The notes under the pieces: model-generated
Told to the model about the DNA's origin: nothing
What the model saw: only the letters and a program-made list of their open reading frames with translations
Databases searched by the model: none
Translations under genes and position numbers: made by a program
From: Embleya hyalina
Lineage (GTDB): Bacteria; Actinomycetota; Actinomycetes; Streptomycetales; Streptomycetaceae
Assembly (NCBI RefSeq): GCF_003967355.1
Contig: NZ_BIFH01000018.1
Span: forward strand, 274,352 to 338,351
Reading direction: 5' to 3'
Length of the DNA stretch: 64,000 nt
Shown: one piece after another, positions 1 through 64,000 of the stretch
How the letters are laid out: the number at the start of each line of letters is the position of its first letter
How positions within the stretch are numbered: the stretch's first letter is position 1

Positions 1-26
1 CCGGCCGAGCCGATCGGCTCGGCCGG
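1..26. terminator. Perfect 26-bp palindrome at window edge
   Basis: The first 26 bases form a perfect self-complementary palindrome (13-bp arms, no loop) reading GCCGA/TCGGC at its centre. In a high-GC actinomycete this is most likely the transcription terminator of a gene lying left of the window, possibly bidirectional with the leftward oxidoreductase gene that ends at 116. No U-tract is expected in this group. Confidence 0.45.
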
Positions 27-115
27 GAACCGGCGCGCCGCACCGGCGGGTCGCGCCGCCACGTGTGTGGGTCCACGTCGACCGAGGGCGCGGTCGGTCG
101 TGGGGCCGGGGTGGA

Positions 116-955
116 TCAGGCGAAGTCGGCGACGTGGTCGGCCGCCCAGCGGGCGTATGTGCGGGGGGTGGTGCCCGTGAGGCGGGTCAGGGCGGGGGTG
201 ATCTCGGGGCGTGTGTCGACGGTCTCCTCCATCAGGTCGAACAGGGCGTGGACGAAGTCGGCGTCCATGAACGCGGCCATCCCCTCGCGCACCGAGGCGG
301 CGTCGGCCTCCTCGAGGACGAGCCGTCGGCCGAGCGCCTCCCCGAGCAGGCGCACCTGGTCGGTCTGGGTCAGCGCCTCGGGGCCGGTCAACAGGTAGGT
401 GCGGCCCGCGTGTCCCTCGTCGGTGAGGACCCGGACGGCGGCGTCGGCGACATCGCGCTCGTGTACCGGCGCGGTGGTCGCGCCCGCGTAGGGGGCCTGC
501 ACCACGTCGCCGTGTGCCAACTGCATCGCGAATGCCAGCGAGTTGATCGCCGGGAAGAACAGCCGCAGGAACGTGTGCGCGATCCCGGTCGCGGCCACCG
601 CCTGCTCGACCCGGGCGTGGTAGGCGGCGATCACGTTCGGCTGGACGGGCGCGCCGTCGACCACCGCGCCCGAGGACAGGAACACGATGCGGCGCACCCC
701 GGCCCCGCGGGCGGCGTCGAGCAACGCGTCCGGGGCGGTTCCGTACGGCAGCGTCAGGAACAGCGCGGTCACCCCGTCGAACGCCTCGGTGAGCGTGGCG
801 GGATCGGTGAAGTCGCCGCGGACCACCTCGGCCTCCGCCGGCAGCCCGGCCCGCTCGGGGTCGCGGCTCAGGGCGCGCACCGGGACCTTCGCCGCGGCCA
901 GCGCCTCGACGGTCTGCCGGCCGAAGTGTCCGGTGGCTCCGGTGACCAGGATCAT
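116..955 (-). CDS. NmrA-like NAD(P)-binding SDR oxidoreductase
   Basis: 279-residue atypical short-chain dehydrogenase of the NmrA/NAD(P)H:quinone (azo)reductase-like type. The N-terminus carries the nucleotide-binding motif GATGHFG at residues 6-12, followed by a basic residue region (RALSRDPE) that suggests NADP preference, and an FLSSGAV stretch at the position where classical SDRs carry the catalytic Ser. No YxxxK motif is evident, as usual for NmrA-like proteins, so it could be a sensor or a reductase. It stands alone, reading leftward. A short inverted repeat lies about 80 bp upstream. No regulator gene is adjacent, although such genes often sit beside an HxlR or TetR regulator. Confidence 0.85.
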   Translation of the reverse strand: MILVTGATGHFGRQTVEALAAAKVPVRALSRDPERAGLPAEAEVVRGDFTDPATLTEAFDGVTALFLTLPYGTAPDALLDAARGAGVRRIVFLSSGAVVDGAPVQPNVIAAYHARVEQAVAATGIAHTFLRLFFPAINSLAFAMQLAHGDVVQAPYAGATTAPVHERDVADAAVRVLTDEGHAGRTYLLTGPEALTQTDQVRLLGEALGRRLVLEEADAASVREGMAAFMDADFVHALFDLMEETVDTRPEITPALTRLTGTTPRTYARWAADHVADFA

Positions 956-1033
956 CGTCGTTCCCCTTTCGTGACGGGCGAGGACCTCGTTGGGGTCCTC
1001 GTCCCGCTCGACACCGAAGGTAGGACGCCATTA

Positions 1034-1048
1034 GGAACATTACGTTCC
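1034..1048. promoter_or_regulatory. Candidate operator GGAAC-N5-GTTCC
   Basis: A 5-bp inverted repeat (GGAAC, spacer ATTAC, GTTCC) lies in an unusually AT-rich patch 79-93 bp upstream of the leftward SDR gene. The position and symmetry suit a dimeric repressor site such as an HxlR/MarR-type operator, but no cognate regulator gene is next to it. Confidence 0.3.
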
Positions 1049-1145
1049 GCATGGTGCCGCCCGTCCCTCGCGGGCCTCCGGATCCCGGGGATGAAGCGCG
1101 CGCCCGCGGGGCACGCGACTTCGCGCCCGAGGACCTCGGCGGATG

Positions 1146-1787
1146 TCACACTCCCGAGGCGTCCGCGGTGCCCCGGGATCCCGGATCCTCCGGGTCGAGG
1201 TCGTCGGGTCGGTGGCGGGCTCTGATGTGGATGCGTTCGCCCTGGGGGCCGAGGATGCTCAGGAATTCGACGGAGTGTTCGTCGGCGTTGCCGAACCAGT
1301 GCGGGAGGTGGGTGTCGAATTCGGCGACCTCCCCGTCGGTGAGCACGAAGTCCCGGTCGCCGAGGACGATGCGCAGGCGGCCCCGCAACACGTAGAGCCA
1401 GTGGTAGCCCTCGTGGGAACGGGCGTCGGGTTCGCGGCCGTCGGTCAGGCCGGCGGGCAGGATCTGCTTGAACGCCTGCAGTCCGCCGGGTTTGCGGGTC
1501 AGCGGTACGACGGTCATGCCGTTGTGGGTGAGGGGCCGCGGATACACGCGGGGGTCGACGTCGTCCGGTGCGCCGATCAACGCGTCGACGGGCACCCGGT
1601 GGGCCCGGGCCAGGGGCAGCAGGAGTTCCAGGCCCGGTTTGCGGTGTCCGGACTCCAGGCGGGACAGCGTGCTGATCGGGATGCCGGTGGTCTCCGACAG
1701 GGCGGCCAGCGTGACGCCGCGACGCCGGCGCAGCGCGCGCAGCCGGGGTCCGACCGCGGCCAGGACCGCGTCGAAGTCTTCGCTCAT
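1146..1787 (-). CDS. XRE-family regulator with C-terminal cupin
   Basis: 213-residue transcription factor: an N-terminal helix-turn-helix of the XRE/Cro type (about residues 10-65, including TTGIPISTLSRLESG as recognition region) followed by a cupin_2 fold (about 105-190, with HEGYHWLYVLRG and TDGEVAEFDTHLPHW). Such HTH-cupin proteins sense a small ligand and often repress their own and adjacent genes. The ATG at 1787 was chosen because the HTH starts 12 residues later and a strong palindrome lies just upstream at 1806-1824. It is divergent from the methyltransferase at 1896, which may be a regulatory target. Confidence 0.85.
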   Translation of the reverse strand: MSEDFDAVLAAVGPRLRALRRRRGVTLAALSETTGIPISTLSRLESGHRKPGLELLLPLARAHRVPVDALIGAPDDVDPRVYPRPLTHNGMTVVPLTRKPGGLQAFKQILPAGLTDGREPDARSHEGYHWLYVLRGRLRIVLGDRDFVLTDGEVAEFDTHLPHWFGNADEHSVEFLSILGPQGERIHIRARHRPDDLDPEDPGSRGTADASGV

Positions 1788-1805
1788 GAGACCACTGTCT
1801 CCGCG

Positions 1806-1824
1806 CTTTGCGGTTTCCGCAAAG
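1806..1824. promoter_or_regulatory. Perfect palindrome, probable XRE-cupin operator
   Basis: CTTTGCGG, spacer TTT, CCGCAAAG: perfect 8-bp arms. It sits 19 bp upstream of the XRE-cupin start and about 70 bp upstream of the divergent methyltransferase start, where a repressor of one or both genes would bind. Confidence 0.55.
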
Positions 1825-1895
1825 AACGTTGCTCGATTGCCGTCCCGGGCGCACCTTGGCTTCGTCAGCGAGGAGCAACGAGAGGACCGGGCGCC

Positions 1896-2489
1896 ATGGA
1901 CGCGAAACGCTGGGACGAGATGTATCGCGGCCGCGAGCGGGTGTTCAGCGGCAACCCCAACGGGGTGCTCGTCGCCGAGACCGTCGACCTGTCGCCGGGG
2001 CGGGCGCTCGACGTCGGGTGCGGCGAAGGAGCCGACGCGCTGTGGTTGGCGCGGCGGGGGTGGCGGGTCGAGGCGGTCGACGTCTCCGAGGTCGCCCTGC
2101 GACGTGCCGCAGGTGGCGACGGCGACGGTCGGGTGACCTGGGTGCGGGCCGATGTCACCGCCGTGCCACCTCGGGTGGGGGCGTTCGACCTCGTGTCCGT
2201 CCAGTACTTCCCGCTTCGTCGCGGACCGGGCCACGCGGCGCTGCGTGGCCTGCTGGATGCCGTCGCCCCCGGTGGCACGCTGCTCTTCGCCACCCACGCT
2301 CCGGTGGATCTCGTCGCGGACGGGAAGGGCTTCGACCCCGCCGACTACTACCAGCCGGACGATGTCGCCCGGCTGCTCGATCCGGGCTGGGACGTCCTGA
2401 TCAACGAGACCCGTCCCCGCGACGCCGCGACGCCCGCCGGTACACACCACACCCGCGACTCCGTCCTGCGGGCGGTGCGCGTTTCGTGA
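1896..2489 (+). CDS. Class I SAM-dependent methyltransferase
   Basis: 197-residue small-molecule methyltransferase. The SAM-binding motif I is ALDVGCGEGADALWLA (about residues 35-50), with the acidic post-I residue in VEAVDVSE and motif II/III features around VRADV and APGGTLLFATH. The family includes thiopurine/tellurite-type and quinone-type methyltransferases; the substrate cannot be told. The ATG at 1896 follows AGGACCGG-like sequence and places motif I at the normal distance from the N-terminus. It is divergent from the XRE-cupin regulator. Confidence 0.85.
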   Translation: MDAKRWDEMYRGRERVFSGNPNGVLVAETVDLSPGRALDVGCGEGADALWLARRGWRVEAVDVSEVALRRAAGGDGDGRVTWVRADVTAVPPRVGAFDLVSVQYFPLRRGPGHAALRGLLDAVAPGGTLLFATHAPVDLVADGKGFDPADYYQPDDVARLLDPGWDVLINETRPRDAATPAGTHHTRDSVLRAVRVS

Positions 2490-2601
2490 GCGGCGGAGGG
2501 CGACGACGCCGAAGCGGGCCGCACCGGCGTCCGCCGCCGGAGGGCCCGGTGTCACCGTACGTGCCGGTGCCCTCGCGGCGCGGGCGGGGCCGTGGTGGGG
2601 G

Positions 2602-3420
2602 TCAGAGGACTTCCCGCAGGCGGGTGGTGAACCCGGCGGGGTCGTCGACGAAGCCGGTGTGGTCGCCCGGGAAGAGCACGGGTTCGCTGCCGAGCGCGGA
2701 GGCGAGGGCTCGGGAGGTGCGGTCGCAGAGTTGTCCGGTGGAGCCCTCGCCGATGCCGACGATGACGCGCGTGGCCACCGTACGCAGTGCGGCGAGGTCC
2801 GGTCGCCAGTGTGTGGTGGCGCGCAACTCGTGCGCGAACCAACGAAGTTCGTCGGCCTCCTCGCGCGGGGTGCGGTCCGCGCCGAACATCGTCTCGAGCA
2901 CGCCGTCGGGCAACACGATGTCGGCCTGGGCCAGGAACTTGGCCCAGGCGCCGGTGACATCGCCGCGCAGGCGGGTGGCGATGATGTCGTCGGTGCCGGC
3001 GTGCAGGCGCTCGCGGTCGTCCAGGAGTTCGACCAGCGGGGGTTCGTGGGCGACGACGGTGTGTACGCGGTCGGGCCGGGTCCGGGCCAGGGCCAGGGCG
3101 GTGACGGCTCCGCCGCTGGAGCCCAGGACGGTCGCCGGTCCGAGGTCGAGCCGGTCGATGAGCCGGGCCAGGTCGGCGGCGCGCAGATCCGGGGTGGAGT
3201 CCTGGTCGGGATCGTCGACGGGGCTGCGGTTGATGCCCCTGGGGTCGGCGGTGAGCACGGTGTGATCGGCGGCGAGCAGGTCGGCCAGTGGCGCGAAGGC
3301 GTCCGCGTCCATCGGGGCGCCGACGAGCGCGATCAGGGGGCCGGTGCCGCGTACCTCGTAATACAGGCGGGCGTCGGGGACCTCGAGGGTGCCGGTGGTG
3401 ACGGAAACGTTCGTGGTCAT
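2602..3420 (-). CDS. Alpha/beta-fold hydrolase
   Basis: 272-residue alpha/beta hydrolase. The nucleophile elbow is LGSSGGAV (about residues 96-103, Ser in GxSxG context) and the catalytic-His region is FPGDHTGFVD near the C-terminus. The N-terminal strand GTGPLIALVGAP takes the place of the usual HGxP oxyanion region. It resembles small esterases/lipases of the menaquinone-hydrolase type found widely in actinomycetes; the substrate is unknown. The start is ATG with an AGGAGGACTC-like ribosome site directly upstream. It reads leftward as a single gene. Confidence 0.8.
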   Translation of the reverse strand: MTTNVSVTTGTLEVPDARLYYEVRGTGPLIALVGAPMDADAFAPLADLLAADHTVLTADPRGINRSPVDDPDQDSTPDLRAADLARLIDRLDLGPATVLGSSGGAVTALALARTRPDRVHTVVAHEPPLVELLDDRERLHAGTDDIIATRLRGDVTGAWAKFLAQADIVLPDGVLETMFGADRTPREEADELRWFAHELRATTHWRPDLAALRTVATRVIVGIGEGSTGQLCDRTSRALASALGSEPVLFPGDHTGFVDDPAGFTTRLREVL

Positions 3421-3602
3421 GAGTCCTCCTCGGGCGGCGAGGCGGTCGTTCCGCCTCCTCACCATGACGACGAACGGGAACGGGCCCGATCGACACGGGC
3501 GTCGAGAATTCTTCCGCAGCGGGGTCTTCGGGCGTGCCGGCCGGGGTGCGCGTGCCGGCAGTCCGGCGGGTCCGCGAATCGTTCGAACGACACCGGTCCG
3601 CC

Positions 3603-4232
3603 CTAGGGACGGCGGGCCAGCAGGTGGGTGTCGAGGAAGCCTCGTTCGGAGGCCGGGTCGTGGAGCAGGCGGGCGAACGGGACGAGGCCGGCCTCGGCCA
3701 GCAGCCCGGCGAAGCGGTCCGCCGGCCAGCTGTAGGCGGGTGCCACCTTGTGGTCGAAGCGGATCGGCTCCGGCCCGTCGGTCCCGAAGAACGAGACCAG
3801 GAGCAGACCGCCCGGTGCCAGGACCCGTACCTGCTCGGCGAGCAGCGCGGGTAGTTCGCCGGGCGGGGTGTGGATCATCGAGTAGTGGGCCAGTATGCCG
3901 CCGAGCGCGGCGTCCTCGACCGGCAGCGCCTCCATCCGCGCCTCGTCGAACCGCAGCGTCGGATGCGCTCGCCGGGCGTGCTCGACCATGCCCGGGGAGA
4001 GGTCGAGCCCGAAGGCGTCCAGTCCCAGCTCGTGCAGCATGGCCGTCAGATGTCCGGGCCCGCACCCGACGTCGGCCGCCCGAGGGTTGCCCGTCCCGCG
4101 CACCAACTCGGCGAAGGTGCCGATCATGTTCCGCGAGAACGGCTGTGTCTCCAACCGATCGGCGAACATCGACGCGTACAACTCGACGACGCCGTCGTAG
4201 GCCGTCCTGGTCTCGTCCTGGTGCCCCGTCAC
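3603..4232 (-). CDS. Class I SAM-dependent methyltransferase
   Basis: About 209 residues with a Methyltransf_11-like core: motif I ADVGCGPGHL, post-I GLDLSPGM, and a motif with APGGLLLVSFF. The GTG at 4232 (sequence VTGHQDETRTAYD) matches where homologues usually begin; an in-frame ATG at 4250 is the main alternative and neither has a good ribosome site. A TAGCTT box 8 nt upstream of the GTG would allow a leaderless transcript. The substrate is unknown. Confidence 0.75.
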   Translation of the reverse strand: MTGHQDETRTAYDGVVELYASMFADRLETQPFSRNMIGTFAELVRGTGNPRAADVGCGPGHLTAMLHELGLDAFGLDLSPGMVEHARRAHPTLRFDEARMEALPVEDAALGGILAHYSMIHTPPGELPALLAEQVRVLAPGGLLLVSFFGTDGPEPIRFDHKVAPAYSWPADRFAGLLAEAGLVPFARLLHDPASERGFLDTHLLARRP

Positions 4233-4250
4233 GGAAAGGCAAGCTAGCAT

Positions 4251-4697
4251 CCCCGCACGCCGCTCCGGACGAAGGGACAACGAGGACACGGCGGTTGGGC
4301 GCGCACGGGCGGTTCCGCCGGCTCGGCGGGGGTGGAAGGTCGACTCGGAACTGCCGGGTACGGCCCGCTTCGCGGGCGCGACGCGGTTCGTGCGTCCGCG
4401 ACCGGGCCCGCGACGGGCCGCTCCCGGCGCCGCGCGAGCCGTGCACCGCGCTTCGGTGGTTTTGCCCGGAGTGGAATCGCGATCGCGGGGAAGCAGTCGA
4501 CCGCGACGCCGACGTCCGGGGCCGCGTGAGCATCCGCCCGGTGACTCGAGTCGCCCGGGGAGCGCGCCCCCCGCGTCCCCCGGGCGACTCGTTCGGGCGG
4601 GGCCACGAAACCGGAGGGTGAGGAGCCCGGCGGGGATCGCGCCGTCGAGTGGGGCCGGCTGCGGTTAGGATCCGGCGGGAAGGGCGGTGGGGCTTTC
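4251..4697. other. Intergenic gap with one hairpin, no gene seen
   Basis: About 450 bases between a leftward methyltransferase and the rightward STAS gene. The open frames here are GC-driven, arginine-rich and lack ribosome sites or recognisable motifs. The only structure I can support is the hairpin at 4548-4590. Confidence 0.5.
4548..4590. terminator. GC-rich stem-loop
   Basis: Perfect 13-bp arms (GAGTCGCCCGGGG at 4548-4560 and its complement at 4578-4590) separated by a 17-nt loop. It is compatible with a factor-independent terminator or a processed 5' hairpin upstream of the STAS operon. Confidence 0.45.
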
Positions 4698-5039
4698 GTG
4701 GCGATGGTCTATGCGGACGGGGTGCTCCGGGTCGAGCGGGTGGGGCCGCCCTCGGTGGTGCGGTTGGCGGGGGAGGTCGACGCGGACAACTGTGTGCACG
4801 TGCGTTCCGTGTTGGACGCCCAGCGGGTCGGCTGCGCGGGGGATGTATGTGTGGACGCGGCGTTCCTGGAGTTCATCGACGTGGCGGGTGTACGGACCCT
4901 GGTGGAGACGGCGGGGCGCATGCCGTCGGGTCTGTCGGTGGTCGTGCGCTCGGCCCCGGTGGAGTTGTGCGACCTGGTGTCGCTCGCGGGTTGGGACGGG
5001 GCGCCCGGGCTGGTGCTCGAGAGGACGGTGCGGCGATGA
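4698..5039 (+). CDS. STAS-domain anti-anti-sigma factor-like protein
   Basis: 113-residue single-domain STAS protein. The segment LEFIDVAGVRTLVETAG (about residues 56-72) matches the conserved DSxGl-type loop of RsbV/SpoIIAA proteins, but Ser/Thr at the usual phosphorylation position is replaced (FIDVAG: Val-Ala instead of Ser-x-Gly), so phosphorylation control may be absent or altered. GTG at 4698 or ATG at 4704 can start it. It ends ATGA-overlapping the MEDS-kinase gene, so the two are translationally coupled. Expected role: binding partner in sigma-factor partner switching with the genes at 5036 and 6087. Confidence 0.8.
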   Translation: MAMVYADGVLRVERVGPPSVVRLAGEVDADNCVHVRSVLDAQRVGCAGDVCVDAAFLEFIDVAGVRTLVETAGRMPSGLSVVVRSAPVELCDLVSLAGWDGAPGLVLERTVRR

Positions 5040-5977
5040 CCGTTTCCGGACCGGACACCTTCCGTGACACATTCCGACACGATGCCCTTCTCTATGCCGG
5101 TCTCGACGACTTCGTCGACCGCACGGCCGCGTTCGTCCGCGCGGGTCTCGAAGCGGACGAGGCCGTCGCCGTCGCGGTGATCGAGCCCCGCGCCGGTGCC
5201 CTGCGCAAGGAACTGGCCGCCGACGCCGAGCACATCACCTGGATCGACATGGAACGTGTGGGCCGCAACCCCGCGCGGATCATCCCTGCCTGGCGCCAAT
5301 GGACCCACGACCAGGGCCCCCGGGCGTTCCGCGGGATCGGCGAACCCGTCTGGGCGGGCCGCTCCGAGGCCGAACTCGTCGAGTGCCGCCACCACGAATC
5401 CCTGCTCAACCTGGCGTTCGACGGCGTGCCGTGGCGACTCCTGTGTCCGTACGACGTCACCACCCTCGACCCCTCGGTCATCGACGCCGTCCGACACTCC
5501 CACCCCCGGGTCCTGGACGCCGGAGCCGAGTACCGGCACGCCCACCCGGGTTCGGACCACTACGCCGCCACACTGAGCGGGCCGCCGCTTCCGGACGTCC
5601 CCGAGCACGCCGAACACCTCGCCTTCGCGGCCGGGGAACTGGCCCGCGTACGCGCCTTCGTCCGCGGTCGACTGGGCGAGGCTCCTCGGGCGTACGTCGG
5701 GCACGTCCTGTTGGTCGTCACCGAGATCGCCGGCAACAGCATCGTCCACGGCGGCGGACACGGCGAGGTCGACCTGTGGGACGAGGGCACGACCCTGGTC
5801 TGCGAGATCCGCGACACGGGCAGGGTCGACGACCCGCTGGCCGGACGCCACATCCCGCACCCGGACGTCGAGGGCGGACGCGGCCTGTGGATCGCCAACC
5901 AACTCTGCGACCTGGTCCAGATCCGCTCCACCGACTCCGGTACGACCGTGCGGCTGCGCCTGAACCACGACCGGTAG
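5036..5977 (+). CDS. MEDS-domain sensor with HATPase anti-sigma kinase domain
   Basis: 313-residue fusion: an N-terminal MEDS (methanogen/methylotroph DcmR sensory) domain, residues about 15-170, followed by an RsbW-type histidine-kinase-like ATPase, about 190-310. The ATPase shows the N-box in EIAGNSIVHGGG, the G1 box in RDTGRVDDP and the G2 box in GGRGLWIANQL. It should bind or phosphorylate a STAS partner and may sequester a sigma factor, with MEDS providing ligand input. The start overlaps the STAS stop codon (ATGA). Together with the sigma gene downstream it makes a compact signalling module. Confidence 0.88.
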   Translation: MTVSGPDTFRDTFRHDALLYAGLDDFVDRTAAFVRAGLEADEAVAVAVIEPRAGALRKELAADAEHITWIDMERVGRNPARIIPAWRQWTHDQGPRAFRGIGEPVWAGRSEAELVECRHHESLLNLAFDGVPWRLLCPYDVTTLDPSVIDAVRHSHPRVLDAGAEYRHAHPGSDHYAATLSGPPLPDVPEHAEHLAFAAGELARVRAFVRGRLGEAPRAYVGHVLLVVTEIAGNSIVHGGGHGEVDLWDEGTTLVCEIRDTGRVDDPLAGRHIPHPDVEGGRGLWIANQLCDLVQIRSTDSGTTVRLRLNHDR

Positions 5978-6023
5978 CGGGCGCGCCCGGGCGGGGGGCG
6001 TGACCTCCGACACACTCGAATGG

Positions 6024-6048
6024 GTGTACCAGTCAACGATCCGGGTAG
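6024..6048 (+). promoter_or_regulatory. SigB/SigF-type promoter candidate (GTGT-N15-GGGTAG)
   Basis: GTGT at 6024-6027 and GGGTAG at 6043-6048 with a 15-nt spacer resemble the streptomycete stress sigma consensus (GTTT, about 15 nt, GGGTAT). It lies about 40 bp upstream of the SigB/SigF-like gene itself, which suggests autoregulation, a known habit of this sigma family. Confidence 0.45.
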
Positions 6049-6086
6049 GGGGCCCGTGCCGCATTCGACAACCCCTGGGAGCCGAG

Positions 6087-6959
6087 ATGACCTTGTCCAC
6101 GGTGAGCGTGTCGACCTCCGCCGACTCCGCGAGTGCCGCGCCGGAGGGTGGGGCGGTCGACGGTCTCCCGAGGATCGAGGACCCGACGGCGGTGGGCGCG
6201 GTCGACGCGCGCGCGATGTCGAAGGTGTTGTTCGTGCGGCTGAGGGCGCTGGAGGAGGGCACGCACGAATACCAATACGTGCGCAACACCCTGGTCGAGC
6301 TGAACCTGCCGCTCGTGCGGTACGTCGCCGGTCGGTTCCGGTCGCGTTCCGAGACCACCGAGGAGATGGTCCAGACCGGGACGATCGGACTGATCAAGGC
6401 CATCGACCGGTTCGATCCCGCACGGGGGGTCGAGTTCCCCACCTTCGCGATCCCGACCATCTCCGGCGAGATCAAGCGCTTCTTCCGCGACACGTCGTGG
6501 TCGGTCCACGTGCCGCGCCGGCTCCAGGAACTGCGCCTGGAACTGGCCCGGGCCCGCGAGGCGTTCACGACCGAACACGACCGCGAGCCCGGCCCCGCCG
6601 AACTCGCGGAGCGGCTGGGCGTGAGCGTGGAGGAGGTCGACGAGGGCCTGATCGCCTCCGCCGCCTACTCGACCGTGTCCCTCGACGCCCCCGCTCCCGA
6701 CGACGAGGGGTCCACGCCGGCCCTGGCCGCCCGGGCGGTGTTCGTCGAGCCCGGCTATGGGATGACGGAGAACCTGGTCGCCCTGAAGCCGCTGATCGCC
6801 GCGCTCGGCCCGCGCGATCGGGAGATCCTGTCCCTGCGCTTCGGCGAGGAGTTGACCCAGTCCGAGATCGGCGAGCGCCTCGGCATCTCCCAGATGCACG
6901 TCTCCCGGCTGATCAGCCGCACCGTCGCGACCCTGCGCGCCCAACTCCTGGCCGACTAG
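6087..6959 (+). CDS. SigB/SigF/SigG-type RNA polymerase sigma factor
   Basis: 290-residue group-3 sigma factor. Region 2 includes VQTGTIGLIKAIDRFDPARG and FATFAIP-like sequence (PTFAIPTISGEIKRFFRD); region 3 begins around WSVHVPRRLQEL; region 4 ends with LTQSEIGERLGISQMHVSRL, the -35-binding HTH. The ATG at 6087, preceded by GGGAG, was chosen over an upstream in-frame GTG/ATG set because the promoter-like element at 6024-6048 would fall inside a longer frame. The preceding STAS and MEDS-ATPase genes are the expected regulators. Probable stress or differentiation sigma factor. Confidence 0.93.
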   Translation: MTLSTVSVSTSADSASAAPEGGAVDGLPRIEDPTAVGAVDARAMSKVLFVRLRALEEGTHEYQYVRNTLVELNLPLVRYVAGRFRSRSETTEEMVQTGTIGLIKAIDRFDPARGVEFPTFAIPTISGEIKRFFRDTSWSVHVPRRLQELRLELARAREAFTTEHDREPGPAELAERLGVSVEEVDEGLIASAAYSTVSLDAPAPDDEGSTPALAARAVFVEPGYGMTENLVALKPLIAALGPRDREILSLRFGEELTQSEIGERLGISQMHVSRLISRTVATLRAQLLAD

Positions 6960-7027
6960 GTCGACCGACGCCCGCACCGTTGCCGACCGGCCGCGGTCCC
7001 GGCGTATTCCAGGGGTCGGTGGGTGGG

Positions 7028-7891
7028 TCAGAGGTGTGTGGCCGTGTGGATCAGGCCGGCGAGGGCGAGTGAGCGGCTGTGGGCCGGCCAGGCGATGTGG
7101 GTGACGACCGGGGGCGCGTCGACCAGCGGGACGGCGGTGTGCTCGGCCCACAACCAGGCGCGGGCGGATTCGGGGAAGACGGCGACGGTGCGGCCGAGGG
7201 CGATCAGCTGGGCCAGTTGCGTCTGGTCGCGGATCTCCGGGCCCGGGCCGGGCGCGTACGTGCCGTGCCGGGGCCAGCGGGCGAGCGGGAGGTCGGGGAT
7301 GTCGCCGACGTCGGCCAGGGACAGGGACTTGCGCGCGGCGAGGGGGTGTCCGGCGGGCAGGATGGCGATCTGCCCCTCGGTCATCAGCTCCTCGCTGTCG
7401 AACCCGGCCAGGGAGTTGAACGGCGCGTGCATCAGCGCCACGTCGGCGCGGCCGTCGCGCAGCAGCTCCGCCTGCTCGCACAGCCCGCTCGGCAAGACCT
7501 CGATCTCGGCGGCGTCCGGCTCGGCCGCGTAGGCGTCGAGGAGCTTGTGCAGCAACTCGTGGGACGCGCCGGCCTTCACCGCCAGCACCAGCCGGTTGCG
7601 CCGGCCGCCCGGCCGGTCGGCGCCACCGGCACGCCGCGTGCGGCGCGCGGCGGCGGTGGTCGCGTCGAGGGCGGCGCGGCCCTCGTGCAGCAACATCTCG
7701 CCGGCTCCGGTCAGCGCGACGCCCCGGCGGTTGCGCTGCAACAGACGGACGCCGAGGCGCCGTTCGAGCTGCTGGATGGCCCGGGACAGCGGCGGCTGGG
7801 CCATCCCGAGGCGTTCGGCGGCGCGGCCGAAGTGCAGTTCCTCCGCGACCGCGACGAAATACCTCAGCTCGCGGGTCTCCAGGGTGTCCAT
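7028..7891 (-). CDS. LysR-family transcriptional regulator
   Basis: 287 residues. The N-terminal winged HTH (residues 5-65, LHFGRAAERLGMAQPPLSRAIQQLE) is textbook LysR; the remainder is a LysR substrate-binding domain. It is divergent from an aldo/keto reductase gene with only 93 bp between starts and a perfect palindrome in the gap, the standard arrangement for a LysR activator and its target. The effector is unknown. Confidence 0.92.
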   Translation of the reverse strand: MDTLETRELRYFVAVAEELHFGRAAERLGMAQPPLSRAIQQLERRLGVRLLQRNRRGVALTGAGEMLLHEGRAALDATTAAARRTRRAGGADRPGGRRNRLVLAVKAGASHELLHKLLDAYAAEPDAAEIEVLPSGLCEQAELLRDGRADVALMHAPFNSLAGFDSEELMTEGQIAILPAGHPLAARKSLSLADVGDIPDLPLARWPRHGTYAPGPGPEIRDQTQLAQLIALGRTVAVFPESARAWLWAEHTAVPLVDAPPVVTHIAWPAHSRSLALAGLIHTATHL

Positions 7892-7911
7892 GGTCCCAAC
7901 GTACCTCGGTG

Positions 7912-7926
7912 ATACCCACCGGGTAT
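7912..7926. promoter_or_regulatory. LysR box: ATACCC-ACC-GGGTAT (T-N11-A)
   Basis: A 6-bp perfect inverted repeat with a 3-nt spacer. Its outer bases fit the LysR consensus T-N11-A. It lies 21 bp from the LysR start and 59 bp from the reductase start, so it probably serves activation of the reductase and autorepression. Confidence 0.6.
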
Positions 7927-7984
7927 GACAGGGCACTGGATCGGTATTGGCCGCGCCACCGGCCCACGAGCGAGCATCGACGGC

Positions 7985-8875
7985 ATGAGCGAAACCACCA
8001 AGACCCCCTCCCCGACACTGCCCGGCGGTACGTGGACCCTCGGCGATCTCACCGTCGGCCGCTTCGGCTACGGCGCCATGCAGCTCGCCGGCCCCGGCGT
8101 GATGGGCCCGCCCGCCGACCACGCGGGCGCGCTCGCCGTCCTGCGCGAGGCGGCCGCCCTCGGGATCACCCACATCGACACGGCCGGCGCCTACGGACCG
8201 CGGGTCACCAACCGGCTGATCCGTGCGGCGCTGCACCCCTATGCCGAATCCCTGCACATCGTGACCAAGGTCGGCGCGGTCCGCGACGAGCAGGGCGGCT
8301 GGCCCCCGGCCCGTCGGCCCGAGGAGCTGCGCCGCGCCGTCCACGAAAACCTCGAGGACCTCGGCCTCGACACGCTCGACGTGGTCCTCCTCCGGCTCGG
8401 CGACGCCCAGGGCCCGCGCCCCGGCTCGCTCGCCGAGCCCTTCGCGACCCTGATCGAACTCCGACGCCAGGGCCTGATCCGCCACCTCGGAGTAAGCAAC
8501 GCGACGCCGGAACAGGTCGCCGAGGCGCGGGCGATGGCCCCGATCGTGGCCGTGCAGAACATGTACAACCTCGCCCACCGCCAGGACGACGCGCTGATCG
8601 ACGAACTCGCCGACCAGGGCATCGCCTACGTGCCCTTCTTCCCCCTCGGCGGCTTCACCCCACTACAGTCCACGACGCTGTCCACCGTGGCCGACGCCCT
8701 GAACACGACCCCCACGTCGATCGCCCTCGCCTGGCTGCTGCGACGCTCACCGAACATCCTCCTCATCCCCGGCACCTCCTCGCTGCCCCACCTCCACGAG
8801 AACATCACGGGCGCGGCCCTCACCCTCTCCGCCGAAGACCTCACCGAACTGGACGGGATCGACCGCCGCCGGTGA
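7985..8875 (+). CDS. Aldo/keto reductase family protein with altered tetrad
   Basis: 296-residue TIM-barrel aldo/keto reductase (NADPH-dependent carbonyl reduction in the cytoplasm). Tetrad residues Asp65 (HIDTAGAY), Tyr70 and Lys95 (HIVTKVG) are present, but the usual catalytic His after the barrel strand is Arg137 (DVVLLRLGD). This substitution occurs in an actinomycete subgroup and may change the reaction or substrate. The C-terminal SIALAWLL and IPGTSSLPHL segments are the usual NADPH-binding region. ATG at 7985 was chosen over an in-frame upstream ATG that lies inside the operator. Likely controlled by the divergent LysR. Confidence 0.87.
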   Translation: MSETTKTPSPTLPGGTWTLGDLTVGRFGYGAMQLAGPGVMGPPADHAGALAVLREAAALGITHIDTAGAYGPRVTNRLIRAALHPYAESLHIVTKVGAVRDEQGGWPPARRPEELRRAVHENLEDLGLDTLDVVLLRLGDAQGPRPGSLAEPFATLIELRRQGLIRHLGVSNATPEQVAEARAMAPIVAVQNMYNLAHRQDDALIDELADQGIAYVPFFPLGGFTPLQSTTLSTVADALNTTPTSIALAWLLRRSPNILLIPGTSSLPHLHENITGAALTLSAEDLTELDGIDRRR

Positions 8876-8941
8876 CGACGGCCCGATTCCTCGGCGGCGG
8901 GAGTGGGGAATCGGCCGGGTGGGGTGGCTATTGTCGGTGGC

Positions 8942-9730
8942 ATGGGTGACTTGGTGGGGGCGCGGGTCGAGGTCGACGGGCGGGCCACGACGGTGGATCG
9001 GCTGCACGCCGTTGCCGTGGGGGGCTATGGGCACTTCACCGCGATGCAGGTGCGTGGTGGGCGGGTGCGTGGGCTGGCGGATCACCTTCGGCGGCTCGAC
9101 GCGGCCAATCGGGAGTTGTTCGGCAGCGCCCTGGACGGGGATCTGGTTCGGCGGTACATCCGGCACGCGCTGGCCGACGACGTTCTCGACGCGTCGGTGC
9201 GGGTGCACGTGTTCGCCGCGGACGAGGACGGGGCGGTCGCGGTGCTGGTCACCGTGCGCCCGCCGGGGGACATGTCGGGCGCGCCGCAGGCGTTGCGGTC
9301 CGTTCCGTACCTGCGGTCCGTGGCGCACATCAAGCGGGTCGGGGACTTCGGGCAGGCCCACTATCGGCGACTGGTCGCCCGCGAGGGCTTCGACGAGGCG
9401 CTCCTGACCGGTCCGGACGGGGTCGTCGCGGAGGGCGCGATCACCAACATCGTCTTCCACGACGGCACTTCGCTGGTCTGGCCGAACGCGCCGGTCCTGG
9501 AGGGCATCACCATGCAGTTGCTCGAACGGGCGCTCTCCACAGGTCCGTTGCCCTCCCGGCGCGGCCCGGTCCATCTGTCCGAGGTGGGTTCGTTCCGGGC
9601 CGCGTTCGTGACGAACTCGCGCGGCATCGCGCCGGTCCGGCTGATCGACGACGTGCGGATCCCGGTCGACACCGCGCTGACGGCGACGCTGGCCGAACTG
9701 TACGGGTCGGTCGGGTGGGACCGGATCTGA
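8942..9730 (+). CDS. PLP-dependent aminotransferase class IV protein
   Basis: 262 residues of the branched-chain aminotransferase / aminodeoxychorismate lyase fold type IV. The probable PLP lysine is in SVAHIKRVGDFG (about residue 126), and EGAITNIVFHDG (about 163-174) corresponds to the conserved Glu-x3-Asn PLP-binding segment. It is shorter than full BCATs (about 300), as for many class IV proteins of unknown substrate in actinomycetes. It is a single gene, convergent with the membrane protein gene at 9750. Confidence 0.85.
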   Translation: MGDLVGARVEVDGRATTVDRLHAVAVGGYGHFTAMQVRGGRVRGLADHLRRLDAANRELFGSALDGDLVRRYIRHALADDVLDASVRVHVFAADEDGAVAVLVTVRPPGDMSGAPQALRSVPYLRSVAHIKRVGDFGQAHYRRLVAREGFDEALLTGPDGVVAEGAITNIVFHDGTSLVWPNAPVLEGITMQLLERALSTGPLPSRRGPVHLSEVGSFRAAFVTNSRGIAPVRLIDDVRIPVDTALTATLAELYGSVGWDRI

Positions 9731-9749
9731 CCACCCGTCGGCGGTTGGA

Positions 9750-10352
9750 CTACTCCCAGACCGTGGCTTCGAAGGTGACCGCGGAGCGGGTGGGCACACT
9801 GGTGATGCGCAGGTAGGCGGTGTGGCCTTCGTCGGTCTGGAAGCACAGGCGCGTGCCCTGGGACAGTTCGCCGCTCGTGTAGGTGCCGCGTTTGGCGATC
9901 GCCTGGGCGCAGTCGTCCCTGGTCGGTTCGGGGCCGTCGGGCGAGACGATGGCCACGACGTTGCCCGACTTGATCGGGCCGAGGGCCAGGTCCGGGAGGT
10001 TGAACCCGACCCACGCGTCGGCACCCTTCGATCCGGGTTGGCCGAACGGCGACGAGGTGTCCAGGTCGACGTTCTCGGCGCCCGGCTTGAGGGTGACCTT
10101 CATCGGTCCGGCGAGCTTCTTCGCGGGCGCGTTCGCCGCGGGCGCGGTCGCCGGGTCGGTCGCGGGTTTGCCCGCGGGCGACCCGTTCCCGCCGCTCGAC
10201 GCGGGGGTGTTGATCGGGGCGCTGTTGTTCGTCGACCGCGACTTGTCGTCGTCGGAATCCGATTTCGTGGCCACTTGGACCGTCACGATGATCCCCACCA
10301 CGGGGATCACGATCCCCACGACCCACCAGGCCCACTTCGGCTGATCGCTCAC
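9750..10352 (-). CDS. Membrane-anchored protein of unknown function
   Basis: 200 residues starting with GTG (SDQPKWAWWV). One transmembrane segment at about residues 8-25 (WWVVGIVIPVVGIIVTVQVA) is followed by a low-complexity Ser/Pro/Ala/Asn linker (about 30-85) and a C-terminal globular domain (about 88-200) rich in beta-strand-like sequence with two Cys residues (DDCAQAIA, TRLCFQTD) that could form a disulphide outside the cell. I recognise no catalytic motif. The layout resembles surface-exposed DUF proteins common in streptomycetes. It is divergent from the SRPBCC-ArsR operon. Confidence 0.75.
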   Translation of the reverse strand: MSDQPKWAWWVVGIVIPVVGIIVTVQVATKSDSDDDKSRSTNNSAPINTPASSGGNGSPAGKPATDPATAPAANAPAKKLAGPMKVTLKPGAENVDLDTSSPFGQPGSKGADAWVGFNLPDLALGPIKSGNVVAIVSPDGPEPTRDDCAQAIAKRGTYTSGELSQGTRLCFQTDEGHTAYLRITSVPTRSAVTFEATVWE

Positions 10353-10472
10353 AATACCCCCGTATGTACGTCGTCCGAGCGCGGCGAGCCTACCATCGGC
10401 TTTCGGCCGAGGGGCCGGCCCGAACGCGCGGGGTGCGAAGCGGCCGGCGCGACACGCGGCCCACATCCTCAT

Positions 10473-10533
10473 GCAACCAATGGTTGCGTATTTCCGGAGG
10501 CGTCGGCTAAGCTGACGTGCAACCAAACGTTGC
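10473..10533. promoter_or_regulatory. Two ArsR-type operators flanking a promoter
   Basis: GCAACCA-A-TGGTTGC (10473-10487, perfect) and GCAACCAAACGTTGC (10519-10533, near-perfect) are two 15-bp sites 46 bp apart. Between them TTGCGT (10484-10489) and TAAGCT (10508-10513), 18 nt apart, make a reasonable promoter for the operon starting at 10548. The ArsR repressor encoded in that operon is the obvious ligand. Confidence 0.6.
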
Positions 10534-10547
10534 AGAAGGTGGCGGAC

Positions 10548-11012
10548 ATGGAATTCGGAACGATCGAGCGGGAGATCCACATCGACGCCTCACCCGAGGT
10601 CGTCTTCGACGTGGTGAGCAGCCCCGAGCACCTGCGCGAGTGGTGGCCGGACGAGGCGGAGTTCCCGGCCGTGCCCGGGGGAGAGGGGCGGATCGGCTTC
10701 GGGAACTGCGCGGAGGGCGACGGCACCTGGATGCGGTTCACGGTCGTGGAGGCCGTGCCGCCGCGGCTGTTCTCCTTCCGGTGGACCCACCCGGAAGGGG
10801 AGCCGGCCGCCTCGGGCAACTCGAACCTGGTCGTCTTCGCCCTCGAACCCGCCGGCACGGGGACGCTCCTGCGGATGACCGAGAGCGGCTTCCGCGAGCG
10901 CGGCTGGGACGAGGCGAAGATCGCCGCCGAGTACGCCGAACACACCACCGGCTGGGACCACTACCTGCCCCGGCTGCCGACGTATGCCGCGAAAGTCGGA
11001 GCGGGCGCATGA
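10548..11012 (+). CDS. SRPBCC (AHSA1-like) domain protein
   Basis: 154-residue START/AHA1-type helix-grip protein. HIDASPEVVFDVVSSPEHLREWWPD (given in part) is the typical opening strand-helix, and TTGWDHYLPRL is the C-terminal helix that lines the ligand cavity. Such proteins bind hydrophobic ligands; the function here is unknown. It is the first gene of a three-gene operon and overlaps the ArsR gene by the ATGA arrangement. Confidence 0.87.
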   Translation: MEFGTIEREIHIDASPEVVFDVVSSPEHLREWWPDEAEFPAVPGGEGRIGFGNCAEGDGTWMRFTVVEAVPPRLFSFRWTHPEGEPAASGNSNLVVFALEPAGTGTLLRMTESGFRERGWDEAKIAAEYAEHTTGWDHYLPRLPTYAAKVGAGA

Positions 11013-11368
11013 GCGTGGTGGTGGACGACGACCTCTGGTCGGCGGTCGGCGACCCGATCCGGCGCCGCATGCTCGACCTGTTGCTGAACGATGGCGGCGG
11101 GACGGCGACCAGCCTGAGCGAGCACCTCCCGGTGACCCGCCAGGCGGTGGCCAAGCACCTCGTCGTCCTCGACCGGGTCGGCCTGGTACACGCCACCACC
11201 GCGGGCCGCGAGCGGCTGTTCCGCGTCGATCAGGCCCAACTCGCCCGCGCCGTTGCCCAACTCGCCGATGTCGGCGCCGGCTGGGACGCCCGCCTGCGGC
11301 GCATCAAGCGCATCGCCGAGACGATCCGGCGCGCCGGGGAATCGACCGACAAGACCGGAAAGCAGTAG
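11009..11368 (+). CDS. ArsR-family HTH regulator
   Basis: 119-residue winged-helix repressor. The recognition helix region is PVTRQAVAKHLVVLDRVGLV (residues about 40-59). No Cys metal-ligand motif is visible, so it is probably a non-metal-sensing member, like many encoded next to SRPBCC genes. Translationally coupled to the upstream SRPBCC gene. The palindromic sites at 10473-10533 are its likely operators. Confidence 0.9.
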   Translation: MSVVVDDDLWSAVGDPIRRRMLDLLLNDGGGTATSLSEHLPVTRQAVAKHLVVLDRVGLVHATTAGRERLFRVDQAQLARAVAQLADVGAGWDARLRRIKRIAETIRRAGESTDKTGKQ

Positions 11369-11382
11369 AGAGGAACACCGAC

Positions 11383-11826
11383 ATGGCAGACATCCTTCAC
11401 CGCATCGGCGTCGAGCACGCCTCGCCGGAGCAGGTGTACGAGGCGCTCACCACAGTGGCCGGCCTGTCCGGCTGGTGGACCGAGAAGACATCGGGGGAGA
11501 CCGACCTCGGCGGCGTGATCGAATTCCGCTTCGGGCCGGGCGGATTCGACATGAAGGTCGTCGAACTCGACCCGGGACGGCTCGTGCGCTGGGAGGTCGT
11601 CGACGGGCCGGAGGAGTGGGTCGGCACCTTTGTGGAGTGGAACCTCCGCAAGGAAGGCGACTTCACCATCGTGCTGTTCAGGCACGAGGGCTGGCGTGAG
11701 CCGGTCGAGTTCATGCACCACTGCGGCACCAAGTGGGCCGTCTTCCTGATGAGCCTCAAGCAACTCCTGGAGACCGGGGAGGGTGCCCCCGAGCCGCGCG
11801 ACGTGCGGATCGGCGACTGGCACTGA
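11383..11826 (+). CDS. SRPBCC (AHSA1-like) domain protein
   Basis: 147-residue second SRPBCC-fold protein of the operon (IGVEHASPEQVYEALTTVAG and GLSGWWTEKTSG near the N-terminus, GTKWAVFLMSLKQLL helix near the C-terminus). It begins 14 bp after the ArsR stop behind an AGAGAGG ribosome site. It is clearly diverged from the first SRPBCC protein, so the pair is not a recent duplication. Confidence 0.87.
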   Translation: MADILHRIGVEHASPEQVYEALTTVAGLSGWWTEKTSGETDLGGVIEFRFGPGGFDMKVVELDPGRLVRWEVVDGPEEWVGTFVEWNLRKEGDFTIVLFRHEGWREPVEFMHHCGTKWAVFLMSLKQLLETGEGAPEPRDVRIGDWH

Positions 11827-11893
11827 CCGACCGGTCGGCGCCGGCCCCGCTCCGGACCCGGGCCGGCGCCGATCACGGCGCCGGCCCGGCGAA

Positions 11894-12553
11894 TCAGCCG
11901 GCGACCGTCGCGACCGCCTTGTCCACCGGCACGTTCCCGCCGATCAGTTCCAGCGTCAGCCCGGCCGTTTCGGGGGTGTCGAGCAGGGCGGCGAGTACGG
12001 CCGCCACGTCGTCGCGGGTGACGGGCCCGCGCCCGGTGGACGCGGCCAGTGCCACCGTGCCGGTGCCCGGTTCGTCGGTCAGCCGTCCCGGCCGCAGGAC
12101 CGTCCAGTCGAGTCCGGCCCGCGACCGTACATCGGCGTCCGCCGCGCCCTTGGCCCGCAGGTAGGCGGCGAAGACCGGGTCGGTGCCCTCCGGGGGTTCC
12201 CCGTCCGTGCCCATGGCGGACACGACGACGAAGCGCCGTACGCCGGCCGCCTCGGCCGCGTCCGCGAACAGCGCGCACGCCGCACGGTCGACCGTGTCCT
12301 TGCGGGCCGCCCCGCTGCCCGGCCCCGCTCCGGCGGCGAATACGGCCGCGTCCGCGCCCGCCAGGTGCCCGGCGACGTCGGCGACCGGCGCCGACTCCAG
12401 GTCGCACACGACGGGCTCGGCACCCGCCGCCGACACGTCGCCCGCCTGCTCCGGCCGGCGAATGATCCCCGCGACCTCGTCTCCACGCCCGTGCAGCAGC
12501 CGGGCGAGCCGCAGCGCGATTCGGCCGTGACCACCCGCGATGACAATACGCAT
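11894..12553 (-). CDS. NAD(P)H-binding atypical SDR
   Basis: 219-residue NAD(P)-binding protein: IAGGHGRIALRLARLL at residues 4-19 is the nucleotide loop, and RRFVVVSAMGTD resembles the SDR a5 active-site strand. No YxxxK is seen (AYLRAKG lies at that place: Tyr-x3-Lys is approximated by Y-L-R-A-K). It belongs to the SDR_a5/YwnB-like group. ATG 12553 was chosen; an in-frame GTG/ATG lies 12 bp upstream. Confidence 0.82.
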   Translation of the reverse strand: MRIVIAGGHGRIALRLARLLHGRGDEVAGIIRRPEQAGDVSAAGAEPVVCDLESAPVADVAGHLAGADAAVFAAGAGPGSGAARKDTVDRAACALFADAAEAAGVRRFVVVSAMGTDGEPPEGTDPVFAAYLRAKGAADADVRSRAGLDWTVLRPGRLTDEPGTGTVALAASTGRGPVTRDDVAAVLAALLDTPETAGLTLELIGGNVPVDKAVATVAG

Positions 12554-12776
12554 GAGCACGACCATACGCCCCGGCGACGATCGGCACGCGGCACCACGCG
12601 CCGCCGCCCGCGCCCCGTGCGGATCGGCGGGGTCGTACCCCTTCGCCGTCACGCCGGCGGGGCCCGGACCGGTCGCCCCCGGCACCTGCGGACCCGAAGC
12701 AGGGCATAGGGTCGCGAATGCGAGCCGGCAGCGGCTCCACACTCGTCGTCCCACGTCATCGAGGAGCCGGCCGGCC

Positions 12777-13424
12777 ATGAGCCCGAAACCGCCGACCCCG
12801 CCACCGGCCGACCGCGGCGAACTGCCCCCGGGGCAGCGGCGGGTGCGCGGTTGGCCGGTCTCCCACTACGGCCCGGTCCTGGTGTTCCGCCCCGACCGCT
12901 GGGACCTGCGGATCTTCGGCGCCACCGCCGACGGTCGCGAACGGGCCTGGAACTGGGCGGAGTTCATCGCCCACCCGGCGCTGCCGCGGATCACCGTGGT
13001 CGCGGATCTGCACTGCGCCCAAGGCGTCACCTCGACCGACCACGAGTGGTTCGGCATCCCCGCGGCGAGCCTGCTGGAGCTGGTCCCGCCCGCGGCGGCG
13101 GTCACCCACGTGATGGCGTGGGCGGAGTACGGTTACAGCGCCAACCTGCGCCTGGCCGACTTCGCCGCGCCCACCACGGTGTTGGCCACCCATCGCGGCG
13201 GCGAGGCCCTGACCGCCGAACACGGCTTCCCGTTGCGGCTGGTGGTGCCGCACCTGTACGGCTACAAGAGCGCGAAGTGGCTCCGAGCCGTCGAGTATCC
13301 GACCGAGGAGCGCCGCGGCTTCTGGGAGGAACGCGGTTACCACACCCTCGGGGACCCCTGGCGCGAGCAGCGGTACGCCCACCAGGAGGCCGGGTCGAAC
13401 GAGGGCCCCGACCACGGCGGCTGA
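12777..13424 (+). CDS. Molybdopterin-dependent sulfite oxidase-like protein
   Basis: 215-residue oxidoreductase of the sulfite-oxidase/MsrP (YedY) molybdopterin-binding fold. Cys80 in VADLHCAQGVTSTDHEWFG (partial) is the expected molybdenum-thiolate ligand. VPHLYGYKSAKWLRAVEY is the conserved substrate/pterin segment. There is no Tat signal peptide, so unlike MsrP it should be cytoplasmic. No haem or membrane partner is encoded nearby, so the electron acceptor is unknown. Confidence 0.85.
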   Translation: MSPKPPTPPPADRGELPPGQRRVRGWPVSHYGPVLVFRPDRWDLRIFGATADGRERAWNWAEFIAHPALPRITVVADLHCAQGVTSTDHEWFGIPAASLLELVPPAAAVTHVMAWAEYGYSANLRLADFAAPTTVLATHRGGEALTAEHGFPLRLVVPHLYGYKSAKWLRAVEYPTEERRGFWEERGYHTLGDPWREQRYAHQEAGSNEGPDHGG

Positions 13425-13466
13425 CGCCCGCGAGCCCCGGTGCCCGGCGGCGCCGGCCCGTCGGGT

Positions 13467-14114
13467 TCAGTCCCTGCGCCACAGTTCGTCGTAGCGCTCC
13501 GCCGAGGGCGGCCGGCCGGGGAGCGGGAAGTCGGTGTTGTCCGGGCGGGCGCGCAGGCCGTCGAGGACCAGGGCGACCAGCCGCTCCCGGGCGTGGGCGT
13601 CCGCCGGCGTCGGTACGGGCGGGCGTCGGGAGAACTGCTCGATCACCAGGAAGACGTCGATGGTGGTGGCGTCGGCCCGCAGTACGCCCGCGGCGTGGGC
13701 GCGGGCCACGACCTCGTCGGCCAACCGGTCCGAGACGCGGCCCGCCTCGGCCATCTCCGGGGTGAAGCGGACCGTCCCGGCGATCGGCGCGAGCGAACCC
13801 GGGCCGAAATCGACACACTCGCGTACATAACCGGCCAGTCCCTCCCAGGGGTCCTCGGCGGCGAGCGCGGTCCGCGCGGCCTCCGAATACTGCTCGGCCG
13901 CCGACACCGTGAGTTTCTGGAGCAGTTCCTCCTTGGTGCCGTACCGCCGGTACAGCGTGGCGATGCCCACGCCCGCCCGCTCGGCGACGGCGGACACCGG
14001 GGCGTCGGCGCCCTGGCTCGTGAAGACCTCGCGCGCCGCGGCCAGCAGCCGCCGGTCGTTGCGCGCCGCCTCGGCCTGGCGGCCACGCTTGCGCGGCCGT
14101 TCGCTCGTGCTCAT
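13467..14114 (-). CDS. TetR-family transcriptional regulator
   Basis: 215 residues with an N-terminal TetR HTH (about 20-65; GVGIATLYRRYGTKEELLQKL) and a C-terminal ligand domain. ATG at 14114 was taken; a second in-frame ATG lies 18 bp upstream. It is divergent from a quinone oxidoreductase-MFS operon, with two tandem palindromes between the genes, which makes it the probable repressor of that operon and of itself. Confidence 0.9.
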   Translation of the reverse strand: MSTSERPRKRGRQAEAARNDRRLLAAAREVFTSQGADAPVSAVAERAGVGIATLYRRYGTKEELLQKLTVSAAEQYSEAARTALAAEDPWEGLAGYVRECVDFGPGSLAPIAGTVRFTPEMAEAGRVSDRLADEVVARAHAAGVLRADATTIDVFLVIEQFSRRPPVPTPADAHARERLVALVLDGLRARPDNTDFPLPGRPPSAERYDELWRRD

Positions 14115-14134
14115 GGTCACCAGGATATCCATTG

Positions 14135-14179
14135 CGGAGTGGATCGCTCCGTTATAGTTTAACGGAGCATTCCACTCCG
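14135..14179. promoter_or_regulatory. Paired TetR operators around a -10 box
   Basis: Two 17-bp sites, each CGGAG-N7-CTCCG (14135-14151 and 14163-14179), are also nearly perfect inverted repeats of each other (15 of 17). The 11-nt spacer between them contains TATAGT, a good -10 element for the rightward operon, and TAAACT for the leftward TetR. Binding would occlude both promoters. Confidence 0.65.
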
Positions 14180-14254
14180 TTATTTTTCCCGGCGGCCGGT
14201 CCACGCCCCGTGCGTGGTCCGTCCCGCCGTTTCGGTCGCCGAGGAGGCGGAACC

Positions 14255-15184
14255 ATGAAGGCCGCAATCGCCAGGGAGTTCGGCGGACCCGAGGTCCTGC
14301 ACATCGCCGAGATCCCCACCCCGCACGCGGGGCCGGGCCGGGTGCGCGTCAGGGTGCGCGCGGCCGGCGTCATGCCCTTCGACACCGCCCTGCGCGCCGG
14401 GCGGTTCCCGCCCGCGATGACGCCCGGGTTCCCGGCCGAACCGATCGTGCCCGGCAACGAGTTCGCGGGCGTGGTCGACGAGGTCGGCGAGGGGGTCGCG
14501 GGGCTCCCACCCGGAACGGAGGTGCTCGGCTTCGCGACCACGGGGGCGTACGCCGAGTTCATCGTCGTCCCCGCCGACCAGGTCACCCGCAAGCCTCCCG
14601 GCATGCCCTGGGAGATCGCCGCGGGACTGTCCGGCAACGGGCAGGGCGCGCACCTGGCGCTGCGGCAACTCTCGGTCGGGCCGGGGGACATCGTGCTGAT
14701 CAACGGGGCCGCGGGCGGTCTCGGCACCATCGCCGTGCAACTCGCGAAGGCGTGGGGAGCCGCGACCGTCATCGGCACGGCGAGCGAGCCGAACCACGAC
14801 TATCTGCGCTCCCTGGGCGCGGTCCCGGTGACCTACGGCCCGGGCCTGGTCGAGCGGGTACGGGCGATCGCCCCGGACGGCGTCGACGCGGCACTCGACG
14901 CGGCGGGTCCCGAAGCGCTCCGCGACTCCGTCGAACTCACCGGGGACCGCGACCGGGTGCTCACCATGATCTCCGACGAGGCCGCCCGCGAACTCGGCCT
15001 GCGCGAGTGGAGCGGCGCGCGCAGCGGCGAACTGCTCGGCGAACTGGCCGACGCGTGGAGCGGGGGCGGGTTCGTCGTGCACCTGCGCGCGACGTACGCG
15101 CTGGCCGACGCGGCGCGGGCGCATCGCGCCGTCGAGACCGGCCACGGCCGCGGCAAGGTCGTACTCGCGGTGGACCTGCCGTGA
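14255..15184 (+). CDS. Quinone oxidoreductase-like MDR protein
   Basis: 309-residue zinc-independent medium-chain dehydrogenase/reductase: an N-terminal GroES-like domain (about 1-125, MKAAIAREFGGPEVL) and a Rossmann domain with NGAAGGLGTIAVQLA at about 150-164 (NADPH). It lacks Cys/His zinc ligands, as in QOR proteins. Strong ribosome site GAGGAGG. The stop overlaps the start of the MFS gene (GTGA), so they form an operon, likely detoxification and efflux. Confidence 0.9.
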   Translation: MKAAIAREFGGPEVLHIAEIPTPHAGPGRVRVRVRAAGVMPFDTALRAGRFPPAMTPGFPAEPIVPGNEFAGVVDEVGEGVAGLPPGTEVLGFATTGAYAEFIVVPADQVTRKPPGMPWEIAAGLSGNGQGAHLALRQLSVGPGDIVLINGAAGGLGTIAVQLAKAWGAATVIGTASEPNHDYLRSLGAVPVTYGPGLVERVRAIAPDGVDAALDAAGPEALRDSVELTGDRDRVLTMISDEAARELGLREWSGARSGELLGELADAWSGGGFVVHLRATYALADAARAHRAVETGHGRGKVVLAVDLP

Positions 15185-16458
15185 CGACGGTGCGCGACGC
15201 GGCGCCGGAGGGCGGGACGCGCGGTCGTGACCTCTTCGACGACCGGCGGTTCCGACTCCTCTTCCTGGCGCGCTCGATCTCCGTACTGGCCGCCGCCTTC
15301 GGCCCCGTGGCGCTGGCCTTCGGTGTCCTGGACCTGCCGGGCGCGAGTGCCACGACGCTGACGGTCGTGCTGACCGCGCAGACGGTGCCGCAGATCGCCC
15401 TGATGTTGTTCGGCGGGGTCGTCGCCGACCGGATCTCCCGCACCCGGCTGATGCTGACGGCGGAACTGGCCTCCGCCGCGGCGTTCTTCGGCCTCGCGAC
15501 GATGTTCGTCACCGGACACGCGCCGGTGTGGGGCATCGCGCTCCTCGCCGCCGCCACCGGCATCGCACTCGCGCTCTACTACCCGGCGCTCACCGGCGTG
15601 GTGCCCGAGATCGTCCGGGACGAGCACCTTCAGACGGCGAACGGCGTGCTGCGCCTGGGCGTCAACAGCGCGCGCCTGCTGGGCATGGCGGCGGCGGGCG
15701 GCGCGGTGGCGCTGCTGGGGGCCGGGTGGGCGTTGGCGGTGAACGGTGTCGGGCTCGTGGTGTCCGCGGCACTGCTCGCCGCCCTGCGCCCGACCCCCGG
15801 GACGGGTCGGAGGCGGACCTCCATGATGAGCGATCTCCGGGAGGGCCGACGGGAGTTCGCGTCCCGCCGCTGGTTGTGGGTGATCGTCCTCCAGTTCTCC
15901 TTCGTGATCGCCGCGATGCAGGCCGCCTTCGGTGTCCTCGGTCCTGTGGTCGCGAAGGCCGATCTCGGCGGAGCCCCGGCCTGGTCGGCGATCCTGGTCG
16001 GACAGGGCCTCGGCACACTCGCGGGTGTCTTCCTGGCCATCCGTCTCCGTCCCCGCCGCCCCCTGCTGGTGGCCACGTCGATGGTCTTCGCGGTGGCCCT
16101 GCCGATCACCCTTCTGGGCATCGGCGCCCCGGTATACGTCGTCGCCCTCGGCGCGTTCGTCACCGGCGCGGCCTTCGACGTCTTCGGCGTGATGTGGGAG
16201 ACCACGATGCAGCGGGAGATACCGCGCGAGGCGCTGTCGCGCGTGGCGGCGTACGACGGGCTCGGCTCGTTCATGTTCGGGCCGCTGGGCCTCGTCGCCG
16301 CCGCCCCCCTCGCGGACGCCGTCGGCGCGCATCACGCGCTGCTGCTGTGCGCGGCGCTGATCGTGCTGGTGACGGTGGGAGCACTGGCCGTCCCCGAGGT
16401 GCGAAACCTCCGCGCCCCGACACATGTGGTCGACAGCCGGGCCCTCACGTCGGGGTGA
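15181..16458 (+). CDS. MFS transporter
   Basis: 425-residue major facilitator with about 11-12 hydrophobic segments and the inter-helix 2/3 motif GGVVADRISRTRLML. It is of the enterobactin-exporter/DHA3-like type. GTG start overlapping the quinone reductase stop. Likely exports a toxic compound sensed by the TetR at 13467. It converges with, and overlaps by 14 bp, the alcohol dehydrogenase gene of the biosynthetic cluster; whether it also exports the cluster product is unknown. Confidence 0.9.
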   Translation: MTTVRDAAPEGGTRGRDLFDDRRFRLLFLARSISVLAAAFGPVALAFGVLDLPGASATTLTVVLTAQTVPQIALMLFGGVVADRISRTRLMLTAELASAAAFFGLATMFVTGHAPVWGIALLAAATGIALALYYPALTGVVPEIVRDEHLQTANGVLRLGVNSARLLGMAAAGGAVALLGAGWALAVNGVGLVVSAALLAALRPTPGTGRRRTSMMSDLREGRREFASRRWLWVIVLQFSFVIAAMQAAFGVLGPVVAKADLGGAPAWSAILVGQGLGTLAGVFLAIRLRPRRPLLVATSMVFAVALPITLLGIGAPVYVVALGAFVTGAAFDVFGVMWETTMQREIPREALSRVAAYDGLGSFMFGPLGLVAAAPLADAVGAHHALLLCAALIVLVTVGALAVPEVRNLRAPTHVVDSRALTSG

Positions 16459-17491
16459 CCAGGACCTTCAGGGCGCTGCGCTCGTCCATGGCCCGGTATC
16501 CGTCGGCGATCGATTCGAGCGTGATCGCGCTGTCGAACACCGGTGAGGGGTCGAGGGTGCCGTCGAGCACGCGCGGCAACAACTCGGGGATGTAGGACCG
16601 GACGGGCGCGATGCCGCCCCGCAGGGTGAGGTTGTTCATGAACAGCGCGCCGACGTCCAGTCCCTCGCCGCTGCCGTGCGGGGCGCCCACCCATCCGATC
16701 GCGCCGCCCGGGCGCGTGACGCCGACGGCGGTACGCATCGCCTCCGCGCTGCCGACGGCCTCGATCGCCGCGTGCACACCGTGCCCGCCCGTCGCCTCGC
16801 GCACCGCCGTCACGGCCGCCTCACCGCGTTCGGTGATCGTGTCGGCGGCGCCGAACTCGCGGGCGAGGCGCAGGCGGTCCGGGTGTCGGCCCAGCGCGAT
16901 CACGTGCTCCGCGCCGAGCAGTCGGGCGGCCAGGACGGCGCACAGCCCGACCGCGCCGTCGCCGACCACGGCCACCGTCGCACCGGGTCGCGCGCCGGCG
17001 CTCACCGCCGCGTGGTGGCCGGTACCCATGACGTCGGTCAACGCCAGCAGGCCGCGCAGCAGTCGCTCGTCCGAGGCGGCCCCGGCGGGCACCTTGACCA
17101 GGGTCCCGTCGGCGAACGGCACCCGGACGCCCTCGCCCTGGCCGCCGTCGGACCCGACCGCGCCCCACATCCCGCCGTTCGTACAGGAGGTGGGCAGGCG
17201 CTCGGTACAGAACACGCAGGCCCCGTCGGACCAGGTGAACGGCGCGAGGACCAGATCGCCGGGGCGCACCGAGCGCACCCGGGAGCCGGTCGCCACGACG
17301 GTGCCGACGAATTCGTGCCCGATGCGCTGTCCGGGCACCCGGGCGGACTGCCCCCGGTAGGCCCACAGGTCGCTGCCGCACACGCATGCGCGCAGAACGT
17401 GGACCACGGCGTCGTCGGGCTGTTCCACGCGCGGGTCGGGTACGTCCTCGACCCGGATGTCATAGGGGCCGTGAATGGTGGTGGCGCGCAT
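16445..17491 (-). CDS. Zinc-dependent alcohol dehydrogenase
   Basis: 348-residue MDR alcohol dehydrogenase. Catalytic-zinc segment CVCGSDLWAYRG and GHEFVG near residues 35-65; the structural zinc loop is incomplete (ACVFCTERLPTSC: two close Cys and one distal instead of four). The NAD(P) loop is VVGDGAVGLCAVLAA. It is the last gene of a leftward group; its start lies inside the 3' end of the PaaZ-like gene (32-bp overlap). In context it could reduce the aldehyde delivered by the thioester reductase at 20689 to an alcohol, or oxidise a pathway alcohol. Confidence 0.9.
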   Translation of the reverse strand: MRATTIHGPYDIRVEDVPDPRVEQPDDAVVHVLRACVCGSDLWAYRGQSARVPGQRIGHEFVGTVVATGSRVRSVRPGDLVLAPFTWSDGACVFCTERLPTSCTNGGMWGAVGSDGGQGEGVRVPFADGTLVKVPAGAASDERLLRGLLALTDVMGTGHHAAVSAGARPGATVAVVGDGAVGLCAVLAARLLGAEHVIALGRHPDRLRLAREFGAADTITERGEAAVTAVREATGGHGVHAAIEAVGSAEAMRTAVGVTRPGGAIGWVGAPHGSGEGLDVGALFMNNLTLRGGIAPVRSYIPELLPRVLDGTLDPSPVFDSAITLESIADGYRAMDERSALKVLVTPT

Positions 17492-19502
17492 GTGTCGTGT
17501 CCTTGTCCCCGGCGTCGGTGGGCCGGTCGGCGGTGAGGGTGACGAGGTCGAAGTCGGCGACCGGTCGGGCGTTTTGGTTGACGATCTCGACATGCCAACG
17601 CACTTCGCCGTGCCGGGCACCGGGGCGGGGGGTGATCCGCCGGGCGGTCAGGGTGACGGTGAGTGCGTCGCCCGGGCGCACCGGGGCCAGGAAGCGCAGG
17701 TTCTCCAGGGCGCGGTTGGCCAGGACGGGTCCGGGTTCGGGTGGGACGAACATGCCGGCCGCGAGGGACAGCACCAGGTAGCCGTGCGCGACGATTCCGC
17801 GAAACAGCGGATGCCCGGCCGCGCCGGCCTCGTCGGTGTGCAGGTAGTAACGATCGCCGGTGAGTTCGGCGAAACGGTCGATGTCGTCCCGGGTGACCGT
17901 GCGCGGGCCGACCGTCACGGCGTCGCCGGCGCGCACCTCGCCGAGCCGGCGGCGCAGGGGGTGTGTGGGGCCGTACACGCGCGGGGCGCCCGGCTCCCAT
18001 CGGTCGGTGACCGCCGCCAGGTGCCCGGGCGAGGCCAGGACGTGCGTTCCGCTCGGTCGGCGAAGGAACGCACCGAGGTCGTCCGGGTCGTACGGAGCGC
18101 TCGGCTCGGCGGACGGCGCGTGCGGGTCGACGATCTCGACGCGGCTGTGCGTCGGCGTCAGCGCGCGGACCAGGTCGCGGGCCGTCGCGGGATCCTCGGT
18201 GACCACCCACCCGTGCAGGTCGCGACCGCCGAGGGTGAGCACGTCGCGGATGTCGGCCGAGGAGCGGTACGGCAGCAGCGTGCCGACCGGCCCGAACGCC
18301 TCCACCTCGTGCACCTCGCGGCGTCCGGGGTCGTCGGCGACCAGCAGCACCGGCGGCAGGTAGGCGCCGAACCGCCCCTCGTCGGCCACCGCGGCGATCC
18401 GCCCCGGCGTGCCGCGAATCGTCCGGGTCGCCCCGCGCAGCCGGGCGACACCGACCAGGACACGCCGTCGATGCGAAGCGTCGATCAGCGGCCCCATGCC
18501 CGCCCCGGGCGTGTCCGGGTCACCCGGTCGCACCTCGTCCAGGGCGGCGGCCACCGCCTCGGCCACCACGTCCACCAGCGGCGCCGGCACGAAGGCCCGC
18601 CGCACCGCCGCCCTCGTCTGCCCCGTGTACGCCGTTATCGCGGCCACCAGCCGATCCACGAACACCGCGAAGGCCGCCGTGCCCGGTACCCCGTCGACGC
18701 CGAGGACCGCGCAGTCCAGGGCGTCGGTGGCGAAGTCCTCGCGCGGCGCGGCCCGGAGCGTCGCGAGCCGACCGCGCACCCGCCGGGCGGTGGCCGACGT
18801 CCCGGTGAAGCCGAGCAGGTCGTGCGCGGTGAGATGGTCGGCCAGGCGGGTCGGCCCGGATACGAACTGGAGCGCCCCGTCCGGGATTTCCCCACTCTCG
18901 ACGATCCCTCGGACCAGGTGGGCCACCACCTGCGCGGTGCGGTGCGACGGCCGGACGACGACCGGCACGCCCGCGACGAACGTGTCGGCGAAGGCGCCGA
19001 GCAGGCCGGTCGCGGGCAGGCTGAAGCCGCCGATCCGCACCGCGACACCGGGCGGCGCGTCGAGCACCGACCGGCTCGCCGAACCCCGTGCCCCGGGGCC
19101 GTCGTCCACCAGGAGCCGCCCGTCCGCCGTGGCACCGCCGTCGGCCAGTCGTCGGGTGATCGCCGCGGCGCGCCGCCGCATCGCCTCCAGCCCGCCGTCG
19201 ATGTCCCGTACGGCGTCGGCCGACGAGGTGCCCAGGTGGGCGAGGAGGCGTACGAACTCCTCCCGCCGGCCCGCGAGAAGGCGGGCCAGTCGGTGCAGCG
19301 ACCGGGCCCGCTCGGCGAAGTCGGTGCCGCGCAGCGCGGGGATGCCCACCGTCCGGGCGTACGCGAAGGCCGGGGCGGCGTCGATCCCGGTCGTGGTGAC
19401 CCGGAAGACCTCGTGTCCGTGCACCGCGTGTCGGCGCGCGATCCCGCGGTCGGCGGGCGGCTGCCGGCGGCCGCACAGGTAGTGCGGCACCGGGCCGCTC
19501 AT
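17460..19502 (-). CDS. PaaZ-like fusion: degenerate ALDH plus MaoC hydratase
   Basis: 680 residues, the length of PaaZ (oxepin-CoA hydrolase / semialdehyde dehydrogenase of the phenylacetate pathway) with the same domain order: ALDH (about 1-515) then MaoC hot-dog (about 520-660). The ALDH catalytic Cys of PaaZ (in AGQKC) aligns with Arg297 (TGQTR), the general base Glu (in EADSLN) with Ala258 (ATDALD), and the NAD-site Asn with Ser161. The dehydrogenase half therefore looks dead. The hydratase dyad is kept: Asp550 and His555 in TGDRYYLH. Likely a hydratase/dehydratase or ring-opening hydrolase acting on a CoA or ACP thioester. The start overlaps the stop of the AraC fusion gene (ATGA). Confidence 0.85.
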   Translation of the reverse strand: MSGPVPHYLCGRRQPPADRGIARRHAVHGHEVFRVTTTGIDAAPAFAYARTVGIPALRGTDFAERARSLHRLARLLAGRREEFVRLLAHLGTSSADAVRDIDGGLEAMRRRAAAITRRLADGGATADGRLLVDDGPGARGSASRSVLDAPPGVAVRIGGFSLPATGLLGAFADTFVAGVPVVVRPSHRTAQVVAHLVRGIVESGEIPDGALQFVSGPTRLADHLTAHDLLGFTGTSATARRVRGRLATLRAAPREDFATDALDCAVLGVDGVPGTAAFAVFVDRLVAAITAYTGQTRAAVRRAFVPAPLVDVVAEAVAAALDEVRPGDPDTPGAGMGPLIDASHRRRVLVGVARLRGATRTIRGTPGRIAAVADEGRFGAYLPPVLLVADDPGRREVHEVEAFGPVGTLLPYRSSADIRDVLTLGGRDLHGWVVTEDPATARDLVRALTPTHSRVEIVDPHAPSAEPSAPYDPDDLGAFLRRPSGTHVLASPGHLAAVTDRWEPGAPRVYGPTHPLRRRLGEVRAGDAVTVGPRTVTRDDIDRFAELTGDRYYLHTDEAGAAGHPLFRGIVAHGYLVLSLAAGMFVPPEPGPVLANRALENLRFLAPVRPGDALTVTLTARRITPRPGARHGEVRWHVEIVNQNARPVADFDLVTLTADRPTDAGDKDTTHARHHHSRPL

Positions 19503-20497
19503 GATCGGCCCCCTTCGCCGGGCGCGCACAGGGCGGGTCGCCGTGCCGCGGGATCCGCCGGTTCGGGCGCTCCGACGTCGTTCGGCGTGAATCCGGCCCG
19601 CGCCGCAGATCGGAACACGGAAGGTGACAGCGAGTAGGTCGCCTTGAAAGTGCGCTGGAAATGACTGAGGTCCCGATAACCGACCCGCAGGCAGATGTCG
19701 GCCACCGGCAGATCGCTTTCCAGCAGGAGTGAACGCGCGAGTTCCATCCGGAGTTCCGTGACGAAATCGATGAATCTGTGACCGGTTCGTTTCTTGAAGG
19801 TCCGCGAGAAGTGGTATTTGCTCATGTGCGCGGCCCGGGCGGCCAGTCCGAGGGTCAGTTCGTTGTCGGCGAATTTCTCCCGGATGAAGGACACGGCGGA
19901 GTCGACCTGTTCCGCCACCGGGTCGGCCGCGGGGAGTTCGGCGGCGGGTGTGTTCGGCGCGTCCGCACGCAACCGGCCGGTGAACCAGAGCAGTTCCTCG
20001 ACGAAGCCGCTCAGCGTGCCGGGCGGCGGCTCGGCCCGTGCCGCACGCCGCCGCGGGACGGCGGCCGGAGGGCCGGGTACGGTCAGCGCGCTGGGGATGA
20101 CCACCGCGTCCAACGCGGCCAGCACGACCCGGAGATGGTCCACCGCGTGGGTCCCGCGCGCGGCACCCACCGAGACCAGGCCCACCGGTTTGCGCCGCAC
20201 CGGGCCGCCGGCCAGGTGGTCGAGGGCGAGTTTGATCTCGCCGGAAAAGGAGTTGTTGCGTACGGCGGTCAACAACACCAGCGCGTGGGCGCCGGCCGCC
20301 GAGGCGCGAAGTCGCTCGCGGGGTACGGCGTCACGGCCGGCCGGCCCGACCCGAAGCCACTCGGGTCGACGGCCGGCGACCGTGCCGATCATGGTGTCCA
20401 GGCCCGGAAGGAGCCGTGTTCCGTCGAAGGAATGCTCCGGAGTGTCACTGACGATGAGAACGGCAGGAGGAATCGTTAATGCGAACCGCTGAACCAT
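19499..20497 (-). CDS. Flavodoxin-like/FMN-reductase domain fused to AraC regulator
   Basis: 332 residues. Residues about 10-175 follow the NADPH-dependent FMN reductase pattern: IVSDTPEHS in place of the FMN loop GSxRxxS, ALVLLTAVRNNSFSGEIKLA, then KPVGLVSVGAARGTHAVDHL. Residues about 199-300 form a double AraC HTH (LGLAARAAHMSKYHFSRTF and VADICLRVGYRDLSHFQRTF). I know of no standard family with this architecture. It may sense a flavin, redox state or pathway intermediate. ATG at 20497 follows GGGGAG. It is coupled to the PaaZ-like gene downstream and lies within the cluster, so it is the probable cluster regulator. Confidence 0.85.
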   Translation of the reverse strand: MVQRFALTIPPAVLIVSDTPEHSFDGTRLLPGLDTMIGTVAGRRPEWLRVGPAGRDAVPRERLRASAAGAHALVLLTAVRNNSFSGEIKLALDHLAGGPVRRKPVGLVSVGAARGTHAVDHLRVVLAALDAVVIPSALTVPGPPAAVPRRRAARAEPPPGTLSGFVEELLWFTGRLRADAPNTPAAELPAADPVAEQVDSAVSFIREKFADNELTLGLAARAAHMSKYHFSRTFKKRTGHRFIDFVTELRMELARSLLLESDLPVADICLRVGYRDLSHFQRTFKATYSLSPSVFRSAARAGFTPNDVGAPEPADPAARRPALCAPGEGGRS

Positions 20498-20688
20498 GAT
20501 CGAGCTCCCCGTGGATCGTGTCTCGAGAAGACTAGGGAGACGCGCGTCAAGGCCGTGTGAGCGTTGTCCGCGGCCCAGTCGGTTGTTCCTTACGCCGACG
20601 ATACGAATCGGCCGGTCGGCGCGTCGGTCGAATGGGCGGGACGGGAAACGGCCGAAATCCCGATCGTTGCCGAAAATTCGGTGGACCG

Positions 20689-21921
20689 TCATGCCGGGAA
20701 TCGTGGTGCGGCGGCCGGCAGGAAACCCACCGACTCGAAGTAGTCGAGATGGGCGTCGATCAGCCCGCCGTCGAGCGGCGGGCACCCGACGCCGGTCTCG
20801 TCCGCCTCGGCCGGATCGCCCCGCGGGTCGGCGACGGGCGGTCGAGCGGTTCCGTCGAGCAGCGCCCGGTACGACGTCAGCAGCAGGCTCGCCCGGGTGA
20901 GCGCGCCGTCGTGCCCGTGCCGCGCGTCCCACAGCCGCGCGCACCACTCGTCGGGCGGTACCACGGCGAGGGGGAAGCGCCGCGCCACGTGTTCGAGCAG
21001 CGTGCGCAGCGGCATCGCGGCGGAGTTGAGCAGATAACGCACGGGTGCGCCGGACGGGATGTCGGGGTGCCGACGCACGATGGCACGCGCCACATGGTCC
21101 ACGGGTGTGAAGGACACCCGGGAGGCGGCGGCGTCGGGCACCGCCCCCAGGAGCACCACCGCGCGTACGAGATTCCAGATGGCGTCGTCGAGTTGGCACG
21201 CGCCCGTGACCGAGTGGCCGCCGATCCGCCCGGGGCGGTACACGGCGACCGGCACACCCCGCTCGCCGGCCTGGTGCACCAGCCGCTCCGCGACCCATTT
21301 GCTCGTGACGTAGCCGGTCGCTCCCGGCCCGGACGGCGGGGGTCGCCCGGCGGGATCGGCCGGGTCGCCGGACAGCGCGGCGGTGGAGACGAAGTGCACC
21401 GGCTTGACGTGGTCCGCACAGGCCAGCCGCAACACCTCGGCGGTACCGCGCACATTGGCGTCCCGCAACGGCGCGTAGCCCGCGACGTGCCCGACCCGCG
21501 CCCCGCAGTGCTGCACGACGTCGACACGTTCGGCGAGTCTGGACCACGATCGTGGGGCCAGACCCAGGCGCGGCCGGGTCAGGTCGCCCGCGACCGGGAC
21601 GATCCGGGCGGCCGTGTCGGTGTCCCACAGCAGGTAGCGCCGCATCGTCTCCTGGAGGCGTCGGCGCGCGTGTTGCGGGCTGTCGGCGCGGACCAGGCAC
21701 CACACGTCGTCGTCGGTGCGGTCCAGGAGTTCGCGCAGGAGGAAGGCGCCGAGGAAGCCGGTCCCGCCGGTGAGCAGGACCCGGCGGTCGGACGTGGGCC
21801 GTCGCGGGGCGGACGGGGCGGTCGGGACGATGTCCGGGTCCAGCAGCGCGTCCGCGCGCGGATCCGCGCCGCGTGCCGCCGGGCCGGTTCGGGTGGGGTC
21901 GGGGACGGCGTCGCGGATCAC
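20689..21921 (-). CDS. Free-standing thioester reductase (SDR_e)
   Basis: 410-residue extended SDR resembling the C-terminal reductase domains of NRPS/PKS and carboxylic acid reductases. TGGTGFLG (51-58) binds NADPH; Thr180 (FVSTAA), Tyr204 and Lys208 (GYVTSKWVAE) are the catalytic triad. The first 45 residues are a Pro/Arg-rich extension. It should release an ACP-bound acyl chain as aldehyde (or alcohol after a second round). GTG start overlaps the stop of the transacylase gene. No thioesterase is present in the cluster, which supports reductive release. Confidence 0.9.
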   Translation of the reverse strand: MIRDAVPDPTRTGPAARGADPRADALLDPDIVPTAPSAPRRPTSDRRVLLTGGTGFLGAFLLRELLDRTDDDVWCLVRADSPQHARRRLQETMRRYLLWDTDTAARIVPVAGDLTRPRLGLAPRSWSRLAERVDVVQHCGARVGHVAGYAPLRDANVRGTAEVLRLACADHVKPVHFVSTAALSGDPADPAGRPPPSGPGATGYVTSKWVAERLVHQAGERGVPVAVYRPGRIGGHSVTGACQLDDAIWNLVRAVVLLGAVPDAAASRVSFTPVDHVARAIVRRHPDIPSGAPVRYLLNSAAMPLRTLLEHVARRFPLAVVPPDEWCARLWDARHGHDGALTRASLLLTSYRALLDGTARPPVADPRGDPAEADETGVGCPPLDGGLIDAHLDYFESVGFLPAAAPRFPA

Positions 21922-22856
21922 GCGAGGCCGCCCGCGCGTTCGCGGCGGTCGGCCGGATTCGGCGCCGTCGAGCCCGCGGCCGCTTCGCCGACGCCGACGA
22001 AGGGCATCGTGCGATCCCGGCGGCCGAGTCGGAGCAGGGTGTCCCCGGGGCCCGCGTCGATCAGTCCGGGCACGCCCAACTCGCGCACCGTGCGCAGCGC
22101 CTCGTGCCAGCGGACCGGCAACACCAGTCCCCGCGCCAGCCGTTCGCGCACCTCGTCCGGGTCGGTGTGCGCCCGTGCGTCGATCGCCGAGACGAACCGC
22201 GCGGTGCCCGGGCGAAAACGCACGGCCGCCAGCCGGGCGCGCCAATCCGGGACCGCGTCCATCATGAGCGGACTGTGGAAACCCCCGGCGATGGGCAACG
22301 GCTCCGCGCGCAGGCACAGTTCGGCGGCCAGCCGCACCGTCTCGCGCACGGCCGCCGGGTCGCCGGACAACACCACCTGGCGCGCGCTGTTCAGGCCGGC
22401 GATCTCCAGGAGGCCGCCGCGCTCGGCCAGTACGCGGCGGCGCAGCCACTCGATGTCGGCCGGCCCGGCGCCCACCACGGCGACCATGGCGCCCGGCCGG
22501 CGGAGGTTCTGCGCCCGGCACAGCGCGCCCCGTGCGAGCGCCAGGTCGAACGCGTCGCGGGTGTCCAGGAATCCGGCGCACGCGGCGGCGGTCAGTTCGC
22601 CGAGGCTGTGTCCGACCGTCACCGCCGGCCGGGCGGCCGGTCCGAAGGCGGCCTCGACGGCGGCGATGCCCGCGGCGCACATGGCCGGCTGGTTGACGGC
22701 CGTGTCGGCCAGGTCCAAGGCGCCCGGGTCGGCCGCGTCGAAGGTGTCGAGCAGCCGGGCCACGAGCGGGTGCCGGCGGTGCGTGCGCAGGGCCCCGGCG
22801 AGGACGGCGGCCTTGCCGCCCTGGCCGGGGAAGGCGATGCCGAAAGTGGTGGTCAC
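21918..22856 (-). CDS. Malonyl-CoA:ACP transacylase (FabD-like)
   Basis: 312-residue acyltransferase. PGQGG at 10-14, the nucleophile Ser84 in GHSLGE, Arg109 in LARG (carboxylate contact in malonyl-specific enzymes) and His194 in GGFHSPLM are all in place. It loads malonyl units on the cluster ACPs. Clusters of type II PKS often borrow this enzyme from fatty acid synthesis, so a dedicated copy is notable. GTG start overlaps the FAD-oxidoreductase stop. Confidence 0.92.
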   Translation of the reverse strand: MTTTFGIAFPGQGGKAAVLAGALRTHRRHPLVARLLDTFDAADPGALDLADTAVNQPAMCAAGIAAVEAAFGPAARPAVTVGHSLGELTAAACAGFLDTRDAFDLALARGALCRAQNLRRPGAMVAVVGAGPADIEWLRRRVLAERGGLLEIAGLNSARQVVLSGDPAAVRETVRLAAELCLRAEPLPIAGGFHSPLMMDAVPDWRARLAAVRFRPGTARFVSAIDARAHTDPDEVRERLARGLVLPVRWHEALRTVRELGVPGLIDAGPGDTLLRLGRRDRTMPFVGVGEAAAGSTAPNPADRRERAGGLA

Positions 22857-24031
22857 GCGGATACCCGCCCCTCTTGGAGTACGTCCGTCGGATCCGGCGC
22901 GGGCCCGGCCGCCCGGTCCAGGAACAGCCGGGTCAGCGCCGGGTCGTCGGCGATCGCGGCCAGCCGTTCCCGCCCTCGATCGGGGCGCAGCCGGGCGAGC
23001 GCGAGGGCGTCGGCGTAGCGGTCGGCGAGCAACCGGTCCCGGTGCCGGGCGAAGCGCCGCAACGCCGCCCGCAGGAGCGGTTCGTCCCGCAGGTCGGCGC
23101 CCACGCAGGCGGCGAGCAGGGCGGCCTGCCGAAAGGCCGAGGTGATGCCGTCGGCGGTGATCGAGTCCTTGTGGTGGCCGGCGTCGCCGACCAGGGCCCA
23201 GCCCGGTCCGGACGCGCCGCGGAAGAAGTTGAGTTGGGTGCCGCAGCCGAAGAGCCGCTCCACCCGGGTACCGGCCCGGGCCCGTTCGGACAACTCGGGC
23301 GCGGCCGCGGCGAGGCCGGCGAGGTAGCCGGCCTCGGGGCGGGCCCGCAGGGACGCGTACGCGGCCTGCGGGCGGTAGACGCCGATCAGCGTGCGACCGT
23401 CGTTGGTCGGCACGCAGCCCACCCAGTGTCCGCGCACGGCGTACGCCTCGAACCGGTCCGCGGGCACCCCCTCCCAGTAGCCGTAGTAGACGCAACTGAG
23501 CACGGGGTTCTCCCGGGTCACCGGGGCCCGGACCGCGTCCGCCACGACGGACCGCATGCCGTCCGCGCCGACGACGAGCGCGGCGGCGTCGGTGCCGGTG
23601 TTCGCCCCGGCGCGCCAGCGCACGCCGACGGCCCGGTCGCCGTCGAAGAGCACGTCCGTCACCGCGCAGTGCTCGCGGAACTCCACGCCCGCGGCGATCG
23701 CGGCCTCGGCGAGCACGGTGTCGAGCAGATACCGGCGCGGTGCGTAGGCCGCGTCGATGCCCCGGATCGGGGTCGGCGCGCCCGCCAGGGTCACCTCTCC
23801 CAGGCGGTGCGTCGCGGCCGTGATCGGCGGGCAGCCGGTGGCCGTGACCCGATCGAGTACACCCCACGCGTCGAGCAGGGCCACGCCCGGCTGGTGGATG
23901 TACAGGGTGGACAGGGTGTCGCGCGGAAACCGGGCCCGTTCCAGCATCAGGACGCGGTATCCGGCGCGGGCGAACAGCATGGCCGTCGGCGCGCCCGCGC
24001 AGCGGGCACCGACGACGATCACGTCGTACAT
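22853..24031 (-). CDS. FAD-dependent oxidoreductase/monooxygenase
   Basis: 392 residues with the GR2-type FAD fold: VVGARCAGAPTAMLFARAG at the N-terminus (Rossmann loop) and GWALVGDAGHHKD with ADGITSAFRQA (FAD ribityl/pyrophosphate contacts) near residues 285-315. It resembles geranylgeranyl-reductase/aromatic-hydroxylase-like proteins. The WxWxIP motif of tryptophan-type halogenases is absent. It may hydroxylate the aryl starter or add/remove a double bond. ATG 24031 gives the flavin loop at the normal distance; an in-frame ATG 27 bp upstream is less likely. Confidence 0.85.
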   Translation of the reverse strand: MYDVIVVGARCAGAPTAMLFARAGYRVLMLERARFPRDTLSTLYIHQPGVALLDAWGVLDRVTATGCPPITAATHRLGEVTLAGAPTPIRGIDAAYAPRRYLLDTVLAEAAIAAGVEFREHCAVTDVLFDGDRAVGVRWRAGANTGTDAAALVVGADGMRSVVADAVRAPVTRENPVLSCVYYGYWEGVPADRFEAYAVRGHWVGCVPTNDGRTLIGVYRPQAAYASLRARPEAGYLAGLAAAAPELSERARAGTRVERLFGCGTQLNFFRGASGPGWALVGDAGHHKDSITADGITSAFRQAALLAACVGADLRDEPLLRAALRRFARHRDRLLADRYADALALARLRPDRGRERLAAIADDPALTRLFLDRAAGPAPDPTDVLQEGRVSA

Positions 24032-24089
24032 CGCGAACTCCTCGCTCCCGAACGCCACGTGTCGGGCCGCTCGGGGGTCGGGTGGGCGG

Positions 24090-24836
24090 TCACAGGAGCA
24101 ACCCGCCGTCCACCCCGATCACTTGGCCGTTGATGTAGCGGGCCCGGTCCGAGGCCAGGAACGAGACCAGGTCGGCGACCTCCTCGGGGGTGCCCGGGCG
24201 ACGCAGCGGGACGCGGTCGACGATGGATGCCCGGGCGGCGTCCGGCAGTTCGGCGGTCAGGTCGGTGCCGATCAGGCCGGGGGCGACCACGTTGGAGCGC
24301 ACGCCGAAGCGGCCGAGTTCCCGGGCCAGCGAGGTGGTGAAGCCGACGATGCCCGCCTTGGACGCGGCGTAGTTGCTCTGTCCGGCGCTGCCGTGCGCGG
24401 CGGCGATCGAGGACAGCGTGAGGATGCAGCCGGCGCCGTGCCGCATCAGCGCGAGGGCGGCGGCGCGGCAGACGTGATAGGTGCCGTCCAGGTTGGTGCG
24501 GATCACCTCGTCCCAGTCGTCGTCGGACATCCGCGCCAGCGGCCCGTCGCGCACGATGCCGGCACACGTGACCAGGGTCGACAGCGGTCCCGGGAGCGCG
24601 TCGGCGACGGCGACGAGGGCGCGGGCCTCGTGCGGGTCGCGGACGTCGGCCCGGTGGGCCACGACGGTGGCGCCGGCCGCGCCGGCCTCGGCGACGACCT
24701 CCGCCGCGGCGTCCGGTCGGGATCGGTGGCAGAAGACGACGTCGAAGCCGTCCTCGGCCAACCGCTTCACCACGGCCCGGCCGATGCCGCGTGATCCGCC
24801 GGTCACCACCGCGACCGGTCGGGTGGTGCGCGCCAT
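24090..24836 (-). CDS. 3-oxoacyl-ACP reductase (FabG-like ketoreductase)
   Basis: 248-residue classical SDR: TGGSRGIGRAV (NADPH loop), Ser in TLSSIAAAHG, Tyr and Lys in YAASKAG, and a DGGLLL C-terminus. It reduces beta-ketoacyl-ACP to beta-hydroxyacyl-ACP. It starts 1 bp after the ACP gene ends. Together with the MaoC domain at 17460 it would give conjugated double bonds during chain extension. Confidence 0.93.
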   Translation of the reverse strand: MARTTRPVAVVTGGSRGIGRAVVKRLAEDGFDVVFCHRSRPDAAAEVVAEAGAAGATVVAHRADVRDPHEARALVAVADALPGPLSTLVTCAGIVRDGPLARMSDDDWDEVIRTNLDGTYHVCRAAALALMRHGAGCILTLSSIAAAHGSAGQSNYAASKAGIVGFTTSLARELGRFGVRSNVVAPGLIGTDLTAELPDAARASIVDRVPLRRPGTPEEVADLVSFLASDRARYINGQVIGVDGGLLL

Positions 24837-24837
24837 G

Positions 24838-25089
24838 TCAGGCCGTCCCGAGTCGGGCCGACAGGACCGCGTGTACGGCGTTCACCGAGGTGAGTTCGGC
24901 GAATTCGGCCTCGGCGAGCCGGACCCCGTAGCGCTTCTCCAACTGCACCACGAGTTCCATGGTGGTGAGCGAGTCGATGCCCAGGTCGACGGCGAACTCG
25001 GCGTCGTAGGGCAGTAGTTCGTCGGTGAGTTCGAGTTCTTCGACGAAGAAGTCGCGCAGTTCCTCGCGGGTGGGCGCGGGCTTGGTCAT
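24838..25089 (-). CDS. Acyl carrier protein
   Basis: 83 residues with the phosphopantetheine site Ser40 in DLGIDSLTTMEL. Length and pattern are those of a discrete type II ACP. ATG overlaps the stop of the ketosynthase-like gene upstream (ATGA). No phosphopantetheinyl transferase is encoded in the window, so a housekeeping one must serve it. Confidence 0.93.
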   Translation of the reverse strand: MTKPAPTREELRDFFVEELELTDELLPYDAEFAVDLGIDSLTTMELVVQLEKRYGVRLAEAEFAELTSVNAVHAVLSARLGTA

Positions 25090-26138
25090 GGTCGGTGTCC
25101 CTTCGTGGTGGTCGATGTCGTGGGGGTGTGGACCGGGAGCGGGCGGCGCCCGGGGTCGCCGGCGGGGGTGACGAGGGTGACGGACAGGTGGCCGTGGGCG
25201 GAGGCGGCGACGACCGCGGTGCGTTCGCCACGGCCGTCGGGCGCGGCGAGTCGGCCGACGACGCGGCGCACCGGCGTGAGGCAACCGCCGCCGCTCGCCG
25301 CGGGTACGGCCGTGATCCCGCCGCCCCGGGCGTGTTCGGGCAACCCCGCGGCGACGGCCGCGCCGATCGCGGAGTCGTCGAGCACGGCGTCGATGTGGCG
25401 CGGCGGCGGGCCGTCGTGGACGAGTTCCCGCCACAGCGCCGCCAGTACGGTCCGCACGTGGTCGGGGCCGGGCACGAACGCGCTGTGCGTCGCGCAGTAT
25501 CCGTGCACGGTCGCGCCGTCGACCGGTGCGTCCTCGGGTTCGCAGACCAGGATCGCGGCGCCGATGTCGGCCGGGGCGAAGGCGGTCGGGGTGCTCGATC
25601 GTTGTGCGGGCGAGGGCGGTTCCTCCACCGCGCCGGCCAGGACGACCGACGCGCGGCCCGCGGCGAGCGCGCGTGCGGCGCTCTGGAGGGCGTCCAGCCC
25701 CGCCACGGCCGGTGAGTTGGTGGTCAGGTCGAAGCCGCGCAATCGGTGCTCGGGTGCCAGGCGGGCGGCGAACATGCTCATCGCCATGTACGGGACATGG
25801 GCGGGGGACAGTTCCGCGGCGCCGAGGTCGATGATCGTGCGGTCGAACTCCTCGATCAGCGCCGCCCCGGCGTTGTTGGTTCCCACCATCGCCGCCCTGC
25901 GGTCCGCGGGCGTCCCGGTGAACGACGCACCGGTGTCGATCGCCGCCGCTCGGGCGGCGGCGAGCAGGTAGAGGCAACCGGCGGGCAACCGGCGATAGCC
26001 GCGTCCGGGAAGGGCGTCGGCGACCCGGAACCACCCCGGTGCGGGGACGGGTCGTGGCCCCAGCGCCCGATCGGGCCGGTCCACGCCGGGCGCGATCATC
26101 CCCAGGCCGGTGACGCGCATCCTCGCCGGGCCGCTCAT
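25086..26138 (-). CDS. Ketosynthase-like protein without catalytic Cys (CLF-like)
   Basis: 350-residue thiolase-fold protein of the beta-ketoacyl synthase family, shorter than normal (about 400). In the alignment to TACTSGLDA of active enzymes, the segment LTTNSPAVAGLDAL puts Ala144 at the Cys position, and the HGTGT and KSxxGH motifs are not recognisable. Probably a chain-length-factor-like partner of the ketosynthase encoded just upstream (26135-27340), with which it is translationally coupled. Classical CLFs carry Gln at this site, so it is not a standard aromatic-PKS CLF. Confidence 0.82.
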   Translation of the reverse strand: MSGPARMRVTGLGMIAPGVDRPDRALGPRPVPAPGWFRVADALPGRGYRRLPAGCLYLLAAARAAAIDTGASFTGTPADRRAAMVGTNNAGAALIEEFDRTIIDLGAAELSPAHVPYMAMSMFAARLAPEHRLRGFDLTTNSPAVAGLDALQSAARALAAGRASVVLAGAVEEPPSPAQRSSTPTAFAPADIGAAILVCEPEDAPVDGATVHGYCATHSAFVPGPDHVRTVLAALWRELVHDGPPPRHIDAVLDDSAIGAAVAAGLPEHARGGGITAVPAASGGGCLTPVRRVVGRLAAPDGRGERTAVVAASAHGHLSVTLVTPAGDPGRRPLPVHTPTTSTTTKGHRP

Positions 26139-27340
26139 GTCGTCCCTCCCGGTCCGGTGAGCGCGAAGGAGGAGTTGTTGCCGCCGAAGGCACACGTGTT
26201 CGCCAATACGGCGGGCCGTTCGAGCCGCAGTGGGCCCTCCAGGGGGAGCCACACCGCGCAGTCCGGGTCCTGCTCCAGCGGGGCGTTCGCGGGGATCCGC
26301 GCCCGGGACACCACCAGCGCGGCGGTCAGGCACGCGAAGATCCCGGCGGCGGCGGAGGTGTGCCCGATCATCGCCTTGAGCGCGAACAGCGGGAGGCGGT
26401 CGGTTCCGGGCCCGAACACCTGCCGCAGTGCGCGGCTTTCCACCGCGTCGTTGAGCGCGGTGCCGGTGGCGTGCGGCAGGACGCAGCCCACCTGGTCCGG
26501 GCGCAGACCCGCGTCGGCCAGGGCCTCGCGCATCGCGCGGACGAGTTGCGCCGCGTCCGGGTCGGGCGCGGTCGGGTGCCGGGCGTCGCAACTCCACGCC
26601 ACCCCGGCGAGTTCGGCGTAGGCGCGGGCCCCGCGCCGCCGGGCGTGGGTCGTCGATTCCAGTACGACCATCGCGGCGCCGTCGCCGAACATGGTGCCCG
26701 CCCGATCCCGGGCGAAGGGACGGCAGCGCTGCGGGTCGGCCGCGCCGAGCCGGTCGAAGCCGCCCATGCCGACCCGGGTGACCCCGTCCGCGGCGCCGAC
26801 CAGGACCACCGAGGCCTCACCCGAGCGGATCAGGTCCGAGGCGATGCCTAGCGCGTAGCCGCCCGCCGAACAGGCGTTGCCCACCCCGATATTGCCCCGC
26901 CGCGAGCCGATGGCCGTGCCCACCGCGGCGCCGGCGACCGCGAGCGGCGTCCACCTCGGCCGGCCGGCCCCGCCGGCGCCGCGCCGCTCCTCCTGCACGC
27001 TCGCGTTGCCCATCTCGGAGCCCATCACCACGGCCACGTCGGCACGGTCGGGCCCGGCGATCCCGGCGTCGTCGAGCGCTTCGAGCGCGGCGGCCACCGC
27101 CATCCGAGGCACCGCCCCGAGCGGGACGCCCGCATGCCGTCGCGGGTGCTCGGGGACGGCGGCGCCGGGTACCCGGTACATCCGGGTCGCCCGCATGTTC
27201 AGGTGCGGCAGGTCGACCTCGCGGGGCGCGGCGCCGCCGGCGAGCAGCGCGTTCCAGTACGGGCCGACGCCGGCGCCCAGGCAGGAGACGGCGCCGAGGC
27301 CGGTCAGCACGGGCCGGCGCCCGTCAGACCCGGATGTCAT
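26135..27340 (-). CDS. Beta-ketoacyl-ACP synthase (KAS II/KS-alpha type)
   Basis: 401 residues with a full catalytic set: Cys157 in GVGNACSAGGYAL, His290 in LPHATGTALND (HATGT variant of HGTGT), Lys322 and His327 in LKAMIGHTSA. It should condense malonyl-ACP with an acyl or aryl-ACP. ATG at 27340 lies inside the 3' end of the preceding gene (17-bp overlap). It is paired with the Cys-less homologue that follows, suggesting a KS/CLF-type heterodimer. Confidence 0.92.
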   Translation of the reverse strand: MTSGSDGRRPVLTGLGAVSCLGAGVGPYWNALLAGGAAPREVDLPHLNMRATRMYRVPGAAVPEHPRRHAGVPLGAVPRMAVAAALEALDDAGIAGPDRADVAVVMGSEMGNASVQEERRGAGGAGRPRWTPLAVAGAAVGTAIGSRRGNIGVGNACSAGGYALGIASDLIRSGEASVVLVGAADGVTRVGMGGFDRLGAADPQRCRPFARDRAGTMFGDGAAMVVLESTTHARRRGARAYAELAGVAWSCDARHPTAPDPDAAQLVRAMREALADAGLRPDQVGCVLPHATGTALNDAVESRALRQVFGPGTDRLPLFALKAMIGHTSAAAGIFACLTAALVVSRARIPANAPLEQDPDCAVWLPLEGPLRLERPAVLANTCAFGGNNSSFALTGPGGTT

Positions 27341-28331
27341 GCCGATCACCTCCCGGGTGACCCGATTCCGGGCGGGTGAGCAGGAGGGCCGCCACGCCGC
27401 CGGGATCGCCCTCGGTCCGCGCACCGGTGTGCTCGTCGCCCGCGACGGCCTGCACCGCGTCGTCCGCCGACCGGTCGAACCGGGCCGCCGCGGCCGCGCA
27501 TTGCAGCACGCCCAGCGCGCCGGAGCACCGGCCGAGCCGGGCGGTCAGGTCGAGCCCCCCGGGTCCGGGGGCGACCCACAGTCCGAGCGGGCGGTCGTAC
27601 GCCTTCGTCGCCTGCCGGACCGCGTCGTCGCGGCGGGCCGCCCGCCCGTAGCCGGTGATCACCGCGCGCGGTCGTACCCCCCGGGCGCGGGCGTGTTCGG
27701 GCTTCTCGACGATCAGGCAGGCCGCGCCGTCCAGCCACGATCGGGCGCCGTGTTCGCGGTGCAGTCGGGCCACCGGGGCGGTGTCGGGTTCCACGCCGAC
27801 CACGACGGCGGCCTCGGCGCGGCCGGCGGCGAGCAGCGTCGCGGCCCAGAACACCGCGTCCAGGCCGCTCGTCGTGCCACTGCACAGGGTGATGTTGGGT
27901 CCGCGCAGGCTGTGTTCGAGGGCCACCCAGCCGGCGGTGACGTTGCTCGACATGTGCGGGACCCGGATCGGGCTCAGGCCGGTCACGGTCTCCGCGGCGA
28001 TGGTGTCGGTGAAGTCGCAGACGGTGTCCAGGTTGCCGAAGTTGCTGCTGACGACGACGGCGGTGGCCGCCGGGTCGGGGAGCGCCGCGCCGGCCAGGGC
28101 TCGGCGGACCGCGTGCAGGGCCAGGCGGGAGGCGCGGTCCTTGTGCCGCATGCCCGGACCGGCGCGCCCGGCGTCCGGATCGTGCTCGGCGCCGGTCGCG
28201 GTCGGCTCCAGCAGGTCGTACTCGTCGCGCAGGCCGGAGACCGCGAGGCCGCAACCGGTGATCACGGGTGACGTCTCGGGGGGCGTGCCGTCGGGCGGCA
28301 CGGCCCATCGCCCCGCCGGCGTGCCGGGCAT
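27324..28331 (-). CDS. Ketosynthase-like protein without catalytic residues
   Basis: 335-residue ketosynthase homologue. At the Cys site CSGTTSGLDA aligns with GCTSGLDA, giving Thr153 instead of Cys; the KxxxGH motif is degraded to RLGRCSGALG and no HGTGT is seen. An inactive structural or chain-length partner is the best reading. The ATG overlaps the stop of the active ketosynthase encoded upstream (ATGA), so the order active KS, inactive KS is repeated twice in the operon. Confidence 0.82.
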   Translation of the reverse strand: MPGTPAGRWAVPPDGTPPETSPVITGCGLAVSGLRDEYDLLEPTATGAEHDPDAGRAGPGMRHKDRASRLALHAVRRALAGAALPDPAATAVVVSSNFGNLDTVCDFTDTIAAETVTGLSPIRVPHMSSNVTAGWVALEHSLRGPNITLCSGTTSGLDAVFWAATLLAAGRAEAAVVVGVEPDTAPVARLHREHGARSWLDGAACLIVEKPEHARARGVRPRAVITGYGRAARRDDAVRQATKAYDRPLGLWVAPGPGGLDLTARLGRCSGALGVLQCAAAAARFDRSADDAVQAVAGDEHTGARTEGDPGGVAALLLTRPESGHPGGDRHDIRV

Positions 28332-29539
28332 CACGTCGCCTTCCCCACGACGGCGACGGCGTTGATCCCGCCGAGGCCGATCGCGTGGATCTGGGCGGTG
28401 GTGAAGTCGCCGAGGGCCGGCCCGCCCGCGACCAGGCGCAGGTCCCGGGCCTCGGGGATCGGCCGGCGCAGGTCGGTGATCGGCGGAAGTACTCCCGATT
28501 GCAGGGCGAGCACCGCGACGACCAGGCTCATCAGCCCGGAGCCGCCGCAGGTGTGTCCGAGGCCGGACTTGATCGAGGTGACCAGTGGACCGGGCCGCAC
28601 CGGCCCGAACACCTCGCCCAGGACCCGGGACTCGACCACGTCGTTGTGGTGGGTACCGCTGCCGTGCACGACGACCAGGTCGACGTCCTCGGGTCGGATC
28701 GCGGCCCGCCGGTGGGCCTCGCGCACGGCCGAGGTCACGCTCGCCGGGTCGGGCACCGTCGGATGGGTGGCGTCGCAGTTCATCGCGACGCCGCGCACCC
28801 GGGCGTGCGCGGGTCGGTGGTGGGTACCGGCACGGCGTACGACGACGGCCACCGCGCCCTCGCCCATGACCATGCCCCGGCGGTCCCGATCGAACGGGCG
28901 CACCGACCGCGGCGCCGGGTGCTGCACGCGGTCGAGCCCACCGAAGGCGCTCTCGGTGAGCGAGTCGGTGCCGGCCACCACGACGGTCTCGGCCGCGCCG
29001 AGCGCGATCAGGTCGGTGGCCATGCCCAGGGCGTACAGGGAGGCGGCGCACGCGCTCGCCACGGTGTGGGTTCGGACGGTGCCGAACGCGTCGCGCATGA
29101 TCCGGGCGAAGTGCAGGTCGGCGGGCCGGAGTTCGCTGCCGTCGCGCCACCACAGCTCGGCCGAGCGCGACTCGCGCAGGGTGGTGCCGACAAGCACCGG
29201 GATGTCCGCGATCCCGCCGAATCGCGAGCCGCCCGGATCCCCGTCCGTATCCGCCGCATCGGCCGGTCCCGCATCGGCCGGTCCCGCATCGGCCAGTCCC
29301 GCGTCCGCGAGCGCCGCGGCCACCGCCGCGCGCAGCCAGCGGCTCGCCCGGCCGGGCTCGTCGCGGCCCGGCACGGCCCGATCGTCGATCTCGTACGCGT
29401 TCTGCACCCGGAACGCGGCGCGGTCGAAGGCGCGCAGCGGAGCGACCCCGCTCTCGCCGCGGCACAGTGCCTCGTGGATCGCCCGAGGTTCGTCCGCCAG
29501 GCAGGACACCGCGCCCATGCCGACGATGTCCCAGGTCAT
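28331..29539 (-). CDS. Beta-ketoacyl-ACP synthase (KAS II/KS-alpha type)
   Basis: 402 residues with Cys164 (TVASACAASLYAL), His292 (VVHGSGTHHND), Lys324 and His329 (SIKSGLGHT). It is an active-looking ketosynthase distinct from the one at 26135. Residues about 78-95 are an Ala-Asp-Ala-Gly-Pro repeat encoded by a 15-bp tandem repeat, an insertion in a surface region. ATG overlaps the stop of the CoA ligase gene. Confidence 0.92.
   Translation of the reverse strand: MTWDIVGMGAVSCLADEPRAIHEALCRGESGVAPLRAFDRAAFRVQNAYEIDDRAVPGRDEPGRASRWLRAAVAAALADAGLADAGPADAGPADAADTDGDPGGSRFGGIADIPVLVGTTLRESRSAELWWRDGSELRPADLHFARIMRDAFGTVRTHTVASACAASLYALGMATDLIALGAAETVVVAGTDSLTESAFGGLDRVQHPAPRSVRPFDRDRRGMVMGEGAVAVVVRRAGTHHRPAHARVRGVAMNCDATHPTVPDPASVTSAVREAHRRAAIRPEDVDLVVVHGSGTHHNDVVESRVLGEVFGPVRPGPLVTSIKSGLGHTCGGSGLMSLVVAVLALQSGVLPPITDLRRPIPEARDLRLVAGGPALGDFTTAQIHAIGLGGINAVAVVGKAT
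29256..29300. repeat. 15-bp tandem repeat, three copies, inside a ketosynthase gene
   Basis: Three copies of GCATCGGCCGGTCCC (third with one change) encode Ala-Asp-Ala-Gly-Pro units in frame. Copy-number change would keep the reading frame, so the length of this linker may vary between strains. Confidence 0.85.
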
Positions 29540-31035
29540 CGTGCCTCCTCGGGGGTGCGCAGTCGATGGCGGGCGAGTTTGCCGGTGGAGGTGGTCGGGA
29601 GCGTGTCGATCGGTTCGATCCGCGAGGGGCGCCGGTGCGGCGGCAAGCCGTCGCGGATGGCGCGCAGGGCACTTCGGCGCACCTCCTCCGGCGCGGCGCC
29701 GGGTAGCGAAACGACGTAGGCGACGGCCTGTTGCAGACCGGCCGGGTCGCGGTCGGCGACGACGGCGCAGTCGGCGATGCCGTCGGTCGCCTTCAGCAGC
29801 GCCTCGATCTCCGCCGGCGCGACCTTGTGGCCGCCGATGTTGAGCAGGTCGTCCGTACGGCATACGTGCCGGAAGTCCCCGTCGGGCGTGCGGTACACGA
29901 CGTCCCCCGGGTAGACACCGCCGTCGGCGAACGTGCCCGCCTGGGCCTCGGGTCGATCGATGTAGCCGAGCGCGGCGGACGCGGACACGATGTGCAGCCG
30001 GCCGTGCGTCCCGGTCGGCACCGGTCGCCCGTGGTCGTCCCGGACGGTCGCCGTCACGCCCGACACCGGGACACCGGTGGAGTCGCGCGGCGGGGCGCCG
30101 GCCGCGGTGGCCAGCACGATGTGCAGGACCTCGGTCGCGCCGAAGCCGTTGACCAGCGGGAACCCGAAGCCCTCGGTCGCCCGGCGGGCGAGATCGGCGG
30201 GCAGGTGCTCGCCGGCGGCGACCGCGAGGCGGACGCGGGAGGTGTCCGGCGCGGCTCCTCGCGTGGCGACCGCGCTCAGCAGGGATTCGTACACCCTCGG
30301 CACGGCGCACAACACGGTCGGCCGGTACCGGTGGATCGCGGTGATCACGGTGAACGCGTCGACCGGACCGGCGAGCAGCGCCGAGCAGGCGCCCGCCGCG
30401 AGGGGGAACAGCAGCGAATTGCCGAAGCCGTAGCCGAAGGAGAGCTTCGCGGTGGACAGTACGGTGTCCGCCTCGGTCAGTGCGAGCACGCCGCCGAATC
30501 CGGTCAGCACGGCGCGAATCCCGCTCATGGAGTGCCGGACGCCACGCGGGCGGCCGGTGCTGCCCGAGGTGTACTGCACCAGTACCTCGGATCCCTCCGC
30601 GAATGCCGCCGGAGCACCGGGCTCGACGAACTCGGCGGCACTGTCGCGCAGTTCATGGCGGAGGGCGACGGGACCCAGGGCCGCCGACAGTGCGTCGCGG
30701 CGTTCGCGCGAAAGGTCGAGGTCCGCGTATTCGGCGGCGCAGTCCCGGGCGATGAACGCGAGTTCGGCGTCACGGAGCATCGGGCCGAGCACGACCGGCA
30801 CACATCCGTGCCACCACAGGCCCAGGACGGCCACGACCGCGTCCGCCGTGTCGTCGGAGACCACCAGCGCTCGGGCACCCGGGCGGATCCCGCCGGCGGC
30901 CAGCGTGCCGGCGTATTCGCTCGCCGCCTCGGCCAGTTCGGTGTAGGTCATGGTGCCGGCGCGGTCGACGAGGCTTGTGCGGTCGCCTCGGCCGGCGGCG
31001 ATGTGCCGTAGCAGGAGCAGGTCGACGGGGTTCAT
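29536..31035 (-). CDS. Benzoate-CoA-ligase-like AMP-binding enzyme
   Basis: 499-residue acyl-adenylate enzyme. VQYTSGSTGRPRGVRH is the ATP/phosphate loop, NGFGATEVLHI the A5 motif, YPGDVVYRTPDGDF and CRTDDLLNIGGHKVAPAEIE the hinge region, and TTSTGKLARHRLR holds the catalytic Lys. It most resembles benzoate/4-hydroxybenzoate-CoA ligases. With an anthranilate synthase in the same cluster, 2-aminobenzoate is a reasonable substrate. Its start overlaps the stop of the ligase-ACP fusion. Confidence 0.9.
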   Translation of the reverse strand: MNPVDLLLLRHIAAGRGDRTSLVDRAGTMTYTELAEAASEYAGTLAAGGIRPGARALVVSDDTADAVVAVLGLWWHGCVPVVLGPMLRDAELAFIARDCAAEYADLDLSRERRDALSAALGPVALRHELRDSAAEFVEPGAPAAFAEGSEVLVQYTSGSTGRPRGVRHSMSGIRAVLTGFGGVLALTEADTVLSTAKLSFGYGFGNSLLFPLAAGACSALLAGPVDAFTVITAIHRYRPTVLCAVPRVYESLLSAVATRGAAPDTSRVRLAVAAGEHLPADLARRATEGFGFPLVNGFGATEVLHIVLATAAGAPPRDSTGVPVSGVTATVRDDHGRPVPTGTHGRLHIVSASAALGYIDRPEAQAGTFADGGVYPGDVVYRTPDGDFRHVCRTDDLLNIGGHKVAPAEIEALLKATDGIADCAVVADRDPAGLQQAVAYVVSLPGAAPEEVRRSALRAIRDGLPPHRRPSRIEPIDTLPTTSTGKLARHRLRTPEEAR

Positions 31036-33101
31036 CGGGAGGCTCCCCGGTCGGTGTGCGGGCCGGTGCGCGGGTCGGCGCCGGTGGCGATGCCATGGCC
31101 GACGCCGTGTCGTCGCAGTGCGGCGAGCACGTCGGTCAGACAGTCCAGTTCGGCCGCCTCCTCGACGGCGAACCGCACCCCGAAGGCGCGTTCGACGCGC
31201 GCGACGAATTCGGTCTTCCGGAGCGAGTCCATCTCCAACCGCGCGTGGAAGGCCGCGTCGGGCGCGATGAGTTCGGGCTCCGCCTCCAGGACGGTGGCGG
31301 CGATCGCGCGTACGGTCGCCTCGGGGGTGCTCGGGTGGGTCATGGGATCCTCCTGCGGGGGGCCGCTCGACGGCCGGACGACGGCCTGCGGCGCCTGTGG
31401 TGCGTGGGTCGACCGGTTCGGCAAGTCGCGGTATTTCTCCCGTAGTTGCCGTTTCAGCACCTTCCCCGTCACGCCGACGGGCAGGTCCGCGTCGTCGGTC
31501 GCGATGTCCAGGAAGGCCAGGTCGGGTTGGCCGGCCGCGGCAAGCGCGGTGTTGGCCCGGGCGAGCAGTGCGGCCGGGTCCGCGCCGTCCTCGCGCAGCC
31601 GGACCACCGCCACCGGCACGCTCGCGTCGTGATCGCCTCCCGCCACCACGGCGCAGTCGGCCGCCTCGGGCAGGGCGAGCAGGATCACCTCCTCCATCAG
31701 GACCGAGTGGCCCGGCGATTCGCGGGTGTGGATGGTGTCGACGACACGATCGACGTGGAAGTAGTGGTTCTCCGCGGTGCGGCGCACCAGGTCCCCGGAG
31801 AGGAACCAGCCGCCGAGGAAGCTGCGATGGTAGGTGTCCGAGTCGTTCCAATAGCCGGTGGTCACCGACTCGCCGCGGACACCGAGCAGGCCCACCTCGC
31901 CCACGTCCGCGTGGCTGCCGTCCGCCCGCAGGACGGCCACCTTCATCGCGGAGCCGGGCCTGCCGAGGTGGCGCGGGGACGACGGCGTGTCGCGTGTCGT
32001 GGAGCGGCGCAGTGCCGCCCAGCCCAGTTCGGACGAGCCGAGGATGTCGTTGAAGACCGAGCCCGGTACGGCGTTGCCCCCGATCGTGCGCCCGCCCATC
32101 CGGACCAGGCGACGCACGTGCGCCTCGTGCGCGGAGTCGCCCACGTTCACCCAGTCCGTCACGGACGCGAAGTTCGCCGGGTCCGGCTCCGAGACCGCGA
32201 GTTCGGCCAGCGTGTGGTTGAAGGCGAAGATCGTCGTCGGCCGGTGCGCGGCGGCGGCGCGGGCCAGTCCGGCCGCGCCGCGATCGGCGGAGGCGACCAT
32301 CGGCAGACCGGCCGCCAGCGCGAAGAAGGTGATCGCGATCGCGGCCCCGTGGCTGAGCGGGGCCGCGCACAGCAGCAGCGAATCGTCGGGTTCGGGCTGG
32401 TTGGCGAGTCGGAACCGGGTGCCCGCGACGCTCTGCCGGTGGGTCCAGGTGACCAGCTTGGGCCGGCCGGTGGTACCCGACGAATGGCACAGGAACACCG
32501 GGTCGTTGTCGCCGTGCCGGAACCTCGCTCCGTCCGGCAGGGTGGAGTTGCCGGGGCCGGGTACGTCGGCGCGGGTGAACGTCCAGCGCAGGCCGCTCAG
32601 TTCCCGATGGCGGCCGGCGAGGAGGTCCAGGTGCGCGGGGTCGGTGTACAGGCCGACCGGGTCGGCGCGATCCAGCAGACCGAGCGCGAGCTCGGGCGGC
32701 ATCCGGCCGTTGACGACGACCGCGATGGCGCCGATCCGGGCCAGGGCGGCCAGGTGTACGTGGTCCTCGAAGGAGTCGTCGAGGTAGACGGCGACCCGGT
32801 CGCGCGGTCGTACGCCTCGATCGAGGTAGTGGCACGCCCACGCCTCGGCGAGGGCGTCGAGTGCGGCGATGCCGAACTCCCGTTGGGGTGTTCCGTCGCC
32901 GACCACGAGCGGCGGATCCGATACGAGCAGGGGCGCGTCGGGGGCCCGGCTGTGCTCCAGCGCGATGCGCCAGAGGTTGCCACCCCCGAGGCGGGGGTCC
33001 CGGGCCAGGGCGATACGGGCCGGTCGTGGGAGCAGGGTGTGTCGGGCGGACAACAAGAGGATCCCCGATTCGCGGTGGGAGGACGGGAAGTACGCACGCA
33101 C
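31032..33101 (-). CDS. Acyl-CoA/ACP ligase fused in frame to an ACP
   Basis: One uninterrupted frame of about 689 residues: an AMP-binding domain (ATP loop LCHSSGTTGRPKLVTWTHR, A5 GSSELGW, A7 FLSGDLVR, A10 Lys in GVTGKVLKRQLREKYR) ending near residue 565, a Pro/Ala/Ser linker, and an ACP of about 100 residues with Ser in LEMDSLRKTEF. Inside the linker an ATG at 31343 has a near-perfect ribosome site, so a free ACP could also be made. The GTG start at 33101 is a best guess without a good ribosome site. It is the first gene of the leftward operon and probably activates and self-loads the starter unit. Confidence 0.83.
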   Translation of the reverse strand: MRAYFPSSHRESGILLLSARHTLLPRPARIALARDPRLGGGNLWRIALEHSRAPDAPLLVSDPPLVVGDGTPQREFGIAALDALAEAWACHYLDRGVRPRDRVAVYLDDSFEDHVHLAALARIGAIAVVVNGRMPPELALGLLDRADPVGLYTDPAHLDLLAGRHRELSGLRWTFTRADVPGPGNSTLPDGARFRHGDNDPVFLCHSSGTTGRPKLVTWTHRQSVAGTRFRLANQPEPDDSLLLCAAPLSHGAAIAITFFALAAGLPMVASADRGAAGLARAAAAHRPTTIFAFNHTLAELAVSEPDPANFASVTDWVNVGDSAHEAHVRRLVRMGGRTIGGNAVPGSVFNDILGSSELGWAALRRSTTRDTPSSPRHLGRPGSAMKVAVLRADGSHADVGEVGLLGVRGESVTTGYWNDSDTYHRSFLGGWFLSGDLVRRTAENHYFHVDRVVDTIHTRESPGHSVLMEEVILLALPEAADCAVVAGGDHDASVPVAVVRLREDGADPAALLARANTALAAAGQPDLAFLDIATDDADLPVGVTGKVLKRQLREKYRDLPNRSTHAPQAPQAVVRPSSGPPQEDPMTHPSTPEATVRAIAATVLEAEPELIAPDAAFHARLEMDSLRKTEFVARVERAFGVRFAVEEAAELDCLTDVLAALRRHGVGHGIATGADPRTGPHTDRGASR
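31343..31354 (-). promoter_or_regulatory. Internal ribosome site before the ACP domain
   Basis: On the minus strand AGGAGGA lies 4 nt before an in-frame ATG (sequence AGGAGGATCCCATG) at the exact beginning of the ACP domain. This is stronger than any ribosome site at the start of the fused gene and would let a separate 103-residue ACP be translated from the same frame. Confidence 0.6.
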
Positions 33102-33436
33102 GCCGACCGGACGGGCGGGGCGGCGGTGCGGGAACGGGTCCAGTGCACCCGCGGTGTGCGGCCGGGGGCAACGGGTTGCGCCTGTGGGACGGGGGGTTGA
33201 GCAACATCCACCGCATGTGGGGGAGCGGCCTTCCGGTTGCGCAATCCAGCCGATGGCCACGGCGGTTCACCGGCGCGTGTGATGGACGCGCCGATGGTGC
33301 GCGGCCCGGTGGTCGGGCCGATGAGTGGCATGGAAACCGGCCCGGTCGGCGGACCGCGCGGCGCGCCCGCCCGGTCGGCACACCGCGGCACGTACCTGCC
33401 CGGTCGGCACAAACCGCGACACGAAGGGGCTTCGCC
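33102..33436. other. Divergent promoter region of the biosynthetic cluster
   Basis: 335 bases between the ligase-ACP start and the anthranilate synthase start. It contains no convincing gene. The right third holds three 29-bp direct repeats (listed separately). Promoters for both divergent operons must lie here. Confidence 0.6.
33340..33426. repeat. Three 29-bp direct repeats upstream of anthranilate synthase
   Basis: Units begin at 33340, 33369 and 33398, exactly 29 bp apart. Each starts with the 11-bp core GCCCGGTCGGC, followed within 2-4 bp by ACCGCG. They end 10 bp before the anthranilate synthase ATG. Direct repeats at constant spacing suggest cooperative binding by an activator, for instance the AraC fusion protein encoded in the cluster. 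Confidence 0.7.
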
Positions 33437-35713
33437 ATGGGGATGCCGGAAATGTTCGCCGTCGGGACCGCCGACACCGCCCGGGAGTCGTCCTGGCTCG
33501 TGCCGAGCGGCATCCGGGTGCGCCGATCGTCGATGTACGCGGGACCCGCGCGCCCCGCGCTCGCGGCGCTGGAGGAACGGCTCGATCGGCGTCGCGGCCT
33601 GCTCGCCCACATCGGGGACGGAACGGTCGTGGGCTACGCCGACCCGCCGATCGAGGTGACCGCCCGCGGTTCCCGGCTGGCCGTACGGGCGCTGAACGCC
33701 CGCGGCCGGGTGCTGCTCCCCGCGCTGTCCCGGGCGACGGCCGGCCTCCTGCACGATCGGGAGGTCCGCGCGGACGGGGTGTACGGGATCGTGCCGAGTC
33801 CGGACGAGGCGACCGCCGAGGAGGACCGCACCCGCCGGGCCGGCGTCTTCACCGTGCTCCGGGCCCTGGTGGACACGATGCGCTCGCCCGCCGACCCGTG
33901 CCTGGGCCTGTACGGCGCCTTCGGCTACGACCTGATCCTGGGCATCGAGGGCATCACCGTCGCACACCAGCGCGATCCCGCCGACCGCGTGCTCGTCCTG
34001 CACCTCCCGGACGAGGTACTCGTGGTGGACGCGCGCAACGGCTCGGCGATCCGGCACCGGTACGAGTTCCAGGACGGTCGCGCGCACACCGACGGACTGC
34101 CCCGGACCACCCCCGACGCCGCCTTCCGACCCGGCGGCCCGGTCGCCGAGGACGACCACGCTCCCGGCGAGTACGCCCGGGTCGTCGAGCGGGCCCGGGC
34201 GGCCTTTCACGCCGGGGACCTGTTCGAGGTCGTACCCGGCCGGGAGTTCCGCCGCCCCGCGACCGCGCCGCCGTCCGCGGTGTACCGGCGGCTGTACGCC
34301 CGCAATCCGGCCCCGTACGCGCTGTTGATGAATCTCGGCGAGCGCGAGCACCTGATCGGGGCGTCACCCGAGCGGTTCGTCGCGGTCCACGAGGGAGGCG
34401 ACACCGCGCACGGCCGGCACCTCGTCGTGGAGTCCGCCCCGATCAGCGGCACGATCGCGCGCGGCCGCGACGCGCTGGAGGACGCGGTCCGGGTCCGCCG
34501 GCTCCTGGAATCCGAGAAGGAGGAGTCCGAACTCACCATGTGCACCGACGTGGACCGCAACGACAAGGCGAAGGTGTGCGTACCCGGGAGCATCAGGGTC
34601 ACCGCGCGGCGCCGCGTCGAGTTCCACGCCACGCTGATCCACACCGTCGACCGGGTCGAGGGCCGGTTGAGACCCGAACTCGACGCCCTGGACGCGTTCC
34701 TGGCCCACCTGTGGGCGGTCACCGTCACCGGCGCGCCGAAGCGGGCCGCGGTGCAATACCTCGAACGCGCGGAGAGGTCGCCTCGGCGCTGGTACGGCGG
34801 AGCCGTCGGCCGGATCCGCTTCGACGGCGGGCTGGACACCGCGCTCACCCTGCGCACGATCCAGATCCGTCGCGGAACCGCCGTCGTCCGCACCGGAGCG
34901 ACGCTGCTGTGCGCGTCCGACCCCCGGGCGGAGGAGGCCGAGACCGAACTCAAGGCCCGAGCGCTGCTGGCCGTCCTGGACGAGGAGCGGCCCGAGGTTC
35001 CGGACGGGGAGCGGACACTCGAGGCTCGGCTTCCCGCCGCGGTACCGGTCCCGCCGGCTCCCCGGCCCAGGGTCCTGATGGTCGACCACCAGGACTCGTT
35101 CGTGCACTGCCTGGCCGACTACTTCCGCCAGTGCGGCGCCGACGTGGCCACGTTCAGGCCGCCGCACCACCTCGCCGTCCTGGAGCGCACCCGGCCGGAC
35201 CTGCTGGTGTTGTCGCCCGGTCCGGGGCGTCCGGGCGACTTCGGCATCGGCGAGACCCTGGCCGCGGCCGAGGCGTTCGACACCCCGGTCTTCGGGGTGT
35301 GTCTCGGACTGCAGGGCCTCGTCGAATACCTGGGCGGCACGCTCGACGTCCTGGACCGCCCCGCCCACGGGCGATCCTCGCGCGTGCGGGTCACCGATCC
35401 CGGCAGCAGGCTGCTCGCCGGCCTCCCGGACACGTTCGAAGTCGGCCGCTACCACTCCCTGTACGCGGCGGCGAGGAACCCGCCGCCGCGACTGCGGGTC
35501 TGCGCCACCACGGACGACGGCATCGCGATGGTCGTCGAGCACACCGAACGCCCGCTCGCCGCCGTGCAGTTCCACCCCGAATCGATCATGACGGCCCAGG
35601 CCGCCGTCGGCCGCACCGTCATCGCCAACGCCCTGACCCACCTGGCCCGCCGGCCGAACCGCGCCACCGCCCCGACCGCGCCCACACCCATCCGCATCCG
35701 CCCGACCGGCTGA
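33437..35713 (+). CDS. Fused anthranilate synthase (TrpE-TrpG)
   Basis: 758 residues: chorismate-binding domain (about 1-515; PISGTIARGRD, MCTDVDRNDKAKVC, TVTGAPKRAAVQYLE) and glutamine amidotransferase domain (about 545-745; Cys622 in GVCLGLQGL, His713 and Glu715 in QFHPES). It converts chorismate and glutamine to anthranilate. Fused TrpEG forms of this type are typical of some alphaproteobacteria and of streptomycete secondary-metabolite clusters, whereas primary streptomycete TrpE and TrpG are separate. The LLES tryptophan-binding motif is not found; SSMYAG is at that region. Likely supplies anthranilate to the divergent operon. Confidence 0.93.
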   Translation: MGMPEMFAVGTADTARESSWLVPSGIRVRRSSMYAGPARPALAALEERLDRRRGLLAHIGDGTVVGYADPPIEVTARGSRLAVRALNARGRVLLPALSRATAGLLHDREVRADGVYGIVPSPDEATAEEDRTRRAGVFTVLRALVDTMRSPADPCLGLYGAFGYDLILGIEGITVAHQRDPADRVLVLHLPDEVLVVDARNGSAIRHRYEFQDGRAHTDGLPRTTPDAAFRPGGPVAEDDHAPGEYARVVERARAAFHAGDLFEVVPGREFRRPATAPPSAVYRRLYARNPAPYALLMNLGEREHLIGASPERFVAVHEGGDTAHGRHLVVESAPISGTIARGRDALEDAVRVRRLLESEKEESELTMCTDVDRNDKAKVCVPGSIRVTARRRVEFHATLIHTVDRVEGRLRPELDALDAFLAHLWAVTVTGAPKRAAVQYLERAERSPRRWYGGAVGRIRFDGGLDTALTLRTIQIRRGTAVVRTGATLLCASDPRAEEAETELKARALLAVLDEERPEVPDGERTLEARLPAAVPVPPAPRPRVLMVDHQDSFVHCLADYFRQCGADVATFRPPHHLAVLERTRPDLLVLSPGPGRPGDFGIGETLAAAEAFDTPVFGVCLGLQGLVEYLGGTLDVLDRPAHGRSSRVRVTDPGSRLLAGLPDTFEVGRYHSLYAAARNPPPRLRVCATTDDGIAMVVEHTERPLAAVQFHPESIMTAQAAVGRTVIANALTHLARRPNRATAPTAPTPIRIRPTG

Positions 35714-35890
35714 ACCACGACCCGACCACCGAGACTCGATCCGCATCACGATCGGCGGAAGAATCACCGATTGCCGGTTCCGTAGCGTGAAGACCTGTTA
35801 CAGAATGCAAGGCGTCGCCCGTTCGCCGGCCCGGCGACGTGGGGAAGACGAGGTGGCCGGAACCGGACACCGGAAGGAACGAAGCCCCCG

Positions 35891-36088
35891 ATGACACCGC
35901 TGATCCTCGGTCGCCGCGCCGCACCCCCGGCCCGCGCGGCGGATCCGCTGCCCGAGCACCACTACGACGACGCCGTCTGCGCGAACGTCGTGCCCGACGG
36001 CCGACTCCTGATCCACGTCGTCGACGCGCGCACGATCGCCGCGTACAGCGAGACGCGGGAACCCCTCGGGCGGAAGAAGGACGACTGA
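35891..36088 (+). CDS. Small protein of unknown function
   Basis: 65 residues starting TPLILGRR and ending GRKKDD, with a central segment CANVVPDGRLLIHVVDART. A GGAAGGAA sequence lies 13-20 bp upstream of the ATG, somewhat far. It follows the anthranilate synthase gene by 177 bp in the same direction. The composition is less arginine-rich than shadow frames. A precursor peptide was considered but no leader/core pattern is clear. Confidence 0.5.
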   Translation: MTPLILGRRAAPPARAADPLPEHHYDDAVCANVVPDGRLLIHVVDARTIAAYSETREPLGRKKDD

Positions 36089-36443
36089 CCCGTCCCGGGC
36101 CGCCGACCCCGAGAACGAAAGTGTCACCGCGGACCCGCTACCGCGCCGCGCGGGACCGGGGGACCCGGCGGGGCCGGCCCCGCCGGAGAGTGGAGGCCGT
36201 GCGCCGAATCGGGCACGACTCGGGCTCGTCGAGGTCGGCGGTGAAGTCGCCGTCGGGGTCGCGGATTTCGCCGATGGTGGTGTCCGTTCCCGGTTTCGGG
36301 TGTGCGCTTCGCGGTCGAAGTGGTGACTTTGGTACGACTGAGTGATCGTCGATGCGGGTACACGCCGTCGACCGGCAGTCGGGGGCGCGTCCGGTCCGGT
36401 GCGGGCGCGGTCCGGCCGGTTTTCCACCTGCAGGGAGAGAGTC
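36089..36443. other. Intergenic region with a promoter-like element
   Basis: About 355 bases before the hypothetical gene at 36444. No start-bearing gene is convincing. The promoter-like element at 36336-36361 is the only feature I can support. Confidence 0.45.
36336..36361 (+). promoter_or_regulatory. Promoter-like element GACT-N16-GGGTAC
   Basis: GACT (36336-36339) and GGGTAC (36356-36361) with a 16-nt spacer, 82 bp before the start at 36444. The same arrangement occurs in front of the inverted paralogue (38232-38257), including the longer identical stretch TGCGGGTACACGCCG. It resembles the SigB-group consensus at the -10 end. Confidence 0.4.
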
Positions 36444-36935
36444 GTGACGTTCACACCCGACCCCGAATCACCGACCCCGGCCCATCACGAACCCGCCGTG
36501 CCCACCGCGCACTTCGAGACATGGGCGCCGCCCCCCGCGCCGCCCGCGCTGCCACCGCGAAACACCTCGCGGGCCAACCGGTCGAGGCGGGACCCGACTC
36601 CGCGGCAGGCCGCCCCGATGCCCGGGTACCCGATGCCGGACACCGGGATGCCGGCGGTGGGGGCACCCGGCGCCGCGGTCGAAGACCTGCTCCACGAACC
36701 CGTGCAGGGGCCTCCGGCCGACGCGGCGGAGCGGCTGTTGCGGCTGGTGGCGACCCATCGGTCGGTTCCCGACGTCGCCCGGATGGTCGCGATCCTGAGG
36801 GACTACTCGGAGGCCGCCGCCGACGACGCGTTGCGCGAAGCGGCGATGACGCGGCCGGTGCGCGATCTGGTGATGCTGGCCGATCTGCTGCGGGATCCCG
36901 CCCACACCGTGCGGACCGGGCGCCCCGTCACGTAA
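36444..36935 (+). CDS. Hypothetical protein, short paralogue of the 37122 gene
   Basis: 163 residues from GTG behind AGGGAGAG. The N-terminal third is Pro/Thr-rich (FTPDPESPTP opening); residues about 95-160 form a helical domain (AAERLLRLVATHRSVPDVA, AADDALREAAMTRPV, LADLLRDP) nearly identical in pattern to that of the inverted neighbour. It lacks the membrane segments of that neighbour. Function unknown. Both share the promoter-like element, which suggests an inverted duplication followed by loss or gain of the membrane part. Confidence 0.7.
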   Translation: MTFTPDPESPTPAHHEPAVPTAHFETWAPPPAPPALPPRNTSRANRSRRDPTPRQAAPMPGYPMPDTGMPAVGAPGAAVEDLLHEPVQGPPADAAERLLRLVATHRSVPDVARMVAILRDYSEAAADDALREAAMTRPVRDLVMLADLLRDPAHTVRTGRPVT

Positions 36936-37018
36936 CCCGAACGTCGTTGAGGCGTCGCCGATTCGCCGGGCGGAGATCGAGGCGAGGCGTTGTCGCGGCC
37001 GACCGGCGCAGTGCAACG

Positions 37019-37061
37019 GATGCCCGCCACGACCGGACTCGAACCGGCCGTGACGGGCATC
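37019..37061. terminator. Long stem-loop between convergent genes
   Basis: GATGCCCG (37019-37026) pairs with CGGGCATC (37054-37061), continued by CACG/CGTG and CCGG/CCGG with two single mismatches and a 7-nt loop. It lies between the two convergent paralogues and fits a bidirectional terminator. Confidence 0.6.
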
Positions 37062-37121
37062 GGGCCGTCGGGCGACCCGGGCGGTCGAGGCGCCCCGGGC
37101 GGCCCGGAAGCTCTCCGGGGG

Positions 37122-38159
37122 TCAGCCGAGCATGCGGGTGGTGCTCGACGGGCGGTTCTCCAGCATCGTGGCCTCCCACGGCTCGAAGGCGACCTGCTGC
37201 CCGGGTCGCCGGGCGTTCGGCAGGTCGATCCGTCGGGCGAGGAACGCCGCCGCGCACAGGGTGGTGACCGAGCCCGCGCCCAGGGCGATCAGGCCCGACG
37301 TCTCGAGCCACGCGGCGGCGTGCCGCCCCGCGGTCAGCTGCGGTACCACGGCGGTGGCGATGGTGGCGCATCCCGCTGCCAGGGCCGCGAGACGCGCGCC
37401 CCAGGCGGCGCGTACGGAGGTCAGTCCGGCCAGGAACAGACAGGTCAGAGCCACCGCCGCCAACCACGCCGCCGTGTACGGAGGCGTGCGGAACGTCGCG
37501 GGAATCGCGCTGCCCAACGCCACCCCGGAGACGGCCAGGCCCACCGCCGTGACCCACCGCAGGCCCGCCCCGCCGGCGGCGGACGAGGGCCGCGTCGCGG
37601 ATTCGGGCGCGGACGCGGAGGTGCCTCCCGGCGCGTGCGGGTCGTACCGCGCGGCGGGGTGTCCGTCCCGCGCGGCGCGGGTGGGGTTCCGCAACAGGTC
37701 CGTCAGCAGTACCAGATCGCTCACCGGCCGGGTCAGCGCCGCTTCCCGCAACGCGTCGTCGGCGGCCGTTCCCGAACCGTCCGCCAGGATCGTGATCATC
37801 CGGGCGAGATCCGGGACCGACCGATGCGTCGCCGCGATGCGGAGGAGCTTGTCCGCCGACTCGGTGTGGACCCCCTGCGCGTGGCCGGACGGTTCCTCGA
37901 TCGGGTCGCCCGGTGCGGGGCGGTGTGCGACGGGCGGCGCCGAGCGTTCCGCGGCCGGGACCGGGGCCGGCGCGGAGGCGGGCCACGCGGGCGCCGGATC
38001 CTTCGGACCCGCCTCCGGGCGGGACGGAGGTTCGGTGGGCCGCGGCGGTGTGGCGGGGGCACCGGGTGGGGTGGCCCACGTCCCGAGACGCCCGGTGGGC
38101 GAGGCAGGTTCGTGATGCGTCGGTGTCGGTGTCGGTGATTCGGGATCGAATGGAAACAT
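37122..38159 (-). CDS. Hypothetical membrane protein, paralogue of the 36444 gene
   Basis: 345 residues: a Pro-rich N-terminus (FDPESPTPTPTHHEP), a helical domain at about 100-160 (ADKLLRIAATHRSVPDLARM, AADDALREAALTRPV, LLTDLLRNP) shared with the 36444 protein, then a Pro/Ser linker and about four transmembrane segments (about 200-310). Function unknown. ATG at 38159 is 7 nt after AGGAG; a GTG one codon earlier aligns with the GTG start of the paralogue. The shared cytosolic domain suggests interaction between the two proteins or with a common partner. Confidence 0.75.
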   Translation of the reverse strand: MFPFDPESPTPTPTHHEPASPTGRLGTWATPPGAPATPPRPTEPPSRPEAGPKDPAPAWPASAPAPVPAAERSAPPVAHRPAPGDPIEEPSGHAQGVHTESADKLLRIAATHRSVPDLARMITILADGSGTAADDALREAALTRPVSDLVLLTDLLRNPTRAARDGHPAARYDPHAPGGTSASAPESATRPSSAAGGAGLRWVTAVGLAVSGVALGSAIPATFRTPPYTAAWLAAVALTCLFLAGLTSVRAAWGARLAALAAGCATIATAVVPQLTAGRHAAAWLETSGLIALGAGSVTTLCAAAFLARRIDLPNARRPGQQVAFEPWEATMLENRPSSTTRMLG

Positions 38160-38231
38160 CACGACTCTCCTGAACGTGGAACCGGCGGAGCACGCCCGTA
38201 CCGGACACGTCCCGGTGCCGGGCAACGGCGT

Positions 38232-38257
38232 GTACCCGCACCGGCGCCCGTTCAGAC
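38232..38257 (-). promoter_or_regulatory. Promoter-like element GTCT-N16-GGGTAC
   Basis: On the minus strand GTCT (38254-38257) and GGGTAC (38232-38237) are 16 nt apart, about 72 bp upstream of the start at 38159. It matches the element before the paralogous gene in sequence and spacing. Confidence 0.4.
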
Positions 38258-38410
38258 GCACGGTCCGCCGCCTCGAACCCCCGTGCGACGACGGTGCTCC
38301 ACGCCGTCCCGCCGGCGATGAAGTGCCGGGAAGTCCCTCTCCTTTGCCGGGACGGGGCGGATAGCTTGCCGGGGCTCGTCAAGTGCCCGTCCTGTTCCGG
38401 AGGTTGCGCC

Positions 38411-38848
38411 ATGTCCCACCCGCCCGTCGACCCGCGGCGCGGCAGCCCGTCGCGACGTCCCCCGCAGTACCGCTCGGGCGTCACCACGGTCGCGGGCACG
38501 CTCTGCATCCTGTACGGACTGATCGTGGGCGGCGCCGGCGCGGCCGGGACGGCCTGGGGGCTGAGCGACTTCGCCGACTGGGGGTGGGTGGCCCTGTTCG
38601 GCCCGTTCGTCATGGCGCTGGGCGTGGGCCTGGTGCGCAATGGACGGAAGTTCCTGGCGGGTGACCTCGACGCGGATTCCCGGTTGACCCGGTTGCTCAT
38701 GATGCCCACGACCCTGGCCGGTATCGCGATCGGCGGCATGGTGGCCCAGGCCGACCTGTCCACCGGCGCGGCGCAGCGGCAACTGGCGGGCTTCGTCACG
38801 ACTTTCGTGCTTTCGGTCGTGACGATCGTGCTGGTCGAAGCGGGGTAG
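38411..38848 (+). CDS. Small integral membrane protein
   Basis: 145 residues with about four hydrophobic segments (LCILYGLIVGGAGAAGTAWG; WGWVALFGPFVMALGVGLV; MPTTLAGIAIGGMVAQ; FVTTFVLSVVTIVLVEAG) after a Pro/Arg-rich cytoplasmic N-terminus. No family recognised. It has a GGAGG site 7 bp before the ATG and is divergent from the paralogue at 37122. Confidence 0.75.
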   Translation: MSHPPVDPRRGSPSRRPPQYRSGVTTVAGTLCILYGLIVGGAGAAGTAWGLSDFADWGWVALFGPFVMALGVGLVRNGRKFLAGDLDADSRLTRLLMMPTTLAGIAIGGMVAQADLSTGAAQRQLAGFVTTFVLSVVTIVLVEAG

Positions 38849-38953
38849 GGCGCGTCGGCGGCCCTTCCCCGTCGGGGACGTGGCCTCCCGAGACGGACCC
38901 GAGTTCCCGTGGGCCGGTCCCGGGCGGCCGGCTCCGGACCCGGTCGGCGTGGT

Positions 38954-39427
38954 TCAGCGTGTGGTGTTCGGGGTCCAGCGGAGGGTCATGTCGGGCAGGT
39001 TCTCCATGTTGCGCGCACCGTCGTCGGTGTCGAGCACGGTGAAGCCGTGGCGCTCGTAGAACGCGCGGGCGTCGGTGTTCTGCCGAAAGACGTGCAGGGA
39101 CACCCCCTCGGGACTGTGCCGTCGGACCTCGTCGAGCAGGAGGGTGCCGACGCCTCGGCGACGGATGTCCGGGCGGAGGTAGAGGTGTTCGAGCATGTCA
39201 CCGTCCAGGGCCGCGTAGCCGGTGATCTCGTCGTCCCGGACCGCGACCCAGACGCGGCACTGCCGGAGCAGGACCTCCCGGACCCACCGGGTCACCTGTT
39301 CGTGACCGCGCTTTTGCGCGGGGAGATAGGGCATGGTCGCCGCGCGGGAGGCCATGTGGACGCGCGCGATCACCGCCGCATCCGCCTCGTCCGCGCATCG
39401 GATTCGAGTCTCGCCGTCGGCACTCAC
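38954..39427 (-). CDS. GNAT-family N-acetyltransferase
   Basis: 157 residues with the acetyl-CoA-binding motif LRPDIRRRGVGTLLLDEV (about 86-103) and the FYERHGF motif near residue 125. Starts at GTG. Substrate unknown. A single gene, reading leftward. Confidence 0.88.
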   Translation of the reverse strand: MSADGETRIRCADEADAAVIARVHMASRAATMPYLPAQKRGHEQVTRWVREVLLRQCRVWVAVRDDEITGYAALDGDMLEHLYLRPDIRRRGVGTLLLDEVRRHSPEGVSLHVFRQNTDARAFYERHGFTVLDTDDGARNMENLPDMTLRWTPNTTR

Positions 39428-39469
39428 GCCGGGACCCTACCGGGCGAACCGAGAGCGTCGTAGCGGGTG

Positions 39470-40024
39470 TCAGCGCGGTACGCCGAGGCCGTCGAGGACG
39501 ATGCCGACGGCCCGGTCGAACGCCTCGCCCTCGCCGAGGTTCGCGGCGTGGGCCAGGGCGCGCAGGAGGAGCGAGACGTCGTCGCCGGTGACCCCGGGGC
39601 GTGCGGCGCCGACGGCCTGGGCGCGGCGAAGCGCGCCGTCGAGAGCCGCGCGGAAGGCGTCGGCCGCCTCGGTGACGGGCCGGGACAGGCCCTTCCCGTC
39701 GTCGTCGTGCGGAGGCAGCAGGTCCATCAGGGTCATCTTCACCGGGCCGGCCGCCGCGAGGGTCTTCATCAGGGAGGCGAACGCCGGGCCCGGGTCCCGG
39801 TCGTCGGCGAGCCGCGACGCCTCGGCGGTCAACTTCTCCAGGTAGCGCACCGCGGTGGCCTCGATCAGGTCCTGCTTGGTGGCGAAGTTCCGGAAGACGG
39901 TGGCGATGCTGACCCCGGCCCGCCTGGCGACCTCGTCGGTGGCGGCGGCGGCCCCCTGCTCGGCGAACACCTGCTCGGCGGCCAGCAGGACCTTCTCCCT
40001 GTTGGCGGCTCCATCGCGGCGCAT
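39470..40024 (-). CDS. TetR-family transcriptional regulator
   Basis: 184 residues. The HTH (about 10-55; ARRAGVSIATVFRNFATKQDLIEA) belongs to the group often seen beside flavin monooxygenases. Divergent from the 4-hydroxybenzoate-hydroxylase-like gene with a perfect palindrome 19 bp from its own start, so it probably represses both. Confidence 0.9.
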   Translation of the reverse strand: MRRDGAANREKVLLAAEQVFAEQGAAAATDEVARRAGVSIATVFRNFATKQDLIEATAVRYLEKLTAEASRLADDRDPGPAFASLMKTLAAAGPVKMTLMDLLPPHDDDGKGLSRPVTEAADAFRAALDGALRRAQAVGAARPGVTGDDVSLLLRALAHAANLGEGEAFDRAVGIVLDGLGVPR

Positions 40025-40042
40025 ACCGGACCCCTTTGCAAG

Positions 40043-40072
40043 CGTAGTGAGCACTACGTATGATCCGTAGTG
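40043..40072. promoter_or_regulatory. TetR operator CGTAGTG-AG-CACTACG plus half site
   Basis: A perfect 7-bp inverted repeat with a 2-nt spacer (40043-40058), followed by a second CGTAGTG copy at 40066-40072. It lies between the divergent TetR and monooxygenase genes, closer to the TetR start. Confidence 0.65.
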
Positions 40073-40178
40073 AAGACTTCGCTTAAGCGTATGTCGCCGT
40101 GCCCCGCACGCCAAACGCGCGTAGCGGGCCGCGTGAGGCGGCACGCCCGGAACCAGACGGCACCAAGGAGCACCATCC

Positions 40179-41360
40179 ATGTCCATTACGGACGAGAACA
40201 CCACTGTCGTGATCGTGGGCGCGGGTGTCGCCGGCCTCGCTCTCGGCAACTTCCTCCTGCGCGGCGGGATCGACTGCGTCGTACTGGAGCGGCACGGCCG
40301 CGAGTACGTCGAGCGGCGCCAACGCGCGGGGGTCGTCGACTCCCGGGCGGTGCGCGTGTTCCGCGAGTGGGGCCTGGCGGACCGGGTCGTCGGCGGCGTC
40401 CCCTTCGAGCCCGTGCTGAACTTCCGTATCGACGGCGAGACGCGCCCCTTCGAGTACATGACCGACGACCACGGCGACGGGCGCTTCTGCCCACAGCAGG
40501 TGCTCGTGCGCAACCTCGTCGACGTGTTCGTCGGCGACGGCGGCGACCTCCGCTTCGAAGCCGAGGACGTGCGGCTCGAAAACGTCACCGGCCCCCGACC
40601 ACGCGTGCGCTACCGCGACAACGCGGGCGTGACCCGCACCATCGCCTGCGATTTCATCGCCGGCTGCGACGGAGACCGCGGCGTCAGCCGGGCGAGCATC
40701 CCCGAGGAGGAACTGACCCGCCACTCCCACGAGTACGGGTATGCCTGGCTGACCGTGCTGGCCGACGCCCCCGCCAACCACCAGTCCATGATGGCGATCC
40801 ACGACCGGGGATTCGCCGGACAGTTCGCCCGCGGCCCGCAGGCGAGCCGCTTCTATCTCCAGTGCCCCCTGGACACCTCCGTCGAGGAATGGACGGACGA
40901 CCGGGTCTGGGAGGAGATCGAGGCGCGTTTCGGCGAACCGGTCGCCGTGAAGGGACGCATCTCGAGCAAGACGCTGGTGCCGCTGCGCAGCGTGGTCCAC
41001 GACCCGATGAGCCACGGGCGCCTGTACCTCCTCGGCGACGCCGCGCACATCGTGCCGCCCATGAGTGCCAAGGGCATGAACCTGGCCCTGCACGACGCCG
41101 ACGTGTTCGCCGCGGCCGTCCTGAAGCAGGTCGAGGAACAGGACGAGAGCCTGTTGGCGGCGTACTCCACCACCTGCCTGAAGCACGTCTGGAACTACCA
41201 GGCGTTCGCCGCGTGGTTCACGGACCTCATGCACGACGCGGGAGACGCCTCATACCACGGCCACTTCCGCCGTCACCTGGCTCGCGCCGAGTTCGACCGC
41301 CTGTACAGCTCGGCGACCGCCAACCACCTCTTCACCGAATTCCTCACCGGCCTGAACTGA
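40179..41360 (+). CDS. 4-hydroxybenzoate 3-monooxygenase-like flavoprotein
   Basis: 393 residues, the length of PobA (about 394). FAD loop [15 protein letters not shown] at the N-terminus, CDGDRGVSR (the DG motif), and [25 protein letters not shown] (given in part), which closely follows the PobA pattern [17 protein letters not shown]. It should hydroxylate 4-hydroxybenzoate or a related para-hydroxy aromatic using NAD(P)H and O2. No protocatechuate genes are next to it. Probably repressed by the divergent TetR. Confidence 0.88.
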
Positions 41361-41446
41361 GCCCGCCATCGGCCCGGGTGGGTGGTGGCGCTCGGGGTGT
41401 GCCGAAATGGCGTGGGATTCGCCCGGGGGTGCGCGATCATGCTCGG

Positions 41447-42136
41447 ATGGACGTTCGATTTCTCGGGATCGGTGATCTGGGCGAAGTTCCGTCCGTGGCG
41501 GTCGTGGTCGATGTCATGCGTGCGTTCACCGTGGCCGGCTGGGCCTTTGCCCGGGGGGCGGATCGGATCGTGCTCGCGGAGTCCGCGGACGAGGCTCTGG
41601 CGCTCAAGGCGCGTCATCCGGATTGGGTGGCGCTCAAGGATGGACCGCCCGCGCCCGGGTTCGACGTCGTCAACTCGCCGGGGCTGCTGCGGTCGGTCGA
41701 CCTCGGCGGGCGGACCGTTGTGCAGAAGACCACGGCGGGGACGGTCGGGGCCCTCGCGGTCAAGGAGGCGTCGTTGGTGTTGTGCGCCGGGTTCGTGGTG
41801 GCGGAGGCAACGGCTCGGCTCCTGCGGGCACGCGGGAGCGACGATGTCACGTTCGTGGTCACGGGTGAGGATGGGCGGGCCGATGAGGATTTGGCGTGTG
41901 CCCAATACATCGCTCGGAGACTCGTCGAGGACGACACGGATGCCGGCGAGTTCCTTCGCCGCGCCGGGGAGTCGCGCGCCGCCGCCGAGCTGACGGAGGG
42001 TGTGCGTCGAGGAGTCCATCCCGATGACGTCGCGCTCTGTCTCGAACTCGACCGGTTCCCCTTCGCCATGGTGGCGGCCTCGGAGGACTCGCTCATGGTG
42101 CTGCGTCCCCATGGCATGGGGGACCGGTCGTCGTAG
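41447..42136 (+). CDS. ComB-like 2-phosphosulfolactate phosphatase family protein
   Basis: 229 residues. The family pattern [20 protein letters not shown] near the N-terminus, [13 protein letters not shown] in the middle and [19 protein letters not shown] further on match the Mg-dependent ComB family. No coenzyme M genes are near, so its true substrate in this organism is probably different. ATG 41447 was chosen as homologues begin with a similar short strand. Confidence 0.82.
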
Positions 42137-42146
42137 GTCGCGCGCC

Positions 42147-42181
42147 CCGTGGGCCCGCCCCTGTTCGGGACGGGTCCACGG
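42147..42181. terminator. Stem-loop between convergent genes
   Basis: CCGTGG-CCCG-CCC on the left pairs with GGG-CGGG-CCACGG on the right with two mismatches/wobbles. It lies between the ComB-like gene and argG, which converge. Confidence 0.5.
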
Positions 42182-42192
42182 TCGGGGTGGGG

Positions 42193-43676
<1,484 letters not shown>

Positions 43677-43785
43677 TTCGATGTCGCGTCGACCACTGTC
43701 GACGGTCGTTCGTGCGCGCGGGCGGCGTGTCGCATGTGACGCCGGTCACAGGAACTGCCGCGTGGCTCCGGACAGGTCCAAGAAC

Positions 43786-44400
43786 ATGACGACGAAATTG
43801 CGGTCGCGCATTCGCGACGGGGACGACGACGCTTTCGCGGAGTTGTTCGACCTGTACGCGCGGTCCGTCTACAACCACGCGTTCCGGCTGACGGGCGACT
43901 GGTCGACGGCCGAGGACGTCGTGTCGCTGACCTTCTTCGAGGCGTGGCGACTGCGTCGACGCCTGGACGCCGAAGGCGGATCGTTGCGGCCGTGGCTGCT
44001 GGGGATCGCCACCAACATCGTGCGCAACATCAGACGCGCCACCCGCCGGCACGCCGCGGCGATGTCGCGCCTGCCACCGGGGGGCGTGCTGGAGGACTTC
44101 TCCGACGAGGTCGCGAGTCGGATCGACGACGCCGACATGTTGGCCGCCGTCCGACTCGCGTTGGACACGCTGCGCCGCACCGAGCGGGAAGTACTGGCGC
44201 TGTGCGTGTGGTCGGGTTGCGACTACCCGACCGCGGCCCGGGCGTTGGGCATTCCGGTGGGCACGGTGCGCTCGCGGCTGTCCCGGGCCAGACGCAAACT
44301 CGCCGCCGCCGCGGAAAACCGGGAACCGCTCCGCCGCCCGGGACAGGTGAGAGAGCGACAGCCGTACCCGAGCAAGCCCCTGCGGGAAGGAAACGAATGA
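43786..44400 (+). CDS. ECF-type RNA polymerase sigma factor
   Basis: 204 residues: region 2 (about 8-75, LTGDWSTAEDVVSLTFFEAWR) and region 4 (about 115-170, LCVWSGCDYPTAARALGIPVGTVRSRLSRAR, given in part here). It belongs to the SigE-like group often co-encoded with a CU044_5270 family protein. The next gene overlaps by ATGA. Confidence 0.9.
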   Translation: MTTKLRSRIRDGDDDAFAELFDLYARSVYNHAFRLTGDWSTAEDVVSLTFFEAWRLRRRLDAEGGSLRPWLLGIATNIVRNIRRATRRHAAAMSRLPPGGVLEDFSDEVASRIDDADMLAAVRLALDTLRRTEREVLALCVWSGCDYPTAARALGIPVGTVRSRLSRARRKLAAAAENREPLRRPGQVRERQPYPSKPLREGNE

Positions 44401-45416
44401 ACGACACCGCGCGACTCCCCGAGAAGGACCTTCCCCCGGGCCGCCACCAGCAGCTCAAGCAGCACCTGATGCGCGAGATCCGGGACATCCCCATCCCGGC
44501 CGACACCCGCTCTCGCCGCCCCGCGTGGTCGCGGCCCGTGGTCGCCGTGCCGGTCGCGGCCGGCGCGCTGGCCCTCGCGGTGCTCGCCGGCGTCGCCCTG
44601 ACCGACACGAACGATTCCGTGACGCGGGTCGGTCGCGACGGACCGGCGACGTCCGTCTTCGCGCCGCGGGTCAACGGCGACACCGTCGACGGCGCCGTGC
44701 AGTTGCTCGACCGCATCGCCGCGGTCGCGGCCCGGTCGCGGGCGGCCGAGCCGATTCGGGACGACCAATACGTGTACGTGCGCAGCCGGGTCGCCTTCGC
44801 GACGGTCGGCGAGGGTGTACCCACCACGCTCGCCCCCCTGCACACGCGTGAGGCGTGGAAGGCGGTGGACGGGGCTCGTCCGGGCCTGGCCCGAGAGCCC
44901 GGCCAACCGCGTCGCGCCGACGAGGAACCGATCGAGCCGGACGCGCGCCCCGGCGAACTCGGCTACGACCGCAGCACCAACTATCGGCATCTGTCCACCC
45001 TGCCCACCGACCCCGACGCGATGTACCGCTGGCTGCGGGCCCAGGCCGACAACGACGCCGACGACCGCAACCCCGATCAGGACGACTTCGTTCTGGTGAC
45101 CGAACTGCTCAACGAATCCCTGATGCCACCGCAGGTGGGGGCCGCGCTCTATCGTGCCGCCGCCAGGATCCCGGGGGTGCTCGTCGTACCGGACGCGGTC
45201 GACGCCGCCGACCGCCACGGCGTCGCCATCGTGCGCTACGACTCCTACAACCCCGGTGTCCGTGACGAACTCATCTTCGACAAGGACACCTTGCGGTACA
45301 TCGGTTCGCGCAGGGTCGCGACGAAGGCGACCGACAGTATCGAGGCGGGACAGGTCCTCGGCACCTCGGCGGTATTGGAGACCGCGGTCGTGGACGGGCC
45401 GGGCGTTCGCCCGTAA
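44397..45416 (+). CDS. CU044_5270-family membrane protein
   Basis: 339 residues: cytosolic N-terminus of about 45 residues, one transmembrane segment (about 48-70, VVAVPVAAGALALAVLAGVA), and a large extracytoplasmic domain. Genes of this family sit directly behind ECF sigma genes in many actinomycetes and may act as anti-sigma or sensing partner, although no zinc-binding anti-sigma motif is visible. Coupled to the sigma gene by an ATGA overlap. Confidence 0.82.
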   Translation: MNDTARLPEKDLPPGRHQQLKQHLMREIRDIPIPADTRSRRPAWSRPVVAVPVAAGALALAVLAGVALTDTNDSVTRVGRDGPATSVFAPRVNGDTVDGAVQLLDRIAAVAARSRAAEPIRDDQYVYVRSRVAFATVGEGVPTTLAPLHTREAWKAVDGARPGLAREPGQPRRADEEPIEPDARPGELGYDRSTNYRHLSTLPTDPDAMYRWLRAQADNDADDRNPDQDDFVLVTELLNESLMPPQVGAALYRAAARIPGVLVVPDAVDAADRHGVAIVRYDSYNPGVRDELIFDKDTLRYIGSRRVATKATDSIEAGQVLGTSAVLETAVVDGPGVRP

Positions 45417-45471
45417 CCGCCCGGCGACAGCCCCCGGGCCCGTTTCCGGTATCCGCCACTACGGTGGGGCG

Positions 45472-45906
45472 ATGGCATCGATCAAGAAGTTCCAAGTCAC
45501 CTTCGACTGCGCGGACCCCGAGCGCGTCGCCCGTTTCTGGTGCGAGGTGTTGGGGTACGTCGTACCGCCGCCGCCGGGCGGGTTCGACACCTGGGACGAC
45601 TACACCCGCTCGCTGCCGCCCGAGCGCCAGGGTGCGGGGTTCGTCTGCGCGGATCCCACGGGCGAGGGCCCGCGCATGTACTTCCAGCGGGTTCCCGAAG
45701 GCAAGGTCGTCAAGAACCGGGTGCATCTCGACGTGCGGGTCGGCACCGGGCTCGTGGGCGAGGAGCGCCTTGCCGCGCTCCAGGCCGAGCGTGTGCGACT
45801 GGAGGCGCTCGGCGCGATATGCGACCGGGTCCTGATCGCCGACGACTTCAACGAGTCGTGCATCGGGATGCGGGACATCGAGGGCAACGAGTTCTGTCTC
45901 GACTGA
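45472..45906 (+). CDS. VOC (glyoxalase-like) domain protein
   Basis: 144 residues with the glyoxalase_6 pattern: FQVTFDCADPERVARFWCEV at the start, DPTGEGPRMYFQRVPEGK in the middle and DIEGNEFCLD at the end. Such proteins bind small molecules or act as dioxygenases/lyases; substrate unknown. Confidence 0.87.
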   Translation: MASIKKFQVTFDCADPERVARFWCEVLGYVVPPPPGGFDTWDDYTRSLPPERQGAGFVCADPTGEGPRMYFQRVPEGKVVKNRVHLDVRVGTGLVGEERLAALQAERVRLEALGAICDRVLIADDFNESCIGMRDIEGNEFCLD

Positions 45907-45916
45907 GCCCGACCGG

Positions 45917-45963
45917 GGCGGGTTCCCCGTTCCGCCCCCATGGGTCGGGGCGGGGAACCCGCC
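45917..45963. terminator. Strong stem-loop after the VOC gene
   Basis: Perfect 13-bp arms (GGCGGGTTCCCCG at 45917-45929; complement at 45951-45963) with further internal pairing of CCGCCCC and GGGGCGG. It starts 11 bp after the VOC stop codon. Confidence 0.75.
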
Positions 45964-46407
45964 GCGCGGGGGCGGGCCGGCCCCACCCGATACGTACGAG
46001 CCGAGCCCCCGCCGCCGACACCGACTCGGCCCCGGAGTGGAGCCTTCCGTAGGCCGAAGTCGCGGTCCCCGGCGAGCACTTCCCCGTTCCGGAGCAACCC
46101 GCCCACACGGCCGCGCTCGCCCTCCACGGCCGGCTCGTCGGCCGAGCCCGAGAAGGCCCACGGCGGCACGCGGGCAGTCGCGGGCCGCAAAAGCCTCATC
46201 GCACGCCCGCGCCCGAGCCTCGGCCGCCGCCTCCGCTCCGAGCTCGCGCCTCGCACTCCACCCCACCTCACTGCTCCGGCGGTCCTCCCACCCCCGCCCC
46301 GCGCGCCGCGGGCGGCGGTGGTGCGGGGCACTGTGCACACCTCTAGCAATTCACCGTGGCTATCTCATAGGCTAGGTGCGTTGCTAGTAGGGGTGATGGG
46401 AGTTCGC
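45964..46407. other. Intergenic region with operator motifs at its right end
   Basis: About 440 bases. The left three quarters show only GC-driven frames. The AT-richer segment 46341-46390 carries TAGCAATTCAC (46344-46354) and ATCTCATAGGCTA (46362-46374), both of which recur in front of the transporter operon at 50401-50437. Probable promoter and TetR-operator region for the operon at 46408. Confidence 0.55.
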
Positions 46408-47475
46408 ATGCGTACATATCGGATCGCGGCGATCCCCGGCGACGGCATCGGTCGTGAGACCGTGCCGGCCGCTCGGCGGGTCCTCGACGTGCTGTCCGCG
46501 GCACACGGGTTCGAACTGTTGTGGACGGAGCATCCCTGGGGCTGCGCGTTCCACGCCGAGACCGGTGCGATGATGCCGAGCGACGGGATCGAACAACTGG
46601 GCGAGGCCGACGCGATCCTGCTCGGGGCGGTCGGTACGCCGGAGGTTCCCGATCACGTGTCGCTGTGGGGGCTGCTGATTCCCATCAGGCGGGAGTTCGA
46701 CCAGTTCGTCTCGCTGCGCCCGGTGCGTTCGCTGCCCGGGATCCGTGGGCCGCTGCGCGACGAACGACCGTTCGACCTGGTGGTGGTGCGGGAGAACACC
46801 GAGGGTGAGTACGGCGAGGTCGGTGGCCGGTTGTACCGCGGCCGGCCCCACGAACTCGCGGTGCAGGAAGCCGTGTTCACCCGCATGGGCGTCGAGCGCA
46901 TCGCCCGCTACGCCTTCGGGCTGGCCCGTACCCGCTCGGGCCGGGTGGCCTCCGCGACCAAGTCGAACGGCATCGTGCACACCATGCCGTTCTGGGACGA
47001 GGTGGTGGCCGAGGTCGCCGCCGACTTCCCCGACGTCGAGTTGACCTCGTACCACGTCGACGCCCTCGCCGCGCTGCTCGTGCTGGACCCGACACGCTTC
47101 GACGTGATCGTCGCCTCCAACCTGTTCGGCGACATCCTCAGCGACCTGACCGCCGCGCTCGCCGGAAGCATCGGCGTCGCCCCCTGCGGCAACATCGACC
47201 CCACCGGCCGCGGCCCCTCGATGTTCGAGCCCATCCACGGCTCCGCGCCGGACATCGTCGGCACCGGATCGGCCGACCCGATCGGCCAGATCTGGTCCGG
47301 CGCGCTGATGCTGGAGCACCTCGGCGAGAAGGAGGCGGCCGACCGCCTGGTCCGGGCGCTGGATCGGGTCGTCGCGGCCGGCACGGTCACCCCCGACCTC
47401 GGCGGCACGCTGTCCACGAACGAGGTGTGCGACGCCTTCATCGAGGAATTGCGCCGCTCCGGGACGGCCGCATGA
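46408..47475 (+). CDS. Tartrate/isopropylmalate-type dehydrogenase
   Basis: 355-residue beta-decarboxylating dehydrogenase: IPGDGIGRETVPA (N-terminus), SLRPVRSLPG and VVRENTEGEYGEVGGRLY (substrate arginines and loop), IVASNLFGDILSDLTAAL (Mg-binding Asp residues) and GSAPDI (NAD site). The sequence is closest to tartrate dehydrogenase/decarboxylase, which can convert tartrate to D-glycerate. ATG 46408 follows GGGAG. First gene of an operon; the glycerate kinase at 58190 would use its product. Confidence 0.9.
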   Translation: MRTYRIAAIPGDGIGRETVPAARRVLDVLSAAHGFELLWTEHPWGCAFHAETGAMMPSDGIEQLGEADAILLGAVGTPEVPDHVSLWGLLIPIRREFDQFVSLRPVRSLPGIRGPLRDERPFDLVVVRENTEGEYGEVGGRLYRGRPHELAVQEAVFTRMGVERIARYAFGLARTRSGRVASATKSNGIVHTMPFWDEVVAEVAADFPDVELTSYHVDALAALLVLDPTRFDVIVASNLFGDILSDLTAALAGSIGVAPCGNIDPTGRGPSMFEPIHGSAPDIVGTGSADPIGQIWSGALMLEHLGEKEAADRLVRALDRVVAAGTVTPDLGGTLSTNEVCDAFIEELRRSGTAA

Positions 47476-48386
47476 CCACGTACCACCCGCCGCCCGGCCT
47501 GCGCCGGGTCGAGTCCTCCCGCGACGGAGTCCGGATCAACGCCCTCGTCGGCGGCGACGGCCCCCCGATCCTGCTGCTCCACGGCTACCCGCAGACCTCG
47601 GCCATGTGGCACCGGGTCGCCCCGGAGTTGATCGCGGCCGGCCACACCGTCGTGCTGGCGGACCTGCGCGGCTACGGGGACAGCGACAAACCCGCCGACA
47701 CGCCCTCCCATACGACCTATGGGAAGCGCGTCATGGCCGCCGACCAGGTCGCGCTCATGCGGTCCCTGGGCTTCGCGCGCTTCGCGGTCGTGGGCCACGA
47801 CCGGGGCGCCCGCGTCGCCCACCGGATGGCGCTCGACTCGCCCGAGCGGGTGCGGTGCGTCGCCGTGCTGGACGTGGTGCCGACGCTGCACATGTTCGAC
47901 AACGTCGATCGGGCGATGGCCTCCAGCTACTTCCACTGGTTCTTCCTCGCGCTGGAGTCCGACCTGCCCGAGCGGCTGATCCTCGCCGACACCGACGCCT
48001 GGTTGCGCAGTCGCTTCGCCGGCCGGCACGCCGGCGGAGCGCCGTTCGACGAGGGGGCGATGGCCGAATACGTGCGCTGCTTCGACCCGGCCACGGTGCG
48101 CGCGTCGTGCGCCGACTACCGGGCCGCGGCCGGCATCGACCTGGTGCACGACCGCGGGGACCGCGAACGGGGCCGCGTGATCGAGGCACCGCTGCTCGCG
48201 CTGTGGGGGACGCACAGCTACGTGGGGCGCTCCTTCGACGTGCCGGACGTCTGGCGGTCGTACGCGCGCCACGTCGACGCGGCGCCGATCGAGGCCGACC
48301 ACTACCTGTGCGAGGAAGCGCCCCACGAGGTGGCGCGGGCCCTGGCGTCGTTCTGCCGGCCCACCGAATCGGGAGGCACCCGTTGA
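47472..48386 (+). CDS. Fluoroacetate (haloacetate) dehalogenase-type hydrolase
   Basis: 304-residue alpha/beta hydrolase whose active-site residues match the fluoroacetate dehalogenase family almost number for number: nucleophile Asp110, Arg111 and Arg114 (GHDRGARV), Asp134 (AVLDVVPT), halide-binding His155, Trp156 (SSYFHWFF) and probably Tyr216, base His277 (EADHYLCEE). It would hydrolyse a C-halogen bond of a 2-haloacid to the 2-hydroxyacid, or act as a related epoxide/ester hydrolase. Start overlaps the dehydrogenase stop (ATGA). Confidence 0.88.
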   Translation: MTTYHPPPGLRRVESSRDGVRINALVGGDGPPILLLHGYPQTSAMWHRVAPELIAAGHTVVLADLRGYGDSDKPADTPSHTTYGKRVMAADQVALMRSLGFARFAVVGHDRGARVAHRMALDSPERVRCVAVLDVVPTLHMFDNVDRAMASSYFHWFFLALESDLPERLILADTDAWLRSRFAGRHAGGAPFDEGAMAEYVRCFDPATVRASCADYRAAAGIDLVHDRGDRERGRVIEAPLLALWGTHSYVGRSFDVPDVWRSYARHVDAAPIEADHYLCEEAPHEVARALASFCRPTESGGTR

Positions 48387-49513
48387 CCACCACTTCCCAC
48401 GACGTCGACGCCGCGCGTTCCCTGCGCCGATTGCGGCAACTGGTCGAGTTGGAGACGCCGTCCGGCCACGTTCCGGGGCTGGACCCGCTGTACGAATTGC
48501 TCGCCTCGTGGTCGAGCGGCCTGCTGGGCCGGGCCGAACGTGTGGTCAGCGACGGGGTGCCGCACCTGTACGTGCACGAGCGGGTCCCCGACCCGGCGCG
48601 GCCCCCGGTATTGCTGCTGGGCCACGCCGACACGGTCTGGCCGCTGGGTACCCTCGCCGAGCGCCCGTTCACCGCGGTGGACGGGCGGGCGACCGGGCCC
48701 GGGGTGTTCGACATGAAGGCGGGTCTCGTCACGGCGCTGGACGCGCTGGAGCTGACGGGAGGCGCCGACGACGTGCGGATGCTGGTCACCGGCGACGAGG
48801 AGCGCGGCTCGCTCACCTCGCGCGCGCTGGTCGAGGCGGCGGCGGCCGACTGCCGGGCGGTACTGGTGTTGGAGCCCGGTCAGGACGGGGCCTTGAAGAC
48901 CGCCCGCAAGGGTGTGGCGCTGTATCGCCTGGCCGTACGCGGGCGCGCGGCGCATGCCGGACTGGAGCCGGAGTCGGGGGTCAACGCCCTGGTGGAGTTG
49001 GCGCACCAGGTATTGGCGATCGACGGCCTCGGCGACACCGGACGCGGCACGACGGTCACCCCCACCGTCGGCGCGGCCGGGACCACGACCAACACCGTGC
49101 CCGAGTCAGCCCATGTCGAGATCGACGTACGGGCCTGGGAGCGGCGGGAGTTGGAGCGGGTCGAGCGGGCGCTGAACGCACTGTGCGCACGGTTGCCCGA
49201 GGCCCGGGTCGAACTGGCCGGAGGCATCAACCGCCCCCCGTTGGAACGCGACATGTCCGTGCACCTGCTGTCGGCCGCCCGCCGCCTGGCCCGGGAGCAG
49301 GGGCTGGCCGCACTCGGGGAGGCCCGGGTCGGCGGTGCCTCCGACGGCAACTTCACCGCCGGACTGGGCATCCCCACGCTGGACGGCCTCGGACCCGCGG
49401 GCGCCGGCGCGCACGCCCGACACGAGTGGGTGGACCTGCGCTCCCTCCCGGAGCGGGCGAGGCTGGTGGCCGGACTGATCCGGGCGCCGGCGGTCACGGC
49501 GACCACCGGCTGA
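48383..49513 (+). CDS. M20-family metallopeptidase (carboxypeptidase G2-like)
   Basis: 376 residues. Zinc ligands and catalytic residues: His81 and Asp83 (LLGHADTVWPLG), Asp110 (GVFDMKAG), Glu139/Glu140 (TGDEERGS), with the late His in GAHARHEWVDLRSL. The family cleaves N-acyl amino acids or C-terminal glutamate. TTG start, overlapping the dehalogenase stop (TTGA) behind GGGAGG. No signal peptide, so cytoplasmic. Confidence 0.9.
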   Translation: MTTTSHDVDAARSLRRLRQLVELETPSGHVPGLDPLYELLASWSSGLLGRAERVVSDGVPHLYVHERVPDPARPPVLLLGHADTVWPLGTLAERPFTAVDGRATGPGVFDMKAGLVTALDALELTGGADDVRMLVTGDEERGSLTSRALVEAAAADCRAVLVLEPGQDGALKTARKGVALYRLAVRGRAAHAGLEPESGVNALVELAHQVLAIDGLGDTGRGTTVTPTVGAAGTTTNTVPESAHVEIDVRAWERRELERVERALNALCARLPEARVELAGGINRPPLERDMSVHLLSAARRLAREQGLAALGEARVGGASDGNFTAGLGIPTLDGLGPAGAGAHARHEWVDLRSLPERARLVAGLIRAPAVTATTG

Positions 49514-49549
49514 CGGAGGACGCACCGGGCGCACGCCGACCGGATCGGC

Positions 49550-50317
49550 TCACTCCCCTTCCGGAGCGGCCCCCTCCTTCGCGGCCCTCGCCTCCCGGAC
49601 CTGTGCCGCACGCGCCTCGATCGCGTCGAGGAACAGGTCCACGGCGGTGTCGAAGACCCGGGGGTCGCCGATGTCCCGGAGCCCCCCGCTCATCGCGGCG
49701 ATGCGCGGGTATCGCTCGGCCGGCAGCCTGCGGTACTCCAACTGCCAGGCCAGCGTGTCGCCGTCGCGGGTCTCCGGGTCCAGGACGAGCATGCCCGCCT
49801 CCATGCTCGCCAGCGAGCGCACCACGTTGCCGAACACGCGCAGGTACATGGCCGCGTCCTCCTCGTCGAGGCCGGCGCGCAGCAGCGCGTCCAGGGCGAA
49901 CTCGACGTTGGCGAACTCGGTGGGCCTGCGGGTGGTGCGCGCGGCCATCTGCACGGCGAACTGCGGGTAGCGCATCAGGTGTTCGTGCACGTAGTGGGCC
50001 AGCGTGCGCAGATCCTCGCGCCAGGAGTCGGTCGCCTCCAGACGGCCGCCGTAGGAGCGCGCCCGGAGGTCGTCGATCAGCTCCAGGACCAACTGGTCCT
50101 TGTCGCGAAAGTGCCGATAGAGCGAGGTCGGGTGGGCATTCACCTCCTTGGCCAGCGACTGGAAGGTGAAGGCGTCCAGTCCGTCCCGTGCGGCGACCCG
50201 CTCGGCGGCCTCCAGGATCACCTGGCGGCTGAGGGTGTCCCGGGGGAGTCGACGGCGCCTGGGGCCGGCGGTTTTCGCCGGCGCACCCGAGGGGTCATCG
50301 GCGTTCGGTGCGCTCAT
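49550..50317 (-). CDS. TetR-family transcriptional regulator
   Basis: 255 residues; the HTH (about 25-70, LAKEVNAHPTSLYRHFRDKDQLVLELID in part) is followed by a TetR_C-like ligand domain. ATG 50317 was chosen; an in-frame upstream ATG at 50389 would place its leader inside the probable promoter region. It lies between two rightward operons whose promoters share motifs, so it probably controls both. Confidence 0.88.
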   Translation of the reverse strand: MSAPNADDPSGAPAKTAGPRRRRLPRDTLSRQVILEAAERVAARDGLDAFTFQSLAKEVNAHPTSLYRHFRDKDQLVLELIDDLRARSYGGRLEATDSWREDLRTLAHYVHEHLMRYPQFAVQMAARTTRRPTEFANVEFALDALLRAGLDEEDAAMYLRVFGNVVRSLASMEAGMLVLDPETRDGDTLAWQLEYRRLPAERYPRIAAMSGGLRDIGDPRVFDTAVDLFLDAIEARAAQVREARAAKEGAAPEGE

Positions 50318-50400
50318 GTGCGGGGGTCCTTCCTGGGAGTCGGCGCCGGTGGGCGCCCGTTGTTCCGAGCCTGGCGGACCCATCGCCACATTTCAAGTCA

Positions 50401-50437
50401 ATCTCATCGGCTAACTACTAGCCTATGTGTATTGCTA
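50401..50437. promoter_or_regulatory. TetR operator: CATCGGCTA-N5-TAGCCTATG
   Basis: A 9-bp inverted repeat with one mismatch (50405-50413 and 50419-50427). ATCTCATCGGCTA (50401-50413) and, on the minus strand, TAGCAATACAC (50427-50437) recur with one change each before the tartrate-dehydrogenase operon at 46344-46374. Confidence 0.6.
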
Positions 50438-50507
50438 TGCCGTTCACGTCTCCTTACCCTTGATCCTCGAGTCCCGGGGACATCCCGTACAGGGAAGGTC
50501 GAACACC

Positions 50508-52229
50508 ATGATTCCTGAACGAACCGGCCATCGGCCGCCCAGAGCCCGAAGACTGCGCAACCCCGTGGCCGGCGCCCTCGCGGCCTTGACCGTGCTCGTG
50601 GCGACCGCGTGCACCTCGGGTGCGCCGGCGCTGGCGCCGGGAACCAACTCCATCCGCAACGTCCCCGTCAAGGAGGGCGGAAGCCTGGTGATCGGCGCCG
50701 AACAGGAGCCGGACTGCGCGGACTGGATCTCCACCTGCGCCGGCTCCATCTGGGGCAGCTACCTCATGCAGGCGCAGACCATCCCGCAGGTCTTCACCGT
50801 CGTACAGCGGGGCAAGGACTGGGTGCCCGTCCCATCCTCGCTGATGGCCGGCACGCCCACCACCGAGGTGGCGGACGGGCGGCAGACGATCACCTACACG
50901 CTCAACCCCGCCGCGGTCTGGTCCGACGGGCAACCGATCACCTCGGCCGATCTGAAGTACACCGCGCTGCAGATCCGCGACGGCAAGGACATCTTCACCC
51001 AGACCGGCTACGACCTCATCGACACGATCGCCACCCCGGACGCGCGCACCGCGATCCTCACCCTCAAGTCCCCCTACGCCAACTGGCGGCAGCTGTTCGG
51101 CGCCGAGTACGGCGTACTGCCGGCGCACCTCCTCGAGGGCAAGGACCGCAACGAGGTGATGAAGAACGGCTACGGCTTCAGCGGCGGGCCGTGGAAGATC
51201 GCCTCCTGGATCAGGGGCACCTCGGTCACCCTGGTCCCCAACGAGCGCTACTGGGGCCCCAAACCCCATCTGAACAAGGTGACGTTCCAGTTCACCACCG
51301 ACACCGCCGCCGAGTTCCAGGCCTTCGCCAGCGGCCAGCTCGACGCCCTCTACCCGACGCCGCAACTCGACGTGCTCTCCCAGATCAACTCGCTCGGCGG
51401 CAGCGCCGACATGCAGGTGGAGACCCGTACCGGCAACCTCCAGGCGTTGTGGATGAACAACGCCGCGTTCCCGTTCGACTCCAAGGCGGTCCGTGAGGCG
51501 TTCGCCTACTCGATCGACCGCGCCGCGATCGTCCGCAAACTCTTCGGCTCGCTGGGCGTGACCGCGCCCGCGCAGAGCTTCCTGTCCCCGCTGGTGTCCG
51601 CGTTCGCGGCCGAGGACTTCGCCGTCTACCAGCGCGATCTCACCAGGGTCGGGCAGATCATGACCGCCGCCGGGTGGGCGAAGAACGGCGACGGGATCTG
51701 GGCCAAGGACGGCCGCGCCGCACAGTTCACGATCGTCTCGCTCGCCGGCAACCAGAGCCGCGAACTCACCGAGCAGATCCTGCAATCGCAACTGCGTCAG
51801 GCCGGATTCAAGATGACCATCAAGAACACCAGCGCCGCGAACCTGTTCGGCAAGGTCGCCCCGGCCGGGGACTTCCAACTCGGGCTGTGGAACCTGACCG
51901 ACACCTTCCCCGAACCCACCCTGGACGCCAGCTTCGGCTCGGGGTCCATCCCCAGCGACGCCAACGGCAACTCGGGCATCAACTTCGTCCGCGCGAACGT
52001 GCCCGGCCTGGACGCGCTGCTCGGCCGGGTCGGCAGCGACGTCGACGAGGCGTCCCGGCTGGAGGCGTCCCGCCGAAGCGAGAAGCTGCTCGCCGAATCC
52101 GTGCCGTCGCTGCCGCTCGGCGCGGTTCCCAACATCCTGCTGACCGGCAAGAAGGTCGGCGGCCCGATCAGCATCAACCCCGTCCAGGGCCCGTTCTGGA
52201 ACCTCGCCGAATGGGGACTGGCGAAATGA
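50508..52229 (+). CDS. ABC transporter substrate-binding lipoprotein (family 5)
   Basis: 573-residue oligopeptide/opine-type binding protein (SBP_bac_5). The signal peptide ends in the lipobox LVATAC, giving a lipid-anchored Cys at about residue 36. Typical segments: LNPAAVWSDGQPITSADL, GPWKIASWIRGTSVTL, YSIDRAAIVRKLFG. First gene of the transporter operon; defines the substrate, likely a peptide-like conjugate. Confidence 0.92.
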   Translation: MIPERTGHRPPRARRLRNPVAGALAALTVLVATACTSGAPALAPGTNSIRNVPVKEGGSLVIGAEQEPDCADWISTCAGSIWGSYLMQAQTIPQVFTVVQRGKDWVPVPSSLMAGTPTTEVADGRQTITYTLNPAAVWSDGQPITSADLKYTALQIRDGKDIFTQTGYDLIDTIATPDARTAILTLKSPYANWRQLFGAEYGVLPAHLLEGKDRNEVMKNGYGFSGGPWKIASWIRGTSVTLVPNERYWGPKPHLNKVTFQFTTDTAAEFQAFASGQLDALYPTPQLDVLSQINSLGGSADMQVETRTGNLQALWMNNAAFPFDSKAVREAFAYSIDRAAIVRKLFGSLGVTAPAQSFLSPLVSAFAAEDFAVYQRDLTRVGQIMTAAGWAKNGDGIWAKDGRAAQFTIVSLAGNQSRELTEQILQSQLRQAGFKMTIKNTSAANLFGKVAPAGDFQLGLWNLTDTFPEPTLDASFGSGSIPSDANGNSGINFVRANVPGLDALLGRVGSDVDEASRLEASRRSEKLLAESVPSLPLGAVPNILLTGKKVGGPISINPVQGPFWNLAEWGLAK

Positions 52230-52260
52230 CCGGCGTCCGACCCCTCGCCGAGGACATCCC

Positions 52261-53229
52261 ATGCTGAGATACACCCTGCGCCGACTGGCCTACTCGCTGC
52301 CCGTGCTGGTGATCGCCTCGTACATCCTGTTCTGGGCCGTCCGGGCGACCTTCGACCCGCTCGCCAAACTGCGCCAGTCCACCGACCCCGGCGCCGTACG
52401 CCGCCAGACCGAACTGCTCGGACTGGACCGCTCCGTGCCCGAGCAGTACCTGCTGTGGATGAAAGCCTTCGTCACCGGCGACTGGGGCACCAGCACCCGT
52501 ACCAGCGGATCCGTCATGCCGATGATCGGCTCCGCGCTCGAAGTCACCTTGCAACTGATGTTCTGGGGCGTGCTGTTCGCCGCCGTGATCGCCCTCGCCA
52601 TCGGGATCTACTCGGCGGCCCGCCAGTACTCGGCCGGCGACTACGTGCTCACCGGGCTGTCCTACGTCGGCATCGCGATGCCCGCCTTCTGGCTCGGCCT
52701 GGTGCTCATCCAGGTCCTGGCGGTGTGGCCCAGGCAGCAGTTCGGCCTGAGCGAACCCCCACTGTACTTCGTCGGACTGCACTCGGTCGGCGAGAGCGGG
52801 ATCAACCTCGACTACTTCCGTCACCTGGCGCTTCCCGTGGTCACGCTGACCATCGGATTGGTCGCCAGCTGGTCCCGGTTCAGCCGCGCCTCGATGCTCG
52901 AAGCCCTCGGCAGCGACTACGTGCGCACGGCCCGGGCCAAGGGTGTCCCGCGCCGGCGCATCCTGTTCCGGCACGCCCTGCGCAACGCGCTCGCGCCCTT
53001 CGTCACCGTCGTGGCCCTGGACGCGGCCGTCCTGGTCGGCGGCCTGGTGGTCACCGAACAGATCTACGCGATCCCCGGCATGGGCCGGCTCTTCCTCAGC
53101 TCGATCCTGGCCGGCGACGTGTTCGTGCTGATCCCGTGGATGCTCGTGGTGGCCGTCGCCGTGATCGCCTTCAACCTGCTGGCGGACGTGGCCTACGCGC
53201 TCCTGGACCCGAGGGTGGCCCTGAGATGA
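52261..53229 (+). CDS. ABC transporter permease (DppB-like)
   Basis: 322 residues with six membrane spans and the permease coupling loop YVRTARAKGVPRRRILFRHALRNAL (in part). Partner of the permease encoded next. Starts 31 bp after the binding-protein gene and overlaps the next gene (ATGA). Confidence 0.93.
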   Translation: MLRYTLRRLAYSLPVLVIASYILFWAVRATFDPLAKLRQSTDPGAVRRQTELLGLDRSVPEQYLLWMKAFVTGDWGTSTRTSGSVMPMIGSALEVTLQLMFWGVLFAAVIALAIGIYSAARQYSAGDYVLTGLSYVGIAMPAFWLGLVLIQVLAVWPRQQFGLSEPPLYFVGLHSVGESGINLDYFRHLALPVVTLTIGLVASWSRFSRASMLEALGSDYVRTARAKGVPRRRILFRHALRNALAPFVTVVALDAAVLVGGLVVTEQIYAIPGMGRLFLSSILAGDVFVLIPWMLVVAVAVIAFNLLADVAYALLDPRVALR

Positions 53230-54173
53230 CCGACTCCGCCGCGGCCCGGATCGCCGCCTCCCAGGCACCGACCGCCCCGACCCCGGCATCGGGCGAACCC
53301 GCGCCGACCGCACCCGCGCGCAACGGGGACAAGCCCCGGTACCGGATCGTGCTGGCCCGATTCCTGCGCCACCGCCTGGCCGTCGTCGGCCTGTTCATCC
53401 TGACCGCCCTGGCCGTCGCCTGTTTCGGCGCCGACTGGATCGCCCCCTACGGGCACAACCACCAGGACCTCCTGCTGGGCGCCCAACAGCCGTCCTCGGG
53501 CCACTGGCTGGGCACCGACTCGCTCGGTCGCGACTACCTCAGCGAACTGTTGTTCGCCGGACAGGTCTCACTCGCGATCGGCATCTGCGTCGCGCTGCTG
53601 TCCACCGTCGTCGGCACCGCCGTCGGTGCGATCGCCGGATTCGCCGGCGGTTGGGCCGACGAGGTGATCATGCGGGTGACCGACCTGTTCCTGATCGTGC
53701 CCGCCATCGCCGTGCTGGCCCTGGCACTCCAGGCGGTGGGATCCTCCCCGTCGACCATCGTCCTGGTCCTGTCCGCCCTCGGCTGGACCATGATCGCCCG
53801 GGTGGTGCGCGCGCAGGTACTCACCCTGCGCAACAAGGAGTTCATCCAGGCCGCCCGGGTGATCGGCGCCTCGAACGCGCGCATCGTGGTGCGCCACCTG
53901 CTGCCCAACCTGACCGGCGTGATCGCCGTCAACGTGTCCCTGGCCGTCGCCTCGGCCATCATCCTCGAATCCACCACCAGCTTCCTCGGGTTCGGTATCC
54001 AACCGCCCCAGTCCAGCTGGGGCAACATGCTCAGCCAGGCCGCCGGACTGATCGGCACCTCGCAGGCATACCTGCTGTACGTACCGGGCCTGGCGATCCT
54101 GATCACCGTGCTCGCCGTCAACTTCGTCGGCGACGGCCTGCGCGACGCCTTCGACCCCCAAGGAAGGCAGTGA
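53226..54173 (+). CDS. ABC transporter permease (DppC-like)
   Basis: 315 residues. A disordered Ala/Pro/Thr N-terminus (about 1-35), then six spans; coupling segment [21 protein letters not shown] (in part) and the DppC signature [14 protein letters not shown]. Its stop shares bases with the next start (TGATG). Confidence 0.93.
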
Positions 54174-55225
54174 TGATCACCGACCCGCCTCCCGCGACGA
54201 GCGGCGCCCCGGCCGCGACCCCGGCGCCGAGCGCCGACCCGGCGCCCGTGTTGTCCGTGCGCGACCTCACCGTCACCTACCGGACCGACTCCGGACCGGT
54301 GGTCGCGGTCGAACGCCTGTCGTTCGACGTGGCCCCCGGCGAGACCCTGGGCATCGTCGGCGAGTCCGGCTCCGGCAAAAGCGCCGCCACCATGGCGATC
54401 ATGGGCCTGCTCCCGCGCAACGCCCGCGCCGAGGGATCGGTGCGCCTGCACGGCCGGGAACTGCTCGACCTCTCCGACCGGGAACTGCGCCCGATCCGCG
54501 GCAGGCAGATCGCGGTCGTCTTCCAGGACGCGCTCGCCGCGCTCAACCCGATGATGACCATCGGCGCACAGGTCGCCGAGGCCGTCGGCGTACACGACGC
54601 GAGCCAGGATCGCCGGGCCCTGCGCGAACGCACCGTCGACCTCCTCGACCTGGTCGGCATCGCCTCCCCGCGCGAGCGGGTGGACCGCTACCCGCACGAA
54701 CTCTCCGGCGGCATGCGCCAGCGCGTCATGATCGCGATGGCCATCGCCAACGAGCCCGCCCTGCTGATCGCCGACGAGCCGACCACGGCCCTGGACGTGA
54801 CCGTGCAGGCCCAGGTCCTCGACGTGATCGAACGGGTCCAGGACCGCACCCACACCTCCGTCCTGCTGATCACCCACGACCTGGGGGTGGTCGCCGGAAT
54901 CGCCGACCGGGTGATGGTCATGTACTGCGGACGCAAACTCGAGGAAAGCCCGGTGGACCCGCTGTTCCACCAACCCGCCCACCCGTACACGACCGGCCTG
55001 CTCGGGTCGCTGCCGCGCATCGACCGGCGCGCCGAACGACTCGTGCAGATCCCCGGACGGCCCCCGCTGCCGAGCGAACGGCCGACCGGATGCCCCTTCC
55101 AGCCCCGCTGCGCGCACGCGGTGCCCGAGATCTGCGGCGCGCCCGACACGCCACTGCTGGCCGTCGACGCGACGCACACCACGGCCTGCGTGCGCCACCA
55201 CGAGATCGGGAGCGTGAAGCGATGA
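54173..55225 (+). CDS. ABC transporter ATP-binding protein (DppD-like)
   Basis: 350 residues: Walker [12 protein letters not shown], signature [14 protein letters not shown], Walker [13 protein letters not shown], and the C-terminal oligopeptide/dipeptide extension with four Cys ([17 protein letters not shown]), which in homologues binds an iron-sulfur cluster. ATG 54173 preceded by AAGGAAGG. Confidence 0.93.
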
Positions 55226-56319
55226 CCACGACCGCGGTGGACGTCACCGGACTGGTGGCCGAGTATCGCACCGGCCGCGGCCGCAACGCCGCCGTCGTCC
55301 AGGCCGTCTCCGGCGTGGACTTCGCCATCCCACGGGGCCGCACCCTGGGTCTGGTCGGCGAGACCGGCTGCGGCAAGAGCACCCTCGGCCGCTGCCTGGT
55401 GCGCCTGGTCACCCCCGCCGGCGGCCGGGTCCTGCTCGACGGCACCGACATCGCCACCGCGAACCGGCGGGCCCTGTCGGACATCCGCCGCCGGGTGCAA
55501 CTCGTCTTCCAGGACCCCTACTCCTCGCTCAACCCGCAGATGAGCGTGCGGTCCATCCTCGCCGAGCCGCTGCGGATCCACGGCCTGCACCCGGGGCACG
55601 AACACGAACGGGTGCACGAACTCCTCGACCTGGTCGGCCTCGACCCCGCGCACGCCCACCGCTTCCCGCACCAGTTCTCCGGCGGGCAGCGTCAGCGCAT
55701 CGGGATCGCCCGGGCCCTGGCCGTGGAGCCCGAGGTGCTGGTCCTGGACGAGCCGGTGAGCGCACTGGACGTCAGCGTCCAGGCCGGGGTGGTGAACCTG
55801 TTGGAAGACCTCCAGGAACAGCTGGGGCTGACCTACCTGTTCATCGCCCACGACCTGTCCGTGGTCCGCCAGATCAGCGACGAGGTCGCGGTGATGTACC
55901 TCGGCCGGATCGTCGAACACGCGCCGGTGGACGCGCTGTTCGAGGCCGCGCGACACCCCTACACGCAGGCGCTGCTGTCCGCCGTGCCGATCCCCGACCC
56001 ACGTGTCCAGCGCACCCGCAAGCGGATCGTGCTGGAGGGCGACATACCCAGTCCGCTGGCTCCGCCCTCCGGCTGCCGATTCCGTACCCGCTGCTGGAAG
56101 GCGCAGGGGATCTGCGCGGAGGTGACCCCGCCGCTCGCCGAGACGGGCGACGGGCACCGTACGGCCTGCCACTTTCCCGAAGTCCTCGCGCGCACCGACC
56201 CCGACCCGTCCGCCGCGTCGCGACCGGGCCTCGACACGCTCGCGGCGCCGCGCGCGAGCCACGACACCCCCGCCGCACCGCAATCGCACGCCGACACCCC
56301 CGAAAGGCCCGCCTCATGA
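55222..56319 (+). CDS. ABC transporter ATP-binding protein (DppF-like)
   Basis: 365 residues: Walker [12 protein letters not shown], signature [14 protein letters not shown], Walker [13 protein letters not shown], and the Cys-containing C-terminal extension ([16 protein letters not shown]). The last about 40 residues are a low-complexity Ala/Pro/Asp/Thr tail. Completes the ABC importer; overlaps the peptidase gene. Confidence 0.93.
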
Positions 56320-58193
56320 CCGAGTCCTGGCATCGTTTCTTCACCACCGACCGCATCCTGTCCATGCGCCGCGGCCGGGGCGAGCGCGACCTGTGCCTGG
56401 TGGTCGGGGACACCGAGCAGGGCCAGACGCTCGCCCGCTGGGACGCCGAGCGAGGGATCGGCGTGCCGCTCTCGGGCGACTTCGGCGACCCGGGCGAGGC
56501 GGTGCTCGGCGCGGACGGCGAACTGGTGCTCAGCCTGCACGACGACAACGGCTCCGAAGTCGGACACGTGTGGGCCACCTCCGTGGACGGGACCGACCGC
56601 CGCGACCTGACCCCCGACCTCGCGCCCTACGCCCTCCGGGGCATCGACACCGCCCGGTACGGCGACGACGTCGTGATCACCGCCGCGGCCCCCGACGGCT
56701 TCAGCCTCTGGTACCTGCACGACCGCGGTACCCGCTCGCCCCGGCGGTTGTTCACCTCCCCGCACGAGGCGTGGAACGGCCTGATCTCCGCCGACGGGCG
56801 GATCGCGAGCGTCGACACCACCGACCACAACCCCGGCGTGCGCCGCTTCGCCGTCACCGTCGTGGCGACCGGCACGGGAGCGGTGCTCGGCCGGCTCACC
56901 GACGGGCCCGAGGCACCCGTGCGGGCGGTACGGTTCTCCCCGGTCGCGGGCGACGACCGCCTGCTCGTGTCGACCGAGCGCACCGGCTTCGCCCGCCCGT
57001 GCGTCTGGGACCCCGCCGACGGCGGTCGGATAGACGTGGACGCCCCGGATCTGGACGGCGACCTGGTCGCGCTGGACTGGTCCGACGACGGTACCCGGAT
57101 CCTGCTCGCGCACGTCGACCGCGGCCTGCACCGGGTCCTGGAATTCGACCTGCTCCGACGCGAGCTGACCGCGATCGCCCACCCGGACGGGGCGTACTTC
57201 GAGCCCGACGTCGCCGCGGCCCACCTGAACCAGTGGGCCTCCCACTACGCCGCCGACGGACGCGTGCGCCTGCTGCACCAGCGCTTCGACCAGCCCCTGA
57301 CGGTCCGGTACGTCGACCGCTCGACGGGCGAGGTCACCGCGCTCGATCCGGCGACGCCCCCGGTGCCGGGTGTGCGGGCCGACTCGCTCGTCGTGTACTC
57401 CACCGACGGCACCCCCCTGCAGCTGTGGGTGTGCCGGCCCCCGAACACCGAGGGGCCCCTGCCGCTGGTGCTGAACCTGCACGGCGGCCCCAACCTCGTG
57501 TCCGTCGACTCCTACAATCCCCAGGCACAGGCGTGGGTCGACTCGGGCGTGGCGTACGCGTCGTTGAACTACCGGGGCTCGGTCACCTTCGGCCGCCGGT
57601 TCCGCGAAGGCTTCATCGGCTCCATCGGCGACCGCGAACTGGAGGACATCGAGTCGGCGGTGCGCCGACTGGTGGCCGACCGCGTCGCCGACGCCGACCG
57701 GGTCTTCGTCACCGGTGCCTCCTACGGCGGTTTCCTGTCCCTGCTGTCCGTCGGCCGGTCGCCGAAGGTGTTCGCGGGGGCGATGGCCTTCGTGCCGATG
57801 GCCGACTGGGTGGGCGCGTACGAGGACATGAACCCGGCCCTGCGCGCGGCCTGGAAGGCGTTCTTCGGTGCCGACCCCCGTCTCGACCCGGACCGCTTCC
57901 GGCACTCCTCGCCGATCACCTACGTCGCGTCGGTGCGCTCACCCGTGTGCATCGTGCAGGCCACCCACGACACCCGAACCCCGCCCGCGCAGGCGTACGC
58001 CTACGCGAAGGCCCTCCAGGACGTGGGCGGGGACGTACGGCTGGACTGGTTCAGCGGCGGCCACGAGACCAGCAGCCGCCGGCAGGAGGTGGAGGACCAG
58101 CGGCAGCTGATGGACCTCGTCCAGGCCGCCCTGCGCGGCGAGCCCTGGTCGCGCGGACCCGTCGAGCCGCCGACCGGGCGACACCTCGGATGA
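56316..58193 (+). CDS. S9-family prolyl oligopeptidase-like serine peptidase
   Basis: 625 residues: an N-terminal beta-propeller (about 1-355, acts as a size filter) and a C-terminal alpha/beta hydrolase. Catalytic Ser469 (TGASYGGFL), Asp552 (ATHDTRTPP) and His583 (SGGHETS); oxyanion motif LHGGPN at 388-393. No signal peptide. As part of the importer operon it probably cleaves the imported peptide-like substrate inside the cell. Confidence 0.92.
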
Positions 58194-59437
58194 CCGCGAC
58201 CCGCTTCGTGCCGCGCACGCGTGACCCGGGCGGCGGCACCTACGCCGCACCGGACGCGCGGGCGTCCGGCGGGCCGGCGGCGCATGTGCTGCTCGCCCCG
58301 GACAAGTTCAAGGGCTCGCTCGACGCCGCGCAGGTGGCCCGGAACCTCGCGGCCGGGCTGCGCCGGGCCCGCCCCGGCCTGTCGGTGGCCGAACTGCCCG
58401 TCGCCGACGGCGGCGAGGGCACCGTGGACGCACTGGTCCGGCGCGGATTCCGCCGCCGGGTCGTCACCGTCGGCGGGCCCACCGGCCGCCCCGTCCGCGC
58501 CGCCTTCGCCCAACGCGGCACCACGGCGGTGGTGGAACTCGCCCAGAGCTGCGGCCTGTCGCTGCTGCCCGACCACGTCCCGGCGCCGCTCACCGCGAGC
58601 AGCCGGGGCGCGGGCGAGGTGGTGCGGGCCGCGCTGGACGCCGGAGCGCGCACCGTCGTGCTGGGCCTGGGCGGCAGCGCCTGCACCGACGGGGGAGTGG
58701 GCCTGCTCGGCGCGCTGGGGGCCCGGTTCACCGCCGCCGACGGGCGGGCGATACCCGACGGCGGCGCGGGCCTGCTCGGCCTGGCCGGCGCCGACCTGTC
58801 CGGCCTGGACACGCGGTTGGCGGCCACCGAGTTCGTGGTGGCCGGCGATGTGGAGGCGCCCCTGCTCGGGCCCGGCGGGGCCGCCGCCCTGTACGGCCCG
58901 CAGAAGGGTGCGGCTCCCGAGGACGTCGCCGTGCTGGAGGCCGGTCTCGGCCGACTGCTCGACGTCCTGACGGCGACCGTGGGTACGCGTGCCGCGCGGA
59001 TGGCGGCGCTGCCCGGTGCCGGAGCCGCCGGTGGCGCGGGCTTCGGGGCGCTGGTCGGCCTGGGCGCGCGCCGCCGTCCGGGCGTCGACCTGGTCCTGGA
59101 CGCGGTGGGGATCGATCGGGAACTGCGCGCGGCGACCCTGGTCGTCACCGGTGAGGGCGCGATGGACGCGCAGACCCTCCAGGGCAAGGCCCCACTCGGC
59201 GTCGCCCGCCGCGCGGGCCGAGCCGGTGTCCCGGTCGTCGCCGTGTGCGGGCGGCTGAGCCTGACCCGCGATCAGGTCCTCGCGGCCGGGTTCCTGGCCG
59301 GCTACAGCCTGGGCAGCCTCGAACCCGACCCGGTCCGCTCGATCGCCGCGGCCGCCTCGCTGCTGCGCGCGATGGGGCAGGTGATCGCCCGCGAACACCT
59401 GCCCGGCCCGCGGGCGGCCGCGACGGGCGCGGGGTAG
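58190..59437 (+). CDS. Glycerate kinase (GarK family)
   Basis: 415 residues including a 30-residue N-terminal extension. LLAPDKFKGSLDAAQVA, ADGGEGTVDAL, LGGSACTDGG and VTGEGAMDAQTLQGKAP are the family motifs. It phosphorylates glycerate, in the GarK type to 2-phosphoglycerate. Last gene of the operon. Together with the tartrate-type dehydrogenase at 46408 it points to a hydroxy-acid to glycerate route. Confidence 0.9.
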   Translation: MTATRFVPRTRDPGGGTYAAPDARASGGPAAHVLLAPDKFKGSLDAAQVARNLAAGLRRARPGLSVAELPVADGGEGTVDALVRRGFRRRVVTVGGPTGRPVRAAFAQRGTTAVVELAQSCGLSLLPDHVPAPLTASSRGAGEVVRAALDAGARTVVLGLGGSACTDGGVGLLGALGARFTAADGRAIPDGGAGLLGLAGADLSGLDTRLAATEFVVAGDVEAPLLGPGGAAALYGPQKGAAPEDVAVLEAGLGRLLDVLTATVGTRAARMAALPGAGAAGGAGFGALVGLGARRRPGVDLVLDAVGIDRELRAATLVVTGEGAMDAQTLQGKAPLGVARRAGRAGVPVVAVCGRLSLTRDQVLAAGFLAGYSLGSLEPDPVRSIAAAASLLRAMGQVIAREHLPGPRAAATGAG

Positions 59438-59445
59438 CCGGTGCG

Positions 59446-59474
59446 ACGCGATCACCCGGATCGGGTGATCGCGT
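59446..59474. terminator. Perfect 13-bp stem with 3-nt loop
   Basis: ACGCGATCACCCG (59446-59458), GAT, CGGGTGATCGCGT (59462-59474). It sits between the convergent glycerate kinase and LysR genes and covers the LysR stop codon. Works as a bidirectional terminator. Confidence 0.75.
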
Positions 59475-60348
59475 CGGCGACGTGCACGGCGATCTCGATG
59501 GCCCGTGTCGCGAGGGGCGAGTGGGTGCGGCCGGCCTGCCAGAGCAGGAAGATCTCGCGGGCCGGGAGTTCGGGCCGGAGCTCGTGCAGGCACAGCGTGT
59601 CGTCGGCGCGGACGTCGCCGCCGTGCACGACGAGTCGGGGGAGGATCGCCGAGCCCATCCCGGCGCGCACCATCGACAGCACGCTCTCGTTGCCCGCGGT
59701 GCGGAAGACGATGTGCGGGCGGACGCCGCGGCGGGCGAGCTCCCGTTCCATCCGGGCCTGGTCGCAGATCGGCGGGTGCGCCACCATCGGTGCGCCGTCG
59801 AGGTGGGCCGGGCGTACCGGGCCGTCGGGGAAGGTGCCGCGGCGGGCCACGAGCACGTAGGGATCGTCGAGCAGTTTGAGGTGTTCGACGTCGCCGTCGC
59901 CGCGACCGTCGAAGAACATCAGGTCGAGGTCGCGGAGCCGCGGCGTGTCGGCCTCCTCCTCGAACAGCCTGATGTCGCAGTCGGGGTGCTCGTCCCGGAG
60001 CGTGCGCACGATCGGCGGCAGGATCACGTTGGACACGCTCTGGAACGTGCCGATGTCGATCCGCCCGTCGCCGGCCCTGAAACGGTCCACGGCGGCCGTC
60101 ATCGCCCGAGCCCGCGCCAGCAGTTCGCGCGCGTGCTCCAGCACCACCGCGCCGAGCGGGGTCAGCCGCACCGGCTTGGGCCCGCCCGGGCGGTCGAACA
60201 CGGCGCCCCCGACGGCCTTCTCCAGGGCCGCGATCTGCTGACTCACCGTCGACTGGGTGTATCCGAGCCGCCCGGCCGCCCGCCCGAACGAGCCCTCGTC
60301 GGCGACGGCGGCCATCGCGGCGAGATGCCGCAGCTCCATGTCCCGCAT
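59452..60348 (-). CDS. LysR-family transcriptional regulator
   Basis: 298 residues (or 295 from an ATG at 60339). HTH in LGYTQSTVSQQIAALEKAVG; the rest is a LysR ligand domain. Divergent from an LLM-class oxidoreductase gene with an inverted repeat between them, which indicates control of that gene. Confidence 0.92.
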   Translation of the reverse strand: MRDMELRHLAAMAAVADEGSFGRAAGRLGYTQSTVSQQIAALEKAVGGAVFDRPGGPKPVRLTPLGAVVLEHARELLARARAMTAAVDRFRAGDGRIDIGTFQSVSNVILPPIVRTLRDEHPDCDIRLFEEEADTPRLRDLDLMFFDGRGDGDVEHLKLLDDPYVLVARRGTFPDGPVRPAHLDGAPMVAHPPICDQARMERELARRGVRPHIVFRTAGNESVLSMVRAGMGSAILPRLVVHGGDVRADDTLCLHELRPELPAREIFLLWQAGRTHSPLATRAIEIAVHVADAITRSG

Positions 60349-60377
60349 GGGCCTCACCCTAGCCGGTGAACATCGCC

Positions 60378-60412
60378 GAAAGCGATCGAGTCGATCGAAA
60401 ACCATCGCTTTC
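60378..60412. promoter_or_regulatory. Inverted repeat GAAAGCGAT-N17-ATCGCTTTC
   Basis: Perfect 9-bp arms centred between the LysR and LLM starts (33 bp from the LLM start). Long-spaced dyads of this kind fit LysR tetramer binding. Confidence 0.55.
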
Positions 60413-60444
60413 ACCGATGGAATCCCCGGTCTAGCGTGGCACTC

Positions 60445-61353
60445 ATGAGCGATCACGACACCCCTCCGATCCCCTCCGACGACACGCCCGTGCCCGGCGA
60501 CCGCCCCAGCCCGGCGCACCTCGACCGGCCGGCCGCGCCCGGACCGCGTTCGGCGCTGTGGTTGCCGCTGTTCGACGAGTTGGCCGAACCGGCGGCGGTC
60601 GCCCGCCTGGCCGCCGACGCCGAGGAGGCCGGCTGGCACGGCGTGTTCGTCTGGGACCACCTGAGTTGGCGGTCGCCGATCCGCGACGTGGCCGACCCGT
60701 GGATCACGCTGGCCGCGATCGCCACCGCCACCGACACCCTTCGGCTCGGCCCCATGGTCACCCCGCTCGCCCGCCGCCGGCCGACCAAGGTGGCCAGGGA
60801 AACCGCGACCCTGGACCGGCTCAGCGGCGGTCGTCTCACCCTCGGCGTCGGCCTCGGCAGCGACCGTTTCGCCGACGAGCTGCGCGCCACCGGCGACGAA
60901 ACCGACCCCGTGCGGCGCGGACGCATGCTCGACGAGTCGCTGGAGATCCTCACCGCCGCATGGTCCGGCGACCCGGTGCGGCACCACGGCCGGCACCACA
61001 CTGTCGACGACATGACCTTCCTGCCCCGACCGGTGCAGCGGCCCGGCGTGCCGGTGTGGGCGGCGGGATTCCCCGGCAACGCCAAACCGCTGCGCCGCGC
61101 GGCCCGGCACGACGGCTTCTTCCCGATCAACCTCGAACACCCGGACCAACTCGCCGACATCGTCACCACCCTCACCGACCTGCGCCCGCCGAGCCCCACC
61201 CCGTACGACATCGCCGTGGCCCTCCCGCCCGGCACCGACCCGACCCCCTACGCCGACGCGGGCGCCACGTGGTGGCTGGCGGAGTTCGCGCCGGACACGG
61301 TGTCGGTGGACCAGGTGCGAGGCGTACTCCACGACGGCCCGATACGGCCCTGA
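60445..61353 (+). CDS. LLM-class (luciferase-like, probably F420) oxidoreductase
   Basis: 302 residues; TIM-barrel luciferase-like family. GWHGVFVWDHLSW, ATDTLRLGPMVTPLARRRPTKVARE (in part), LDRLSGGRLTLGVGLGS and VWAAGFPGN are typical. Probably uses reduced F420 or FMN. The first about 30 residues are Pro/Asp-rich and may be disordered. Likely activated by the divergent LysR. Confidence 0.9.
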   Translation: MSDHDTPPIPSDDTPVPGDRPSPAHLDRPAAPGPRSALWLPLFDELAEPAAVARLAADAEEAGWHGVFVWDHLSWRSPIRDVADPWITLAAIATATDTLRLGPMVTPLARRRPTKVARETATLDRLSGGRLTLGVGLGSDRFADELRATGDETDPVRRGRMLDESLEILTAAWSGDPVRHHGRHHTVDDMTFLPRPVQRPGVPVWAAGFPGNAKPLRRAARHDGFFPINLEHPDQLADIVTTLTDLRPPSPTPYDIAVALPPGTDPTPYADAGATWWLAEFAPDTVSVDQVRGVLHDGPIRP

Positions 61354-61407
61354 GGCGCCGCCTCCCACGTGCCGACGAACACATCGAAACCGTGACGAAG
61401 GAAGCCG

Positions 61408-62268
61408 GTGACAACCATGCCCGACCGAAACCGCCGCACCCAGGCAGCGCCCGACACCCGGCCGCCCGCCGACGAGCGCCCGACCGAAGACACCGACCTC
61501 TTCGACTACGACGCCGAGCTGCGCCCGCACAACGACCACCTCCGCGCGGCCGCCCGCATCGGCCCGCGCGAGCGTGTCCTCGACATCGGCTGCGGCACGG
61601 GCGGGACCACGCGCGAGGCCGCCCGCGCCGCCGTCGCCGGCAGCGCGCTGGGCGTCGACGTCTGCGCCCGCATGCTCGACCGGGCCCGTCGGCTCGGTCA
61701 CGACCAGGGACTGACCAACATCACCTACGCACAGGCCGACGCCCAGACCCACCGCTTCCCGCCGACACACTTCGACACCTGCATCAGCAGATTCGGCACG
61801 ATGTTCTTCGCCGACCCGGTCGCCGCCTTCACCAACATCGGCCGCGCCCTGCGCCCGGCCGCCCGCCTGGTACTGCTGGTCTGGCAGGACCGCGACCGCA
61901 ACGAATGGGCCACCGCCATCCGCCGGACCCTCCCCGACCCGACGACCGCAGCCACCCCGCCCACCGGCGGCCCGGACGCCTTCTCCCTGGCCGACCCCAC
62001 CGTCACGGAACGTATCCTGACGGCGGCGGGCTTCACCGACGTCACCTTCACGGACGTACACGAACCCGTCTACTACGGCCCCGACAGCGCCACCGCCTTC
62101 GAGGCCGTACGCAGGCTGAAGGAATTCGACGACCGCCTCGCCGGCCTCGACCCCGCCACCGCGGAGCAGGCCCGCACCCGCCTACGCGCCACCCTGGCCG
62201 CACACGAGACCGACACCGGCGTGTACTTCGACTCCCACGCCTGGCTCGTCACCGCCCACCGCCCCTGA
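61408..62268 (+). CDS. Class I SAM-dependent methyltransferase
   Basis: 286 residues with motif I VLDIGCGTGGTTRE, post-I GVDVCARML and LRPAARLVLLVWQDRDRNEW (in part), typical of UbiE/MenG-like small-molecule methyltransferases. GTG at 61408 lies at a good distance from GAAGGA; an ATG 9 bp downstream is the alternative. Follows the LLM gene by 54 bp and may be cotranscribed. Confidence 0.85.
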   Translation: MTTMPDRNRRTQAAPDTRPPADERPTEDTDLFDYDAELRPHNDHLRAAARIGPRERVLDIGCGTGGTTREAARAAVAGSALGVDVCARMLDRARRLGHDQGLTNITYAQADAQTHRFPPTHFDTCISRFGTMFFADPVAAFTNIGRALRPAARLVLLVWQDRDRNEWATAIRRTLPDPTTAATPPTGGPDAFSLADPTVTERILTAAGFTDVTFTDVHEPVYYGPDSATAFEAVRRLKEFDDRLAGLDPATAEQARTRLRATLAAHETDTGVYFDSHAWLVTAHRP

Positions 62269-62341
62269 ACCGAGCCCGGGCAGGTGACCCGGCGGACGGG
62301 CGTGGATCGCTTCGCGCGAACGACCCATAGACTCGACGGCT

Positions 62342-63139
62342 GTGTCAGACACCCAATACGAAGACCTGCTGCGCCTGGTACTCGACTCCGGAACGGCCAA
62401 GGCCGACCGGACGGGCACCGGTACCCGAAGTGTCTTCGGGCACCAACTGCGCTACGACCTCTCGCGGGGATTCCCGCTGGTCACGACCAAGAAGGTGCAC
62501 CTCAAGTCGATCGTGTACGAACTCCTGTGGTTCCTGCGCGGCGAGTCCAACGTCGGCTGGCTGCAGGAGCACGGCGTCACCATCTGGGACGAATGGGCCG
62601 ACGCGAACGGCGACCTCGGGCCGGTCTACGGGGTCCAGTGGCGCACCTGGCCCACGCCGGACGGCCGGCACATCGACCAGGTCGCCGAGGTTCTCGACAC
62701 GCTGCGCCGGGACCCGGACTCCCGTCGGATGATCGTCTCCGCCTGGAACGTCGGTGAGCTGGCGAACATGGCCCTCGCGCCGTGCCACGCCTTCTTCCAG
62801 TTCCACGTCGCCGACGGCAGGCTCTCCTGCCAGCTGTACCAGCGCAGCGCGGACCTGTTCCTCGGCGTCCCGTTCAACATCGCGAGCTACGCCCTGCTCA
62901 CCCACATGGTGGCGCAGCAGGTCGACCTCGAACCGGGCGACTTCATCTGGACCGGCGGCGACTGCCACATCTACGACAACCACGTCGAGCAGGTGACCGA
63001 GCAGCTCTCCCGCACCCCGTTCGAGTTCCCCACCCTGCGCCTGCGTCGAGCCGACTCCCTCTTCGACTACACCTACGCCGACGTGGAAGTACTCGACTAC
63101 CGCCACCACCCGGCGATCAAGGCCCCGGTCGCGATCTGA
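62342..63139 (+). CDS. Thymidylate synthase ThyA
   Basis: 265 residues. dUMP to dTMP using methylene-tetrahydrofolate. Key elements: [19 protein letters not shown], the active-site Cys in [34 protein letters not shown] (in part) and [12 protein letters not shown] start without a clear ribosome site; TAGACT 8 nt upstream could be the -10 of a leaderless transcript. Complete and standard length. Confidence 0.97.
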
Positions 63140-63143
63140 CCCC

Positions 63144-63201
63144 CGCGGCGGCGTCCACCGCCCCGGCCCGGAACGGGCTCGGGGAGGTGGACGCCGCCGC
63201 G
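63144..63201. terminator. Perfect 16-bp stem-loop after thyA
   Basis: CGCGGCGGCGTCCACC (63144-63159) and its exact complement (63186-63201) with a 26-nt partly self-pairing loop, starting 5 bp after the thyA stop codon. Confidence 0.8.
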
Positions 63202-63260
63202 ACATAGTGCGGACCCCATCTCCCTTTCGGCATGGTTCACCCGATGTCGGATGACGGAAA

Positions 63261-63308
63261 CCTGAGGCGACTCGTGACTCGCGACTCGTGACTCGCCAGT
63301 GCCTCAGG
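63261..63308. repeat. GACTCG tandem repeats inside an inverted repeat
   Basis: Two 14-bp copies of GACTCGTGACTCGC (63269-63282, 63283-63296), that is four GACTCG units at 7-bp steps, are framed by CCTGAGGC (63261-63268) and GCCTCAGG (63301-63308). It lies immediately upstream of the PQQ-protein start at 63321 and may be a regulator site or an mRNA hairpin. Confidence 0.55.
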
Positions 63309-63320
63309 ACGGGAGTGGAC

Positions 63321-64000
63321 GTGCCTGTGTTCAAGGGGAGAGTGCGCATGGCGGCGATGGTCGCCGTCGTGGCGCTGTTGTCGTCCGGCATCGGGGCCGC
63401 CGACGGCGCCGAGGAATCGTACGGTCGTCCGGGCGACTGGCCGACCTGGCAGGGGGATCGCACCGGTTCCCGGCACAACGCGGCGGAGCGGCGGATCAAC
63501 GCGCACACCGCGGGCACGCTGAACCTGAAGTGGGCCTTCGCCTATTCCAAGACCGGCTTCCCGGTCAAGAGCCAACCCGCCGTGGTCGACGGCTCGATCT
63601 ACTTCGGCAGTCCCGATGGGAAGTTCCATGCCCTGAACGCCAAGTCCGGTGCCACCGAGTGGAGTTTCGACCTGAACACGGTCGATCCGAACGGCGTGGT
63701 CATCGACGGCCCGACGGTCGCGCGCGGCAAGGTCTTCTTCGGCGACAACCGGGGCTTCCTGTACGCACTGGACCGCAAGACCGGGCGGGTCGCCTGGGCC
63801 GAGAACACCGAACCGCACGCGGCCGGAATGCACACCAGTTCGCCCGTCTACCACAACGGGCGCATCTACGTCGGCGCGTCCAGCGGCGAGAACATCAACC
63901 CGGACCGCACCTATCCGTGCTGCACCTTCCGAGGCCACATCGACGCCTTCGACGCGGACACCGGCAAACTCGCCTGGCGCCACTACACGGTGCCCGAACC
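63321..64000 (+). CDS. Secreted PQQ-type beta-propeller protein (3' end outside window)
   Basis: Reads open from GTG at 63321 (behind GGGAG) to the window end, at least 226 residues. A signal peptide (basic start, then MAAMVAVVALLSSGIGA) precedes repeats typical of PQQ/polyvinyl-alcohol-dehydrogenase-like propellers: PAVVDGSIYFGSPDGKFHAL, GKVFFGDNRGFLYALDRKTG, GRIYVGASSGE and GHIDAFDADTGKLAW. A Cys pair (YPCCTF) is characteristic of several such dehydrogenases. Probably an exported dehydrogenase or a propeller scaffold. Confidence 0.85.
   Translation, partial: MPVFKGRVRMAAMVAVVALLSSGIGAADGAEESYGRPGDWPTWQGDRTGSRHNAAERRINAHTAGTLNLKWAFAYSKTGFPVKSQPAVVDGSIYFGSPDGKFHALNAKSGATEWSFDLNTVDPNGVVIDGPTVARGKVFFGDNRGFLYALDRKTGRVAWAENTEPHAAGMHTSSPVYHNGRIYVGASSGENINPDRTYPCCTFRGHIDAFDADTGKLAWRHYTVPE

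What the first reader, a model, noticed from the sequence alone, without database searches (positions are those of the whole stretch)
16445..35713. Unassigned type II PKS cluster with aryl-starter activation, paired ketosynthases and reductive release
Seen: one coupled operon with ligase-ACP, benzoate-CoA-ligase-like enzyme, two active KS plus two Cys-less KS homologues, ACP, KR, FAD enzyme, malonyl transacylase and thioester reductase; next to it an AraC fusion, a PaaZ-like hydratase and an ADH; divergently a TrpEG anthranilate synthase. There is no aromatase/cyclase, no thioesterase and no PPTase. Known families: fused TrpEG supplies anthranilate in secondary metabolism; KR plus MaoC gives alkenes; thioester reductase releases aldehydes. 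Inference: an anthranilate-primed, reduced or polyene type II polyketide released as aldehyde or alcohol. I cannot match it to aurachin (no prenyltransferase), phenazine or aryl-polyene sets.
Basis: partly seen in the sequence, partly recalled or inferred. Interest (0 to 1): 0.85.

Follow-up and report, generated by a model that had tools for sequence, protein, structure and literature searches.

The report
Diazotase-equipped anthranilate-primed polyketide gene cluster
This 15-gene bacterial cluster looks like an assembly line that starts from anthranilate, lengthens it with two pairs of chain-building enzymes and carries a probable nitrogen-nitrogen bond-forming enzyme fused to the starter's carrier protein, so it probably makes an unknown nitrogen-rich compound of a recently recognised family.

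Summary
The same 15 genes, TrpEG included, lie between unrelated flanks in Embleya sp. NBC_00888 (86-88% DNA identity). Fourteen (no TrpEG) form a block in Yinghuangia seranimata and Nonomuraea jabiensis. The cluster can be placed: the "ligase-ACP" belongs to the nitrous-acid-dependent diazotase clade (CmaA6/AvaA6/Tri17) and is fused to the starter carrier protein. Relatives at 53-61% identity sit beside the same aryl ligase, KS and CLF in 12 of 13 loci examined; one (Streptomyces TP-A0873) also has TrpEG and nitrosuccinate lyase. So this is a new variant of the avenalumate/p-coumarate/spinamycin type of highly reducing type II PKS. New features: starter ACP moved onto the diazotase, second KS/CLF pair, thioester reductase plus ADH, and a PaaZ relative whose dehydrogenase half is dead in 4 of 4 clusters while the hydratase Asp/His remain. 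Most likely product: an anthranilate-primed, reduced chain, diazotised on its carrier and released as aldehyde or alcohol. Against: no nitrite genes in the cluster (candidates lie elsewhere in this genome and Yinghuangia, not clearly in Nonomuraea), and a Leu in the diazotase pocket motif in 4 of 4, seen in 0 of 30 others. Product and chemistry are inferred.

The parts
16445..17491 (-). ADH, zinc-type medium-chain dehydrogenase
   Evidence: PF00107 92 bits, PF08240 65 bits; kept in 4 of 4 clusters
17460..19502 (-). PaaZ-like protein: ALDH half without catalytic Cys and Glu, MaoC hydratase half with Asp/His kept
   Evidence: TIGR02278 523 bits, below its 562.8 cut-off; C295->R, E256->A by alignment to E. 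coli PaaZ and to 31 PaaZ of the same class
19499..20389 (-). FMN_red-AraC regulator fusion (start uncertain)
   Evidence: PF03358 55.6 bits and PF12833 86.5 bits on the same ORF
20689..21921 (-). TR, thioester reductase (Male sterility/NAD_binding_4)
   Evidence: PF07993 225 bits; YVTSK motif
21918..22856 (-). MAT, discrete malonyl transferase, MdcH/FabD-like
   Evidence: PF00698 78 bits; TIGR03131 153 bits, below cut-off
22853..24058 (-). FAD oxidoreductase, GG-reductase/group A superfamily
   Evidence: PF01494 65.8 bits; homologues at 59% and 53% in the G007 and G214 KS clusters
24090..24836 (-). KR (FabG-like)
   Evidence: PF13561 204.6 bits; YxxxK motif
24838..25089 (-). extender ACP
   Evidence: PF00550 49.5 bits; extender ACPs of related clusters score higher with it than with the fused ACP in 6 of 6
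25086..26138 (-). CLF2, Cys-less KS homologue (start uncertain)
   Evidence: PF00109 31.9 bits; no catalytic Cys/His
26135..27424 (-). KS2, active-type ketosynthase (start uncertain)
   Evidence: PF02801 102.7 bits; Cys/His/His present
27324..28310 (-). CLF1, Cys-less KS homologue (start uncertain)
   Evidence: PF00109 49.4 bits; no catalytic Cys
28331..29539 (-). KS1, active-type ketosynthase
   Evidence: PF02801 93.3 bits; Cys/His/His present
29536..31035 (-). BzL, aryl acid ligase (benzoate-CoA ligase-like), likely starter loader
   Evidence: TIGR02262 303 bits, below its 375 cut-off; a homologue adjoins KS1 in related clusters
31407..33044 (-). diazotase-type domain of the ligase-ACP protein (gene 31032-33101)
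   Evidence: NF058622 356.5 bits (cut-off 975), next family 144; PDB CmaA6 and Tri17 among the best by sequence and best by model
31098..31328 (-). starter ACP fused to the diazotase C-terminus
   Evidence: PF00550 38.8 bits; starter-type ACPs score higher with it than with the extender ACP in 11 of 12
33437..35713 (+). TrpEG, fused anthranilate synthase, divergent
   Evidence: TIGR01815 830 bits (cut-off 739) and NF010081 888 bits (cut-off 645); best matches in the 3 other held genomes of the genus are partial, 39-42%; kept in Embleya NBC_00888

Best explanation
A diazotase-dependent, aryl-amine-primed, highly reducing type II PKS cluster, a new variant of the ava/cma/spi type. Proposed course: TrpEG makes anthranilate. 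BzL adenylates it and loads it on the ACP fused to the diazotase. KS1/CLF1 and then KS2/CLF2 extend it with malonyl units from MAT. KR reduces each keto group, and the MaoC half of the PaaZ-like protein dehydrates it, its dead ALDH half serving as scaffold. The diazotase converts the aryl amine, still near or on its carrier, to a diazonium with nitrous acid made elsewhere in the genome by CreE/CreD homologues. TR releases an aldehyde, which ADH may reduce to the alcohol; the FAD enzyme adjusts oxidation state. Shown by sequence: the gene set, intact or lost active-site residues, family placement, cluster borders, a CreD-family gene (over its cut-off) with a CreE-like neighbour elsewhere in the genome. 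Inferred: substrate, order, chain length, nitrite use, product.
For: The diazotase domain's best NCBIfam family is AvaA6 3-aminoavenalumate diazotase, 356.5 bits against 144 for the next. By sequence the PDB gives 9xb8 (492 bits, named FadD; title not seen), 8ztz (308) and 9bq0/8tf7 (284); the next is 77. By model (mean pLDDT 80.3) the best entries are CmaA6 (Z 43.6 and 42.2) and Tri17 (42.7, 42.1), then acyl ligases at 37.0 or less. Loci with relatives at 53-61%: BzL and KS1 homologues in 12 of 13, aryl-amine genes in 6 of 13; for relatives at 44-48%, 8 of 8 have a chorismate-type synthase (28-32% to TrpEG) in the stretch (counted by eye; L012 left out as the same record as L136, and L146 and L147, 37-39%, not counted). 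L011 has TrpEG, diazotase, BzL, KS1, CLF1, KR, a CreE-like protein (my reading; no NCBIfam hit at 1e-20) and CreD at 775.6 bits, cut-off 650. Own genome: homologue of that CreE-like protein at 65% and CreD at 717 bits, adjacent on another contig. CreD over cut-off in 15 of 22 genomes with a diazotase of 44% or more against 104 of 372 others, Fisher P 1.7e-4, relatedness not corrected. Starter-type ACPs score higher with the fused ACP than with the extender ACP in 11 of 12 tests.
Against: No CreE/CreD in the cluster. Those of this genome sit in a set (DAHP synthase, EntA-, PhzD-, PhzE-like, with an AMP ligase nearby) like the penzonemycin cluster, so they may serve that one. N. jabiensis has no CreD over the cut-off, best 447 bits. 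Seven of the 22 diazotase genomes also lack it. The diazotase is below the curated AvaA6 cut-off of 975. Four of four cluster diazotases have Leu in a pocket motif where the 30 other rows compared have Gln (23), Gly (5) or His (2); L013 and L101 are the same gene. The resulting PLSH looks acyl-ligase-like (recalled). TrpEG adjoins in only 2 of 4 clusters. Only 2 of 21 related loci show CreE/CreD inside the stretch fetched. Seven of 13 close loci show no aryl-amine gene.
Confidence: 0.6

Rival explanations
1. The diazotase relative has become an aryl-ACP ligase: the protein loads its own fused ACP, no N-N bond is made, and the cluster yields an anthranilate-primed reduced polyketide aldehyde or alcohol. 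Two ligases would then activate starter or a second acid.
For: Leu in the pocket motif in 4 of 4 and in 0 of 30 others. Ligase and ACP are fused. No nitrite genes in the cluster, and no CreD over cut-off in N. jabiensis.
Against: CmaA6 and Tri17 stand well above acyl ligases by sequence and model. Adenylation motifs (SGTTGxPK, the Glu of GSSELG, the C-terminal Lys) are shared with the diazotase relatives, though acyl ligases have such motifs too. A dedicated aryl ligase (BzL) is already present, as in ava/cma where A1 loads and A6 diazotises (PMC10777205).
Confidence: 0.22
2. The PaaZ-like protein diverts oxepin-CoA of phenylacetate catabolism to the cycloheptatriene/tropone precursor, as proposed for PaaZ2 beside the tda genes of Phaeobacter, and the cluster builds on or adds a seven-membered ring.
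For: Catalytic Cys is Arg in 4 of 4 clusters and in a Phaeobacter plasmid PaaZ taken to be PaaZ2 (its neighbours are not named tda in the record) (review PMC7497051, passage). The own genome and Yinghuangia carry paaA/paaC by Pfam and neighbours I read as paaBDE, K, N and others, and no other PaaZ at E 1e-30, so oxepin-CoA can probably be made.
Against: The loss looks convergent: the Phaeobacter protein groups with Paracoccus PaaZ, not with the cluster clade. Around the hydratase His the cluster clade has YYLH in 4 of 4, where 31 of 31 PaaZ of the class and the Phaeobacter protein have FYAH, which points to a changed substrate. No acyl-CoA-dehydrogenase-type (TdaE-like) gene among the Pfam hits. 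No link from a tropone to diazotase or TrpEG.
Confidence: 0.1

Closest known systems
ava (avenalumic acid) and cma (p-coumaric acid) clusters
   Same: Aryl amine starter, acyl-ACP ligase, ACPs, KS-CLF, ATP-dependent diazotase; KR in ava (PMC10777205, first of four parts of the text)
   Different: They use 3,4-AHBA, replace the diazo group with hydride (A7), and list one KS, one CLF and a separate diazotase; here TrpEG, two KS/CLF pairs, diazotase-ACP fusion, TR/ADH, PaaZ-like. A counterpart of A7 was not searched for
spi (spinamycin) cluster
   Same: Aryl polyene, diazotase SpiA7 acting on anilines without hydroxyl, N-N product (review PMC11705231, passages)
   Different: 3-aminophenyl chain and fused SpiED in spi; the spi sequence itself was not compared here
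L011, Streptomyces sp. TP-A0873 locus
   Same: TrpEG 50%, diazotase 61%, BzL 52%, KS1 55%, CLF1 52%, KR 60%
   Different: Has CreE-like/CreD; no match to KS2/CLF2, TR, PaaZ-like or FAD in its 20.8 kb; product unknown to me
G007/G214 KS1-CLF1-KS2-CLF2 clusters
   Same: Both KS/CLF pairs, ACP, KR, FAD enzyme, BzL, separate starter ACP
   Different: No diazotase in the 40 kb fetched; PhzE-like and DAHP synthase, FabI-like reductase, LLM-type oxidoreductase (names from sequence reading)
PaaZ2 of Phaeobacter inhibens
   Same: ALDH catalytic Cys replaced by Arg, hydratase half kept
   Different: Separate lineage; hydratase motif FYAHMD retained there
Aurachin (AuaEII anthranilate-CoA ligase)
   Same: Anthranilate-primed type II PKS (recalled; title of 4wv3)
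   Different: AuaEII is only an acyl-ligase-level match to the diazotase domain (46.6 bits, Z 36.9)

Membership tests
ava/cma/spi-type diazotase HR type II PKS cluster | ATP-dependent diazotase gene | tested here: met
   By clade: NF058622 best family though below cut-off; CmaA6/Tri17 best by model and far above acyl ligases by sequence
ava/cma/spi-type diazotase HR type II PKS cluster | KS-CLF pair, acyl ligase, ACP, KR | tested here: met
ava/cma/spi-type diazotase HR type II PKS cluster | Nitrous acid (CreE/CreD) genes in the cluster | tested here: not met
   Absent in the window cluster; CreD and a CreE-like gene on another contig. PMC10777205 says 72 of 134 ava-related BGCs lack them, so not strictly defining
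ava/cma/spi-type diazotase HR type II PKS cluster | Diazonium is actually formed | not testable with these tools
   Needs enzyme assay
AvaA6 equivalog (NF058622) | Score over 975 bits | tested here: not met
   356.5 bits: same clade, not the same enzyme
TrpEG anthranilate synthase (TIGR01815) | Score over 739 bits | tested here: met
   830 bits
PaaZ (TIGR02278) | Score over 562.8 bits | tested here: not met
   523 bits
PaaZ (TIGR02278) | ALDH Cys295 and Glu256 | tested here: not met
   Arg in 4 of 4 and Ala (3) or Thr (1); Cys and Glu in 31 of 31 controls
PaaZ (TIGR02278) | Hydratase Asp561/His566 | tested here: met
   residue numbers from PMC6739347 passages
Gram-negative aryl polyene (APE) cluster | APE gene set | not tested
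   No APE reference sequence was compared

The most novel reading that the evidence does not exclude
The cluster forms an N-N heterocycle on a carrier protein: the ACP-fused diazotase diazotises the ortho-amino group of an anthranilate-primed chain, and the diazonium (or hydrazine) closes onto the reduced chain or its aldehyde, giving a cinnoline, indazole or 1,2-benzodiazepine. The PaaZ-derived dehydratase and reductive release set the chain for closure.
Probability: 0.18. Interest if true: 0.86.

Novelty: new variant of a known kind. Interest (0 to 1): 0.63.

Why it matters
It gives an orphan cluster a testable chemical class: N-N bond formation on a type II polyketide. The fusion of a diazotase with the starter ACP would make carrier-bound diazotisation testable with one purified protein. 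It also shows a catabolic PaaZ recruited with its dehydrogenase half killed, in parallel with the tropone case.

Tried and rejected
Close analogue of aurachin: the ligase domain is only an acyl-ligase-level match to AuaEII. Tropone as main reading: kept as a rival. C24 locus as the missing half of this cluster: it resembles the penzonemycin set and has an AMP ligase of its own nearby, so only nitrite sharing is proposed. FAD enzyme fold: the model was poor (mean pLDDT 53.5) and was not searched. An NCBIfam name for the CreE-like protein: none at 1e-20.

Literature: eight searches of the open library. No title or abstract start listed there described this gene set; the 12 of 182 papers listed showed none with both PaaZ and type II polyketide. 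Seen of the papers: the first of four parts of PMC10777205; passages only of PMC12664062, PMC11705231, PMC11429834, PMC11481866, PMC6739347, PMC7497051, PMC11110157, PMC9323291 and PMC13061610. The primary papers on spinamycin and avenalumate were not seen, and MIBiG was not available. In one search only chains that Foldseek ranked could appear.

Counts by eye: neighbourhoods (13 + 8 loci; left out: L012, the same record as L136, and L146, L147 at 37-39%); motif letters; the 15 of 22 read and typed into. The 31 PaaZ controls are N. jabiensis PaaZ and the 30 best of 69 matching genomes; two ALDH-only proteins (L151, L153) were left out.
Full report
Observation. Catalytic residues support two active ketosynthases and two CLF-like partners: KS1 and KS2 keep Cys-His-His in the window, N. 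jabiensis and Y. seranimata, and the partners lack the nucleophile Cys.

Borders. A tblastn with the PaaZ-like protein found Embleya sp. NBC_00888, a 5.7 Mb linear replicon, at 81%. Its fetched stretch aligns with window 16452-35680 in four blocks at 86-88%, with no other DNA match at E 1e-10. TrpEG is inside the block. The window's genome is therefore probably Embleya (inference). In N. jabiensis and Y. seranimata the other 14 genes form a block at 53-77% identity; the FMNred-AraC, PaaZ-like and ADH trio lies at the opposite end in N. jabiensis, so it moves as a unit. TrpEG is absent from the surrounding 57 kb in Y. seranimata and 21 kb in N. jabiensis; N. jabiensis has a fused TrpEG far away, Y. 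seranimata showed only partial matches. Three other held genomes of the genus lack close TrpEG, CLF1 and diazotase matches.

Diazotase. The N-terminal part of the ligase-ACP protein scores best with AvaA6 diazotase among NCBIfam families, below the equivalog cut-off. PDB sequence hits are 9xb8 (492 bits), 8ztz (308), 9bq0/8tf7 (284), then 77. The AlphaFold model matches CmaA6 diazotase and Tri17 best, Z 42.1-43.6, against 37.0 or less for acyl ligases. CmaA6 diazotises aryl amines with nitrous acid (PMC10777205); Tri17 is counted among N-N enzymes in PMC11705231 (passages). In 394 family genomes, 123 have a relative at E 1e-60 or better. Neighbourhoods were read for 20 fetched stretches plus L011, L013 and G241; two of these (L146, L147, 37-39%) are not in the counts. 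Of 13 loci at 53-61%, 12 have BzL and KS1; 6 have aryl-amine genes (TrpEG, or genes like the PhzE/PhzD/EntA/DAHP synthase set proposed to make 3-hydroxyanthranilate in the pzm cluster) and 7 show none. Of 8 loci at 44-48%, all have a chorismate-type synthase. The closest parallel, L011, combines TrpEG, diazotase, BzL, KS1, CLF1, KR, a CreE-like protein and a nitrosuccinate lyase at 775.6 bits.

Nitrite. The cluster has no CreE/CreD. The own genome has a homologue (65%) of the CreE-like protein of L011 and CreD (717 bits, over the cut-off) on contig C24, beside DAHP synthase, EntA-, PhzD- and PhzE-like genes; Y. seranimata has both on contig C36; N. jabiensis has no CreD over the cut-off. The name CreE rests on my reading and on its place next to CreD; NCBIfam gave no family at 1e-20. 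Across 394 genomes CreD over cut-off occurs in 15 of 22 with a diazotase of 44% or more and 104 of 372 others, P 1.7e-4, not corrected for relatedness. In print, 72 of 134 ava-related clusters lack avaE and avaD homologues.

Carrier relocation. Starter-type ACPs of related clusters (N-terminal to BzL or free) score higher with the ACP fused to the diazotase than with the window's extender ACP in 11 of 12 comparisons; six extender ACPs go the other way in 6 of 6. So here the starter carrier is on the diazotase instead of on the loading ligase or free. I infer that diazotisation happens on the carrier-bound chain. The caveat is Leu in the pocket motif in 4 of 4, against Gln (23), Gly (5) and His (2) in 30 other rows.

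PaaZ-like protein. Alignment to E. coli PaaZ shows Cys295->Arg and Glu256->Ala (residues from PMC6739347, passages). All four clusters lost both, while 31 of 31 PaaZ of the class keep both. The hydratase Asp and His remain, but the motif is YYLH in 4 of 4 against FYAH in 31 of 31. A Phaeobacter plasmid PaaZ, taken to be PaaZ2, also has Arg for Cys yet keeps FYAH and lies in another clade. I therefore favour dehydratase service for the PKS, which has no other dehydratase among its Pfam hits, and keep tropone diversion as a rival, since paa genes are present in the genome.

Verdict. New variant of the diazotase-dependent highly reducing type II PKS type. Family placement is well supported; anthranilate starter fairly; product, nitrite use, order and chain length are inference.

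Noticed in passing
G000 contig C24, about 253000-261100 (L087): A penzonemycin-like set: DAHP synthase, EntA-, PhzD-, PhzE-like, CreE-like and CreD genes, with an arylamine acetyltransferase-like gene, an AMP ligase and a carboxylic acid reductase-like gene nearby (names mostly from sequence reading).
   Followed up: partly
L052/L053 (G007), L054/L055 (G214), L056/L057 (G035): Related KS1-CLF1-KS2-CLF2 clusters without an adjoining diazotase, with PhzE-like and DAHP synthase genes (G007, G214) and a FabI-like reductase.
   Followed up: partly
G241 (L058/L059), also L129 and by layout L133-L135: Diazotase-KS clusters with hotdog thioesterase-like, MFS and asparagine-synthetase-like genes beside them (sequences read for G241 only), suggesting an amide product.
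   Followed up: no
window 13467-16458: TetR, quinone oxidoreductase-like and MFS genes next to the cluster; not matched beside it in the Embleya NBC_00888 stretch.
   Followed up: partly
G000 contig C18:203000-265200, about 9 kb left of the window: Many ketosynthase matches in very long open frames: a large modular PKS locus lies just upstream.
   Followed up: no
own genome C31 (L166) and Yinghuangia C22 (L167): Phenylacetate catabolism genes (PaaA/PaaC by Pfam, others by reading, including a PaaN-like protein) but no PaaZ at E 1e-30 other than the cluster copy.
   Followed up: partly
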